Assembly (NCBI GenBank): GCA_009746045.1
Contig: RPFO01000648.1
Coordinates: forward strand, 588,734 to 652,733
Length of the DNA stretch: 64,000 nucleotides
Reading direction: 5' to 3'
Source of the DNA: Mesostigma viride
Taxonomy: Eukaryota; Streptophyta; Mesostigmatophyceae; Mesostigmatales; Mesostigmataceae
The position numbers and the translations under genes were made by a program. The stretch's first letter is position 1. Every line of letters starts with the position of its first letter. The notes under the pieces were generated by a model that was given only the letters and a program-made list of their open reading frames with translations, was not told the origin of the DNA and ran no database searches. Shown in pieces: positions 1-64,000 of the stretch.

Positions 1-151
1 GCATTGAACCAGCGGGCCCCTGCGGGGGTTAAGATAGCCTAGCGCGGGCTGAGTCGCCATTAATTAAAGATGTTGCGACACGCTCTTTCGCGCACGGTGG
101 TCATGAGTTTAATCGGCGCAATGGGGTTGGCGCCAGGGGGGGGTAATTGGG

Positions 152-281
152 TGGAGGCTTCTTGCTTCCGCGTGCGGATTGAGAAACCTTAAGGCCACTG
201 TTAACTGCTGCATTTGTGGCAGGGCTCCACTTATTGTATTCAATCAAATGCTGGTCTTCTTGGGAGCTGAGTGATCTTAAT
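152..281. repeat. 130-bp direct repeat, copy 1
   Basis: This segment recurs without any difference that I noticed at 910-1039, so the copies lie 758 bp apart in the same orientation. Outside the shared 130 bp the flanks diverge at once on both sides. The size and spacing would suit short LTRs of a tiny non-autonomous element or split direct repeats, but I see no primer-binding site, polypurine tract or TG...CA ends, so the nature of the repeat is open. Confidence 0.85.
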
Positions 282-909
282 CGGTTTTCTCTGAATATAG
301 TTTAATTAACGCATGTGGGAAAGATAAGGCCGCCATGCCTTGGCCTGGATGTGGAAGGCTGCCTGCGACATGGGCTGACTAATTCGATCTGTACAAAGGG
401 TTTCCTGCTCGCCCAAATTTTCCTTGGATGACCCGGTTGTTTATAAGGGTCGGTGGCTGTTAATTAGCGGTCCGAGAGAATTAATTGTAGGTTTTATACG
501 ACTTCACTTGCAAAGATTCGTGTTTGGTTGCACCAGCTGAGGTTAGGTGGGGACCTGTAGGGTCGGCTCAGTGGTTGCTTACCGAATCTTTGGCTGATTT
601 GGGTTATTTAGTGAGTCGTGATTAATTATTGTATAGTGGATTCGGACCGGCCCAAGGGGTCGATGGGCGAGTTTTATGTTTGTCAGTCTTGGGAACCTTG
701 TACAACTACCTGTACGGTTAACGCACTAGTCTGGGGGTGCGTGGCCACGCTGTTTGTAGTGGCGTTTTCAGCACTGTTCAGGCCGGTGTGTGACGCATGC
801 CGGTGTTAATTAATTTAGGATGATGTCAGCTTGTGTGTCGGCGGGCCATGCCTAAAGCAAGCTAGGCAGGCAATGATCCGCAATTGTTTCTTTCCCCTCC
901 CTCCCACCC
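282..909. other. AT-rich spacer with TTAATTAA-like motifs, no supported gene
   Basis: No convincing gene. The palindrome TTAATTAA or close forms recur through 1-1450 (near 58, 296, 459, 478, 619, 806 and 1436). A 63-codon frame ending at 809 has a hydrophobic stretch but lacks an ATG start and any family resemblance. The composition is clearly less GC-rich than the rest of the window. Confidence 0.5.
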
Positions 910-1039
910 TGGAGGCTTCTTGCTTCCGCGTGCGGATTGAGAAACCTTAAGGCCACTGTTAACTGCTGCATTTGTGGCAGGGCTCCACTTATTGTATTCA
1001 ATCAAATGCTGGTCTTCTTGGGAGCTGAGTGATCTTAAT
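910..1039. repeat. 130-bp direct repeat, copy 2
   Basis: Second copy of the segment at 152-281, same orientation. A minus-strand ORF pair (1124-1989) lies just to the right. Confidence 0.85.
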
Positions 1040-1123
1040 ATTGTTCACGAAGGGAGGAGTAGGCAAAATGATCATAATTTCTGTCATCTAGAGGCATGGT
1101 GCTGAAATCACTATTATTAACTT

Positions 1124-1435
1124 CTAACTCAGCCACACGGGTAGGGACCTGGGCAGCCTCGTAGGCCGTGTCAGGGTAAAAGAGGGGTCATCACTAAATC
1201 TGCCACGTTGTTTAAAGGTAGGTGAGGTAAGAGAGGGACGACGGCGACCACCAGTAGTAGGAGAAGGAGGTGAGGTACGCAAGTTACCTTGAGGAGTGAG
1301 ATGGTGCACCGTTTCCAAGGAGTCCCGTCTGTTACCACGAGTATTGTTGTTATTATTGTTATTATTAGTAGTAGTATTAGTATTATTAGTATTATTGGTA
1401 GGTATAGGTGACATATCTCCACCCACTGGATCCAT
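1124..1435 (-). CDS. Hypothetical Asn-rich ORF
   Basis: 103-codon ORF starting with ATG directly behind a TTAATTAATTAAAC motif. Its N-terminal third is an Asn/Thr-rich tract coded by an ATT/AAT trinucleotide repeat (about 1338-1402), followed by Ser/Pro/Arg-rich sequence. I recognise no domain. It lies downstream of the viroplasmin-like ORF on the same strand and could be a separate low-complexity protein, a 3' exon of that gene, or chance. Confidence 0.25.
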   Translation of the reverse strand: MDPVGGDMSPIPTNNTNNTNTTTNNNNNNNNTRGNRRDSLETVHHLTPQGNLRTSPPSPTTGGRRRPSLTSPTFKQRGRFSDDPSFTLTRPTRLPRSLPVWLS

Positions 1436-1494
1436 GTTTAATTAATTAAAAAGAAAAAGCAATGAAAGTTGCCTTATGAAAAGGATCTAGGAAC

Positions 1495-1989
1495 CTAAAT
1501 TGAAGCCAGGAAGGCAAAAGGAAAAACCTTGAATGTCCTAAGCAAAGAAAACAAATAGAATCGATCCTTTTTAACCACAGTAATGGATAGGGAACCAAAC
1601 TCTAAGGTGAGAGGGGTATCTGCACTAGAAGAGGATGCAACACGTCGAGGGGGAGAAGAAGGAGGGGTAGCAAAAACTAGGGATTCCACGGGAGGACGAC
1701 CATGAGGCATAGAGCGTACATGTAGGCCTAAATCTGATTCGCTATGGTCTATGAGGAACTGCTGAGCTTCTTCAAGGGTCACAAATTTCTTATACCTAAC
1801 TACGTTATATACTCGGTTCTGAACTATCTTCCTAGCATCGGACCAAGAAAGAAAAATGGCAGACCATTGAGGCGTAATCACTACGTAATATTTAGCTAGG
1901 CTATTATCGCTAGAAGAATGGGAAGGAGCAGTAAAAGAACGCCGCTGGCTCATGGTATGTAACGCACCTGGTTGGTCTTGAGAAGTCAC
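1495..1989 (-). CDS. ORF with viroplasmin / RNase H1 hybrid-binding-like domain
   Basis: 164-codon ORF. Residues about 33-85 fit the small caulimovirus viroplasmin / RNase H1 N-terminal hybrid-binding fold: a KYYVV start strand, a central FLSW motif, then YKKFVTLEEAQQFL, matching the family pattern of an aromatic strand, a short Trp loop and a helix after K-x-F-x-x-x-x-E-A. Family members bind RNA/DNA hybrids, usually fused to RNase H or in retroelements. No RNase H domain is visible in the same frame. The C-terminal half is Ser/Pro-rich. It is probably a piece of an unidentified mobile element; the first ATG of the frame may not be the true start. Confidence 0.5.
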   Translation of the reverse strand: MTSQDQPGALHTMSQRRSFTAPSHSSSDNSLAKYYVVITPQWSAIFLSWSDARKIVQNRVYNVVRYKKFVTLEEAQQFLIDHSESDLGLHVRSMPHGRPPVESLVFATPPSSPPRRVASSSSADTPLTLEFGSLSITVVKKDRFYLFSLLRTFKVFPFAFLASI

Positions 1990-2327
1990 GATAGGAGAAC
2001 GAGGAGTAGGAGGCGACTTAGCTGGGTTATCTGGATCACCGAAAGTACGAGGGCGGCAATGGTCCAGCGCTCGTTGTCCTAAAATCAGCGACCCAGTGAA
2101 TTCTGCGGGTGCCGCCGTCTAATGAACAGCAGCACGAAGGAAAAGGTGGAGTCTACCAAGACGCTAATCGTCTCACTATCGCCGAACCGAAACCATCCTC
2201 TATCTACGACAGTAAGCAACCATTCTCAGGAAAACAAAGCGAGGGAAAGGAGCTATCTATAAAAGGATTTTTCCGCTTCGAACACGTCCAACGTCTACAG
2301 GCAGAGCGTGTCCCGAATCGGGCAGCA

Positions 2328-2645
2328 CTACCCCCCCAGCTTGCAGGCGACCCGCCCATTACCTGTCAAGTAGGTGTCGTCTTCGTTTCCCTGGACGCGG
2401 AAGGGTTGATGCAAAGGCGTATGTGGCAGGGGATCGTCGTCTCGCTCTCTACCTACGAAAGTTCCTCCGAGTCCATTGTTACGTCCTAAACCTCTACCGC
2501 CACCTCTACCTCTACCCGGCCTAACGCTACCTAAACTAGTAAGGCCACCTCTAGTTAATCCCCTAGCGAAAGACGAACGAGACGATCCAGATCTCAAAGC
2601 ATTTACGTATGTGCTACTATAATACGCCATAAGCCATTTACACAA
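2328..2645 (-). CDS. Hypothetical Arg/Gly-rich ORF
   Basis: 105-codon frame, Ser/Arg-rich then Arg/Gly-rich (GRGRGGGRGLGR), as in many RNA-binding tails and gag-like proteins. It lies upstream of, and on the same strand as, the viroplasmin-like ORF, so both may belong to one element. There is no recognisable domain; weak evidence. Confidence 0.2.
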   Translation of the reverse strand: MCKWLMAYYSSTYVNALRSGSSRSSFARGLTRGGLTSLGSVRPGRGRGGGRGLGRNNGLGGTFVGRERDDDPLPHTPLHQPFRVQGNEDDTYLTGNGRVACKLGG

Positions 2646-3035
2646 ACCCGTTTACTCCAGGAATAGAGGAAGGAAACACAACTACACTGCCATGACCCAA
2701 GCTAATAATATGTGTTAATTCATTTAACACACGCCGAGTGCCAACACGAGGGGTAGAACGTGCATAAATGATCATCAACGGTCCAGCATGCTCGGGCCGA
2801 CATGCCCTCGCCTACAGATGCACAGATGCAAGCTGGTCCACTACATTCTACCCCAAGGATAAGGACCACTAATAAAGTACGCGGCGCGACGCCCAAAAGC
2901 ATCCGATGCACCACGGTGTACTGTTACGAGGACAACAGTGTCCACCAGTACAAACTATACGTAAACCTAGGAACGACCGAGGCAAAAGACATAATTTACG
3001 TCCGTAACTACAACGAATTGTTACGCGACGTAACA
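2646..3035. other. Spacer, no supported gene
   Basis: Both strands have short open frames (for example 2802-3056 on plus) without recognisable domains. It ends where RNase H-like coding of the DIRS fragment begins near 3036. Confidence 0.4.
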
Positions 3036-4147
3036 CCGTTGTGGGCGCAGTGGTGAAGGGGCGGTCATCATCTTACCGCCTCAACACGTGGTGCCGCCGC
3101 GCTGCCGCCCTGGGCTGTGCCAGCAACACCAGGTACCACTGGGTGTACATCCGCTCGGAGCGAAACCCCGCTGACGCGCCCAGCCAGGGCCAGTGGGTGT
3201 GGGACCTGACCGCCGATGGCGATGTGGAGTGTAACCCGGGGCCGGGAGGGCGGCAGGAGCTACTGGAGAGCACCGTCACTGCTGCCCGCGACCCTGCGCA
3301 GCTACCATCGCGCAGTGTTCGCATACCTCCTGTGGGCTGAGCCCTATGGTGCTGTACCGCCGGAGGAAGCGGAGAGCGTGTTCTGCGAGTGGCTTGTGTC
3401 TGTCTACGAGGATGGAGGGGGAGCAGGGCGTTCCATGTGCATGAGGGCGCTGTGTGGGCTGCAACTGTAATACCCCAGCCAAGTACAGGGGTGGCGCGAG
3501 GCCCGCCGGCTCCTCTACGGGTGGCAGCGACGCGTGCAAAGGCATATAGCCCCAATCCGGTGCTGTGGGAGCTGCTCTACCTGGTGGTGCAGATCCTCCG
3601 CTGGCAGGGGGCGCCCATGGCAGCAGCTGTGTGCGTCATCACTTTCCAACAATACCTGCGCATCAGGGAGGCCTTCAAGCTCCGAGTGGGGGACGTGGCG
3701 CTGCGCGGCGACCGTCGCCTGGGGCAGCGGGGACTGGGCGCGCTTCTTCTGCGGGATCCCAAGACAGCCAAGGGGGGTGCACAGGCGGTGGTGGTGCAGG
3801 ACCCCCTCTCGCTGTACGTGCTCGAGCGCCTGTGCGCTGGGCGGGAGCCCGAGGAGCCCTTGTTTGGGAGCCTCAACTACAGCCAGTTCTCTCGTCGGTG
3901 GCACGCGGCGTGGGATGTTCTGGGCCTGCGGGGGATGTTTCCGCCCTACTCCATGCGGCATGGTGGGGCGACGTACGACTACCTGCCGGGCGTTTCACTC
4001 CCAGACATCAAGAAGCGCGGGCGTAAGCGCCAGTTCAAGTCGGTGGACCACTGCGTGGGCCTGCACCATGCTCTAGCGGTGCAAGCGCCACGGCGGGTGT
4101 GGTTGCTGGCTGACGAGTTCCCCCCCGCTCAGTGGAGTTCACACTGA
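3036..4147 (+). pseudogene. DIRS-type retrotransposon fragment: RNase H end, 2A-like motif, tyrosine recombinase
   Basis: A 5'-truncated, frame-broken copy. It opens inside RNase H (KGRSSSYRLN, then NPADAPSQG), continues in frame to a 2A-like motif DVECNPGP (3221-3244), then enters the tyrosine recombinase. The recombinase part is split: the frame changes near 3285 and again near 3468-3480, after which an open frame runs to 4147. Its catalytic core is visible: a box I Arg in YLRIREAFKLR, SMRHGGATYDY for the H-x-x-R-type region, and a C-terminal region where the nucleophilic Tyr would lie. It is related to, but well diverged from, the element at 20.9-24.9 kb. Members of this family integrate through a tyrosine recombinase rather than an integrase. 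Confidence 0.8.
3221..3244 (+). other. 2A-like ribosome-skipping motif (DVECNPGP)
   Basis: The eight codons fit the 2A consensus D-V/I-E-x-N-P-G-P, where ribosomes skip the Gly-Pro bond. The motif lies exactly between the RNase H end and the tyrosine-recombinase start. Function is inferred. Confidence 0.6.
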
Positions 4148-4294
4148 CAGTAGCAAGTGTGTGGATGCGCCCATCAAGTTTCGTTTAAGTGGCCAGCCGG
4201 AGCGGCTGCTTAGGTTTTAGCGGGCAAGTGTTCGAAGCGCGTCATTGGTGAATTACTTGGGGAACTTGGGTTTCCCCGCGAAACTCCAACCGCA
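4148..4294. other. Short spacer after DIRS fragment
   Basis: No gene seen. Possibly 3' non-coding sequence of the DIRS fragment. Confidence 0.4.
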
Positions 4295-4603
4295 CGTTCA
4301 GATTTCCAAATCTCAAGTAAAGTTCGGCGGAACTTTCTGAACGGGGGCAGTTGACGAGCAGCATTCCTCCGGACGAATGAATTGCGTTCCATACTTGCGC
4401 AAAATTTTGAAAGGTAGCTTGCGTGCAGCCCTACTAAAATTTGCGCGGACGTTCAGATTTCCAAATCTCAAGTAAATTTCGGCGGAACTTTCTGAACGGG
4501 GGTAGTTGGCGGGCACCGTTCCTCCAGACGCATGAAATGCGTTCCATACTAGCGCAAATTTTTGAATGGTAGCTTGCGTGCAGCCCTACTAAAATTTGCG
4601 CGA
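4295..4603. repeat. 155-bp tandem duplication
   Basis: Two adjacent copies (4295-4449 and 4450-4603), each starting CGTTCAGATTTCCAAATC and ending in AAAATTTGCGCG. They differ at several positions, so the duplication is not recent. Non-coding. Confidence 0.85.
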
Positions 4604-4604
4604 A

Positions 4605-4795
4605 GTGTGGGACTGAAAATTCGTAACGGAAACGTTTTGGTAGTTGCCGTCACTTCCTCTTGTGTAAACGTGTGGGAGTGAAAATTTGTAACGGAAACGT
4701 TTTGGTAGTTGCCGTCACTTCATTTTGCGCGAGTGTTGGGCTGAAAATTCGTAACGGAAACTTTTTGGTAGTTGGCGTCACTTCCTTTGGTTTGA
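4605..4795. repeat. Three ~64-bp tandem units
   Basis: Three diverged units, each with a GTGTGGGACTGAAAATTCG-like start followed by GTAACGGAAACGTTTTGG and GCCGTCACTTC. They follow the 155-bp duplication directly, so 4295-4795 is a compound tandem block. No gene. Confidence 0.8.
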
Positions 4796-5141
4796 CTGAA
4801 AATTCGCTGAAATTCGCTGAATTCGTACCGTAGCCTAATGTTAGTACCTCGAAGTGACGGAGAACCTAAAAATTTGCCCACAAGTACACTTGGCAGCGCG
4901 CTCACTGGGAAAAATTGTACAGCCGCTCCGGCGGGCCACTTGAACGAATTGTAATGTGCCCCGGTCTAGTTAGCGAGCAGCCAGAACTGTGAGTTCCTGG
5001 TCTCTCACGCCACACAACGGGATGAGCCAAAGTTGCAAGGCAGCAACCTTTTAACCCGTGCACCAAGCCACGACCACGGTGAGCGGTTCCACGTCCAATG
5101 TGGGAGCCTCGGTTCGTGCTTGCCAAGCTAGCTGGTCATCC

Positions 5142-5885
5142 TGTCAAATATCTAGCGATGTTTCTCTACTTTTGTCACGCATTATGTTATCACGCATTAT
5201 ATGCGGGGAAAATTGACGCCGTCAGCTAGGTGTTTATTTACACGACTTGTTGTTGGGTTTGCATCCCTATTAATTGCACCCACAGGTCGTTGACTAGTTT
5301 AATATCATATACAATGTTTGAGTGTACTAAAATCCGAATGATGTTGCTCGGAATACAGCAAGCGTTACCTGTCAGCACCGTTACAGGTGCCGTAATTTAC
5401 ATCGGCTCTCTCCGGATCAGATCAGGTCCGCAGTTTGTGGTGCCGCCCTGGAGGCGATAGGACTTTGAGCCTATCAGACCACACACACAATGTACCATGA
5501 TGTGGACAATAGATTACAGGCTGCAAAGTCGTTATTATCTAGTGTTCTTTCCGTGGTTGTAGAGACGCTAAGCTGCAGTGCCGTCAGATGTAAATCAACG
5601 GTGCATAATGCATTAGCCGCCACTACTTTGTGTGCCTAGAGTTGTTTGCTTGCCTAGCCGTGTGTGGCCCCGACCCAGTGTTGGTCGTGTGACCCTGCCC
5701 AGTGTTGGCATTGTCATTTGCCCTGGCCCAGTGTTGGCTATGGTAGACTGCGCCCAGTGTTGGCCGCACCGTGTTTTCCACTCTCAGTAAACGTATTTTA
5801 ATACAAGAAGTCTTTTCCATACACTTGTGCAATATCTGGGTCATAACAGGCAAAAGATCTTTCCTCCGAGCCCCGGTTTCTGACA
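5142..5885 (+). repeat. 5' LTR of the gag-only element
   Basis: 744 bp, TG...CA ends, same length as the copy at 7163-7906. Four copies of CCCAGTGTTGG (about 5675, 5699, 5727, 5752), spaced about 24-28 bp, lie in its last 220 bp and may bind a transcription factor. A TGTAA (about 5589) resembles the volvocine polyadenylation signal. Confidence 0.93.
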
Positions 5886-5902
5886 TGGTATCGAGTAGCG
5901 AG
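5886..5902 (+). promoter_or_regulatory. Primer-binding site of the gag-only element
   Basis: TGGTATCGAGTAGCGAG starts right at the LTR border. Its first seven bases match the initiator-Met tRNA type of site (TGGTATC...) common in Copia elements; the rest matches less well. Confidence 0.6.
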
Positions 5903-5904
5903 TG

Positions 5905-6303
5905 ATGCCTATGAACCCATATTTTCCAATTCCCAACGACCGCAACCTGAGATCTGGAATTGAGCTTTTTCAATTTCCCGAAGAATCTTGCCCAGACTAC
6001 CTCGCAAGAGCAAATCTGCTTTTTGCCCAAGTTGAAGACATCTTCCCGGGCGTGTTTCCTGAATCTGCCTACTGCCGCTGGCTCCTGCGTGGCATTCGAC
6101 AAGAATTTTTCAACTGTGTGTGTTTCAGCGAACTTCCAGACTTTTCAATCAGAAATCTACAGGATCTGCTCGACAACAACGCAGTATCTCTGGAGAGATT
6201 AAATCACACTTTACTTCACATTACAAATCTCCAACGCAATCAAGAACATGTCGGGAGGTGCGCCAGCTGTGGCACGAGAAGTCAAGGAGAGCAGCGTTCT
6301 TAG
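5905..6303 (+). CDS. Upstream ORF of gag-only element, unknown function
   Basis: 132-codon ORF starting at the first ATG after the primer-binding site. It is rich in aromatic and acidic residues, with likely amphipathic helices (SCPDYLARANLLFAQVEDIF; LQDLLDNNAVSLERL). It overlaps the start of gag by 56 nt in another frame, so gag would need reinitiation, leaky scanning or a frameshift. It could be a second capsid-like or N-terminal gag domain; I recognise no family. The frame is intact in a young element, which argues that it is translated. Confidence 0.55.
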   Translation: MPMNPYFPIPNDRNLRSGIELFQFPEESCPDYLARANLLFAQVEDIFPGVFPESAYCRWLLRGIRQEFFNCVCFSELPDFSIRNLQDLLDNNAVSLERLNHTLLHITNLQRNQEHVGRCASCGTRSQGEQRS

Positions 6304-7132
6304 TGCTCTCAAGAATCTCAACTTCGATGGGAGCGACCCCAAGAAATTCACCGGATTCCGAATCAAGGCGGAAGGGCAATTCGACGCCCTTGGATATTCA
6401 GATGTACTAGCTGGAAAGGATCCGATCGTGGTAAAGCAGCAAAAAATTGGCTACGCTGCCCTGATTGCTGGCCTCGACGGCAACGCGCTACTGCATGCCG
6501 CTACGGCCCCCAACAAGTATATGCACGAGGCGTGGACCGTCCTGGTTGACGTCTATGGACGTGACGAAACGACATCCACCCATCAGGCCGCGACACTTGA
6601 GGAACTGCTGTCAGCTGAGCAGATTCCCATGGATTCTGTTCCTGCAAATGTCAATCTCACCGAACGATTGTACCTGCAATATAATAAATTAAGCAACAAT
6701 AAACTCCATGATTCCATCCTGGTGACATCACACCGCCGCAGACTTCCTGCCCAGTATGGCCCCGTCCTGGCGGCGTACAACCTTCCCCCCGACTTGACGT
6801 GGAAAGACTACAAGACCGCCGTCCTGAAAGTGGACGACCATCTGCGTGTGCACCGCGCGGCCCAAGCTGGCAGCTCAGATTCCAGTGCACCAGTGTATCA
6901 TACTGCTGCCTGCCCCCACTGTGCGGGTACTATCGACGAATCAGTCTTCCTCACCAAGGGTGGGAAAGTGCTGACCTGCAAGCACTGCCACCGTACCGGT
7001 CACACTGAGGATCGCTGCTGGTCCAAGAAGGCGGAGAACAAGTCCAAGAAACCTGAGGCGCACTTCACCATGGACGGCGAGCCACTGGCTGACGACGTGG
7101 CAGATGTTCCTGCTGGTTTTTTCATTGAGTAG
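6248..7132 (+). CDS. Gag (capsid and zinc-knuckle nucleocapsid)
   Basis: 294 residues. The N-terminal and central parts look like the Copia UBN2-type gag: NLNFDGSDPKKFTGFRIKAE near residues 23-42, then helices through LYLQYNKLSNNKLHDSILV and LPPDLTWKDYKTAVL. Near residues 240-255 there is one CCHC zinc knuckle, CKHCHRTGHTEDRC. The stop falls 30 bp before the 3' LTR and no pol follows, so the protein presumably packages the element's RNA while enzymes come from elsewhere. Its start lies inside the upstream ORF. Confidence 0.85.
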   Translation: MSGGAPAVAREVKESSVLSALKNLNFDGSDPKKFTGFRIKAEGQFDALGYSDVLAGKDPIVVKQQKIGYAALIAGLDGNALLHAATAPNKYMHEAWTVLVDVYGRDETTSTHQAATLEELLSAEQIPMDSVPANVNLTERLYLQYNKLSNNKLHDSILVTSHRRRLPAQYGPVLAAYNLPPDLTWKDYKTAVLKVDDHLRVHRAAQAGSSDSSAPVYHTAACPHCAGTIDESVFLTKGGKVLTCKHCHRTGHTEDRCWSKKAENKSKKPEAHFTMDGEPLADDVADVPAGFFIE

Positions 7133-7149
7133 CCGGAATACGTGACATG

Positions 7150-7162
7150 CAGTATGGGGGTG
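7150..7162 (+). promoter_or_regulatory. Polypurine-like tract of the gag-only element
   Basis: A short G-rich tract (ATGGGGGTG) abuts the 3' LTR, where plus-strand priming is expected. It is short and interrupted by T. Confidence 0.45.
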
Positions 7163-7906
7163 TGTCAAATATCTAGCGATGTTTCTCTACTTTTGTCACG
7201 CATTATGTTATCACGCATTATATGCGGGGAAAATTGACGCCGTCAGCTAGGTGTTTATTTACACGACTTGTTGTTGGGTTTGCATCCCTATTAATTGCAC
7301 CCACAGGTCGTTGACTAGTTTAATATCATATACAATGTTTGAGTGTACTAAAATCCGAATGATGTTGCTCGGAATACAGCAAGCGTTACCTGTCAGCACC
7401 GTTACAGGTGCCGTAATTTACATCGGCTCTCTCCGGATCAGATCAGGTCCGCAGTTTGTGGTGCCGCCCTGGAGGCGATAGGACTTTGAGCCTATCAGAC
7501 CACACACACAATGTACCATGATGTGGACAATAGATTACAGGCTGCAAAGTCGTTATTATCTAGTGTTCTTTCCGTGGTTGTAGAGACGCTAAGCTGCAGT
7601 GCCGTCAGATGTAAATCAACGGTGCATAATGCATTAGCCGCCACTACTTTGTGTGCCTAGAGTTGTTTGCTTGCCTAGCCGTGTGTGGCCCCGACCCAGT
7701 GTTGGTCGTGTGACCCTGCCCAGTGTTGGCATTGTCATTTGCCCTGGCCCAGTGTTGGCTATGGTAGACTGCGCCCAGTGTTGGCCGCACCGTGTTTTCC
7801 ACTCTCAGTAAACGTATTTTAATACAAGAAGTCTTTTCCATACACTTGTGCAATATCTGGGTCATAACAGGCAAAAGATCTTTCCTCCGAGCCCCGGTTT
7901 CTGACA
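7163..7906 (+). repeat. 3' LTR of the gag-only element
   Basis: 744 bp, starts TGTCAAATATC, ends TTTCTGACA, matches 5142-5885 with no difference noticed. Followed by CATCC and the rest of the interrupted Copia-like LTR. Confidence 0.93.
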
Positions 7907-8389
7907 CATCCCCCATGACCAAGCTATATCCTTTGCGTTGTTCCTCGTTCCCATCGGCGTGACGAGGCACGTGCAGGCAGGCAAGCAAATCCTCAACGTC
8001 CACTGGCATCAGTGCAGAGCCAGGACGAACTGGATTTGCCTAGATTCTGCAACCTAGGAAGTACAGGACCTGTCACAAGCCTGCAAGGCCTAGTATCCTT
8101 GCAGACCTGTGCCAGTTCCTGTAGTCCACCAGTCACAGGCTGCTGCTCCTCTGGTCTACGTGGACCACAGTCACGTGATAGTCAGGCTAAGCCTGTGCAG
8201 GCACGGCCTGCCACGTGTCCTGTCCACTATACCAGAGGACTGTACCTTAGTCGGCCACGGACGGCTAGGACTTCGGGACCTCATATCTTTCTCGTCCCTT
8301 GTCTCTTTCAGGCGGTCAGCACGGCGTTGGAAAGGTCTTTCCAAACTGCATCCACTTAGCATATTGGTTGCCCAAAATGCTAACTCCAA

Positions 8390-8403
8390 CCCTTTCTTCT
8401 TTT
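8390..8403 (-). promoter_or_regulatory. Polypurine tract of the Copia-like element
   Basis: On the minus strand, AAAAGAAGAAAGGG lies four bases before the 3' LTR, the usual place for plus-strand primer formation. Confidence 0.65.
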
Positions 8404-9396
8404 GGAGCTGGACCAGCTTGAAACAAACCTAACCTTGCTTGTGCCCACTCAGCCACAGACCGCTTGGTCCCTTGAGGTTGATCAGACCTTTGAGGGCCCA
8501 GGTTCCTGCCTCCTTTGGGTAACAACATATCTGCCCTTGGACCAGGCTAGGTGTACTGGCCAGTGAATCAGAGGTCACCCCAGGTTATCCCCTGACCCCT
8601 TGGTCAGCTCCCAACCTTTCCTTGGGAACTTGGTGCTAGATTAAAGTCAAGGCACATTACCTAGTCCAATGGCTGGGATTACAGGATGCCAAGAACGTAC
8701 TATTGTGAGTTCCTGATCTTTCACAGTTATCACAGGCGCCCGTTCTTATGGCGCCCGCCTTGGCCAGCCTTTCCCTTTTATGCTCAAAGAGACTCAGGTA
8801 GCACCTACACAAATACTGCCTTATTGGGGAGCCCATGTCTTCACTGGGGGTTAAGCCCAGGAATCACTCATGCCAGGCTGTGGCTCTGCTGGGGAATTGA
8901 ACCCCACCCCAACCTCCAGTTTTATAGGTGACCTGGAACTTTACACAAGAGAAACATTACAACCATGGGAACAACATGAGAATGACATGACATGATTATG
9001 TTTTATTCAAGCATTATATAACCCAGAATGTGGCCCCCTGGCAACCATGTTCCACATGGTCACACAACCAGGTTCTTTATTAGCAACAGGTTGGAAACAA
9101 GCACTAGAAAACATATGTACAGCAACCTGTAAGAACCAACATTCGGGTTGCCCTTGCATGGCCTAACTGTTTGAGGCCAAAGGCGTCGACTTAAGTCCTG
9201 GCGACTCTTCTGAACCCCATGGGGAGGGCCAGGCATGATTCTCAGCTGGTAGGAGTGACATTCCACACCAACTCCTGTCCAGGAGGGTGTACCTAACCCT
9301 GAAGGACCGGCTGTCAACCAGTAAGCACCAGTCACCACTTGGTACTTTGGTCAAGCAGCCCACTGGGGGCACCCAAGCTGAAGCAAGGCCTGGTCT
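8404..9396 (-). other. 3' non-coding region of the Copia-like element
   Basis: About 1 kb between the RNase H stop and the polypurine tract. No ORF with recognisable content on either strand. It is long for a Copia-type 3' untranslated region. Confidence 0.5.
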
Positions 9397-10331
9397 CTAT
9401 GGCCGCCCTTGTAAGGGGTCCATGAGCCCACGGAGCAGGGGGTACTGCCTCTCCGCCTTCTCCTCCAGCTTGGTGAGGGCATCTGCAGGGTTGTCCACAC
9501 CAGGTACATGTTCAATGTGAGCTAGGTAGGACATCTCCTTGAGCAACAAGTAGTCAAGGTCCCTGCTCCTGGCCAGCTGCCTGTGCACAAATTGCACCAT
9601 GCCCATGCTATCAGTCCTCACCAGTGTGTGCAGCTGCAACCTACAGGAAGCCACTTGACATAGCTGGTAGACGAGCTCCCTCAAGTAAAGAGCAGTATGC
9701 AGCCCTTCACAGATTGCCCTGCACTCAGCAATATCACTGCTGGGTGTAACCCTGTTCTGCAACCGACTGTACCAGGTAACAAGTGAGGTGTGATCTTGCT
9801 CCAGGGTAACTAATGCTGCTGCCCGGCCCCTGACCTCTGTGACCTTCCTATTGTCCATAGAACTGTCCACATAGAGAACCATGTCAAGGGGCTTGTACAA
9901 ATCCACAGGACCCAGTATGAGAGGGGGAGACATCATGACAGCCTGCACCACACTCTCAGCACCCACCTCAACCAGCTGGGAATCAGTAAGTCGACTCAGA
10001 ACCAGCAAGTCAGGGGCACATATACTTGCAAGCCATGCCAGCATGCCCCTGATGGTAGCACACCTAGCCTGCGTGATGGGCTCCTGCAATGCATCTACAA
10101 TCTGCTGTGGGTAGCCCTTACCACCCTCCATCCTGATGAACCACGAGCCCTTGGCTTGGAACAACGTAGCCTGCATGCCACAGAAGACCATAGGCTCATT
10201 CTCTACCATGTGCTGTATCTTACCCAGCTCAAACCGCTTCTGGATCTTAGCCAAGACAGCCTCAACCCAGTCTGGTGGACCTATGAGATGCAGGTCATCA
10301 CCATGCAGTGAGGCAAAGACAGGAAGGCCAT
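9397..10331 (-). pseudogene. Pol, 3' part: RT palm end and RNase H (separated by palindrome)
   Basis: Continuation of pol after the palindromic insertion. It starts with the RT active-site region, FASLHGDDLHLIG (HGDD where Copia RTs usually have YVDD), then RT connection sequence. The RNase H follows: YVDSS, then DIAECRAICEGL, VRTDSMGMVQ and a C-terminal HVPGVDNPADALTK, the standard Copia RNase H end. The frame has no stop down to 9397, but it is cut off from the rest of pol by 157 bp (insertion plus target duplication), which also shifts the frame. This copy therefore cannot make full RT. Confidence 0.85.
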
Positions 10332-10338
10332 TGTAGGA

Positions 10339-10488
10339 GTTGTACAAGCTAGTGCTTATACTTTTTATGCGCAAACCTTTTAACTAAGGTTAACGCATAT
10401 TCTTACATCCTGCGCAGGATGTAAGAATATGCGTTAACCTTAGTTAAAAGGTTTGCGCATAAAAAGTATAAGCACTAGCTTGTACAAC
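10339..10488. mobile_element. Perfect 150-bp palindrome (foldback/MITE-like insertion)
   Basis: The two 75-bp arms are perfect reverse complements with no spacer; the centre is CCTGC|GCAGG at 10413/10414 and the ends are GTTGTACAAGC / GCTTGTACAAC. TGTAGGA flanks both sides (10332-10338, 10489-10495), a 7-bp target duplication. It interrupts RT coding in the Copia-like pol. It has no coding capacity and could fold into a 75-bp hairpin as DNA or RNA. Superfamily unknown. Confidence 0.9.
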
Positions 10489-10495
10489 TGTAGGA

Positions 10496-13087
10496 CCCTT
10501 GGAACAAGCAGGGATCCACTGGAGACACCGAGAACCCACAAGTATTCTTCAAGAATTTCTCTAGGCTCTTTCTCCAGATAATGGGACTGGACCTGAGACC
10601 TTCCAACCCTTTCAGAATTCTCAGGTACCTGGCCTTTATCTCTGCTCTCCATACAGCAGGTACAGTCACAAAGAAAGGAGGGATATCTCTCCAAGTCTGC
10701 CTAGCCTGATCTTGGTCACCCTTGAGAAAAGCCCTCTTGAAATCAATCAGCACAGAGCTATAGGGCACACCCTTAACCAGAAAAGACAGAAATATACACA
10801 GCAGAATCCTCCACGTGTCATGCAGCATCCCTGGAGTATAGAGCTCCTCATCTAACAACTGGCCAGTGCCATGATACTCGGTTACAACTGGTCTGACATG
10901 TGGCACCTGGACACCATCAACCTCCTTGAGCTTGAGGACAAACATCAATCTGAGCAGCTGGTGAACTTCTGGCAGCTCATCCACAGGTTCTGCACAGTTG
11001 GAAACTATCCACTCATGCCCAGAAGCAACAAAGCCAAGAGTCCATGCCTTAGCCATCTTGGGGCTCTGCATCATCTCGACTAGCTGGCGCCAGGGAATAG
11101 GACTGTGAGCAGCTATCTGGTACCTGTTTACCCCTAACTGCCTTGGATCAAAGGTGGTTGGGATTATCAACAAGTCCTCAGCTATGGGCTCCTGACTCTG
11201 AGGACCCTCAGCTGGCTGACTCCTAACAGCCTTCACCGCCACTGCAAGACCCTGGGAATAGTGATATCTTTCAAGGGGGAGGCTGCCCCTGCCTTCTAGT
11301 GCCAACTCATCAGAGGTCAAAGTAACCCCTGGCATGCACAAGAAGTTCTGTCCCAGAATGGCAGGCCCCTTATAGCCCTCTACCACACAGAACGTGGTGG
11401 GCACCCCTAAGATAGGCACACTCACTTCCCCAAGGATCTTCATGGACACCTTTCCTGAGAAATCAGACACAGCAAGGCAACTGGGATGGGACATCTGTAA
11501 GCCTACAGCATCCTCTTCCCTGATGACAGACACCTGTGAGTTGGTATCTACCTCCATTGTAGCTGCCCAGCACGACCCCCACCCCGTGAGCTTGGATACC
11601 TTGGGATCATGTTTGCTGCGCATGAGTGCTCGGATGACGTCCGCCATGAGAGGCCCCCGGGCCTTAGGTGGCTGCCCCGTCCCCTCTGGCCTTGTGACAG
11701 TTGCTTCAGCAGCCTCCTCCTGCTCGTCATCTTCCAGCAGGGACAGACCATCATCCACCACCAGAGGATTGTTAGCTGCTGCTGCCTGGCTCTGGCCTGG
11801 CTCCTCAACCCAGCTGGGAGGGCCTGGCCCGTCTGCAGGCCAGATTGCATGTGGCCTTCTTTCCTTGACATGAGCCCAGGACAACCTGTACACGTGCCTT
11901 GGATCCTTTTCCAAAGCCACCAGGCAAGATCTGTTAGCTTCTTCCACACGAGTGACAACCCCATCCTGCCACTTCCCCCGCTTGCCTGGAATAGATGGTT
12001 CCTTCCACATCCTGACCTTCAGCCCCACCTGAGGCCTCAGCACATTCCAGTTCTTGTCCTTACGTCTCAGCTGGGCAAATAACCTATCTGCCTTCCTAAG
12101 ACTGGCCTGCACCACGTTCTCAGGCAACAAGCTATACTGCAGGGCCAGGGGAGAGACAGCCACACCATCAAAGTAATAGTTAACCCTGTGGTTCAGCTGC
12201 TCTTCTATCCCCTTACACCAGGCTGCCCTCTCTAAGGCAGATGCCACAAGTGGCACTGACTCTGCTGCTAGCACCACTGTCTTCACTTCACGTATGGATC
12301 TCTCTACAGCCCCTTGCTGCCCATGACTCTCCCTGGGGACTACTACCAGCTTACAAGGCAGCTGGTCCTGATGCTTGAGCAAACAGTCAAACTGCAAGTC
12401 TGCCTGCACACTCTTGCACACCCCAAAGCCTGGGATCAGGGCCTTCATACCCAACAACAAGTGGTGCTCCTGCATACCAGGCAGAACGTCTATCAGCCTG
12501 TATCTGCTGAACCTGTCCACTGCCACCAATATATACAAGCCCCTGATATGCTGGATATCCATCTGGATGTCGCCACGCTCCCTAGCAGGCTCCCTAGCAT
12601 GGGACTGAGGTGGGTGAACAGCATTCTCCTGGCAACCACAGTTCTCAGCAGCAGCCTGGCATGCCTCCCACAAAGGCTCCCTACCTAGCTTCCAAGCAAA
12701 CATTGCTGCCTGCCCAGAATGCCCAAACATATGATGCAATCTATGGCCAGCCTCAGCATAGCTCAGCACTCTGTCAGTACTGACCTGGCGAGACGTCTGA
12801 ACCGTGTGTGGGGACACATGATCCACTCCTGAGGTTCCAGGGCTTCCTGCAGGCCATCCTGACTCCCCAAGCCAGGCCTGCTCCCTGGACCGCTCCAGGC
12901 CCTTCCAGCAAGGTCCTTTGGCCCTCCAGGCCAGCACCTGCTGGAGACCCACCACCTGCATGAGGCATAGGGAATTCAGCTGCAGCATTGTTATTGCAAT
13001 CCAGTGGAAGAACAACATCTTTACACCCTTGGTGCTGCACAAGGGGCACACCCCCATCCTTATGTACATCCAACACACCTTCCCCAA
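10496..13087 (-). pseudogene. Pol, 5' part: integrase, retropepsin-like domain, RT (interrupted)
   Basis: About 865 codons. Residues ~118-152 resemble the integrase zinc region (HHMFGH ... CGC). The integrase core has D177 (IQMDIQH), D230 (SVQAD) and E262 (GAVERSIREVK), with a C-terminal basic/SH3-like part to ~410. After an acidic linker comes a retropepsin-like domain: EVDTNSQVSVI at ~512-522, where DTG/DSG is expected, and AILGQNFL at ~576-583. RT begins ~685, with IDFKRAFLKGD at ~781-791 and LRSSPIIW at ~831-838. The protease thus lies between integrase and RT, not before integrase as in ordinary Copia pol. It is in a different frame from gag, whose stop is 38 bp upstream. The open frame ends inside the palindrome. 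Confidence 0.85.
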
Positions 13088-13124
13088 GGGGTGATTGACT
13101 ATTTACAGGGGATGATGTAGCTAG

Positions 13125-14084
13125 TCACTGCTGCCCAGACTGGCCCCCTGCCCCAGCAGGCTTGGCCTTCCTGTCAGGACACTCACGACGCCAGTGACCT
13201 TCCTTGCCACACACAAAGCATGCTCCACCCTTCTTCCCAGACCCAGCCCCACCCTTGCCAGGCTTCCCCTGGCCTCCCTGAGACTGTCCACCCTGCTTGC
13301 CCTGGTTGCCTTGAGCTTGGCCCTTGCCTTGCCCTTGGCCACCCTTACCCTGCTGACCACCAGCTTGCTGGCTCCCAACCCCTCCTTGGGAACCTGCACC
13401 CTTGCCACCCTGAGCCCCCTGCCTCTGGCGCCTGAAGCGCTTACGCTTGTTGGGCCTTGCCCCATCACGGGCTGGGTACCCGGGGACATCACCTTGGCCC
13501 TGCACAGCGGAGGTGGCATTGCTGCCATGGGACTGGATAGCTTTGCAGGCAGGATCTGGCTTCCTTATGCTGAGGATTACAAGCTCCAGAGCACGCAAGG
13601 AGCCATCAGTCTGGTTAAGAAACATGCGGGCACTGTTCCTCCCATCCACACTCAAACCCATACGGTCCAGGAAATAGTCTGCCAAGGCCCTATCTGTGAC
13701 CAGGAAGCCATACTTGGCCCCCTTGTCCCTGATACGGTTGAGCCTAGCCCATTCCTCTGCCACAGGGCCCACTATCTCAAAGGTGTCATACTGATGTTTA
13801 TAGTAGTTGGTGAGGTTGAGAACCTTGTCAGAGAACTCCTCCCTCAACCCATCCAGGAACTGTGCCCAGGTTAGCTTATCCTTGACACCAGTCCTAGCCT
13901 TTTCCCTGACACGCTCTGACGAGTCCCTGTTGCACGTGGACGAGTGAAACACTTGCACTAGGTTGACAGTGGGGTCCACGGAGAGCACAACCAGCTCCAT
14001 GTCCTCTAGCCACTTGTCTAGAGCTTCCTGTGCTAGTGGTGGGTTAAGAGGCTTTTGTCCATTCATAAGCGTGACTGCACTCAT
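13125..14084 (-). CDS. Gag of the Copia-like element
   Basis: 319 residues. The first 190 are mostly helical capsid-like sequence (EALDKWLEDMELVV; KLTWAQFLDGLREEF; VAEEWARLNRIRDKG), a pattern seen in retrotransposon gag capsids. Then comes a basic KRKRFRRQR stretch, a long Gly/Gln/Lys-rich linker and one CCHC knuckle, CFVCGKEGHWRREC, near the C-terminus. It would bind and package the element RNA. The stop lies 38 bp before the pol ATG in a different frame, so pol needs a shift or reinitiation. Confidence 0.85.
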   Translation of the reverse strand: MSAVTLMNGQKPLNPPLAQEALDKWLEDMELVVLSVDPTVNLVQVFHSSTCNRDSSERVREKARTGVKDKLTWAQFLDGLREEFSDKVLNLTNYYKHQYDTFEIVGPVAEEWARLNRIRDKGAKYGFLVTDRALADYFLDRMGLSVDGRNSARMFLNQTDGSLRALELVILSIRKPDPACKAIQSHGSNATSAVQGQGDVPGYPARDGARPNKRKRFRRQRQGAQGGKGAGSQGGVGSQQAGGQQGKGGQGQGKGQAQGNQGKQGGQSQGGQGKPGKGGAGSGKKGGACFVCGKEGHWRRECPDRKAKPAGAGGQSGQQ

Positions 14085-14569
14085 GTGAGGTCTCGACCCT
14101 GGCAGCGCTTCACCGGCTCCACCACAGTGGGTGTCACAGCAACAACGCCACTTGGGCCAGCAAGCACAGGGGAGAGCACATCCACGTGAGGCCTCTTACC
14201 ATTGCCGTCAGCGGAGGGTCCCTCTTACGCTTCTCCACGGCAGGTTGCCCATTCGCCACCGTTATTGCATCAGATGCTCCTAGTGCCCGCGCCTTGCGCG
14301 CCTCCTCCACCGAGTCTTCGTGCCGTCTCTTGCTGCCTGGTCTCTTTCCCCCATCGCCCTCGCTGGCTGGGATCGCCTCCCCCACCAGCTGCTCCTTGTC
14401 TTGCCGAGGCTCCTGGCTCGCCCAGCCGGTGCCTCCATCTCGCCCTTGTCGCCGTCTCCCGGTTTGCCACGAGGCATTATATACAGTGGGATGGCAAAAC
14501 AAAACAGGCGATAGACAAGGAAAACAGGCTCAAGCGCTGGTGCTGAAGAAGCCGCTGGCTGCTCTCCAG
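14085..14569 (-). other. Leader region between ORF b and gag, TATA-like motif, no clear gene
   Basis: About 485 bp. Several short overlapping minus-strand frames exist (an ATG-started 65-codon Arg-rich one at 14280-14477 and a 122-codon frame lacking an ATG), none recognisable. A TATATAA motif lies at about 14480 on the minus strand, roughly 400 bp before gag, and could be a promoter element for a gag-pol mRNA. Confidence 0.35.
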
Positions 14570-15454
14570 CTATGCCTCCTCCTCACGCTCCTGCGCTGTG
14601 CGTGCCACCGGTGTCCCCACGCGTGGAACTGAGCGGACCTCCTCCGCGTTGTAAGGACCTAGCACACGGCTCACCGGCCTCCCGGCTGCTGTCTGCTCTA
14701 CCGGCAGTCTAGGCGCACTGCCACGGCGATACCACTGAAGATTTCTGACCCACCGACTACCACCACCTCGCCGGTCGTTCCGCGAGCCCCGACCAATCTC
14801 CCAAAAATCGTGTTCCGGCTCAAAGGGGATGTTTAACTCTGCCCTACGCCGAGCTGAGTATCCCTCGTTTGTGCCGTCACCCTCGTCAATCTGTTGTGAC
14901 GACCGGGCTATGATTCCCGTTGGTCGGTCCACGAACTGATCGTGGAACTCCTCGTCGGAGACGTCTCGACCGGTGATGACTGTCACCGTCGGCCCAGTCG
15001 CCCCTGGCCTGCTCTGCAACCTCGGAGTGTCCAAGGTCGACCAAATCCCCGGCGGCCGCGTAGTGATCACCCAGTGATCGGCGTGACCACGCGCCTCTTG
15101 GATCAGAATGTTGACCAGGTGCTCACACGTTTGAGCCACCACCTCGGCCGAATCCCACGGGCTATCGGCCTCGCGCGTCTGCGCGTCCCGTATGATATGT
15201 GACGCGTCGGTCCCCTCCCCCAGCGAGCTTGTCGCCACCCAGTGATTATACAATCTGGTTCCACCTAAACAGATGGCCACCAGTTGGCCCAGCGTCTCAC
15301 GCGCTAAGTCCAGCGCCTGGATGGTTACGTGCCCGCCCTGGTACGCAACTTCTAAACTGTAGATCAACGAAGCAATTTCGTCGCGAATGGCGACGAGGCG
15401 CTCCGTGCAGACCCGTCCTGTTTCCCCTGGCGACGTCGTCGCCCTAATCCTCAT
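14570..15454 (-). CDS. Leader ORF b of Copia-like element, unknown function
   Basis: 294 codons from the first in-frame ATG. That ATG overlaps the stop of the preceding ORF as TGATG, an arrangement that permits termination-reinitiation. The middle contains ETLGQLVAICLGGTRLYNHW and a segment around TCEHLVNILIQEARGHADHW; the C-terminal third is Arg-rich (GRGSRNDRRGGGSRW). I recognise no domain. Typical Copia elements lack such an ORF before gag. It might be an accessory RNA-binding protein or captured host sequence. Confidence 0.45.
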   Translation of the reverse strand: MRIRATTSPGETGRVCTERLVAIRDEIASLIYSLEVAYQGGHVTIQALDLARETLGQLVAICLGGTRLYNHWVATSSLGEGTDASHIIRDAQTREADSPWDSAEVVAQTCEHLVNILIQEARGHADHWVITTRPPGIWSTLDTPRLQSRPGATGPTVTVITGRDVSDEEFHDQFVDRPTGIIARSSQQIDEGDGTNEGYSARRRAELNIPFEPEHDFWEIGRGSRNDRRGGGSRWVRNLQWYRRGSAPRLPVEQTAAGRPVSRVLGPYNAEEVRSVPRVGTPVARTAQEREEEA

Positions 15455-15672
15455 CACCACAGGGTCGTTTGCCGACGGCCCTGCTGCGTTACCGAACACA
15501 GCGACCCAACCTCCTTCCGCAAGCCCCTCGCAACGTGGGCCGCTTGCACAAATGTAGAAGCGTTGGACGGGTGATTATAGGGGTAGAATGCGTCTTCGCG
15601 CGCCGGCAACTCTGGAGCTGCTTCGCGCCTGGGAGATGACTCAGGTGTCGTAACCCGAGCCTCGGCCGACAT
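15454..15672 (-). CDS. Leader ORF a of Copia-like element, short, unknown
   Basis: 72 codons starting 32 nt inside from the 5' LTR border. Its TGA shares bases with the ATG of the next ORF (TGATG on the minus strand). No recognisable domain; Ser/Pro/Glu-rich start, then a helix-like segment. Confidence 0.4.
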   Translation of the reverse strand: MSAEARVTTPESSPRREAAPELPAREDAFYPYNHPSNASTFVQAAHVARGLRKEVGSLCSVTQQGRRQTTLW

Positions 15673-15703
15673 GAAACCTTGCAAACAGAAATGCAATAGT
15701 ACG

Positions 15704-16351
15704 AGTTAGCGAGCAGCCAGAACTGTGAGTTCCTGGTCTCTCACGCCACACAACGGGATGAGCCAAAGTTGCAAGGCAGCAACCTTTTAACCCGTGCACC
15801 AAGCCACGACCACGGTGAGCGGTTCCACGTCCAATGTGGGAGCCTCGGTTCGTGCTTGCCAAGATAGCTGGTCATCCCCCATGACCAAGCTATATCCTTT
15901 GCGTTGTTCCTCGTTCCCATCGGCGTGACGAGGCACGTGCAGGCAGGCAAGCAAATCCTCAACGTCCACTGGCATCAGTGCAGAGCCAGGACGAACTGGA
16001 TTTGCCTAGACTCTGCAACCTAGGAAGTACAGGACCTGTCACAAGCCTGCAAGGCCTAGTATCCTTGCAGACCTGTGCCAGTTCCTGTAGTCCACCAGTC
16101 ACAGGCTGCTGCTCCTCTGGTCTACGTGGACCACAGTCACGTGATAGTCAGGCTAAGCCTGTGCAGGCACGGCCTGCCACGTGTCCTGTCCACTATACCA
16201 GAGGACTGTACCTTAGTCGGCCACGGACGGCTAGGACTTCGGGACCTCATATCTTTCTCGTCCCTTGTCTGTTTCAGGCGGTCAGCACGGCGTTGGAAAG
16301 GTCTTTCCAAACTGCATCCACTTAGCATATTGGTTGCCCAAAATGCTAACT
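15704..16351 (-). repeat. 5' LTR of the Copia-like element
   Basis: Intact 648-bp LTR. Ends AGTTAGC and GCTAACT, not the usual TG...CA. GGTCT follows at 16352-16356 and precedes the partner LTR at 4963-4967. Confidence 0.92.
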
Positions 16352-16356
16352 GGTCT

Positions 16357-17408
16357 AGGCCGGGGGGGCGCAGTATAAAACGATGCAGCTCCGATGGAGG
16401 AGTCGGCAGGACGCACTCCAGTGGACACGCTGGGACCCTGCTGGTTTTGGGCGTTGCGCCATCATCCTGATTGGTTTGGCTTAACTTCGACCGTATCCTG
16501 CCTTGGACAGAGCCGGCGGGGCGCACTCTAGTGGATACACTAGGGCTCTGCGGGTACCTGCGTTGACAGGTGCAGGGGAGGCGCACTCTAGCAGCCACGC
16601 TAGGGCTTCCCCCTCTACAACCACTCCAGATGCGGCCGGGGACGGCCAGGTTGGAGATGCGGGTGTTATATGGTGGCAGCCGCCTGGGACTTGCGCACAA
16701 TTTGCCAGTCTCTCGGTCTACCAAGGCCTGAAAGCGGCTTAGCATAGAATTTTGCAATAAACAAGTTCTGGTGCCTTCTCAAACAAAGTGAACCTGAAAG
16801 CATGCACAGAGGATGGTTGATCTTACGATCTGGATTCCCTGATTTGCGACCAAGGGGAGCGGAGTGCGAGTCGGTGCCGCTGCCTCATGGCTGATCTGCG
16901 AGAAATGCTCCTAGAAAGGGTGAAAGTCCCTGCAAATGACCTCTGGACTGCTTCCAAGTATTTGGATGTAGTTAAAAGTACGTCATTGGTACTACAGGGT
17001 AGTTAGTACAATCTACTTCAAACTAGTTCAAACTAGCTCAGGCTAGTAAAGATTCGTTCATGTGTAGCACAACCTGCCTAGGAGGTGGTATGACCACCTG
17101 GGTTGAAGTAGACAGTGACTAAACGTAGTACAATGTCGAAAGAATCAGTACAAATGGGTTCTTTGTAGTACTGAACTGTTCAGTGGCACCTGGGCGCCGC
17201 GCCAGTACTGTACCGGACTTGCATCCGTCACCGTGCACATGCAATGCAGCCAATTTATTGAGGAAGACACGGCGGCGCATGCTTTATCAGTTTTGCCCAC
17301 CCACCCACCCTCTTTTGTTTGTTTGTTTGTTTGCTGTCTCTGGGGATGTTATATGGTGGCAGCCGCGTGGTCACTATGCCAGGAGCACGGCCAGCAATGC
17401 TAGCAAAT
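16357..17408. other. Non-coding stretch with three copies of a short motif
   Basis: No supported gene. A motif of the form CGCACTCYAGYRGNNACRCTRGG occurs at about 16419, 16521 and 16582. The sequence TGTTATATGGTGGCAGCCGC occurs at about 16666 and again at about 17347, perhaps an LTR end followed by a primer-binding site, but I could not find paired LTRs. A TTTG run lies near 17311-17332. Confidence 0.4.
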
Positions 17409-17409
17409 C

Positions 17410-17510
17410 GGGCACGTGCCTGGCGCATAACATAAGCCACTACAATAATAAACAGGTACGGCGACAGGATGCAACCCTGCCAGACGCCGGTCTGCAGTGG
17501 ACATGGCGGG
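17410..17510 (-). pseudogene. Non-LTR retrotransposon RT remnant
   Basis: The minus frame reads PLQTGVWQGCILSPYLFIIV followed by VAYVMRQA, matching the LINE RT block G-V-R-Q-G-C-x-L-S-P-x-L-F. No further RT blocks are present, so this is a short relic. Confidence 0.7.
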
Positions 17511-17608
17511 GTAAAGCCGTGTTGAGTGCGCACCAATGGATGATGGAAGTGCGATTGACCCGGCACCAGAGGATGATTGAGTGCGCACGGAATGATGATG
17601 GAAGCGAA

Positions 17609-17743
17609 TTAAGGGGACGTGGCGCGCCGAATATTCTCCGCGTCAAAAAAATCACGGTACCGTCCGTAGGGTGTATAATGTGTGCCGGGACCGCTGAACC
17701 CTAGCGGAGGTGGCCATGGCCGCATGCCTTCAGGCAATATTAA
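17609..17743. repeat. Partial duplicate of the TTAA-element left end
   Basis: It begins TTAAGGGGACG, runs 131 bp to the next TTAA, and resembles 17740-17870 (GCGCGAATATT-like, CGGTACCGTC-like and GGAGGTGGCCATGG-like blocks in the same order). Probably a diverged tandem copy of the element's left end. Confidence 0.6.
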
Positions 17744-19640
17744 GGGGACGGTCCCGGCGCGAATATTTTTGCGCCGAAAAATTCGCGGTACCCGTCTGTA
17801 CCGTGAAAAAGTGGTGCACGGGGCGCGCACCCCTACTGGAGCTGGCCATGGCGACGTGGTTTCAGGCAGAGTAGAAAAAGATAGCTCGCGGAATGCAGAG
17901 AAACTGAGCGAATCTTAAAGACGATGAGTAAATGATACTACTTCGTAGCGGAGTTCGCGTTTTTTGCAGTGTCGATGATTTTATTGATGACCATCGCCAC
18001 GGGGGTCCAATCTGATGTTTTCGTCGAGAGGAATAAATTAGAATGCACGCTGGCGGCGGTGATTGTCAGGTTTTATGGGCTTTACCTAGCGTCAAGGATG
18101 CGTTTATATTGTTATTGGTAAAGCTTTAAAAAATTTGATGGGTTTCGGCAAGATTTCCGTCATGATCGGTAAGACACTCTCCAGGCTCGCGGGATGCGCG
18201 TCTTATTATTCCATGGAAGGTTGTTCTTTCTTGCGCCGCTGGGCGAAGGACAATTCCGGTAATGGTACGATCGTGTGATCAACGTGACCCTATGAATGTT
18301 TCGCTTCCTTTATGGGTTATCAACGCAAGTTTTCGGCTTCTTTCCGTGCAGTTAGCGCCAGGTATAATGCCATTCCGTGCTGCGCATCGCCAGATTCCTG
18401 GCACCTTTCAGTAGTTTTTATGTACGTTGCATGGCTGGGACGTGTCAAACCGTGACCGTGGCATATCGTCAAGTTGTCAGGGATTTGCTGAGTGGTTTCT
18501 TGGAAGGAGATTGCTAACAGCACTCAGTTTTGTGTGAATATTGACGCGGCCTTTCTTAGCAGAGGCTTCATTGTGGTTAGAGGCTCACAAGCTTGAGTTT
18601 GTTTCTTGGCAAACAATTGCGCTGGAAAGAAAGGTGGCAGTGGTTTTTCTGAGGGGCATACTGCATGGGTGGAACTGCACATAGGTAGGGGTTATCGTTG
18701 TCTTGTTGGCCTTTCTCCCACTAAAATGGGAGAGCCCTAATTCATATGCTAGCAAGGCAAGGTAACCATGGTAAGAAGCCTTGGCAAGCAGCATGTATCA
18801 TACTTCTGCTTTCTCTGTGGACTGTCTGTTGTTACCCTTGTTGGGCAATTAGTGGATATGGCTTTCTAGGGTGTGTTTGAGCTTGGTTTTGGGATGATGC
18901 CCACACCATAAACCTGGAATATGCTTTAGAAGTGTTGGCTAGGCATGTAGAGCTACCTGCCTCATTGTTGTGCACACACGCAACAGGTTGCCTGTGTCGA
19001 GGTAAGGCAAGGGCACATGACGTGCCCAGCCACCTCCTTGTACATTGTGATCGAATTGGGCATGGTCAGGAGCCTTTTGGATGGCATAGGAAGTGTTAGT
19101 GTGCCTTAATACTCACTAATGCCTTCCTTAGCGTCTGCACAGGTGGCCAACTGCCAAAATTAATAACTGCTACAGCTGAGCTCAGAATGCCACCAAACTT
19201 TGACAGTGCCTTCTATGGTCATCACAGAACTTGACTTGTGCTTTTCAGGCCTAATTGATGTGTTATGAGTGTGTATGGGGACGCCCCGCCTAAAAAAGCG
19301 TATTTTTGGCCCAAAAATTAATAACTCAAAGGGATGTGCTGATTTTGTTGATCCAATTAGGTAGAAACCATGTCCCATGACATTTTTATATGGGGTGTGC
19401 TTTTTTCATGCAACTGGTTCTCCCACTGTTCTGGGCAAGATGTGCCCCGGACAGCGTTTTTTTCTATTTTTAGCTCATAGCCGGTGTATGGCTGGGGGTA
19501 GTACCCCCAACAAGTGGTGGTATGCATGCCCAAACATCATGTTTATGGTCCCCAAACATCATTCAGTGGTTGTCAGTTGCATTTCTGTAGTTATTAGGGG
19601 GGGTAAGTTTTGATACATTTCCATGGGACCCTCCCCTTAA
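17740..19640. mobile_element. TTAA-flanked non-autonomous DNA transposon candidate
   Basis: Bounded by TTAA at 17740-17743 and 19637-19640. The ends form an inverted repeat: GGGGACGGTCCC on the left versus GGGGAGGGTCCC reading inward from the right. TTAA target duplications are typical of piggyBac-type transposons. About 1.9 kb, AT-richer, with no ORF of note, so it would depend on a transposase elsewhere. The right half (18.6-19.6 kb) resembles 27.2-28.2 kb. Confidence 0.5.
18585..19640. repeat. ~1-kb dispersed repeat, copy 1
   Basis: Shares ordered blocks with 27190-28235, including a GGAAAGAAAGGTGGCAGTGG-like block, CATACTGCATGGGTGG, ATTAATAACT, GGGGGTAGTACCCCC and a terminal CTCCCCTTAAT. 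Strongly diverged; non-coding. Confidence 0.65.
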
Positions 19641-20904
19641 TCGATATGGCATGTAAAACGCTAGAAAAAATGCATGAATTTTCGCAGAAGATTAGTTGAT
19701 GACCTCATTTCATGGCGGAAAGTGTACGGTTTGCAATATCGCTAATTTCTTGAACGGCTACGGGCGCGGGGGTCCAGGATATAATTTCTCTTGCGGATAA
19801 TGAAATTTAATGCAGGTTTACGGCAGCGATTGTGAGGCAACGTAGGCTCTAAAGAGCGATCATGAAGCTAACGTCATGGTGTTGTCGAGTTTGTGCCGAA
19901 GCTTCCCAGTTTCTTTTACATTTCCGGCATTCAAGGTAAGAACCTACGCAGGCCTGCGCATGTCGCCTTCGACATATTCACGGAAGTCACACCTTCCCTG
20001 TTCGCCTGGACAATGGATGATGTCTTCATTGTTTGCACTTGCGTGCCAGTTTATGCATCAAACATTTCCACGCAGGCATGTGCATTAACGTCGGCCTTTC
20101 ACCTTTTTCTCGGGCAGTTTCCCTGCAGGAAGTGCTCCATTTCTTTCGGTTGCTTCGTCAGATTCCTAGCAATTTCGTACGATTTCGTGTAGTTTGTGGC
20201 TGGCATGCTTAAGGCACCGAGGTTCAGTTGTTGGTAATGTGTTGGCATTTGTTTTCCATAATCCTTTGGACATGAGCTTGCTCAGTGTCCATGTTCCCAA
20301 GAAAAGTCCTTATTTTAGGACCAGTTTGAATTAAAAAATATATGTGCAAAGCAGGGGGGGTGTCCGAAACAAAAATATCAGACACATACGCTGAAATTTT
20401 CCAAAAGTTGGCCCTTGGACCCTACCTACCTAGCACGTAGGCGCTATACCTAGCAAAACCCTGGGGTCCCAAGGGTTATAGGGGTCGACCTAGGGAGCAA
20501 AATGATCAGCTCCGCGAGCTCTACAGTTTGAGCATATTGGTGTGTGGGAAAATTCCGGTTTTCTAAAATGGGTCATTGGCCGGCGCGACTACGCGATACT
20601 GGCACGGCACGGCGCTGGATAGCCGAAGCCTTGTAGTGGTGGCAGACGGCAGCATACTTCCGTGCCTAGGGGCAGCACCATCTTGCGGGCAAACCCCCCC
20701 CCTCCTGTGGTCCTGCCAAAATTTTGACTGCAGATTTGGGTTCAGCTCGCCAAGTGCTATCAGTTTGTCCGTCAAACCGTTTCAAAATTCCGACCATACA
20801 GGGAGCTAGCAGAAATCCAAGTGTTTTGTTGTAAAAAACCCATATCGGCCCGGCACCCTACCTACCTACCCTTTAAGTTAACGGTTTTTGAGGCTCTGTA
20901 ACTT
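19641..20904. other. Spacer, no supported gene
   Basis: Only short frames without recognisable content. A G-run block, CAGGGGGGGTGTCC (about 20352), is echoed in opposite orientation near 25385 beyond the DIRS element. Confidence 0.4.
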
Positions 20905-23900
20905 CTAACCTAGAGACCCCCTGGGGTTGCGACCAGTGGCAAACATGCTTGTTTTCGCGAGATCTACTCGAATCCAGCGTCGTGTAACCCAAGCGTGCTT
21001 ACCCGCGATGCAGTGACGGAGGATGGTTTCAGACATCACATCTTCTACCACCACTGACTGAGTCTTGCCCTTAGAGGTCTTGGTAGACCTCAGCAGTAGG
21101 GCGCCCCGTTGAGCCGGCCCAAGCCGAACGTCAGGCTGGAGGCGCACATGGCCAACACGGAGGTTCAGCGCCTCCGAGATTCGCAGGTAATGGCGGAACA
21201 CGATGACAACCAGCAGGCCCGCAAGGCGCTGACCTTGCATGACCATCGTGCTGGCAAGTGCAAACGCCGCCTCCCATGGAATGGGAGGAGGGGCACGGGG
21301 GGGCACAAGTGTTTTCCACCCAGCGAGGACGCCACGGGCCAAGTCCCACCGCTTCACCATACCGGGATAATAAAGTTGCAACCCCATCAAGGCATTGACA
21401 CACACTTGGCGGCTGTACCCCCGAAAATGAGCCCAGGCGACATACGCACAAAATGTCTCCTCAAGGGTGTCAGCTCGTGACGATGACCCGTCCGCCCGCC
21501 CACCAGCCTCCCACCAAGTCAAGAGGGAATCAAGACCACGACGGTAGGCCAGCAAAGTAGCCGGCTTTACTTTCCCCTCTAGCAATGGAAGGTAGCTAAC
21601 AGGTGCAGGGGGCCCCGGGTTAGGATGGATGCCTTCCGCGGTCAGGTCGCGCACCCAGCCTGCCAAGAAAGTCGCCATGGATTGGCCGCGAGAAACGCCA
21701 TCGGCTGGTTGAAGTGCACTCGGCGTCCACACCCACTGGGAACGACTCCCCGTGGCGAGGGTCAGCGCGCACAAGCGGCGGCACTGCTTGTTGAGCTTGT
21801 GGGATGAGGACCGCCCCTTAGCCAAGCAGCCCAACGCCGCGGTGGAGTCCACCAACCTCACCACCCGCTTGCCTCGGTTTGCCAAGCTGCGCGCACTCCT
21901 CTCCACGCCCTTCACTGCAGCCCGCACCTCCTTCTCGTTGATGTGCATCCCCGGATCCCGCCAACGACTCCGGACCCCAACCCGCCATTGCTGGCTAGTG
22001 ATTGCTTGTTGCGCCCGCGCGCTCAGTGGCCTAGGGCCAGCGTAGGCCACCTCACTTGGTATGAGCAAAGTCGGGTACCCCCGCACCTCTCGTGCCCTCG
22101 CCAGCTCCGTCACATCGCCCGGCTCCATGGTTGCGTACACGACACCTTGCCCGTAGGTGGACGCGTCAGATGCAACCACCTCACGGGCCAAAGGTGCGCT
22201 TCGGTCAACCCTTAGCATGGGAGCCAAGGCCAGGGCACACTCTAACTCCTCCCGCACCCCGGCCCACAGCACCCAGGATCGCTGCCCCCACCCTTGCAGG
22301 CTGATGAATTTGAAACATTGCTGCCAAATGGACAAGCAGCTGCGGCTTAACATCTGCAGCCACAACCACCGCCCCAAGACGGCAGCCAGCCCCTCGGCCG
22401 TAGCTCGGCCTCGAGTGAGTATAGCCTGCGTGTGGGCGATCACAAGGTTGAGCTGCTTGACCGTTGGTTCCAGCACGCCGTTCCGTCGGTGCACCACCCC
22501 TAGGGCTTCTAGCTCGTCCCCTTCCAGGCTCGCCATCTTAGTCTTCTCCTTAGACGGCACAAGGTTGTTAGGGAGGTAGCCTTCCTCAATAGCGCGCGTG
22601 ATGAGCTGGTTCACCGCCTCGCAGGTCCGCCCGTTGCTGGCCACCAAGTCATCAATAGTGATGGACAGCATGGGGGCAGGGGGGTTTTCCAGGTCAATCT
22701 GAAGCTCCCCGGCGCGCTCCTCCTTGTACTCGATGGCCAAGCGCAGTGGCTGGCCACACTCGTCGCGCACCAAGGTGAGCTCACCTGCGCTTGAGAGGTA
22801 GTTGACCTGGCGCCTCGGATCCAGGGCACCGGTCATGTAGAGCACCATCTCATGGATGGCCTCCCCCAGCGCCACCGCATGGGAATGTCCCATGGCCAGC
22901 ACCTTGAGCACGGGCCACACCTTCCGCCTGGGCCCTGCCAGACCTACGCTAGTCGACCACACACTAGGAAGCCCTTGGTAGTCCCACCACCACTCGGGCA
23001 CCTCGATGGAATAGTAGTATGACACGAGGTCGCTCTTGGCGCAGTAGCACCAGCCTTTGATGTAGACCTCCACGAGGATGCCCAGGTGGGGTAGCAGGAT
23101 CTTGGGGGGGTCCACCCACAGCAGGTTGCCCAGCTTCCTGTTGACGATGAACCGAAGCTCACCCACCCCCTTGGCCACTCCAAAGCAGCCATCCACCCAC
23201 TTGGGCCGCCTCTCCCGGAACGCCACCATGCCCACGCCCGCTGCCCGGCTCATGAGCTTGCCCCATTCAGCCATGGAGCATCCCCGGCTGGGCTTGGGCA
23301 CATTCCAATACTTTGCGCTCGCCACGACCGCTGGCTTGATGCAGTTCTCTTCGCTGGCATATATCTCCCGCCAGCTCGGCCGCATAGCCAACAGGTCGAG
23401 CAGCCGTGCCTTCCCCGCCACCTCCGCCTTTGGTAGACTCACCGCGTCCGCGCGCAGTTGTTCATACTTATTCTGCTTCCCATATATTGCATCAGCACCT
23501 TCTTGCTCCTGGCCTGTCGCAACGCCCCCTACGCGGCGACTGTGCCAGGTGCAGTGCCTCTTGACCCTCGCAAGGGCCTCCTCCCTCCCCTTAGAGCACG
23601 CCCCTCTAGGGTTAGGAGGAGGGTCTTGCCCCCCTCCCCACAGCCAATTAAGCCAACGCACTACCTTGCATTGCAGTGTGTACTCGCGGTGGCGGCGCGT
23701 GGCACGCTGTCGCCGGCGTGCCGATCTCACCCTGCCCCACGCGGTGTACGCTGGCCTAAGTGGGTATGGCAGCGGGAAAAGGGAGCGGTCCCGCTGGGAT
23801 TCTATTTCCCTACTTGTTGAGCCTTGCTGAGCTTGTCCAAGAGGATGGCAGTTTGGAGAGCTGCCTTGACAGCCGGGGTGGCTGACAGTGCAGCCTCCTC

Positions 23901-23934
23901 CCCCAATGGCAGGAGGTGGCTGGCCACCTTCCAC
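20905..23934 (-). CDS. DIRS ORF2: RT, RNase H, 2A-like motif, truncated tyrosine recombinase
   Basis: 1,009 open codons (the upstream border is not an ATG, so entry by frameshift from ORF1 is likely). RT at ~270-450: AKSDLVSYYYSIEV (motif A), MGHSHAVALGEAIHE (motif B), LSITIDDLVAS (motif C, DD). RNase H from ~590: VASDASTYGQG, INEKEVRAAVKG, VRLVDSTAALG, ALQPADGVSRG. At ~770, GIHPNPGP, a 2A-like motif. Then the recombinase SAM-like N-domain (KPATLLAYRRGLDSLLTWW) and box I, YLRISEALNLRVG, near 918. Residues after ~980 no longer match the related copy and the later catalytic boxes are missing. Confidence 0.85.
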   Translation of the reverse strand: MEGGQPPPAIGGGGCTVSHPGCQGSSPNCHPLGQAQQGSTSREIESQRDRSLFPLPYPLRPAYTAWGRVRSARRRQRATRRHREYTLQCKVVRWLNWLWGGGQDPPPNPRGACSKGREEALARVKRHCTWHSRRVGGVATGQEQEGADAIYGKQNKYEQLRADAVSLPKAEVAGKARLLDLLAMRPSWREIYASEENCIKPAVVASAKYWNVPKPSRGCSMAEWGKLMSRAAGVGMVAFRERRPKWVDGCFGVAKGVGELRFIVNRKLGNLLWVDPPKILLPHLGILVEVYIKGWCYCAKSDLVSYYYSIEVPEWWWDYQGLPSVWSTSVGLAGPRRKVWPVLKVLAMGHSHAVALGEAIHEMVLYMTGALDPRRQVNYLSSAGELTLVRDECGQPLRLAIEYKEERAGELQIDLENPPAPMLSITIDDLVASNGRTCEAVNQLITRAIEEGYLPNNLVPSKEKTKMASLEGDELEALGVVHRRNGVLEPTVKQLNLVIAHTQAILTRGRATAEGLAAVLGRWLWLQMLSRSCLSIWQQCFKFISLQGWGQRSWVLWAGVREELECALALAPMLRVDRSAPLAREVVASDASTYGQGVVYATMEPGDVTELARAREVRGYPTLLIPSEVAYAGPRPLSARAQQAITSQQWRVGVRSRWRDPGMHINEKEVRAAVKGVERSARSLANRGKRVVRLVDSTAALGCLAKGRSSSHKLNKQCRRLCALTLATGSRSQWVWTPSALQPADGVSRGQSMATFLAGWVRDLTAEGIHPNPGPPAPVSYLPLLEGKVKPATLLAYRRGLDSLLTWWEAGGRADGSSSRADTLEETFCAYVAWAHFRGYSRQVCVNALMGLQLYYPGMVKRWDLARGVLAGWKTLVPPRAPPPIPWEAAFALASTMVMQGQRLAGLLVVIVFRHYLRISEALNLRVGHVRLQPDVRLGPAQRGALLLRSTKTSKGKTQSVVVEDVMSETILRHCIAGKHAWVTRRWIRVDLAKTSMFATGRNPRGSLG
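21610..21633 (-). other. 2A-like motif (GIHPNPGP)
   Basis: Sits at the RNase H/recombinase border, at the same place as DVECNPGP in the diverged copy near 3.2 kb. It keeps the invariant NPGP but departs from D-x-E upstream, so skipping activity is less certain. Confidence 0.45.
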
Positions 23935-24856
23935 CCCCCCCTCCTTGCCCTTCCACCTGCAGCAAGGCCGCCACCACCCTCATTAGGTACTCCATGCCCA
24001 CAAGCTCCCCGGCTGCTGAGCCCAGCTCCTTGAGAAGGGTGTCCATGGCCAATGCAATGTTCATGACAATTTTCCTGTTCTCCATGTTCCGCCAATTTCC
24101 AGGCTTTACCGTCATGACCCACGACCGGATTCCCATCCCATTGTCGCTGGCGTCCTCCAACACCCCCGGCAGCACCCGCTCCGAAACCCGATATTTCACG
24201 CTCTTGGCTCGGCTTGGCAGCGCCACCCCTTTCGAGGCCTTGAAGTGGCTTCCCGCCCCCTCCATTCCTCCCAGCGCTGCCTTCAAACCTTGCATGAATT
24301 TCTCGGCTGCGACCTCCCCCTCCTCGTCCTCCTCGTCGTCCTGATTTTCGGTTTCCGGAGGTGCCCCAACGAATGTCGCCAACCTCGCCCTCATTTCCTT
24401 TCCGACAGCCCCCCCACCTGCCGAAACCTTGGCCGCGCCTTTCGGCTTGGCCATTTTTCGCTGCGCAGGTGTCGTTGGTGGCAGCGCCTGATCCTCCTCC
24501 TCGTCCGCCGCGAGATCTGCCACGGCCAGCAGTTTTGCCACCAACGTTCCGTTTGGGTCACGTGCGTCCAACACGTCGCCAACATCAACGTGATCGGCCA
24601 GCAACTGCACGACAGACTTCAGCTGGCTCGAGCTCCACGAGCTGGCGTCCGTCACCCAGTCCTCGGCACCGAAGACCTGCTCGACTGCCCCCACCGCCTC
24701 TGCGGGGCTGATGCACTTGGCGAGCAGAGTGGCGAGCTGCTTCTTTTTGGCGCTGAAGGCGACTGGCGCGTGACTGGCGGCAGCAGCCCGCGGTGTGGGC
24801 GTCCCGTCCTCCCCGCGCGCTGCCTGCCCTCCTGTAGCTTTGCGCCCCTTCGGCAT
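23810..24856 (-). CDS. DIRS ORF1, gag-like
   Basis: 348 codons from an ATG. Basic N-terminus (MPKGRKATGG), a helix-rich region with LATLLAKCISPAEAVGAVEQVF, an acidic stretch (DDEEDEEGE), then a conserved-looking block with SVKYRVSERVLPGVL and NRKIVMNIALAMDTLLKELG. No zinc knuckle, which is common for DIRS ORF1. After a run of eight G on the coding strand (23934-23941) the ORF1 frame becomes low-quality, while another frame gives PAVKAALQTAILLDKLSKAQ. A frameshift, biological or by sequencing, at the G-run is therefore likely. The last ~125 nt overlap ORF2. Confidence 0.65.
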   Translation of the reverse strand: MPKGRKATGGQAARGEDGTPTPRAAAASHAPVAFSAKKKQLATLLAKCISPAEAVGAVEQVFGAEDWVTDASSWSSSQLKSVVQLLADHVDVGDVLDARDPNGTLVAKLLAVADLAADEEEDQALPPTTPAQRKMAKPKGAAKVSAGGGAVGKEMRARLATFVGAPPETENQDDEEDEEGEVAAEKFMQGLKAALGGMEGAGSHFKASKGVALPSRAKSVKYRVSERVLPGVLEDASDNGMGIRSWVMTVKPGNWRNMENRKIVMNIALAMDTLLKELGSAAGELVGMEYLMRVVAALLQVEGQGGGGGRWPATSCHWGRRLHCQPPRLSRQLSKLPSSWTSSARLNK

Positions 24857-26904
24857 TGCTGCTCAGGGCCAAAAATGGCTCCGACAGTACAGGTTCGTCA
24901 AACCAGAGGTTCGTTTCCCCTGGCTTGCTGTCGCCGCCCTCGTGAAAAGAAAAGAGGCCGACCTTAGCTAGGTGGGTTTGTTTTTGTCCTTTTTTGCGTG
25001 TCATGCGGCCTTGGCCCGGACGGCATTTTTTCGCCACGCAAATGTTGCGTCTGAACAAATGACGCAATGTGGCGTTCTAATTGCCGGCAGCTTACGTAAG
25101 GCTGCCGGGGCTATTAGGTCACATATTGCGTGAGAGAAAGAATCTAGATCTAGTTAATCACTACGCCATGAGCCAAGAAACCTAGACAGTGGCAGGTTTA
25201 TATCTCAACGTAGCTCCTGCCACCTGGCCAAGAAAAACTGGCCAAAGCTTTGGCCACGACTGATCCGGATCAGGCCGCACCGGCCTCAAAAGGTATGTCA
25301 CGTGAACCCAATAACCTAGCTATAGCGGCTACCCTTCCATCTCACTATAAAGAAACTATGTTCAGAGAACCACGATTGTTTTTGGACACCCCCCCTGTGC
25401 AAAGATCAAATTTTGACCCTGGCATTTTTACCACTGACAGATAACACACTTTTTGAATTTTGGACAAAAACCTGGGTTCAAATAATTACATTTAGTGCCT
25501 GAATGGACCCTGGCCCATGGCAGGCCTCAAACCGCGAATTTGGTCAAAATGAGAATTTAGGACCAATAGGACCAATTAGTGTCAACGCATGACCATGCTA
25601 TCCACACGGTCCCTTGAGCATCTTACAAGCGCTAGGGGACCCTACGAGGCCTTGGGATGGCGGGGCAGCGTATAACAAGGCCATACCCTGCTGTGGCTGC
25701 CTCTATATATACGCGTGCTTAACGGTGTCACAGATGGTGCAGGTAATGCAATATACGGTTGCATGGTTGCTGAGGTTGCCCGGCTTGAACATGGCCCACC
25801 CCTTGCGGTAAACTTTCTCTAAGCATATGCCAAACCTTCTTTGACATCACGGACATGCTGGCCACCACCCAGCGATGAAAAAACATTGCATTTGCATTGC
25901 AACTAACACATGAATGCAGCCAAATCAAGTTACAGAGCAACGTTGTGCTAACATGCAACGCTTTGTGAGCGAATTCAGGGTGCATGTAACACGTAAACCA
26001 TATTGTATATACTGTCTGAGAACACCCTGAACGACTGCAGGCCATAGGACCATGGTTTATAACTAACACATGAGTAAAACTGCTCTTACGCATGTGTGTT
26101 TTAGCTGCAGCGGACGACGAAGATAGAGACGTAAAAAATTGTATGACGTAAACCAACTATGTGTGACAGTTATGTGCACAGAGAGCGTCCCCTCTTTTTA
26201 GGCATAGCTTACTGACTCAAAACACCACGACAGCGTTGCCAGTTACACTCATGATCTAGGGCACCCCGGCACGTACCTGCTACTTACGTCGCCTCATTCA
26301 GATGGTTGCAAAAAAGTCGCTGAAATCCGCAGCGAGGTCAGCTTTCCGAGAGCTGAGCGCACCAAAGCTGGCCAACCGGTTCAAAAATGATATAAACCAC
26401 GCTTGTGCTGCGTTCTAGGTCCAAGAAATACCGAAAGTGAAGACCTACAAGGTGCGCTCGCTGCCCAGCCTGAACGTCCCTAAAACATGGTCGACAATGG
26501 AAATCGGGCAAGAATATCACGGCCCAGGCGCTCCCATGTCAAATACTCCGTTTATAAACTCCATACTATAATCAAAATCGTCCACAAAAATTTCCTGGCT
26601 CGATTCGCACCACCATTGCTAATACACTAACATGTTTGTGCCAAAATCGACCCTCCGCGAGCAGGCGATCTGCGACCCATTTGTGTTGTGCCGCTGTGCT
26701 ACAGCGCTACACATAAAAACTTGCGCAGACAATTTCACAGCCTTTAAGCATAACTAACGACCTTTCGTTTTTGCTACTGGGCGCCCGAAATGATAAACGC
26801 ACGTGAAAACGCCGGCCACGATTGTCAGGTCGCCATATCCACCTCAGATCATTCCCGCACCCACTTTTTCGCTCCAAAATCGGTTATATTTTTGGTCGAG
26901 GTAC
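24857..26904. other. Intergenic stretch, no firmly supported gene
   Basis: About 2 kb of lower-GC sequence left of the SNF2 gene's 3' end. A plus-strand frame from ATG at 26302 reads 38 codons, one TAG (26416), then 50 more in frame; TTGTGCTGCGTTCTAG before the second part looks like a 3' splice site. There is no family resemblance, so I do not call it a gene. A minus-strand 142-codon frame at 25728-26156 is also unrecognisable. Confidence 0.35.
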
Positions 26905-27045
26905 CTACTTTCCCGCCATTATACCCGGTACCCGGGTACGGAATCCGGGTACCATGTGCCGGTACCACGGGTCGGGTACATCATGCCGGGTACGGTCCAC
27001 ATGGGGTACGGTCCATATAGTGACCCCCCCCCCGGTACCTCGGTT
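26905..27045. repeat. GGGTAC-rich cluster
   Basis: The words GGGTAC, GGTACC and CGGTAC recur about ten times within 140 bp, many forming small palindromes around GTAC. Non-coding; function unknown. Confidence 0.6.
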
Positions 27046-27055
27046 ATAGTAAATT

Positions 27056-27092
27056 GGTCCTTAATTTAGGACTTTGTCCTAAATTAAGGACC
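27056..27092. repeat. Perfect 17-bp inverted repeat with 3-nt loop
   Basis: Arms GGTCCTTAATTTAGGAC and its exact reverse complement, separated by TTT. Could be a small hairpin or the end of a foldback element bordering the 27.2-28.2 kb repeat. No run of U follows, so it is not a terminator of bacterial type. Confidence 0.75.
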
Positions 27093-27189
27093 GTGGGAGG
27101 CTTAACATCAGACGCTTTGTTTTGTGCCGGATCTGACACGCCTGTTTTAGTAACGACATCCGGCATGTGCCTAGTGGCTAACAAGCTGG

Positions 27190-28235
27190 CATCAGCTTCT
27201 TAGCAAATTACCATGTTGGAAAGGAAGGTGAGAGTGGTTCTTTTGCTGGCCATACTGCATGAGTGGCATGGCATTAGATAGGTGTTTCCATTGCTCTCCT
27301 TGAGCTATAACCATAGAGACTTTCCTGCTATGTGTGCAGAAAGGCAGGCTGGATAGGATGTGAATGCTTGGCAGACGGCAGTATGACTTGCTGCCAAGTT
27401 TGCAGGCCGCAGTTGCCTCTATTGCTTGGGCAGTCTTTCTAAGGTTTTTGCACGTATGCTTGCTGAGTTCTTGGCATAAATGTACAAGGTAACCTTGGGC
27501 TGAGCATAGTGTATGCTCTCTTGGTGCATGTATGCCTAGCGATGGTGTTGCTATGCCCACGCTGGCAAGGCTGGCCATGCTGAGGGCAGGGGAGGGCAGA
27601 TGAGGTGCCTAGCCTTTTCTTATGTTGTGTGATCGAGTTGGGCATGTTTTGGGGCTTCTTGGAGGGAAAGCATCATGTCTAGGTGGCCTTATACACAGAA
27701 AAACCTCATTTAGCGTATGTTCAGGTTTTAGCACGCAAAAACCTTATAACTTGAGCTAGACTTGTCGGAATGACCTGGGACTTGGACCACAGCTGTCCCC
27801 CCGTTAGCCGGATTTTCGCTACATTTTGTTGCCTTATCTGAAGTGTTTATGACATGTTTAGTCCCAATGTCCGGTAAAAAAAGGGTTGTTTTGCGGGGAA
27901 ATTAATAACTGTTCAAGGTTTTGCCATTTGCATGATGTAAATAGCTCGGTAAGCTACAAACTCAGGGAACTATAGACGCTACATTAATTTTTGCCAACAA
28001 ATGTGTGAATTGGCTGGGGCATACCCAGCCCTAAATAGCGTCTTTTTCTATTTATAGCACAATATTGGCGTATTGATGGGGGTAGTACCCCCGACAAGTG
28101 CATGGACAACTCACCAGAGATGTTATTTAGTTCCCCCGACCATAATTTAGCATTGTGCAAATGAATTACAAGTGATGTTAGCATATGCCAAATTTTAAGG
28201 GTTTTGGGGTGCCACCTCCCCTTAATTGAATTGAA
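27190..28235. repeat. ~1-kb dispersed repeat, copy 2
   Basis: Diverged relative of 18585-19640 in the same orientation, sharing ordered blocks such as CATACTGCATGAGTGG, ATTAATAACT, GGGGGTAGTACCCCC and CTCCCCTTAATT near the right end. The matching left end (TTAAGGGG) is not visible. It ends about 75 bp past the SNF2 stop codon and so may overlap the 3' UTR. Confidence 0.65.
28166..28170 (-). promoter_or_regulatory. Possible polyadenylation signal TGTAA
   Basis: The minus strand has TGTAA about 142 nt past the SNF2 stop. TGTAA is the usual signal in volvocine algae; it lies in a repeat here, so this is tentative. Confidence 0.25.
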
Positions 28236-28311
28236 TGGAAGAGATTAATTGAAGGGTCTTAGGCGTGCAAGGGCCCATTATCATTATAATATCCCCATTA
28301 TCATAATAATG

Positions 28312-29016
28312 TCATCCTGCTCCATGCAGCAAGAACCGAACTTTCTTCCTGCAGGTCACTTCCCCCCGCGAGGAAGAAGCTGCAGAGACCAGGCTGGTGG
28401 CCACGATGGGGTCACCTTCTTCTTTGGGCAGGCGGCGGCCGACACTCGCCATCACCGCAGCGACGTTCTCATGCTCATGCAGTGGTAGGCCGGGTTCGGC
28501 AGGACACACCACGCCTGGCGGCTGCGATACATGGCAGACAGCCATGTCCTCTCCGGCCGTCATTCCCATCAGCGTGTTGCGACCTGCAGCCCTCCTGAGT
28601 GCTAAGAACGGCACCGAAGCGCATGGAGCCAATGCATCGCCACCAGCGTGATGCACCTGTACAGTGCCAACGTCTACACTTGCCTCCAGGCCACCCATTA
28701 CCGCGCCGCCCCCTCCATGCTCCCATGCTGCTGGTGGCAATGGCCCGCCGCTCCACCCCCCGTTGAACAAACCTTGAGCATGGGCACGGGGGCGGTCATG
28801 AGGGGCAGCCGCGGGCGAGAGGGAGCCGCTGCCGGATTGCGGATCGCAGGTTGTGGCAGGACAGGTGGCAGCAGGGGTGGAGGTTGCGTGGGCGGCACCC
28901 TGATTGCTGCTGTCGACCGCCACGGTGACATACTCCAGGTTGAGCAGCACCGTGTTGCGCGACGTGAGCTCTGCCAGCTCGCGGTCACTCTTCACTGAGC
29001 GGGCGTCCGCGCCCTC
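28312..29016 (-). CDS. SNF2 gene exon 22 (terminal)
   Basis: 705 nt, phase 0 start after GCACGCAG, stop TGA at 28314-28312. It begins EGADARSVKSDRELAELTSR followed by NTVLLNLEYV, then a ~200-residue Ala/Gly/Pro-rich tail with no recognised domain. The tail is much longer than expected for this family, so an unseen intron or a shorter true end is possible. Confidence 0.65.
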   Translation of the reverse strand, partial: EGADARSVKSDRELAELTSRNTVLLNLEYVTVAVDSSNQGAAHATSTPAATCPATTCDPQSGSGSLSPAAAPHDRPRAHAQGLFNGGWSGGPLPPAAWEHGGGGAVMGGLEASVDVGTVQVHHAGGDALAPCASVPFLALRRAAGRNTLMGMTAGEDMAVCHVSQPPGVVCPAEPGLPLHEHENVAAVMASVGRRLPKEEGDPIVATSLVSAASSSRGEVTCRKKVRFLLHGAG

Positions 29017-32000
29017 CTGCGTGCAAACGCAACAACAAGCAAGGACAAGAACAAGCGCGCACGCGCAGCAGCCGCAACCATCAACAGGGGCACCAAGGGA
29101 GTACGAAGGAGTACGAGAGTGCGGCCTCGGGCATGACGGCGGTGCTTATGAACGCGACAACCACCCATCAGCAGGAGTGCCGCAGGAACACCCGGCCGTG
29201 CTGACGGAAAACATAGTACAGAAGTATACCATCCTAGCGCGTGGCTTTCCCCACACCATCCCAACCTGTAGTACCACCATCCTATATGCATATCCTGTCT
29301 TTTCTGCTTACCTGCACAGTGGCGCACTGTTTTGCATCATCCAGTGCAATGTTGCTGCAGCCCACTTGGTCTACAAGTACCCAGGGCTTGCCGGCAGGAC
29401 GGCTGTAGTGATTGGATTGCATGACGAGTACACTTGCTCTATGGCCTTTACTATTCCGCCCCATTTATTGGACGCTGCCTATCTAAAGCCTGTAAACCAT
29501 TACCTTCAATGGACGAATGCCATCATAAATTACATACACCGTCCCAATATGCCCCCATGACTCCCAGGTCTGCCCCTGCCCACATAGTCCCTGTCCTGCT
29601 GAGCAGTTGTGTGCGCTGCTACGTTTCTCCACTCCCCCCCCCGAACCTGACTTTTCTCCCCCGCCCACCTCTGCGTGCGCCAGCACTTCTTCTCCCCTGC
29701 ACCCACCTCTGCGTGCGCCAGCAGCGATAGCATGGACTCCTCCGCGGTCCCCTTCATGGCCAGCGTCTCCACCAGTATGGGCCGCAAGGCGCCCATGCGG
29801 TACGCGCGGCTCACCACCTGCTCCTCCACGCTGGTGGTGGCGGGGTGGGTGGCCGTGCATGGGCAAGTGTATGTGTGTGTGTGAGAGAGAGAGTTTCTTT
29901 GTTGGGGTGGATGGAGGGTAGGCGTACAGGGCAGGGTAGCTGCGGCGGGGAGCGGGACGGATGGTAGCACAGCAAGGGGTTGGCAGGCAATGACAGCGGT
30001 CAGCCAGGGGGAGGGAGGGTGGCAGGCGGCAGGAGAACGCCCCGATAGGCAGCCCACACTGAAGGGTTATTTGTTGCCAGCCAAGCAGGCCAGTTATATA
30101 TATTTATTGCCAGACGCGGGAGCACAGTTATGCTAACACACCGCTCAACCTGCCAGGGGACAGGGCCCAGGGAGACCCTAGTCCACCGGGGTCCCTGCAC
30201 ACGCGTCCTGGGTCTCTTATTGGCGTGCAGAACCAGACCAGGCAGGCAGCGATGTTCGCAAAGGCACATTTTGGGCGTGAGGGGCATTTAAGCCGTGAGC
30301 GCGATGGCCAGGTCATGAAGCATCGGCGTGACGTCTGCACGCGCCCAGGGCACACCGCCTGCTGACCTTTGCCATCGTGACACATGGCGTCCTCATGGCG
30401 TGCCCTGTCGGCTTTCAAGCATGCGGGTCCTACGTCCATAGCGACGGGGTGGCACACGCTGGGAACCCATGACCGTGACCATGACTAGAACATGGACCGC
30501 CAAACGGTTGCGATGAAGAAACTCGCAATGACCGCGATCACCACCAGGCCTTTGTTGGCCGTGCCCCCACACAGCTGCTTTGCTACTCCAGTTACTCCAG
30601 TGTAGCTACAGGCAACAACGTTTGCTTTGTCTGCCTCGTAGCAGCGCACATGCCCTACCCGCCGTCCAAAATCAGCTCCAAGATGAACGCGCGCAACGCC
30701 ATCGCTTGTCGTCGCCATCAACAACGCGCGCAACCTGGTCGCTTTTGCCGCCATAAGGAAGACGAGCGGCGGCATGCCCCTACCTGCGGTCCCAGATGGG
30801 CTCCATCAGGAAGACGTGCGTGACAAAGCTCAGGTCAAGCCCCAGCGACCCGCTCTCGTCCATCAGCAGCACGCCGCACGAGCCGTCCGACTGGAACAAG
30901 GCCAGCTGCTCCCGCTGTAGAGACAGGGGGGGGGGGCGACAGGGGGTGGCGACAGGTGGCGGCGGGACATGCCACGCGGGTCGGTTGTTGGGCGGCAGGG
31001 GCACCCAAGGACATGAAGGCATGCATGCAGTTGGTGATGAGGGATGAGGCATCCGTGGTGAGGGCAGTGCGGCGGAATGGGCCAGCTACTGGCGGCATGC
31101 GCAGCACACATGATGAGCATAGCACACAAGGGTGGGTCGGATCCACCCAGCTGGTCGCTTGCAAACCACCGTAGTGGCTGAACACAAATTACGATCAACC
31201 AGCCACTTTCACGAGCCCAAACCAAGCCTCAAACTGAAGTTTTCCAGGCGAATTGCAGCAAGGCTCTAGGGTTTGCAACGCGGGCGCTTCCTATATGCGC
31301 TTCCTATTTGGCGCCAGGAGGCGAAATACAAAACCATTGCTCTCATCGCTCGATGTACCTACCAATGTACCAAAAGCGATCGTGAGCCCAATCGAAGCCC
31401 CCGATTTAGCGAATTACGGGGGTCCATTCGACAACAGTTCATCGTAATTCGTTACCAGCCACATGGGTAGTTTCTTTTTATGGCAGATGGCCTCCATGGT
31501 GCATGTTGGGACAGCACGTCAACGATGCCAGTCATGGCTCGGACACGCCCAGCCTCCATGGACTTGCCCGGCAGGCGGGCAGGGGATATGGTCCGTACCA
31601 AAGTAGTGCATGTTGTCGTAATAGAATGATTGGATGCCTTGATTGATTAACCAAGGCGGGGGGGTTCAACAAAGGCAGGGGGCTTCCCTCAGCCAACCAG
31701 TGTGTGCACATGCCTGTCGTTCGATTGGTCCGTCCCAGGTCAGCCCATCACTCGCGCATCAGTCGACTGCTTAAGAACCCCATGGGTCTACCCCCAAAAA
31801 CCCAAATCCACCCAAAACGAGGACCTGTTGCTCCCACCCTGGTGCCGAGGGAGACGGCGCAGGGTGCATGCCCAGACCAGTGTCCGCTGCATGCACACGT
31901 ATGGACTATGCCCACGATGGCTACTATGTAATGTGAATCGCCTGCCCACACACTGCTCCAAACGGAGGGCCTGCCTCTGGCAGATCCCAAGGCCCTTGCA

Positions 32001-35000
32001 CCAGCGGCGTCCAGACATGTATGCATACGCAAGCAGCCAGCATACGCAAGCAGCCAGCTAGGGGCGGCGGGGCAGATGGCACGCACCCACATCGCACACA
32101 TGAGTCTTCACCTTGCCACCATGCCGGCTTGCTTTGCGGTCTATAGGCGCCTACCTTTCGCTCCATGCTCCCCACATGCAGCACATAGACAGATGCCGAC
32201 AGCACCACAGGCGAGCCCATTGCCGCCCTTCCTTGCGCCCCCTCTCCTCTCCCTATCTGCCCCCTCTTCCCTCACCTTTCGCTCCATGTTCATTGGGTTG
32301 AAGATGTTGGCATGACGGATGCCACGCGCCTTGAGCTGTGGATGCAATATCGCACACACATGCACACACACATGCACGCATGCATGGGACGTGACGCAGT
32401 GCAGCAGCAACAACAGCACGGGGACGCAATAAGGAGAGAAGCAGGCACAAAAAGTGTTGATGAATGGCGGGTACATCGGTAGATGAGGTGCACGCCATGC
32501 ATAGGTACCTGCGCGATCATCGGTTGCATGGCTAGACAGTGGTTAGCAAGCGAGTGGCATCTGCAGGTGCCAGCAGCCAGCATGCGGGTCAAGTGAGCCG
32601 TTTGCCAGCGAGAGGCAAGCAACGACGAGAAAGACTGCTGCTTGCACCCGGCGGCCAACCAGGGCATGCCAGCTGTCGCAGGGACGTATCCAGGCACCAA
32701 ACTGACCCACGCCCCGACACCTACGCCTTGTTCACTATAGCATAGTGCTCCTCACCTTGTTTACTACCACGAAGGAGCGCTCACCTTGTCGCTGAGGAAC
32801 ATGAGGTGTTCGAGTACGCCTTGTTCACTATAGCACAGTGCTCCTCACCTTGTTTACTACCACGAAGGAGCGCTCACCTTGTCGCTGAGGAACATGAGGT
32901 GTTCGAGTACGCCTTGTTCACTATAGCACAGTGCTCCTCACCTTGTTTACTACCACGAAGGAGTGCTCACCTTGTCGCTGAGGAACATGAGGTGTTCGAG
33001 TACGCCTTGTTCACTATAGCACAGTGCTCCTCACCTTGTTTACTACCACGAAGGAGTGCTCACCTTGTCGCTGAGGAACATGAGGTGTTCGAGTACGCCT
33101 TGTTCACTATAGCACAGTGCTCCTCACCTTGTTTACTACCACGAAGGAGTGCTCACCTTGTCGCTGAGGAACATGAGGTGTTCGAGTACGCCTTGTTCAC
33201 TATAGCATAGTGCTCCTCACCTTGTTTACTACCACGAAGGAGTGCTCACCTTGTCGCTGAGGAACATGAGGTGTTCGAGTACGCCTTGTTCACTATAGCA
33301 CAGTGCTCCTCACCTTGTTCACTATAGCATAGTGCTCCTCACCTTGTCGCTGAGGAACATGAGGTGTTCGAGTACGCCTTGTTCACTATAGCATAGTGCT
33401 CCTCACCTTGTTTACTACCACGAAGGAGCGCTCACCTTGTCGCTGAGGAACATGAGGTGTTCGAGTACGCCTTGTTCACTATAGCATAGTGCTCCTCACC
33501 TTGTTTACTACCACGAAGGAGTGCTCACCTTGTCGCTGAGGAACATGAGGTGTTCGAGTACGCCTTGTTCACTATAGCATAGTGCTCCTCACCTTGTTTG
33601 CTACCACGAAGGAGCGCTCACCTTGTCGCTGAGGAACATGAGGTGTTCGAGTACGCCTTGTTCACTATAGCACAGTGCTCCTCACCTTGTTTACTATAGC
33701 ACAGTGCTCCTCACCTTGTTTACTACCACGAAGGAGCGCTCACCTTGTCGCTGAGGAACATGAGGTGTTCGAGTACGCCTTGTTCACTATAGCATAGTGC
33801 TCCTCACCTTGTTTGCTACCACGAAGGAGCGCTCACCTTGTCGCTGAGGAACATGAGGTGTTCGAGTACGCCTTGTTCACTATAGCACAGTGCTCCTCAC
33901 CTTGTTCACTATAGCATAGTGCTCCTCACCTTGTCGCTGAGGAACATGAGGTGTTCGAGTACGCCTTGTTCACTATAGCATAGTGCTCCTCACCTTGTTT
34001 ACTACCACGAAGGAGCGCTCACCTTGTCGCTGAGGAACATGAGGTGTTCGAGTACGCCTTGTTCACTATAGCATAGTGCTCCTCACCTTGTTTACTACCA
34101 CGAAGGAGTGCTCACCTTGTCGCTGAGGAACATGAGGTGTTCGAGTACGCCTTGTTCACTATAGCATAGTGCTCCTCACCTTGTTTGCTACCACGAAGGA
34201 GTGCTCACCTTGTCGCTGAGGAACATGAGGTGTTCGAGTACGCCTTGTTCACTATAGCATAGTGCTCCTCACCTTGTTTACTACCACGAAGGAGCGCTCA
34301 CCTTGTCGCTGAGGAACATGAGGTGTTCGAGTACGCCTTGTTCACTATAGCATAGTGCTCCTCACCTTGTTTGCTACCACGAAGGAGCGCTCACCTTGTC
34401 GCTGAGGAACATGAGGTGTTCGAGTACGCCTTGTTCACTATAGCATAGTGCTCCTCACCTTGTTTACTACCACGAAGGAGCGCTCACCTTGTCGCTGAGG
34501 AACATGAGGTGTTCGAGTACGCCTTGTTCACTATAGCATAGTGCTCCTCACCTTGTTTGCTACCACGAAGGAGTGCTCACCTTGTCGCTGAGGAACATGA
34601 GGTGTTCGAGTACGCCTTGTTCACTATAGCATAGTGCTCCTCACCTTGTTTACTACCACGAAGGAGCGCTCACCTTGTCGCTGAGGAACATGAGGTGTTC
34701 GAGTACGCCTTGTTCACTATAGCATAGTGCTCCTCACCTTGTTTACTACCACGAAGGAGTGCTCACCTTGTCGCTGAGGAACATGAGGTGTTCGAGTACG
34801 CCTTGTTCACTATAGCACAGTGCTCCTCACCTTGTTTGCTACCACGAAGGAGTGCTCACCTTGTCGCTGAGGAACATGAGGTGTTCGAGTACGCCTTGTT
34901 CACTATAGCATAGTGCTCCTCACCTTGTTTACTACCACGAAGGAGCGCTCACCTTGTCGCTGAGGAACATGAGGTGTTCGAGTACGCCTTGTTCACTATA

Positions 35001-38000
35001 GCATAGTGCTCCTCACCTTGTTTACTACCACGAAGAAGTGCTCACCTTGTCGCTGAGGAACATGAGGTGTTCGAGTACGCCTTGTTCACTATAGCACAGT
35101 GCTCCTCACCTTGTTTGCTACCACGAAGGAGCGCTCACCTTGTCGCTGAGGAACATGAGGTGTTCGAGTACGCCTTGTTCACTATAGCATAGTGCTCCTC
35201 ACCTTGTTTACTACCACGAAGGAGTGCTCACCTTGTCGCTGAGGAACATGAGGTGTTCGAGTACGCCTTGTTCACTATAGCATAGTGCTCCTCACCTTGT
35301 TTACTACCACGAAGGAGCGCTCACCTTGTCGCTGAGGAACATGAGGTGTTCGAGTACGCCTTGTTCACTATAGCATAGTGCTCCTCACCTTGTTTACTAC
35401 CACGAAGGAGCGCTCACCTTGTCGCTGAGGAACATGAGGTGTTCGAGTACGCCTTGTTCACTATAGCATAGTGCTCCTCACCTTGTTTACTACCACGAAG
35501 GAGCGCTCACCTTGTCGCTGAGGAACATGAGGTGTTCGAGGAACTGGGAGAACACAATGCTTTTATCCGCCACGCCGTGCGCCGCAGGGCACACAGGGCA
35601 CGAGGGCGGCACCGGCAAGTCGGGTGAACCGCCGCCCTCTTGGTCCGACTCCACGGCCAGGCGGGCCTCGTCAGGACAGCTGACGCGTCCAGGAGTGGCA
35701 GACAGGCGCCCCCACGCGCACACAGGTTGGGCCAGGTGGCGCGTATGCGGCAGCCAACCGTCGTCCCATCAGGCACACGCCCATCACCGTCCACCGGACC
35801 AGCACAGGCAGGAAAGGACCGGTCAGCGAGTGCAGGCCAGTGTCCTCAAGTCGAACGGGGGACCGAGTGCTGGCTGTGGGGGCCCCACGCAACACACCCC
35901 AGCCAGCGCTGCCGGTCCACCGAGGAGGCCTATCTATGCTCCCATCCGCCAAGCGCCACAACATTGCGCGGATGTTGGATGCTGTGTGCTGGCAAGCACG
36001 GCACTAAACGCGCAGGGTGGCGTGCAGGGTGTGCGCACATGCATGCGTACACCCCACAGGCAGCAGCCCCTGGCCATTACCAACAATCAAACACGCAAAC
36101 ATAGGCAGCTGCCCCCTCCTGAGCTACCCCACCTCTACCCACCTCTACCCACCGCCTCCCACTAGGCATGCGGAACCCCACACGCTGACGCAAACACAAA
36201 CTGTCCGTGGTAAAGCACCCCAAATGGTAAAGCACTCCAAAGGGAAACGCTGAGCAAATAAACACATGCGAATAACTCTAAGCAAACAAACACGAGCAAA
36301 GGAGCACGCTTGCGTACAGAGACAAGCGTCCCACCGTCACCGTGCCAGTTGTCTACCTGCGATGACTGCCCACTGCACAATTAGCCGCACAGTACAGATG
36401 CATCAGCGTGGCCCCACCCGGCACAGATTACCCACAGCGGACGCAGGCCAGCCGACAACACTGTCACGACAACTTCCCAGGTGGGTACCAAGTGGAGCTG
36501 GGGCCCAGTGCCATCGCACACTACCGTCTTGCGCAAGACAGCGCGCACGGGACGAATGGAAGGCCAAGTGGGTGGGCACACGCGTGGGCGGGTGGCGTGC
36601 GACAGAGACACCATCCACCCGAGGGCCAGGCGCACTGCGGGGGCCAGACCCTCCCAGGCAACCTGGGACAAACGCTGGTGTCACAGCCTACCCAAAGCAC
36701 AAGAGGCATCGGTGCAACTAAGAAGTACCTGCATAACACCGTGTGCTGTAAACCAGCGCGAGAAACTAAACAGTGCAATAAACTCGATCTATAAACCAAT
36801 GCTATAAACAAGTGCTTTAAACCAGCGCCACACACCAGCGGTGCTACACATTATGGAACGGATGCTGTGCACGAGGGTTGTAAAGAGCGTGGGCATGGCA
36901 GGGCGCGGCGGGTACCAGTGGTTGCCGATCTCCTGCAGCCGCTGCATCAGGTGCACCAGCTTGGACGGCTCGTAGCGCATGTACGTCATGTTCCAGCTAA
37001 ACTGCGGCACGAGAGGCAACAGCGGGGCAGCAGCCGTCACAGGAAGCAAAAGCAAGTTCGTGAGGTGCCACGTGGCGCAGAGTGTGCCCCCTGCGCGCCA
37101 TCCACATGCGTCGAGGGCCCGCGGTCCTGTGGGCAGACAAACATGCATGGCGGCAAAGGCAAGTTGGCCGCGGCAAGCAGCCACACCAGGCGTCTGCCTG
37201 GGACCAGCCCCTTGTGGCCACAAAGCACCCAAGTGCCCTTTGACAATGAAAACACACACGCGCCCGCACGGCCCCGATGCCCATCCCCATCCGCGCCGAT
37301 CAGCACACTGCAAACCATGGGTCGCGAGTCCCTACGTTCACTGACGCGGAGGGTCAGGCCACCATAGCCGTGCACCACACACTACGAGCGTGAGGGGGTT
37401 GACCCGCAGCCACACGCACCGCAGCGTTGGGTACCAAACGGCGGGCGGTCCGTCACCTGCAGCTGTGCTTGCGCCCCCACCTGCTAATGCTTGCGCGCCG
37501 ACCTGCAACCGCGTGCCCCCCCACCTGCACAAACGCCGGCTGCAGCTGGATGAACTCTTCCGGGATGGGCTCGACCTTTGGGCACGGGTTGTCCGCGCTG
37601 GGCAGCCGAAGCACATCCATCTCGTAGGCGGCTCCGCACACGCCGCACGCCTCCTTGTTGCGCTCCACGCACGCCACACACAGCAGGTGGCCGCAGGGGG
37701 TGACCAGCGGCAGCCTGGCCAGGGTGGGGCAGGGGGGTGGCGTGGGACAAGACGTGCAGGATGGGTGCGCGTCACGAGAGTGGAGCCTACCCAGTGTAGA
37801 CATGCGTGCGCTCTGGAATGGACGATCTAACCAACTTTGTGGCTACAATCTATCCAATACATGGCGGCCCATGCAGGACATCGTCACCGCAGCAGACCAT
37901 CCACCGTGGGTTGTGGGCCTGCGAGCGCAACACGTGACAATGCCAGCAAAAACGTTTGCGAATCAGGGCACCATGGGCCGCGAGTGGCTGCGAAAGCCGA

Positions 38001-41000
38001 TCACGTTGGCTATCACAAGGCAAGGTAGTGCTGATGGCGGCGGGGGCAGATGGCAGAGGCAAGGCACACCACGCCTCGAAAGGTGTCTGGTAACGCTGCG
38101 CCGACAGTGGTAGATGGCAACCATGGAAGTGTCAGACGTCCCACGCCGCTGCCAAGGGCGCGCGGTGCGCCTCTCTTCTGCTACCAACCGGCACGCGTGG
38201 CTCTACCTGTAGGGACCACGCCGGCTGCGCACACCCTTTCCTCAAGAGGCGCAACACCGTCGCTCACCGCTCCTTCTTGCCGCAGTGCTCGCAGCCGCAA
38301 CCGTCCTCGGACAGAAAGCTGTCCCGCAGCGTGTCCAGTCGCTCCGGGGGGATGCCCTTCCCCTGCCCGGGCATGACATGGGACATGTGCATGCGCACGA
38401 CGATGAGATGGGACATGATGGCGCACACGCACGACCATGGGATGGAGCATGCCGTCGATGCCGTGGTTGCGACGCAAGGTGGCACCAGTACGAGAGAAAG
38501 GAATGATGTCAGCCAGCTAAGGCATAGACGTTGCTGACCGGAATTTGCGCCTGAGAAAGAGACGAGTATCGTTTTTTCTGGTGGCAACATTCCGCACTTG
38601 CCGAGGCCTCTGCCCGGTCTTCAGAAGTGACCAGTTGTCACCAGTACCGATAATGATGTAGTAGAATCTATTTATATTACCGATAATGATGTAGTAGAAT
38701 CTATGTATACTATTTATATTACCGATAATGATGTAGTAGAATCTATTTATATTACCGATAATGATGTAGTAGAATCTATTTATATTACCGATAATGATGT
38801 AGTAGAATCTATTTATACTATTTATATTACCGATAATGACGTAGTAGAATCTATTTATATTACCGATAATGATGTTGTAGAATCTATTTATACTATTTAT
38901 ATTACCGATAATGATGCAGTAGAATCTATTTATATTATTTATATTACCGATAATGATGTAGTAGAATCTACTTGCGGCGTCTGAGGCAAACCAAATCTTC
39001 TCACCATCTTACTAGCCTTTCTCCTAAAACAACAAGCAGCCACGGGCTAGGAACGTGGCAAGGCCTCAGCAACATTCATCACAGCTGTTTTCTTGGTAGC
39101 GTATGGCTCAGGATAGCCTGTAGGGCAGCCCTGTCAGCAGCTATTTTTTCTTGCGCAGCCACAGATTTGTAACTACTTGCGCTGCCTCAGCACCCTCGGC
39201 GCTTCTTCACCGCTTGCTTTTGACCAGCCTTTGCTGTGCCACTCATCTCCCCTACCTTTTCTTGCTGCACCGCTGCTAAGGAATTCCACCGCCCTACCTT
39301 TGCTGCCATCCAAGGCTGTCAGCCTACTGCAAACCGCACATCCAGCCTCGCATGGCGTAGGTTACCCCCTCCCCAGCACTTCCAACCGCTGGTCATGGTT
39401 GCTGCAGCAAAACACCCTTGGCAGCCCCTGCCCTGCCATGCACCCACTGCCAGACGGTTACCCACAGCCCATCACCCGCATGTCAACCACCCACCGCCAC
39501 TACTTTGCGCAAAGCCACCACGACCAATTCGCCCACTCCCAATGCCATCATTCTGCGTGCACCCACCGCCAGAATGCCACCCATCCACCGCCGCCATCTT
39601 GTGCGCACCCACCGCCAGAATGTCACCTATCCACCGCCACCATCTTGCGCGCACCCACCGCCAGAATGTCACCTATCCACCGCTGCCATCTTGCGCGCAC
39701 CCACCGCCAGGATGTCAAGGGACTCGGTCAGCTCCTCGCGGATGATGGCCGTCTTGATGTGGCCCGCCAGGCAGCAGGTCAGCCGTACATTGTTGAGCAG
39801 CTGCTTGGCGCGCTTGGATTGGCTGTTGGTGGCGCGCAGAAGGGTCAGGGGTTACGGTTCAGGGGTCAGCGTGGGTAGATGATAGACAGCGGGTGGCGAC
39901 AGCACGCAGGGCGTTCAATACTCGAATGTAACCATCCCATAGGGATGGCGGCCTAGCGGAGCCATAGCAAGCACAGACCGCCCAGGACATAGGTGTTGCC
40001 TCTTTGACAGCTACCTCACAAGCGTTTCGACTGAACCAGTTGGGAGCCCACCCTCCCTAGCCATAGTAGTTGCGTGGCTTTATGTTCTGGTCTCATGCTT
40101 CGACTGTTAGACACCAACCCCCGACTGTCATCAAGTCAGCAGCCCCCGTGACCCCAAGGCAAAGGAGGCAATGTCGTGGCCACCACGTAAAGGTCACATG
40201 CTTCGATCCAGACAGAAGCAAACGGCATGGTTGTACACAATGTATGTGGCATGGGTACAATCCAGAGGCTGAGCATGCACCGTGTTCTTGCCACCGCGCA
40301 AAGCGGAGCTATGCAAATGTTAGCAATGCCCCCGAGATGCAATAGCTCGGTAAGCTGTTTCCCAACTCCACCAATACTGCATCAGGGATGCGTACGAGAG
40401 ACAATTCAATCAGAGACACGTGAGTACGCGTGTGCAACAAGGAGCATGCGCATAGGGTGATCCAAGTATTGCTTCTGTCCATTGGAGTGAGGGGCTGCCA
40501 GAGAGTACAGTTTCATTACAAATGCGCGGAAGGCCCATGTCAACGCCCTAGTCAACCTAAGAATCCAAACGTACCCAGCGGTCTCCAGCGAACTAGGCCA
40601 CCCAACAAGGGCTGCAACATCACTTATCCAGTCATCTGGACCTGGGCCAGTCGTGAAGCCTGGACTTTGTAGCGAGGGTGGGCGGATGGGAGCTGCAAAC
40701 AGGCCTGGTTGTTGCCAAGCCACAACCCTAAGTACCAGCCGACTAGGGGTGGCGCGCGCCAGCCAAGTGACCGACCGGTCAGTGGCACCGCGCCGCCCCC
40801 AGTCCACAGAACTGCCCCAGGTCCACAGTACAGTCATTACCGCGTTAAGTTGCTATCGCCGCCTAAAACTTGGCGCCGCAACTTAACGCGGGAACGCAAC
40901 TTAACAGTAGAATTAGGCTAGCAGCCCACTACCTCCTCCTCTGACGGACTTCTGTACGGCATTCGACAGCTCTTGTCAAGCCCGATCCAGCTGCAGCGTC

Positions 41001-44000
41001 AAAGCCGGCTAAAGTCCATTTTTCAGGCCAAATATTTTGGACAAAGCCGGCAGGCTGCAAAACACCCCGTGGGCAGCCACGCAGTGCCTGCGTTTTATAC
41101 CACAAATGTGTGTTTTAACCCTCTGACTTCGGCTCTCTTTTTGGCGGGTTACTTAATTGCCAGCCGGCTTCACGTTTGACTGTGACAAAACATGGGAACA
41201 GTCGTGAGGGAAGCTTCATTAACTGTCAATGGCCTGCATGTAAACAATAACAACATGGCAGGTGACGGTGAAGCATGCGTCCTTGTCAGGGAACGGGACA
41301 ACCCGTATGACGAAAATGCCATACTGGTACTCAAGGCTAGTGACGACAGTAAGGGTAATTTCCGGCAAGATGTCTCAATTACAGACCCTGCATGGTCGTG
41401 GATTCTTATGTACCGCAGCCCGCAGGCTGCAAAACTGAATTTGTAAGGTTGCATTCGCGCTTTTCACCTACGCCAGCAGGCGGGGAAATTTGCGCGCCAG
41501 TGGGGCTTGCGTAGTTTGCCGCCTAAAATCACGTAGCGGGTCTGGACTTGGCAAAAAATGGCCTCCTGCGCCAAGCCTGCGCAGCCAAAAATGGCCTGAC
41601 ACCTACAAATTGAGTCATTACCGCTTTAAGTTGCGATGGCCTCCATGCTGAAGTTGCGGTCGCCCCCCAAATTTTGGCGCCGCAACTTAACGCGGGAACG
41701 CAACCTTAAGAAACGCAACTTCTCGCGGGAATGACTGTACTGCCCCCCGCTCCACAGGACCCGCCCCACACTACTAGTCGGAACTGCCTACTGTGGCGGT
41801 CCCTACCCCTTTGAGACTTTCGCAAGTCATAAATAGTACGAGCGTGAGCTAAAAAATTGCAGGTAAACACCGATCGGCCCAACCACATGCAGAGCCACTA
41901 GCGTGTCCCATTGTGAGGTCCTCAAGTACGGCCCTATCATGTAGTCCTGCTATGGAGCAAACAATAGAAGGCCCCTGGTGGCATGCTGTGGTGTGACATC
42001 TTCGCCCCCTTTCCTTCCACATGACGGGTGCAGATCATGATCACCCATGCGCTGCCCTCCCTATAGCGGGCGTAGCAGCGACTTACTTTTCGGTGCTATG
42101 ATTGGGTGCCCCATTGATCACCCCTGGCTTCCCTTCCCTACCGCGGGTTGAGAAGCGACTCCACATGGTCCGGGTCGTTCCAGTCCGCCAGAAGAAGATT
42201 CCGCTTGACGATGCCCACCAGCTGCCGCCACCGCACCCGCGCCATCAACCATGCCATCAAGACCGCCACCAACCATGCCATCAAGCACGCCATGGAGTGC
42301 CGCATGTTCGGCGGCAAGCAGCGACACATCAGATGGTCAAGCTTGCGTGGGCAATAACAACAAACCACCCAGTGCCTAATGCTGGCACGACACGCACCAC
42401 TGCGGGACGAAACAGATGTAAGATTGCCACATGTCGCCATGTGGTTGCACGCCATCACGCCATGCCATGACGACTAGACCAGAACAATAATCTGCCAACA
42501 ATGCCTTACTCAACAATTCCCATTGAGACTGCTACAGATCATGCGCATTCCAGCCACCCAGCCCCCTGAAAAACACCAACGAGACGCATCAAAATTAGCG
42601 CACGCATGGTCAGTATTAGATATTAGTAGCCGCTCCCACCCAGGGTTTCAACCTTTAGCCTACCACTCACAAAGGCACCAGAGTGCGCCTGCGATAGACA
42701 ACGGGGCGGTCAGCATAAAATACTGTCAACGCGCTTTTTAAAGCCAGGAGACGCTGACTTCCAGAAACGTCACACGAAACCCTGTGGTGCACCGTACTGT
42801 CCTCCTATGCGCACAGTCAGGCAAGACTGCCCCCCGCTCCTTCCCTGCAAGCTGTGCTCTAGGGACGATGATCAACGCCACTGTGGGGCATAAACATATG
42901 CACGGGCACAGTCATGCATGCCTCTTCGCCTTGCATGGCTGCCCACAGGCAACAGTGTCCCCCACAAGCACCAGGTTGCCTACCTCGTTGTAGCTCTCTG
43001 CGTGCTCCCGTTCAAACTCGAGCAGCCGCACCTGCCAGCACAAGCAGTATGCAAGGGGGCCGATGCGTCCGTCAGCTGTTCGTCCCGCACAGGTTCATGC
43101 AACAGAGGGACGCATGTCCTTTTCCCGTGTGTCCAATGGGAGGGGTCCCAGTGAAATGGGAGCAGGTGACAGCAGTTCCCACAGTGCGAAGGATAAGCGA
43201 AAAGGGCAGGATGTGCCACAATGTACGTGGGCCCAAGTGCCTGTCGAAGAAAACAAGGAGCCATTCGCACACATGACCATGACCTGGGTCTCTACAACCC
43301 AACAATGGCTGGGATGCGAGAGCGGCAACTAAAACAGCCACCATCAAAGGTAGCTGAAAACTGGGGGAAACACGTGCTCATTGCAGCCCAGGACAACGTG
43401 GAATGAGCACGCTTCTTTCAGGCCTCATGGCAAAGAGCGCGACGCATAGCACCGGCACAACTCGGACGCAGGGGCCCCTGAAGATACCTTATGGATACCA
43501 TATGGATGCCCCTATGGATGCCTGGGCTCCCCGCGGGTCAAGTTGCGCGGCACGCGCTGCCTTTCCCCTACCACGCCCCCGATTTCTCAGCGGAATGCTG
43601 ACACGGACCAAACCACAAATACTCTTCGCTAAACCTTGGTGAAGAGTTTTCTACGGCAATCCATGCCGTCAAACGATGGCATCTTGCTGGACCTGGAAAG
43701 GGTGCGTGTTGTCACGTGCCATGCATGCGTCCCAAGCAGACCCTGGCCAGCCCACCCCTGGCAAATGTCCTTCCCCTTAGTCGAGCTGGCCATGGCCCCC
43801 TGTGCCTGCACCGCCCCCCCCCCACATGCGCGTGCGTGTGCACCTGTCGCCGGCACTCGGGCAGCGACCCCAGGTCTCGCTTGCGGGAGCAGATCATGCA
43901 GCGCTGGAGAACGTCACGCAGCCGCGCCAGGCCGGACTGCAGGCGCAGGCAACCAAGGCACACATTCATGAGAAGAAGAACCGTTCAGACAACCAGACGA

Positions 44001-47000
44001 GCGGGCGCACGTTGGCGTGGCAAAATTGGCATAAGAGTGGTGACAGAGATATCCAGGCATGTCAGAGATATCCGACACGTAGTTGCCACCGGCCGTTGCG
44101 GCACTCCGCTGCACAACCATCTGCACACACCACACACTGCACAACATCTGTGCTGGTACGGCATGGCGCCAGGACAACACGCGCCTGTGCGCCCCAGGTG
44201 TGTGCTGACATCTCCTACACCCGTTGTAGGGCCAAGGGGGGGGGGCGGGGGCAGGGCATGCGCCACGCAGACATGGGGCGCCATGATAGTAGAACATCAT
44301 GGAGGGCATGTAGGAAGCCTGGCGGACGGCACGGGAAGAGCGTGGCAGATGGCACCCGATGAAAGCCAAGGTGACAGGGTGGGGTGTGCCGATGGGTAAT
44401 ACTCGACTACAATATAGATCGGAAGACACGGTCCCTCCTGCGATGGGTAATACTCGACTACAATATAGATCGGAAGACACGGTCCCTCCTGCGATGGGTA
44501 AAACTCGACCACAATATAGATCGGAAGACACGGTCCCTCCTGCGATGGGTAATACTCGACAACAATATAGATCGGAAGACACGGTCCCTCCTGCGATGGG
44601 TAATACTCGACTACAATATAGATCGGAAGACACGGTCCCTCCTGCGATGGGTAATACTCGACTACAATATAGGTCGGAAGACACGGTCCCTCCTACGCTC
44701 TTCCTCACACACATCACCACCCACCAACATCTGCCACGCCGCGGGACACACCCGCACATGGACCCACACAGGGCGCAGGGCGCAAGGAGCTACCTGCCGG
44801 CACGGGCGCAGGTGCGTGCGTTCGCGTGTGCGCCAGCACCTAGATTGTTCACTTCTGCTACTCCATCGCACTACCAACAAGCTGCTTCCTCTCCTAACTG
44901 CTTCCACTAGAGCCATCCCCGCCCACCTCGTTCCTCTTCTCCATTGGCCGCTGGATGGCCTCCATGAAAACTGACGGCTGCTGGTACGGCTCACAGCCCA
45001 GAAAGTTGAGCAGCGGCTGGGGGGGGAGGGAAGGGCGGGCAGAGGGATGGCAGGGTAGAGGGATGGGGCGGGTAGAGGGATGGGGCGGGTCCAATAAGAG
45101 CACAGTGGCCCGAGTCGTAACGACAGGTGGCACGCAGTAGACAGCAGTCCACATGCACGCGGGGCCATGGTCATGCGCACGCACCGACTGGCTCCAATGT
45201 ATGCATGCACGCACACGCACTATACTATAGTGACCACACGCACACGCACACAGGGGATGCTCTAGTAACAGTGAGGATGGGCCATGTGCCACCTGCCTAT
45301 TGGGTCTACAGCAATCCCAGGCAGATGAATATGGCGGAACCAAAATCACTCGGTATGGGGTCTACTAGTATGCCGTGATGCGGCTGGAGGCAAGCCTAGG
45401 CAAGGGGACCTGCCTCGAAGGAGGGCCGGTCAGGCAACCGCATGCCACCTCTACTGTGCTGCCACATAGACCGGTCGCGGTGTGCTCATACCAGCCTGTG
45501 CGAGGTGCCCCATGTACGTTTGCCGGTGCCGCTGGGCGCCCCTCAGCATCTCTACGTCATACTCTTTACTTGTTTCCACAGTACAGCAGAGTAGCAAGTT
45601 TATGCAACAGCATTGCCAAGATGGGGGTGCGGACGGACCATCCCCAAAACACCAAAGCAGAGAAGAGGGCATGCAGCGCCCAGCTGGCTGCCCTCGCGCG
45701 CACCAAAGTGCCAGCTGCCCTCGCGCGCATGCCAACAACATCAGTGCGCAGCCCATAACAATACCCAAAAACAAGACAAGGCAAGCCATCCATCCCCACA
45801 AAGACGCTGCTGCATAGCCCCTGTGCTGGGCCCTGTGCTGGCCAATGTGTTGGCCCATGCCCCGGCTTGTTGCCCCACCTGCAGGTGTGCCACGTGGCTG
45901 CTGGGTGTGTTGGGCGTGGGGGTCCCCGTCATGATCCAGCGGCACTGCGCGGGCAGCGAGCAAGCCATGCTGAGCTTGTTGCTGATGCCCGCCGCCGTGC
46001 CTGCACACGAGAAGGCCACAAGGCAGCGCACCGCGACGGGCAGCGGGCCACGAGGAGGGGGGATCACACAGGAGGGCGAGCGGCATCACCAACGGTCACC
46101 AGCGGGCCACCAGGAGGGGGGATCACACAGGAGGGCGAGCGGCATCACCAACGGTCACCAGCGGGCCACCAGGAGGGGGATCACACAGGAGGGCGAGCGG
46201 CATCACCAACGGTCACCAGCGGGCCACCAGGAGGGGGGATCACACAGGAGGGCGAGCGGCATCACCAACGGTCACCAGCGGGCCACCAGGAGGGGGGATC
46301 ACACAGGAGGGCGAGCGGCATCACCAACGGTCACCAGCGGGCCACCAGGAGGGGGGATCACACAGGAGGGCGAGCGGCATCACCAACGGTCACCAGCAGG
46401 CCACCAGGAGGGGGGATCATTAGCGACGTCGCCCAAGTCACAACAAGGCATGCAAAGCGACCAAGCTAAGAAGCCACGAGTGAGCGGGCAGTTGGCAGGT
46501 GGGCAGTGAAGCATGTAGAGCGGCGGCAACATAGGGTGCACTTGAGCCGTAATATGGGTCCCTGACACTTAGCTGGACTGCGTGCGGCGGATGCCAGACC
46601 TCCCTGCCTGGGAGCGGCTGGGGAGGCCACCTCGTCGTGCGCATGCCCCGCCTTCCCCTGTTCCCACATGGAGCTCCCACACACGGTGTTGTACATAAAG
46701 CGGGGTGCTATACATAAAACGAGGGGCTGACTCCCGTGCCCAGGCCATGCAGCAGCTCTCGACATGCACCCCGATGACCCAGCGCAGCCATGCCTCTACT
46801 GTGCCGCTCTAATTCTGCTGCACTTATGCCTGTCTTGCCTTTATTTACACGACACGCTACCGTTGATGGTAAACAGAAGTATATATTAAACACTCTGGAG
46901 TGCTAGCTTTATTTTACATTCATAGACTGTGGCGAGTCACCACCCTGCCCCCCCGGCCACCTGCCAAGCGTGTGCCCCTCGTCCACCACCAGCACGCGCG

Positions 47001-50000
47001 GCCACCTACCGAGCGTGTGCCCCTCGTCCACCAGCACGCGCTGCCAGTGGACGCGCAGCAGCAGGCTGCCGTGGCCCTTGCCCCACTCGACGCTCAGGCG
47101 GTGGATGGACGCGATCACCTGTGGTCGCGACACGTGGCGACGCGTGGGGCACCACACGTCGCCATCAGGCACGTTCCCCCGCATGCACACCGTGGCTGCA
47201 ACCACCCCGCGCATGCACAAGCCACCGCGACCATCATGGCCATCCCTACGGCTGCCGTGCCGGCAAGATCACGAGCTGCATCGCCCCATCACGGGCTAGC
47301 GCCATGCCCTTGCTTCTCATAATTAACATTACTTTACATCATCAACACTAGTTTACATAATTTACATTACTTTACATCATCAACACTAGTTTACATAATT
47401 TACATTACTTTACATCATCAACACTAGTTTACATAATTAACATTACTTTACATAATTTACATTACTTTACATCATCAACACTAGTTTACATAATTTACAT
47501 TACTTTACATCATCAACACTAGTTTACATAATTTACATTACTTTACATCATCAAGACTAGTTTACATAATTAACATTACTTTACATCATCAACACTAGTT
47601 TACATAATTAACATTACTTTACATTATCAACACTAGTTTACATAATTTACATTACTTTACATCATCAACACTAGTTTACATAATTTACATTACTTTACAT
47701 CATCAACACTAGTTTACATAATTTACATTACATCATCAACACTAGTTTACATAATTTACATTACTTTACATCATCAACACTAGTTTACATAATTAACATT
47801 ACTTTAGACCGCGCCAGGCCATGGGACCAGAGCATGCCGCGCGCACCACCCTGGGTGGCTGCATAAGGGTGCAGGGATCACCGACCTTCGGTATTGTTGC
47901 CAGGGTTGTGCCATACCGACCTTCTGTATTGTTGCCAGGGTTGTGCCATACCGACCTTCGGTATTGTTGCCAGGGTTGTGCCATACCGACCTTCCGTATT
48001 GTTGCCAGGGTTGTGCCATACCGACCTTCTGTATTGTTGCCAGGGTTGTGCCATACCGACCTTCTGTATTGTTGCCAGGGTTGTGCCATACCGACCTTCT
48101 GTATTGTTGCCAGGGTTGTGCCATACCGACCTTCGGTATTGTTGCCAGGGTTGTGCCATACCGACCTTCCGTATTGTTGCCAGGGTTGTGCCATACCGAC
48201 CTTCTGTATTGTTGCCAGGGTTGTGCCATACCGACCTTCTGTATTGTTGCCAGGGTTGTGCCATACCGACCTTCTGTATTGTTGCCAGGGTTGTGCCATA
48301 CCGACCTTCTGTATTGTTGCCAGGGTTGTGCCATACCGACCTTCTGTATTGTTGCCAGGGTTGTGCCATACCGACCTTCTGTATTGTTGCCAGGGTTGTG
48401 CCATACCGACCTTCTGTATTGTTGCCAGGGTTGTGCCATACCGACCTTCTGTATTGTTGCCAGGGTTGTGCCATACCGACCTTCTGTATTGTTGCCAGGG
48501 TTGTGCCATACCGACCTTCGTATTGTTGCCAGGGTTGTGCCATACCGACCTTCTGTATTGTTGCCAGGGTTGTGCCATACCGACCTTCCGTATTGTTGCC
48601 AGGGTTGTGCCATACCGACCTTCCGTATTGTTGCCAGGGTTGTGCCATACCGACCTTCCGTATTGTTGCCAGGGTTGTGCCATACCGACCTTCTGTATTG
48701 TTGCCAGGGTTGTGCCATACCGACCTTCTGTATTGTTGCCAGGGTTGTGCCATACCGACCTTCCGTATTGTTGCCAGGGTTGTGCCATACCGACCTTCTG
48801 TATTGTTGCCAGGGTTGTGCCATACCGACCTTCTGTATTGTTGCCAGGGTTGTGCCATACCGACCTTCCGTATTGTTGCCAGGGTTGTGCCATACCGACC
48901 TTCCGTATTGTTGCCAGGGTTGTGCCATACCGACCTTCTGTATTGTTGCCAGGGTTGTGCCATACCGACCTTCCGTATTGTTGCCAGGGTTGTGCCATAC
49001 CGACCTTCTGTATTGTTGCCAGGGTTGTGCCATACCGACCTTCCGTATTGTTGCCAGGGTTGTGCCATACCGACCTTCCGTATTGTTGCCAGGGTTGTGC
49101 CATACCGACCTTCTGTATTGTTGCCAGGGTTGTGCCATACCGACCTTCTGTATTGTTGCCAGGGTTGTGCCATACCGACCTTCTGTATTGTTGCCAGGGT
49201 TGTGCCATACCGACCTTCCGTATTGTTGCCAGGGTTGTGCCATACCGACCTTCCGTATTGTTGCCAGGGTTGTGCCATACCGACCTTCCGTATTGTTGCC
49301 AGGGTTGTGCCATACCGACCTTCTGTATTGTTGCCAGGGTTGTGCCATACCGACCTTCTGTATTGTTGCCAGGGTTGTGCCATACCGACCTTCCATATTG
49401 TTGCCAGGGTTGTGCCATACCGACCTTCTGTATTGTTGCCAGGGTTGTGCCATACCGACCTTCTGTATTGTTGCCAGGGTTGTGCCATACCGACCTTCTG
49501 TATTGTTGCCAGGGTTGTGCCATACCGACCTTCTGTATTGTTGCCAGGGTTGTGCCATACCGACCTTCTGTATTGTTGCCAGGGTTGTGCCATACCGACC
49601 TTCTGTATTGTTGCCAGGGTTGTGCCATACCGACCTTCTGTATTGTTGCCAGGGTTGTGCCATACCGACCTTCTGTATTGTTGCCAGGGTTGTGCCATAC
49701 CGACCTTCCGTATTGTTGCCAGGGTTGTGCCATACCGACCTTCTGTATTGTTGCCAGGGTTGTGCCATACCGACCTTCCGTATTGTTGCCAGGGTTGTGC
49801 CATACCGACCTTCCGTATTGTTGCCAGGGTTGTGCCATACCGACCTTCCGTATTGTTGCCAGGGTTGTGCCATACCGACCTTCTGTATTGTTGCCAGGGT
49901 TGTGCCATACCGACCTTCTGTATTGTTGCCAGGGTTGTGCCATACCGACCTTCCATATTGTTGCCAGGGTTGTGCCATACCGACCTTCTGTATTGTTGCC

Positions 50001-53000
50001 AGGGTTGTGCCATACCGACCTTCTGTATTGTTGCCAGGGTTGTGCCATACCGACCTTCTGTATTGTTGCCAGGGTTGTGCCATACCGACCTTCTGTATTG
50101 TTGCCAGGGTTGTGCCATACCGACCTTCTGTATTGTTGCCAGGGTTGTGCCATACCGACCTTCTGTATTGTTGCCAGGGTTGTGCCATACCGACCTTCCG
50201 TATTGTTGCCAGGGTTGTGCCATACCGACCTTCTGTATTGTTGCCAGGGTTGTGCCATACCGACCTTCTGTATTGTTGCCAGGGTTGTGCCATACCGACC
50301 TTCTGTATTGTTGCCAGGGTTGTGCCATACCGACCTTCTGTATTGTTGCCAGGGTTGTGCCATACCGACCTTCTGTATTGTTGCCAGGGTTGTGCCATAC
50401 CGACCTTCTGTATTGTTGCCAGGGTTGTGCCATACCGACCTTCTGTATTGTTGCCAGGGTTGTGCCATACCGACCTTCTGTATTGTTGCCAGGGTTGTGC
50501 CATACCGACCTTCTGTATTGTTGCCAGGGTTGTGCCATACCGACCTTCTGTATTGTTGCCAGGGTTGTGCCATACCGACCTTCTGTATTGTTGCCAGGGT
50601 TGTGCCATACCGACCTTCCGTATTGTTGCCAGGGTTGTGCCATACCGACCTTCCGTATTGTTGCCAGGGTTGTGCCATACCGACCTTCCGTATTGTTGCC
50701 AGGGTTGTGCCATACCGACCTTCTGTATTGTTGCCAGGGTTGTGCCATACCGACCTTCTGTATTGTTGCCAGGGTTGTGCCATACCGACCTTCCGTATTG
50801 TTGCCAGGGTTGTGCCATACCGACCTTCTGTATTGTTGCCAGGGTTGTGCCATACCGACCTTCTGTATTGTTGCCAGGGTTGTGCCATACCGACCTTCCG
50901 TATTGTTGCCAGGGTTGTGCCATACCGACCTTCTGTATTGTTGCCAGGGTTGTGCCATACCGACCTTCTGTATTGTTGCCAGGGTTGTGCCATACCGACC
51001 TTCCGTATTGTTGCCAGGGTTGTGCCATACCGACCTTCTGTATTGTTGCCAGGGTTGTGCCATACCGACCTTCCGTATTGTTGCCAGGGTTGTGCCATAC
51101 CGACCTTCCGTATTGTTGCCAGGGTTGTGCCATACCGACCTTCTGTATTGTTGCCAGGGTTGTGCCATACCGACCTTCTGTATTGTTGCCAGGGTTGTGC
51201 CATACCGACCTTCTGTATTGTTGCCAGGGTTGTGCCATACCGACCTTCCGTATTGTTGCCAGGGTTGTGCCATACCGACCTTCCGTATTGTTGCCAGGGT
51301 TGTGCCATACCGACCTTCCGTATTGTTGCCAGGGTTGTGCCATACCGACCTTCTGTATTGTTGCCAGGGTTGTGCCATACCGACCTTCTGTATTGTTGCC
51401 AGGGTTGTGCCATACCGACCTTCTGTATTGTTGCCAGGGTTGTGCCATACCGACCTTCTGTATTGTTGCCAGGGTTGTGCCATACCGACCTTCTGTATTG
51501 TTGCCAGGGTTGTGCCATACCGACCTTCTGTATTGTTGCCAGGGTTGTGCCATACCGACCTTCTGTATTGTTGCCAGGGTTGTGCCATACCGACCTTCTG
51601 TATTGTTGCCAGGGTTGTGCCATACCGACCTTCTGTATTGTTGCCAGGGTTGTGCCATACCGACCTTCTGTATTGTTGCCAGGGTTGTGCCATACCGACC
51701 TTCTGTATTGTTGCCAGGGTTGTGCCATACCGACCTTCTGTATTGTTGCCAGGGTTGTGCCATACCGACCTTCTGTATTGTTGCCAGGGTTGTGCCATAC
51801 CGACCTTCTGTATTGTTGCCAGGGTTGTGCCATACCGACCTTCCGTATTGTTGCCAGGGTTGTGCCATACCGACCTTCCGTATTGTTGCCAGGGTTGTGC
51901 CATACCGACCTTCCGTATTGTTGCCAGGGTTGTGCCATACCGACCTTCCGTATTGTTGCCAGGGTTGTGCCATACCGACCTTCTGTATTGTTGCCAGGGT
52001 TGTGCCATACCGACCTTCCGTATTGTTGCCAGGGTTGTGCCATACCGACCTTCTGTATTGTTGCCAGGGTTGTGCCATACCGACCTTCGTATTGTTGCCA
52101 GGGTTGTGCCATACCGACCTTCCGTATTGTTGCCAGGGTTGTGCCATACCGACCTTCCGTATTGTTGCCAGGGTTGTGCCATACCGACCTTCCGTATTGT
52201 TGCCAGGGTTGTGCCATACCGACCTTCCGTATTGTTGCCAGGGTTGTGCCATACCGACCTTCTGTATTGTTGCCAGGGTTGTGCCATACCGACCTTCCGT
52301 ATTGTTGCCAGGGTTGTGCCATACCGACCTTCTGTATTGTTGCCAGGGTTGTGCCATACCGACCTTCTGTATTGTTGCCAGGGTTGTGCCATACCGACCT
52401 TCCGTATTGTTGCCAGGGTTGTGCCATACCGACCTTCCGTATTGTTGCCAGGGTTGTGCCATACCGACCTTCTGTATTGTTGCCAGGGTTGTGCCATACC
52501 GACCTTCTGTATTGTTGCCAGGGTTGTGCCATACCGACCTTCTGTATTGTTGCCAGGGTTGTGCCATACCGACCTTCTGTATTGTTGCCAGGGTTGTGCC
52601 ATACCGACCTTCTGTATTGTTGCCAGGGTTGTGCCATACCGACCTTCTGTATTGTTGCCAGGGTTGTGCCATACCGACCTTCTGTATTGTTGCCAGGGTT
52701 GTGCCATACCGACCTTCGTATTGTTGCCAGGGTTGTGCCATACCGACCTTCTGTATTGTTGCCAGGGTTGTGCCATACCGACCTTCCGTATTGTTGCCAG
52801 GGTTGTGCCATACCGACCTTCCGTATTGTTGCCAGGGTTGTGCCATACCGACCTTCTGTATTGTTGCCAGGGTTGTGCCATACCGACCTTCTGTATTGTT
52901 GCCAGGGTTGTGCCATACCGACCTTCTGTATTGTTGCCAGGGTTGTGCCATACCGACCTTCTGTATTGTTGCCAGGGTTGTGCCATACCGACCTTCTGTA

Positions 53001-56000
53001 TTGTTGCCAGGGTTGTGCCATACCGACCTTCTGTATTGTTGCCAGGGTTGTGCCATACCGACCTTCTGTATTGTTGCCAGGGTTGTGCCATACCGACCTT
53101 CTGTATTGTTGCCAGGGTTGTGCCATACCGACCTTCCGTATTGTTGCCAGGGTTGTGCCATACCGACCTTCCGTATTGTTGCCAGGGTTGTGCCATACCG
53201 ACCTTCTGTATTGTTGCCAGGGTTGTGCCATACCGACCTTCTGTATTGTTGCCAGGGTTGTGCCATACCGACCTTCTGTATTGTTGCCAGGGTTGTGCCA
53301 TACCGACCTTCTGTATTGTTGCCAGGGTTGTGCCATACCGACCTTCTGTATTGTTGCCAGGGTTGTGCCATACCGACCTTCTGTATTGTTGCCAGGGTTG
53401 TGCCATACCGACCTTCTGTATTGTTGCCAGGGTTGTGCCATACCGACCTTCCGTATTGTTGCCAGGGTTGTGCCATACCGACCTTCCGTATTGTTGCCAG
53501 GGTTGTGCCATACCGACCTTCTGTATTGTTGCCAGGGTTGTGCCATACCGACCTTCTGTATTGTTGCCAGGGTTGTGCCATACCGACCTTCTGTATTGTT
53601 GCCAGGGTTGTGCCATACCGACCTTCCGTATTGTTGCCAGGGTTGTGCCATACCGACCTTCTGTATTGTTGCCAGGGTTGTGCCATACCGACCTTCTGTA
53701 TTGTTGCCAGGGTTGTGCCATACCGACCTTCTGTATTGTTGCCAGGGTTGTGCCATACCGACCTTCTGTATTGTTGCCAGGGTTGTGCCATACCGACCTT
53801 CTGTATTGTTGCCAGGGTTGTGCCATACCGACCTTCTGTATTGTTGCCAGGGTTGTGCCATACCGACCTTCTGTATTGTTGCCAGGGTTGTGCCATACCG
53901 ACCTTCTGTATTGTTGCCAGGGTTGTGCCATACCGACCTTCCGTATTGTTGCCAGGGTTGTGCCATACCGACCTTCTGTATTGTTGCCAGGGTTGTGCCA
54001 TACCGACCTTCTGTATTGTTGCCAGGGTTGTGCCATACCGACCTTCTGTATTGTTGCCAGGGTTGTGCCATACCGACCTTCTGTATTGTTGCCAGGGTTG
54101 TGCCATACCGACCTTCTGTATTGTTGCCAGGGTTGTGCCATACCGACCTTCTGTATTGTTGCCAGGGTTGTGCCATACCGACCTTCTGTATTGTTGCCAG
54201 GGTTGTGCCATACCGACCTTCTGTATTGTTGCCAGGGTTGTGCCATACCGACCTTCCGTATTGTTGCCAGGGTTGTGCCATACCGACCTTCCGTATTGTT
54301 GCCAGGGTTGTGCCATACCGACCTTCTGTATTGTTGCCAGGGTTGTGCCATACCGACCTTCTGTATTGTTGCCAGGGTTGTGCCATACCGACCTTCTGTA
54401 TTGTTGCCAGGGTTGTGCCATACCGACCTTCCGTATTGTTGCCAGGGTTGTGCCATACCGACCTTCTGTATTGTTGCCAGGGTTGTGCCATACCGACCTT
54501 CTGTATTGTTGCCAGGGTTGTGCCATACCGACCTTCTGTATTGTTGCCAGGGTTGTGCCATACCGACCTTCTGTATTGTTGCCAGGGTTGTGCCATACCG
54601 ACCTTCTGTATTGTTGCCAGGGTTGTGCCATACCGACCTTCCGTATTGTTGCCAGGGTTGTGCCATACTGACCTTCTGTATTGTTGCCAGGGTTGTGCCA
54701 TACCGACCTTCTGTATTGTTGCCAGGGTTGTGCCATACCGACCTTCCGTATTGTTGCCAGGGTTGTGCCATACCGACCTTCCGTATTGTTGCCAGGGTTG
54801 TGCCATACTGACCTTCTGTATTGTTGCCAGGGTTGTGCCATACCGACCTTCCGTATTGTTGCCAGGGTTGTGCCATACCGACCTTCTGTATTGTTGCCAG
54901 GGTTGTGCCATACCGACCTTCCGTATTGTTGCCAGGGTTGTGCCATACCAGAGTAACTCGTACTCCATTCTTGTCAGGGCGACACTGCTAGCTCCCTGAA
55001 GCGAGACGGGGTGCAGCAACACACCGGCCAACCTCAACCATGAAAAAGCAAAGCATGCTTATCCTGGACCCTAAGCCCCAAAGCCCCACAACCCCCAGCC
55101 TCAACCCTGAATCGCCATCCCCTACCCCCACTGACCCCTAAGCTGGCCCCATGGCACAATGCCAACCCCCTTGTGCGCCAGGAAAGGTTATCCTGGATGA
55201 TGATCATGAGGACTGGTGCCCCTCGCCCCTCGTGTCTTCCGCAATGGTGGCAGCAGAGCTCACTCCCCCGTGTACGGTCACCCGATGGGGTGTTGGGCAA
55301 GGCCGCACACGACCACACCAGCCTGGCCAGCTCTCTAGCGATGGCATGTTCCCGGTTCGGCCGCGTGCCGCGTTCCCCCCAATCAACCCACAAGCACGCT
55401 GGCCGTGCGCAAGCATACACGCGCAGCCGTCAGCGAAGCATGACGAATGGGCACTCCACGGCAGCAAAGGGGGCAAATGCGGTGGGTTGGGTGGCAGGCC
55501 GCACACGAAGGTGGCATGTTGCAGTATCTTCCCCCCTCGACACCCTGGTACGTCCAGGCTCCTGTCCAGTGTGCCGCTCCTAATGTACGCGCGCTAGCTG
55601 GCCCTGCCCCTATCACACGCATGTCCCTGTGCACTACCCATCGGGTAGTACATGTGTGTACGCGTGCACGCGTGTGCGTGTGCGTGTGCATGTATGTATG
55701 CGTGCATGTGTATATGTGTGTATGTGTGCATGTGTGTAGTGCGAATGTGTGTACGCGTGCCATCCATTGCTGAAAAATCCCCTAAGTCGCAGCGGGCCAT
55801 GTGTTAGGTCTGAAAGGCAGGGTGTGAACGCATCATTTTACGCTCCTTTTCCAGATCACCTCCTTTCAAGGCGACGATGACTCCTGCCTCCCAACGATGA
55901 CACGTGGCGTACAGGCCTGCCACATGCACGACATGAGGGTGTGGCTGCACAGCCCATCAGACTACCACGATTTGTGGCTTATTACTAGAGTATGGAAATG

Positions 56001-59000
56001 TCTTGCTGTGAGGCCGCCCCCACCCCATCCTGGTGCGCTGCATCGCGACATCCCACTGTTCTCTACGCGGCCGCCCCCACCACATCCTGGTGCGCTGCAT
56101 CGCGACATCCCACTGTTCTCTACGCGGCCGCACCCACCACGTCGTAGTGAGCGGCGATCTCGTGCGGCGTTACGTGCGCCAGCACATCGTCGCGGTCCCA
56201 CACCAGCACTTGCAGCAGGCCGCGCCGCGTGTGCTGGCGGATCTGCAGCACGGCGAGGCAAGGGCATGGAGTAGCGTGGGGTACAAGGGGGCGTTCATAC
56301 AAGGTGCGGTGATGGTTGGCAAAAAATAGTGTGGATACAGAGACCACCACTCAGTACAGTAGTAATGCACCAGGGGGCATGGACGCCACGCATGCAGTCA
56401 CACACATGCTTCAAAACGCGCGGGACACGAGTGAGGAGCCACGACGCATGGCCAAAGCGTCCTTTTCCATCCCACGATGTGACTCTGTACTTAAGCATGG
56501 GAGAAACGAATAAGGGGAAAACCATTCCCTACGCTTGCCGGGACAAGCCCATCAGCCTCTGGCTAAGTCAGCCAGAAAGCTTGCTGCATTGGCCCCCACC
56601 TCACAAGCACCACACGGCTACCAGCAAAAACGACCCCAGGAACACGAGGTCTGCCATACACGCGATCCATGCGGCTGCGTCGCCGTCCATCCTCAGCGAT
56701 CGCAGGTGCGGCGAGCACAGCCAGCAGTGCTCGCCCCCCGGCTGTGCCCCCCTGGCTGTGCCCCCCCGTACCTGCTGCTCCCAGTGGCGCATCAGCGTGG
56801 GCGGCACCAGCAGCAGGGTTGCGGCGGACAGAAAAATGGGTGCCGAGGAGGACGATGCAAGTCGACCGCCTGCAGTGAGCGACACGCCCTGGGGGCTGCT
56901 GCCGGCGCCTGCCCTGCCCAGGCCGACTGATGGGCTCCCCAGCCGCCCCCGCAGGCCCCCAGAGTAGGGCGGCAGGCCCTTGAGCGCCTTCCTGAGGGCG
57001 GGCAGGTCGAGCTGCAGCTGACAGAGGCGCCCTGGCATCCGCCACGAGTGTTGCTGCGCCATGCGGGAGGCAGGGCTGGAGGGCGACAGCAGCGCGGGGG
57101 GGAGGCCCACCGCCGCGCGCGAGGAGCTCCTGGGCCCACCCGAGGGGCTTGCGGGGCTTGATGTGGTGGGACATGGGGGCGGAGTGAGGGCTGCCCCTTT
57201 GCTTTTCTGGCGCATGCGTGGTGGCGTGCGTGCTGCGCCGCCCCCCTTGTGGGCATCAGGCGGCCGAGTCGCGGGCGAGCAAGGGCCGGCCCCTTTCAGC
57301 TGGCAAACAATTACACGGTCAAGAACGCAGAGCAATCAACCACACGGTCAAGAACGCAGAGCATGGCGCGCACTAAGGGCACGAACACGCAGCAGGGCAG
57401 GGCAGGGACACAAAGGTGAGGGCGTGCGCGTGAGGGCGTGAATGTGAGGGCATGCGCGTGAGGGCGTGCGTGTGAGGGCGTGCATGTGAGGGCGTGCATG
57501 TGAGGGCGTGCGTGTGAGGGCGTGCGCGTGAGGGCGTGAATGTGAGGGCATGCGCGTGAGGGCGTGCGTGTGAGGGCGTGCATGTGAGGGCGTGCGTGTG
57601 AGGGCGTGCTTGTGAGGGCGTGCGTGTGAGGGCGTGTGTGTGAGGGCGTGCATGTGAGGGCGTGTGTGTGAGGGCGTGCATGTGAGGGCGTGCGTGTGAG
57701 GGCGTGCGTGTGAGGGCGTGCGTGTGAGGGCGTGCGCGTGAGGGTGTGTGTGTGAGGGCATGCGCGTGAGGGCATGCGCGTGAGGGCATGCGTGTGAGGG
57801 CATGCGTGTGAGGGCGTGCGTGTGAGGGCGTGCGTGTGAGGGCGTGCGTGTGAGGGCGTGCGCGTGAGGGCGTGCGTGTGAGGGCGTGCGCGTGAGGGCG
57901 TGCGTGTGAGGGCATGCGCGTGAGGGCGTGCGTGTTAGGGCATGCGCGTGAGGGCGTGCGTGTGAGGGCATGCGGAGGAGGCAAGCAGCATGAGCACGGG
58001 ACATGGGCAGACAACACAAGCAACCCTGTGCACAGCTCAGGCTCATGCTCCTGTGCCTGAACCATGTCTACCCCTCCGCCCCCCTTCTTCCCCGGCCATG
58101 CCCTCCGCCCTGTCCTGGCGTACGCGGATGGACGGTGGCCAACACGAGCCTGCACGCAAGAGTTGCTCTTGTGGCCACTAGTGGTTTGTGGCGTGCGGCC
58201 CACGGACCCATGTGTGGGCGGGACCGCGAGGGGCCCGCTCATGGCACGGCACATGCTGACCTGACCACCAGGCTCGATGCGCGGTCTACATACAGGGCGT
58301 GGGCGCAAGGGGTGAGGCCAGCATAGAATGCGCCCCGCGGAAACCTCCACCTCAGCACCACGCCTCACCGTCCCCATCCATAGTTTCCCCCCATCCCCGT
58401 TCCCCATCGATGTACCTCCGCACGGCTCCTGTCACGCGGCTGGCGGCGAGGAGACGCCCTGCCCCTCTGTGCGTGCGACGACGGTGATGGCTCCAACGCA
58501 GCTGCACCTGGCGCCTGCCGGAACGAGGGCGACGGCAGTGATTGGTCAGCTGCAAGGTGCGCCTCGTCGGCCAGCTGATGCAGCAGCTCCTCCACTTTGT
58601 GCTCCAGGGGGTCCTGTTGGCACCAACACAAAAAGGGGACAGTAGAACGAGACCACCAGGGAGTCAATGGTGGCCAAAGGATGGTAAACGTTGCGTGACA
58701 ACAGCTCTGAGGACTGAACAAAGAACAGGTCTGACGGTGCAACAGTAGGCAGGGCAGAAGAGAGGGAAGCAGGGCGGAACAGAGACGGAAGGGCAACCTT
58801 AGCAATAACGCCCCCAGCGTGGCCTATGCGAGCACAAGGCGGATGCAACCACATGGCGGATGCAAGCACAAGGCGGATGCGAGCACATGGCAGATGCAAG
58901 CACAAGGCCCACCTCTTCTGTGGCCAGCACCAGACCCAAGTGGCGGAACACATTGGCGCCATAGTCCGCTGGCAGGCGCGCGTCCTTGTGCACCAGCAGG

Positions 59001-62000
59001 CCCTGGCCCTGGGGCCACAGGAGGGCGTCTGGCGGCAGCTTGCTCAGCCAGGTGAGGCAGGGTGGGGCGCCGCTGCTGCTGCCGGTGCCGGTGCGGGGGA
59101 CCAGGGAGCTGAAGAACGCCTGCAGGGTTCGGGCGAGGGGGAGGGGCACCACGCCCAGCGGGGTGGTGGCAGGGTGGTGCGCACACATGGCGTGCCATCC
59201 ATCACAAGTGCAGCACGACCGACCCATCCGACCAACCAGCAACGGCCCCCCCCCCACGTTTGTGCGTCCCCCATGTTTATGCGTATCTACTGGGGGGACC
59301 ACAAGCGGCCGATGGGTGGTGGCAGGGTGTGTCGCAGCCACATGCGCCGCAAGCATGGCTTGAACAGAGGCATGTTTGTGTGGGTCATGGTCCAGCAGCA
59401 GCGACCCGATGTCGCAGCGCGATCCTTGCCGCCCCCAGCGACCTGTGTCATCCCTACAGTGTGCGACCGAGGGGCCGATAGTGAACGTTCGTTGCACGCC
59501 GTTGGGCAACTTCCGCGCACATCCGCTGCAACCCCTGCGCTACCTTCTGGCGGCATTGCCTTGCCCACCTGCCCACAGCATACCCACGGGTGACCACCGA
59601 AGAGGTGGGCTGGTGAGAAGGGGGTACCACTGCGTGTGGCAGCATCGCTGCGAATAAGGCTACCTACACGCGCGCTGTGGGCTGCATGTGTGCATGGACC
59701 GGTGGCCTGCGCCGCCGACACTGGCGGAGGGAGCCCCCACCGTGCTTCCGCCACCCTTGGAACGCTACCCATCATGATTGTCGACATGCATGCCTCTCCC
59801 GCCTTGCCCCGCCCTTTGTTTGTCTCTGGCAAACTACCAGCTAACGTGGCCGCACACTGCAACCCCACAGCCTTGAGCCGGACACGCCCCAACCACGCAT
59901 CCACCCCGCCCACCCCGCATACCACGTTGGAGGGAAGGCCACCCTCGCTGCCGCGCGTCACAAACCCCGGCACGCTCGTCACCAGCTCAGTGTCGGCGTT
60001 CTCCTCAGGCACCTGCCAGCCCACGACATGCCGCGCGCAGCCAGGGGGGGCGCAAGGGACCCGGCACAGGCAGCACCAGACCCGGAGCAGCGCCAGATAT
60101 CCGCCCGCGGAACACAGAGCCGACCCCCCTGTTAAAGAACGCTCATCGGAGGCCTCCTCGACCCCCCCGGTAAAGAACGCTCATTGGATGCCCAGGAGGT
60201 CAGCCGACCCAGGGCTCCGAGACACCCCCACGAGAACGTGCCATACGCGACAAGACCCACACGAAGTGCTGCCGATGACCCGTGGGACGGGAGCCTTGTG
60301 GCCACGGGAGCCGCTGGCCTGGCCGTTGCACACATCAGCACATGTCAGTGGCAATACCAGCTCATTGGCTGGGCACGCTCCCCGTAGGCATGCATGGTGG
60401 GAGACATGCAGGTCCGTGCTGGCAACCCAAATGGAACTGGATACCTGCGCAACTACCCTGGTGTTGATCAGCCTATAAACGGGTCTGCTATTCATAGGCC
60501 TTTTCATAGGTGTCGTCCATGCTGCTGGCTGGCCTCCTAGTTCTGTTGTCGTGCACAAGATGAGGGACCCGCCCGCATGTGCTGCAAGTGCATGATTCTC
60601 CCGTGTTTCCTTACAGGGCATCCATCGCATGCACAAGAGAAGAGACCCTCCCGCATGTGCTGGGACAATGCACTATGCAACCCCTGCACTGTGTGATATG
60701 CAACCCCTGTAAATAAACATTAAAGGGTTGACGGTGACAGCACACTGCACATTGTATTGCTGTAAACAACTCAGGAGTCCGCACGCTTGTTCAGTTATGA
60801 GCTAATACAAAAATATTCGACTGGTCGCGGCACTGCGGCAGTCCATGGCTGGCCGTGGGGATGGCAACCCCCTTGACTTGCTAGCCACGTGTGCTGGGAA
60901 CCCCTTAAGGCATGGGGCCACGTGTGCTGGGAACCCCTTGATGCATGGGGCCGGGGGTGGACCGCGCGATGGCAAACGCGCCAACTGCGATATCCCCCGC
61001 TACACAACCGACGCGCGCTGCAACACAAGCTACACAAGGGCGCGCGCTGGCTTCCTGGGGCATGCGTCGCACCTATAACGTTTTTCTGCGACCCCACCGC
61101 GCTCACCTTGCAGTCGGCGTGCCGCGTGTCGGCATTCATCCAGCAGAACCACGGCTCCTTCTCCGTGGGCGGGGCGGCACCGGGCAGCAGCCGGCGCCAC
61201 TTGTCGCAATCCTCGCACTGCGCCCAGACGGCAGCGTCCGCCCCACCCCCACCATCCCCACCGGCACCGCGCTCCTCCTGGACCTGATCCACGGCCATGG
61301 GCCACGCACCCACGCTGATGGAGCCACCAGGACTTGCGGCAGTAGCTGTTAGGGCGATGGTGGAGCCAGCCACGGCGCTGTTGTTGCTGCTGCTGCGGTC
61401 ACCGCGGCTGGTCCTCCGCCTCTTTGTCTTTGCCCCTCCCCCTCCCCCGTGCGAGGGTGACAGCTGGTCCACCTCCCCCGGTGCGACCGCTTCCTCCTTA
61501 CCCTGGGCACACATGCGCGGGAACAACCCAGCCGCCCCTTGGCTACTGGCATCTGCACCGCTGCCATCGTTCCTGCGCTCGACGGGCACTCCCTTTGGAT
61601 CAGGGCTGCCTCGCTGGCACACGTCACCTGCTGCCGCTTGCATGCCGTCAGCGGGTGTGGCGCCAACTGCGCAGCCACCCATCACTGCACCAGGCGGCGC
61701 TGATGCGGTGTGCAACTCGGCAGTCGCCATGGGGCAGGCAGGCCGGGCAAGGGAACACCCGGGGGCCGCCAAACAGGTGGGGCTGGCAGGGGCACCTGGG
61801 GACAGGGTGGGACGGGGGCCACATGGCCTGTGGATGGGAGCGGAGCTGGCATCTCCAAACTTGGGTACAAGCACAGGACTTCGGGGTGTAGCCTGCCCGC
61901 CCTCTCCGAGGCTGTCCTTGCGGTCACCCCCGCAGCCCCCATCCACAGGCCAGGTATCCACGGTGGCGTCCACTGGCATGGCATCTCCAGGGAGTGGAGG

Positions 62001-63287
62001 CACGCCGTTGCAGGCGCCGGAATCCTCCTCGGGGCCGCACTGGGACCCCGCGGCCACGTCCGCGCCCGTCCCTAAACAGGAGGTGCTGGTGACGGAGGAA
62101 CCCGCCACCGCCCCGTTGCTGTTGCTGGCATTGGCCACCGCACTGTCGAACGAGAGGCTGCGGGACCGTGTCACGCGCGACCCCACCGGGTGCTCGCTCG
62201 TAATGGGGCCACCTGCCGGCTTGAAGTAGAACGACAGGGTCTCCCTGGGCGCATCCTCCTCCCCTTCCCACTCAGCCAAGTCCCGCACGCAGCCGCCCTG
62301 CTTGCGCGCGCCCGCCCTCCCTTTCCCTTTGCCCTTGTCCTGCGACTCGTCGGGCCCAACTGCCGCGTCCTCACGTCGCCTCTTCCTCTTGCTGGCAGGG
62401 GCGGGGCAGTGGTGGACCTGCACGCCTGGAGGGGGCAGCGCAACCTTTCCCTTGTTCTTCAGGATGAGCGCCAGACCTGGTGGGGGTGTGAGGCGAGCCA
62501 AGACATTTGACATCAGCGATCATATCAGCACACGAGCTGCTGTCACCACCCCGTCACGTCGCAAGCAAGAGCAGGCTGACATGCCTTGCCCGTCGCGCAC
62601 ACCAGAGAGCATGGACCTTGCGTGCCGCACCCTCGAGCAGCGTGGCCGGCAGGGGCAGGCAGCAAAGAGCACCACCTCTTGTGTCCCTGTGGTGACACGT
62701 GTGAGCAAAGGGAGGGGTGAGCAAGGCGTGCAGATGATGCTCCTTGGGCCCCGCACACGCCACACGCTCACACATGCACGCACAGATCCGGCCGTCTACG
62801 CAGGCAATGGGCGCCCACACCCAGGCACTGGGGCAACACCTCTCTTGCAGATGGCCCGACCTGCTCCATCCATGAGGACATCTGCAGGGGGCGCGTGTGC
62901 ACTCCAGCACCCACCACGCAGCCGGTGGCCCAGCCACCTGACCTGCGCCTGCGTTTCACTCCTGCGCCCGATCGCACCTGGACACACATTTGCACTTCAC
63001 CATCCATCACCGCACTGGTGCCACTTGCCGATACGCACCGATGGGCTACCCCCCCACTTCATCAGAGAGAAAGCCCTCAGCTGTTCCATGACACGCCCCC
63101 AGCCACAAGCTGCGTGCCAGCGGGCATCTTTCTCCACCGCCCACGCACCCGTCACCGTCTTGCCCAGTCCTGGCTCGTCGCAGAAGAGCCCTCCCCTGAA
63201 GTCGCGCACGCTGGGCTCCGGCTCGCCATCGTAGACCACCTTCATGCTGCCCGCCACGCAGTTGCCGAACACGCGCCAGCCGTCACC
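28312..63287 (-). CDS. SNF2-family helicase with CW and RING zinc fingers (At3g54460-like), 22 exons, 5' end outside window
   Basis: Joined exons: 63287-63149, 62476-61107, 60012-59923, 59119-58913, 58613-58416, 57299-56772, 56242-56138, 47118-47010, 46000-45879, 45016-44927, 43936-43844, 43031-42984, 42221-42142, 39822-39705, 38362-38268, 37714-37525, 37001-36916, 35679-35511, 32335-32276, 30914-30784, 29830-29707, 29016-28312. All introns are GT-AG with compatible phases; 4,857 nt gives ~1,618 codons and a TGA. Domains (fragment numbering): motif I DEPGLGKT 37-44; CW finger C467/C470/C491/C502; DEGH 910-913; GTPTPNT 941-947; RING C3HC4 1123-1157; VFSQF 1265-1269; SRAYRMGA ~1350-1357. The layout matches plant F-box/CW/SNF2 proteins such as At3g54460, inferred to remodel chromatin or act as a ubiquitin ligase-linked translocase that reads H3K4 methylation. 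F-box exons should lie beyond 64000. The intact frame argues for a working gene. Confidence 0.85.
29017..29706 (-). other. SNF2 intron 21
   Basis: 690 bp. Directly after the donor, a 36-bp unit containing the exon 21 end plus donor (GCACGCAGAG|GTGGG) is repeated once (29651-29686). No other gene seen. Confidence 0.8.
29651..29724 (-). repeat. Exon 21 end + splice donor duplicated
   Basis: Two ~36-bp units. Each contains CTGGCGCACGCAGAG (in the exon-end position of the real copy) followed by GTGGG and a GGGGAGAA stretch. The right copy is the real junction (29707/29706); the left lies inside the intron. Confidence 0.85.
29707..29830 (-). CDS. SNF2 gene exon 21 (motif VI)
   Basis: 124 nt. Carries VEEQVVSRAYRMGALRPI, helicase motif VI with the two conserved Arg of S-R-A-x-R-M-G-A, then VETLAMKGTAEESMLSLL. 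The acceptor CACCACCAG completes a split Ser codon; the donor is GTGGGT. Confidence 0.92.
29831..30783 (-). other. SNF2 intron 20
   Basis: 953 bp. Contains a short TG/AG microsatellite at about 29868-29893. No gene or tandem array otherwise. Confidence 0.6.
30784..30914 (-). CDS. SNF2 gene exon 20 (motif V)
   Basis: 131 nt. Encodes REQLALFQSDGSCGVLLMDE followed by SGSLGLDLSFVTHVFLMEP and IWD. This is helicase motif V, and the LSFVTHVFLMEPIWD wording is characteristic of this subfamily. Donor GTAGGG, phase 2. Confidence 0.93.
30915..32275 (-). other. SNF2 intron 19
   Basis: 1,361 bp. At 32151-32165 the 15-mer spanning the exon 19 end and donor recurs (reads ...ATGGAGCGAAAG|GTAGG on the minus strand). 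An 18-bp tandem duplication lies near 32022-32058. No gene seen. Confidence 0.65.
32151..32165 (-). repeat. Second copy of exon 19 end + donor
   Basis: Minus strand CATGGAGCGAAAGGTAG, equal to the last codons of exon 19 followed by GT; the real junction is 121 bp upstream. The flanks differ, so only about 15-16 bp are shared. Confidence 0.7.
32276..32335 (-). CDS. SNF2 gene exon 19
   Basis: 60 nt, phase 0 on both sides. Encodes LKARGIRHANIFNPMNMERK, the helicase C-lobe segment after VFSQF. Acceptor CATCCACAG, donor GTGAGG. Confidence 0.9.
32336..35510 (-). other. SNF2 intron 18
   Basis: 3,175 bp, most of it the 93-bp array that repeats the exon 18 donor. The remaining ~390 bp next to exon 19 contain nothing recognisable. 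Confidence 0.85.
32722..35540 (-). repeat. 93-bp minisatellite (~30 copies) containing exon 18 end and its 5' splice site
   Basis: Each 93-bp unit, read on the minus strand, contains CTCGAACACCTCATGTTCCT + CAGCGACAAG followed by GTGAGC, i.e. the last 30 coding bases of exon 18 plus its donor, then ~57 bp of intron. The unit next to the exon is the real junction (35511/35510); about 29 more lie inside the intron. Unit variants (GAGCGCTC/GAGTGCTC; TTTACT/TTTGCT; AGCATAG/AGCACAG) alternate, and two shortened units occur near 33295-33345 and 33880-33945. A second donor-like AACAAG|GTGAGG lies in every unit. Confidence 0.93.
35511..35679 (-). CDS. SNF2 gene exon 18
   Basis: 169 nt. A Pro/Cys-containing linker, then DKSIVFSQFLEHLMFLSDK, the start of the C-terminal helicase lobe (motif IV region). 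The acceptor GCGTCAG completes a split Cys codon. Its last 30 bases are the coding part of the 93-bp array. Confidence 0.9.
35680..36915 (-). other. SNF2 intron 17
   Basis: 1,236 bp. Contains three ~13-bp near-repeats (TATAAACCAATGC-like) at about 36789-36830. No gene seen. Confidence 0.5.
36916..37001 (-). CDS. SNF2 gene exon 17
   Basis: 86 nt. Encodes FSWNMTYMRYEPSKLVHLMQ followed by RLQEIGNH, the linker helix between the RING region and the C-lobe. Acceptor CGTGCCGCAG, donor GTACCC, phase 2. Confidence 0.88.
37002..37524 (-). other. SNF2 intron 16
   Basis: 523 bp. In its first ~80 bases CAG|GT donor-like words recur four times about 20 bp apart (37524 to ~37455), with GCGCAAGCA shared between units; probably short duplications of the donor region. 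Confidence 0.5.
37525..37714 (-). CDS. SNF2 gene exon 16 (RING, second half)
   Basis: 190 nt. LPLVTPCGHLLCVACVERNK then EACGVCG supplies the C-x-H-x2-C-x2-C and final C-x2-C of a C3HC4 RING finger begun in exon 15. Then PIPEEFIQLQPAFVQ. The split RING across two exons in phase 2 supports the join. Confidence 0.93.
37715..38267 (-). other. SNF2 intron 15
   Basis: 553 bp, no tandem array or gene seen. Confidence 0.6.
38268..38362 (-). CDS. SNF2 gene exon 15 (RING, first half)
   Basis: 95 nt. GKGIPPERLDTLRDSFLSED then GCGCEHCGKKE; the CEHC pair is the first zinc-binding pair of the RING. Acceptor GCCCGGGCAG, donor GTGAGC, phase 2. Confidence 0.92.
38363..39704 (-). other. SNF2 intron 14
   Basis: 1,342 bp. 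Holds the 46-bp donor-bearing repeats next to exon 14 and the 33-bp array near 38.65-38.97 kb. The rest has no recognisable content. Confidence 0.8.
38646..38972. repeat. 33-bp minisatellite, 9 units
   Basis: Unit ACCGATAATGATGTAGTAGA + ATCTATTTATATT, some units lengthened by an extra ACTATTTAT-type block. AT-rich island in GC-rich surroundings. The plus strand is open through the array (ITDNDVVESIY repeated), an accident of a unit length divisible by three. Confidence 0.92.
39540..39720 (-). repeat. 46-bp repeats of exon 14 end + splice donor (real junction plus 3 copies)
   Basis: Junction-like sites (GACATYCTGGCG|GTGGGTGCGC on the minus strand, with small changes) at 39704/39705 (real), 39658/39659, 39612/39613 and 39566/39567, exactly 46 bp apart. 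Confidence 0.9.
39705..39822 (-). CDS. SNF2 gene exon 14
   Basis: 118 nt. Begins with one base completing Arg, then QSKRAKQLLNNVRLTCCLAG followed by HIKTAIIREELTESLDILA. The NVRLTCCLAGHIK block is typical of the plant-type subfamily. Acceptor CCACCAACAG, donor GTGGGT. Confidence 0.92.
40831..41737. mobile_element. TA-flanked TIR element (pogo/Tigger-like ends) carrying a HIRAN fragment
   Basis: 907 bp bounded by TA (40829-40830, 41738-41739). Ends CAGTCATTACCGCGTTAAG and, inverted, CAGTCATTCCCGCGAGAAG, agreeing at 20 of 23 terminal bases. A subterminal block GCCGCAACTTAACGCGGGAA is repeated in direct orientation near both ends (about 40880 and 41682). TA duplication with CAGT-starting ends is usual in Tc1/mariner-pogo transposons. 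No transposase; instead it has a host-like HIRAN coding fragment, so it is non-autonomous. Confidence 0.75.
41192..41446 (+). pseudogene. Captured HIRAN-domain fragment
   Basis: 84-codon frame on the plus strand. Residues ~1-48 read GTVVREASLTVNGLHVNNNN then GEACVLVRERDNPYDENAIL, matching the HIRAN signature (NNN-M ... L-x-R-x-x-N-P-Y-D-x-N-A-I-x-V) of HLTF/Rad5-type SNF2 proteins, which binds 3' DNA ends. The domain's last strand and the rest of such a protein are absent. It lies inside the TIR element and opposite to the host SNF2 gene, so it is probably a transduplicated gene piece. Confidence 0.65.
42038..42221 (-). repeat. Diverged ~79-bp duplication of exon 13 end + donor
   Basis: Minus-strand GTCGCTTCTCAACCCGCG|GTAGGGAAGGG at the real junction is echoed ~79 bp downstream as GTCGCTGCTACGCCCGCTAT + AGGGAGGG, followed in both by a GTGATCA block. 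The donor GT has become AT in the copy. Confidence 0.7.
42142..42221 (-). CDS. SNF2 gene exon 13
   Basis: 80 nt. LVGIVKRNLLLADWNDPDHV then ESLLNP, a block distinctive of the At3g54460-like subfamily. Acceptor GGTGGCGGCAG, donor GTAGGG, phase 2. Confidence 0.94.
42222..42983 (-). other. SNF2 intron 12
   Basis: 762 bp. A degenerate repeat of ATGCCATCAA/CATCAAG words (42240-42295) precedes the exon 13 acceptor region. No gene. Confidence 0.5.
42984..43031 (-). CDS. SNF2 gene exon 12 (48 nt)
   Basis: Small exon coding VRLLEFEREHAESYNE, in phase 0 on both sides. The EHAxSYNE block continues directly into exon 13 in this family, which fixes both borders. Acceptor GCTGGCAG, donor GTAGGC. Confidence 0.93.
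43032..43843 (-). other. SNF2 intron 11
   Basis: 812 bp, no tandem array or gene seen. Confidence 0.5.
43844..43936 (-). CDS. SNF2 gene exon 11
   Basis: 93 nt. SGLARLRDVLQRCMICSRKR then DLGSLPECRRQ, matching the SNF2 insertion helix before the RING region (R-C-M-I-x-x-R-K-x-D-L). Acceptor GCGCCTGCAG, donor GTGCAC. Confidence 0.9.
43937..44926 (-). other. SNF2 intron 10
   Basis: 990 bp. Contains the 51-bp array at 44390-44697. No gene otherwise. Confidence 0.7.
44390..44697. repeat. 51-bp minisatellite, 6 units
   Basis: Unit GATGGGTAATACTCGACTAC + AATATAGATCGGAAGACACG + GTCCCTCCTGC, nearly identical between copies. Because 51 is divisible by three, both strands stay open and give repetitive ORFs that I do not regard as genes. 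Confidence 0.93.
44927..45016 (-). CDS. SNF2 gene exon 10
   Basis: 90 nt. PLLNFLGCEPYQQPSVFMEA then IQRPMEKRNE; follows HLQ of exon 9, as in SNF2 proteins after GTPTPN. Acceptor CCCCCCCCAG, donor GTGGGC. Confidence 0.92.
45017..45878 (-). other. SNF2 intron 9
   Basis: 862 bp. A GGGATGGGGCGGGTAGA repeat (about three copies) lies at 45036-45090, just before the exon 10 acceptor. A purine/pyrimidine-alternating ACACGC stretch lies near 45207-45252. No gene. Confidence 0.5.
45879..46000 (-). CDS. SNF2 gene exon 9 (motif III)
   Basis: 122 nt. Two bases complete the Gly split with exon 8, then TAAGISNKLSMACSLPAQCR followed by WIMTGTPTPNTPSSHVAHLQ. MTGTPTPNT is helicase motif III. Acceptor TCGTGTGCAG, donor GTGGGG. 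Confidence 0.94.
46001..47009 (-). other. SNF2 intron 8
   Basis: 1,009 bp with the 59-bp array (46062-46420) and one duplicated exon 8 end directly after the donor. No gene. Confidence 0.75.
46062..46420. repeat. 59-bp minisatellite, ~6 units
   Basis: Starts near 46062, 46121, 46179, 46238, 46297 and 46356, with a partial at 46415; core GATCACACAGGAGGGCGAGC then GGCATCACCAACGGTCACCA and GCGGGCCACCAGGAGG. Near-identical units suggest recent spread. Confidence 0.92.
46957..47042 (-). repeat. Exon 8 end (DEGH block) + donor duplicated
   Basis: Two ~43-45-bp units on the minus strand, each with a GTGGACGAGGGGCACACGCT core coding VDEGHTLG. The right one (47000-47042) ends the real exon with G|GTAGGTGG; the left one (46957-46999) lies in the intron and has G|GCAGGTGG, so its donor is damaged or moved. 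Confidence 0.88.
47010..47118 (-). CDS. SNF2 gene exon 8 (motif II, DEGH)
   Basis: 109 nt. VIASIHRLSVEWGKGHGSLL then LRVHWQRVLVDEGHTLG. DEGH is the Walker B/DEAH box. It joins exon 7 across the 9-kb intron to give YDVVIASIHRLSVEW in perfect phase. Acceptor CGACCACAG, donor GTAGGT, phase 1. Confidence 0.94.
47321..47806. repeat. 38-bp AT-rich minisatellite, ~13 units
   Basis: Unit CATCATCAACACTAGTTTAC + ATAATTTACATTACTTTA, with ATAATTAACATT variants and two shortened units. It ends 74 bp before the 35-bp array starts. Confidence 0.93.
47880..54949. repeat. 35-bp minisatellite, ~202 units (7.07 kb)
   Basis: Unit CCATACCGACCTTCTGTATT + GTTGCCAGGGTTGTG. Almost all variation is at one position of one CpG: CTTCCGTATT versus CTTCTGTATT, with a few CTTCGG near the left edge and two CTTCCATATT (about 49391 and 49949). 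Three units lack one base (CTTCGTATT, near 48516, 52086, 52715). Two units near the right edge have CATACTGACC. The unit has no stop codon in any frame on either strand, so all six frames stay open for ~7 kb; these are not genes. Confidence 0.96.
55650..55760. repeat. TG/CG alternating tract
   Basis: About 110 bp of near-continuous purine-pyrimidine alternation (GTGTGTACGCGTGCACGCGT-like), able in principle to adopt Z-form DNA. Within intron 7. Confidence 0.75.
56011..56145 (-). repeat. 57-bp repeats of exon 7 end + splice donor (real junction plus 2 copies)
   Basis: Minus-strand junctions GACGTG|GTGGGTGCGG (56138/56137, real), GATGTG|GTGGGGGCGG (56081/56080) and GATGGG|GTGGGGGCGG (56024/56023), exactly 57 bp apart. 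The intervening GTAGAGAACAGTGGGATGTC block is shared. Confidence 0.92.
56138..56242 (-). CDS. SNF2 gene exon 7
   Basis: 105 nt. IRQHTRRGLLQVLVWDRDDV then LAHVTPHEIAAHYDV. It continues EQQ of exon 6 and is completed by exon 8. Acceptor CGTGCTGCAG, donor GTGGGT, phase 0. Confidence 0.93.
56243..56771 (-). other. SNF2 intron 6
   Basis: 529 bp, no array or gene seen. Confidence 0.6.
56772..57299 (-). CDS. SNF2 gene exon 6 (motif Ia)
   Basis: 528 nt. A Pro/Ser-rich ~80-residue insertion, then LPALRKALKGLPPYSGGLRG and a Gly/Ser-rich loop, ending SAATLLLVPPTLMRHWEQQ, the SNF2 motif Ia region (L-L-x-V-P-P-x-L-x-x-H-W). Acceptor TGTTTGCCAG, donor GTACGG. The start is less certain than the end because the N-terminal part is low-complexity. 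Confidence 0.85.
57300..58415 (-). other. SNF2 intron 5
   Basis: 1,116 bp, half of it the 12-bp array. No gene. Confidence 0.75.
57411..57975. repeat. 12-bp minisatellite, ~47 units
   Basis: Unit GAGGGCGTGCGT with variants (GCATGCGC, GCGTGAAT, GTGTGTGT). Purine/pyrimidine-skewed. The minus strand reads a repetitive ARPHTHALTRTPSH-like frame for over 200 codons; I regard it as an accident of the 12-bp period. Confidence 0.95.
58416..58613 (-). CDS. SNF2 gene exon 5
   Basis: 198 nt, phase 0. DPLEHKVEELLHQLADEAHL then a Ser/Pro/Arg-rich loop ending DRSRAE. The helix-like start joins LATEE of exon 4. The loop has no counterpart that I recognise; an earlier donor is possible, but this end keeps phase with exon 6. 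Confidence 0.6.
58614..58912 (-). other. SNF2 intron 4
   Basis: 299 bp. A 17-bp repeat (GCACAAGGCGGATGCRA-like, about five copies, 58825-58908) begins within a few bases of the exon 4 donor. Confidence 0.75.
58913..59119 (-). CDS. SNF2 gene exon 4
   Basis: 207 nt, phase 0 both sides. AFFSSLVPRTGTGSSSGAPP then CLTWLSKLPPDALLWPQGQG and ADYGANVFRHLGLVLATEE. With exon 3 it gives SNVAFFSSL, matching the family's NVxFFxS block. Acceptor AACCCTGCAG, donor GTGGGC. Confidence 0.9.
59120..59922 (-). other. SNF2 intron 3
   Basis: 803 bp, no array or gene seen. Confidence 0.6.
59923..60012 (-). CDS. SNF2 gene exon 3
   Basis: 90 nt. VPEENADTELVTSVPGFVTR then GSEGGLPSNV, the segment that directly follows the CW finger in this family. 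Acceptor GGGCTGGCAG, donor GTATGC. Confidence 0.92.
60013..61106 (-). other. SNF2 intron 2
   Basis: 1,094 bp. A 33-bp tandem duplication (CACGTGTGCTGGGAACCCCT...) lies at about 60886-60951, and a 30-bp near-duplication (CCCCTGTTAAAGAACGCTCA-like) at about 60126-60186. No gene. Confidence 0.6.
61107..62476 (-). CDS. SNF2 gene exon 2 (CW zinc finger)
   Basis: 1,370 nt. It starts LALILKNKGKVALPPPGV, completing the motif I/Ia segment, then KRKRRRED (possible NLS) and a ~370-residue Ala/Gly/Ser/Pro-rich insertion. It ends with the CW finger: WAQCEDCDKWRRLLPG ... EKEPWFCWMNADTRHADCK, four Cys and two Trp in the right spacing. CW fingers bind the H3 tail, often K4-methylated. The long exon with its low-complexity insert between motif I and CW is unusual. 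Acceptor CCCCCACCAG, donor GTGAGC. Confidence 0.93.
62477..63148 (-). other. SNF2 intron 1 (within window)
   Basis: 672 bp, no array or gene seen. Confidence 0.65.
63149..63287 (-). CDS. SNF2 gene first in-window exon (motif I / Walker A)
   Basis: 139 nt. GDGWRVFGNCVAGSMKVVYD then SVRDFRGGLFCDEPGLGKTV. GLGKT is the P-loop that binds ATP. Acceptor GCGCCATCTGCAG; donor GTGCGT in phase 1 joins exon 2 as TVTGLALIL. Earlier exons lie to the right of the window or in 63.3-64.0 kb unrecognised. Confidence 0.93.
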
Positions 63288-64000
63288 CTGCAGATGGCGC
63301 GGCAGCAGCGGCAGACTCGAGAGCAAGCGATGCGCGTGCCGGTCAGCACGGGCGCCGGCTTGTGGCCCGATATGACGCCGAAGCGTGCGAAATATGCCAT
63401 GTTATGGACGCACCAGTACAGACGCTGCATATGCGTGCTATTGCCTACATGCCACGGCATCATCTGGCAGGCGGTGTCCTGATCAACAATGTGACATGCG
63501 CAAGCACGAAGCACACGCCTACGCACAAGGCCCTTTGCATGTCACCAACGGTGGCACCATCCAGCGGGTGCATTATGTCGCTGCGACGAGACTGGGCACG
63601 GAGGTCACTAGCGCTTGCTACATGATTGCGGCCACATCTCATGATTACTGGCACAGGTAAGCACAACATGGAACACGGGAAGCACAGCCAGTCCAGTCGC
63701 GGTTCCAGCTTCATGGCAGGGGGGGACGGAAGCAACCAACCAACGATGCAGCGCTCTCGTTGGCGCAAGCAACCCGCCCTCCTAACGGCACGCCCCCACC
63801 CCTCACCACGCGCAGCCCTCCATTCTGATGCAGCGCTCACTGTGGCGCAAGCAACCAGCCCTGACCATGAGCAGCCCCTCGCCTCACCATGGCCAGCCCC
63901 CACCCCTCACGACACCCCACCGTCCGCATCCCTCACCGTGGCCAGCCCCCACCCCTCACGACGCCCCACCGCCCGCATCCCTCACCGTGGCCAGCCCCCA
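63288..64000 (-). other. Upstream intron of SNF2 gene, with a 49-bp tandem repeat at the window edge
   Basis: No exon recognised in this 713-bp stretch. From about 63887 a 49-bp unit (CCTCACCGTGGCCAGCCCCC + ACCCCTCACGACRCCCCACC...) repeats about 2.3 times and runs off the end. Confidence 0.65.

Follow-up and report, generated by a model that had tools for sequence, protein, structure and literature searches.

It is still an open question by which routes introns become longer, and why they are long in some lineages, and the locus considered here poses it in a specific form: are the ends of exons, together with their 5' splice sites, recurrently copied into the introns that follow them? The locus lies in a stretch of 64,000 nucleotides of the Mesostigma viride genome, analysed at its full length and referred to below as the window, in which a preliminary description had reported such copies within a single gene. 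The published NIES-296 assembly of this species comprises 441,847,188 bp and 24,431 genes, with a reported mean intron length of 1141.87 bp (PMC6947507), and the genome searched here comprised 439,911,974 bases. If true, duplication focused on real exon edges would represent a concrete route of intron lengthening, which can be tested directly on a genome-wide scale.

The host gene is the SNF2/CW helicase gene Mv18658, the in-window part of which (28312..63287, minus strand; exons 1-22) was delineated from the joined reading frame, Pfam matches and a protein alignment. The twenty-two joined minus-strand exons give an open frame of 1589 aa, with SNF2, zf-CW and Helicase_C domains distinguished by Pfam and a RING-like match falling below the cut-off. 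Residues 810-1355 of this query share 100% identity with a public M. viride protein (P0001; Mv18658-RA.2; 2023 aa) and 44 to 48% identity with land-plant relatives, many of which carry the name F-box protein At3g54460. Judging from these alignments, Mv18658 is a relative of this plant F-box protein. Spliced alignment of P0001 on the gene yields twenty-one introns with both flanks scoring high, and one further intron upstream, whose left exon is very short, was left out of the donor side. The alignment shifts the exon 3 donor, where the 22-exon model is 20 codons too long, and the exon 1 start, where the model is too short. The same donors are recovered for exons 7, 8, 13, 14, 16, 18, 19 and 21, and the eight donor borders flagged in the preliminary description are thus supported by the protein model.

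Copies of splice junctions were scored as the best ungapped segment covering six bases to the left and two to the right of a position, with the copy located 12-250 nt downstream. Clear junction-spanning copies are present at 6/21 Mv18658 donors (exons 7, 8, 14, 18, 19 and 21), all read on the minus strand. Tandem repeats distinguished by TRF begin within three of these exons. These include a 57-bp repeat (2.3 copies; 56012..56140), which starts inside the 3' end of exon 7 (56138-56242) and extends into intron 7 (copy at 57 bp, junction score 55), a 46-bp repeat (3.6 copies; 39554..39717), which starts inside the 3' end of exon 14 (39705-39822; copies at 46 and 92 bp, score 54), with the donor 9-mer found unchanged at four more places in intron 14, and a 93-bp array of approximately thirty units (32722..35540), the first unit of which is made up of the final 30 nt of exon 18 (35511-35679) and 63 nt of the intron (copy at 93 bp, score 90). 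Intron 18 contains 27 more exact AAGGTGAGC donor 9-mers and 60 MAGGTRAG sites, making this a hard splicing case, where the first donor must win over approximately sixty strong look-alikes for the annotated protein to be produced. Single copies occur at the remaining three donors. The final 27 nt of exon 8 (47010-47118) and 11 intron nucleotides recur once 45 bp downstream (46954..47036; score 29), with 25/27 exonic bases identical and GCAGGT as the donor of the copy. At exon 19 (32276-32335), 16 exonic nucleotides plus GT are copied 121 bp downstream (32153..32291; 15/16 identity, score 15) across a spacer without detectable repeat, and at exon 21 (29707-29830), where TRF also reports a repeat, 17 exonic nucleotides plus the donor are copied 38 bp downstream (29650..29723; 17/17, score 22). 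Head-to-tail units of approximately 10-100 bp, as in an intronic minisatellite, are thus present in introns 7, 14 and 18, and the clean spaced copies do not have this structure.

Weaker scores were obtained at exon 13 (42142-42221), where a diverged copy 77 bp downstream retains 14/19 exonic bases (42038..42160; score 10) and is weak on its own, at exon 16 (37525-37714), where a weak 22-bp repeat detected by TRF (2.9 units; 37466..37529) starts at the exon end (copy at 44 bp, score 9), at exon 20 (125 bp, score 10) and at exon 4 (score 8). Outside the arrays, 6 to 8% of intronic positions score as high as exons 13, 16 and 20. The junction scores thus confirm the observation that exon ends and 5' splice sites of Mv18658 are copied into the following introns. 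Of the seven donors for which this was claimed, six are clear and exon 13 is weak, exon 16 is a weaker version as had been described, and the long 93-bp array at exon 18 is borne out. Spacings of 57, 46, 93 and 121 bp were reproduced, and those given as ~43, ~79 and 36 bp measure 45, 77 and 38 bp, respectively. None of the twenty-one acceptors in the first exon model has a clear copy (top score 6), and with the borders corrected according to P0001, scores of at least 15 are found at 6/21 donors and scores of at least 8 at 0/22 acceptors.

Several other repetitive features were observed in the window. Intron 7 (9019 bp) is mostly filled by a 35-bp repeat (approximately 202 copies over 7 kb; 47880-54949), across which six frames of 2,287 to 2,419 aa (three per strand) remain open because 35 is not a multiple of three. 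A dispersed element of approximately 910 bp lies in intron 13 (about 40829-41740), for which the matches listed at other sites include 21 of nearly full length (86-91% identity) and many that are partial. By eye, several retroelement-like frames can be distinguished in positions 1-27600, including an 875-aa pol-like frame (10475-13102, minus strand), and a 1024-aa frame (20905-23979, minus strand) looks like a tyrosine-recombinase retroelement. No second allelic copy was found among the candidates scored (39/1366 for window positions 28300-47200 and 39/420 for L023), sets in which the query's own place is likewise unlisted.

A wider sample of 30 stretches (298,990 bases) was chosen on the basis of Pfam matches (SNF2 genes and dynein heavy chains), with genes split into several exons being favoured. 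A purpose-written spliced aligner was run on the window gene, on seven sampled genes for which the species' own annotated proteins were retrieved (chimeric protein queries), and on ten more genes using homologs. Introns were required to be at least 80 bp long, to end in a YAG acceptor and to have a 15-residue flank score of at least 45 (own protein) or at least 30 (homolog) on both sides, with those failing on flank, length or acceptor being excluded. This left 118 protein-anchored introns in 17 gene regions including the window, 97 of them outside the window gene and none from the G9 region. At a threshold of 16, copies were found at 22/118 donors, at distances of 22 to 248 nt, and at 7/118 acceptors, at 67 to 194 nt. 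Donor copies are unevenly distributed among genes (17/52 in five genes versus 5/66 in the rest; P = 0.0007 for this post hoc split). A looser count outside the window gene (score of at least 15) gave 16/119 donors and 9/109 acceptors; it includes donor 4831 of gene S18, which fails the right-flank filter and is absent from the 118-intron counts. Introns with a donor copy are longer than the others (median 810 versus 621.5 bp, P = 0.003; 748 versus 593 bp outside the window gene, P = 0.02), in agreement with the earlier suggestion that such copying lengthens introns.

In a separate search, each exon edge, taken as at most 120 exonic and 14 intronic nucleotides, was compared with the remainder of the same intron. 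At a score of at least 14, matches to the upstream exon were found in 30/118 introns and matches to the downstream exon in 10/118, compared to means of 0.05 and 0.15 introns, respectively, over twenty rounds against the introns of other genes. Counted as matches at score 14, there are 126 on the donor side and 16 on the acceptor side per 118 own introns, versus 0.05 and 0.55 in other genes' introns, with two arrays accounting for most of the 126. Edge matches are direct in 142 cases and inverted in one, on the donor side, with none inverted on the acceptor side. Among the donor-side matches listed (score of at least 15), nearly all cross the junction, and the three exceptions (two in gene D1 and one in G6) lie within 42 nt of it. 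No donor-side repeat locus starts beyond position -42 within the up to 120 nt of exon searched, and on this basis, together with the single inverted match among 143, copying from exon interiors was rejected. Free copying of nearby sequence is likewise disfavoured, as no source was detected in the exon beyond -42.

Since the exon to its left is unrepeated, a donor can only occupy the left end, or first unit, of an array. Interior positions that have a downstream copy and no upstream copy, which occur at a rate of 2.6%, therefore form a fair background, and this first-copy comparison was taken as the right test. By this measure, donors are in excess across all introns (22/118 versus 3.0 expected, P = 8e-15) and outside the window gene (15/97 versus 2.6 expected, P = 6e-9), the latter also against a background of 4% (P = 7e-6). 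The recurrent process at existing donors that had been proposed for Mv18658 is thus seen in other genes. The left edges of repeat loci peak only at the junction. Twenty repeat loci start in the exon, at positions -42 to -8 of the donor, versus 3.0 expected per 40 nt from the intron density (14 versus 2.7 outside the window gene), and the left edges of repeat loci number 1, 9 and 12 in successive 20-nt bins from -60, followed by 4, 4, 1, 4 and 1. No repeat locus starts at -120 to -60 of the donors in the 118 introns. Across all introns, the rate drops from 9.3% (+20 to +60) to 2.6% (+150 to +250), and in introns without a donor copy it is nearly flat, at 2.8 to 4.7% over +20 to +500 (3.7% in the stretch +20 to +60, 2.8% in the stretch +250 to +500). 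Donor look-alikes within introns remain at background levels (NNG|GTRNG, 16/676; MAG|GTRAG, 3/73). The donor sequence alone is therefore insufficient, a hotspot driven by the motif was rejected, and these results support the conclusion that copies follow real exon edges rather than GT motifs.

Acceptors have copies as well. In the first-copy test, 7/118 acceptors have copies versus 3.1 expected (P = 0.03), and outside the window gene P = 0.09 was obtained against the 4% background. Nine acceptor-side repeat loci end in the exon, eight of these at +24 to +36, and twelve more end in the final 40 nt of the intron. For example, acceptors 4101, 7041 and 8298 (minus-strand reading) of gene S15 (L021) each have one or two scored upstream copies of the exon start, with 24 to 27 exonic nucleotides in the best copy. 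The earlier statement that acceptors show no similar excess holds in Mv18658 (0/21), the gene for which it was made; in the other genes, exon-start copies lie upstream of 7/97 acceptors. When donors were compared with acceptors, as the preliminary description had suggested, donors exceeded acceptors over all 118 introns (P = 0.005); outside Mv18658 the difference is non-significant (15/97 versus 7/97, P = 0.11), and strict donor specificity is not supported. As acceptors lie 1.5 to 2.7 fold above background, the two sides may share one process. The lower distance limit of 67 nt is based on seven acceptor copies, and 34 to 60% of interior repeats lie at least as far apart; weaker rows beyond this set include one at 15 nt (G9, outside the 118 introns) and another, of low complexity, at 60 nt.

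A donor excess could also arise without any hotspot, if local duplication were uniform, events in exons and near acceptors were purged, and donor-spanning events survived and remained recognisable for longer through their constrained exon copy. Local repeats are indeed found everywhere: at threshold 16, they take up 11 to 16% of the first and last 600 nt of introns and 24 to 41% of positions deeper in long ones. When coverage by such repeats is used as background, with low-complexity rows removed, the excess of all classes shrinks to 22 donors versus 13.4 expected (P = 0.002), or 15 versus 9.8 outside the window gene (P = 0.03), and the tandem class shows no donor excess at all (14 covered versus 12.7 expected), which is the strongest result against a hotspot. 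Tandem-class acceptors are missing (0 versus 12.9 expected, P = 2e-9), as a purge would predict, and the non-significant donor-acceptor difference outside the window gene points the same way. However, the coverage test is held to be less apt, because a donor can sit only in the first unit of an array, and the first-copy test, the left edges that peak at the junction only, and the lack of a clear 5' gradient in introns without a donor copy all argue against uniform duplication. Furthermore, when a pair with one copy constrained by the exon was simulated alongside a pair of free copies, the former was only 1.2 to 1.7 fold easier to detect. The spaced class is in excess in the coverage test (8 donors and 7 acceptors versus 0.7 and 0.6 expected), and in a test with 120-nt queries spaced matches occur at 12/118 donors and 7/118 acceptors versus, per intron, 3.1 to 3.3% of queries placed in the interior, a smaller contrast than in the point test. 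Taken together, we regard uniform duplication without a hotspot as unlikely, although it deserves more weight than a passing mention.

The structure of the copies bears on three further explanations. Mobile or introner-like elements may have inserted at splice junctions, with the exon-edge copies representing long target-site duplications. Copies of the spaced class have lengths of 22 to 46 nt, 10/13 spacers examined measure 25 to 74 nt, and donors and acceptors are both struck, as such insertion would allow. However, the thirteen spacers have no match elsewhere in the sampled regions, save for low-complexity runs and a GGAGATA repeat in the same intron, their lengths vary from 25 to 145 nt, and the tandem arrays contain no separate insert, which makes element insertion very improbable. 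Near-exact copies with a spacer lacking detectable repeat occur at S18 4831 (24/24), D1 6186 (13/13), S25 2540 (16/17) and window exon 19 (15/16), with shuffle p values of 0.18 to 0.99 for the four. Only one of them, S25 2540, belongs to the 22 donors counted, where it is classed as tandem. The view that spaced copies are wholly decayed tandem repeats fails for these four. Spacer repeats are non-significant (p 0.05 to 0.73) for S18 4831, S18 6408, D1 6186, window exon 19 and six acceptors. Gapped alignment of the spacers revealed that D2, S15 1320 and one D1 acceptor, classed as spaced, are in truth tandem, and two more near-exact copies, S15 7256 (spacer p 0.007) and S18 4026 (p 0.047), are doubtful, as is window exon 13. 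Junction copies at 93-102 bp make up 8/29 (four donors and four acceptors), and a general spacing near 95 bp was rejected, as repeats internal to introns have no such peak.

Selection might alternatively retain decoy exon ends, for example for splicing regulation or to keep U1 close to the exon. In many copies, a good donor or acceptor signal is still present beside exon-like bases, and the scatter of decoy donors noted in the preliminary description is thus real. Nevertheless, mismatches to the exon at codon positions 1, 2 and 3 number 15, 15 and 29 of 159 sites each (nineteen copies chosen as well supported; one row, D1 acceptor 614, was left out for a wrong offset), a pattern of free drift of the intron copy combined with silent change in the exon, and the signal is gone in some copies, which have GC or AT donors or a CTG acceptor. 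If used, the best-scoring decoy donors would add an in-frame stop in 16/22 cases and none in 6/22. Retention by selection accordingly appears to be very unlikely. The birth of new introns through duplication of an AGGT-bearing exon segment had also been brought up, and the copies would on that view be its relics. Direct duplications with AG|GT do exist, but that model needs a copy adjoining the acceptor, and the upstream-exon-end matches listed (score of at least 15) all end at least 297 nt before it. This link is not sustained, and relics of intron birth are scarcely credible as the source of these copies.

The explanation we favour, with slightly better than even confidence, is that local direct duplication is frequent in M. 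viride introns and strikes splice junctions, and donors in particular, at several times the rate seen at matched interior positions, with donor-spanning events surviving because the exon-proximal donor stays in use. The preliminary interpretation is partly supported. The duplications would probably stem from staggered-break fill-in repair or replication slippage, with some events leaving unrelated filler between the copies. Direct repeats of both kinds expected from staggered breaks, abutting or placed around unrelated filler, were found, with some spaced rows proving to be tandem or doubtful. A unit straddling the donor would carry up to ~42 exonic nucleotides and the intron start into the intron. 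With the exon-proximal donor remaining in use, as the annotated protein models suggest, the protein would be unchanged and the insert spliced away. The copy could then drift or expand into an array, as with the approximately thirty units of intron 18, so that introns would lengthen from the front end and acquire decoy donors. Duplications straddling the acceptor would be tolerated mainly where the copy is far enough upstream, plausibly on the other side of the branch point; the simplest reading is that close copies would be purged because splicing uses the first AG that follows the branch point. A more specific proposal, put forward tentatively, is that splice junctions are mutational hotspots where splicing or transcription at real exon edges, through paused polymerase, U1-bound nascent RNA or R-loops, provokes short direct duplications, and introns grow outward from their splice sites. 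Transcription or splicing as the cause of hot exon edges is a guess.

A literature search, with most subscription journals outside its reach, returned no report of exon ends and donors recurrently copied into the same intron, and related systems are known. Tandem repeats are described as commoner near intron-exon junctions in plants and green algae, especially Chlamydomonas and Volvox (PMC3887541). These resemble the Mesostigma copies in their proximity to junctions; the available text of that comparison, in which Mesostigma is not included, makes no reference to an exon edge or splice site within the unit. Direct repeats of 4-30 bp have been reported around exon-intron borders (PMC11782384), where, in the text available, the 5' border of an intron is compared with its 3' border as footprints of insertion, whereas in Mesostigma one border is copied inside its own flank. 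In Daphnia, direct repeats attributed to staggered double-strand breaks were reported in 55/90 new introns and 100/617 established ones, and staggered-break repair is thought to lengthen young introns (PMC4202315). Internal direct repeats are thus common to Daphnia and Mesostigma. As described in the accessible part of that study, however, the Daphnia repeats are internal or match an exon end to the far end of the intron (4-12 bp), while in Mesostigma exonic bases recur together with the donor close to that donor itself. The intron gain in the potato RdRp gene (PMC4974935; reviewed in PMC3443670) likewise involves, from the portions available, a tandem duplication across an exon-intron boundary with re-use of splice signals. 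In potato the duplication crosses the acceptor and produces a new intron (PMC4974935), whereas in Mesostigma it is introns already present that grow, mostly at their donors, through repeated events and at times into arrays, with no new intron implied.
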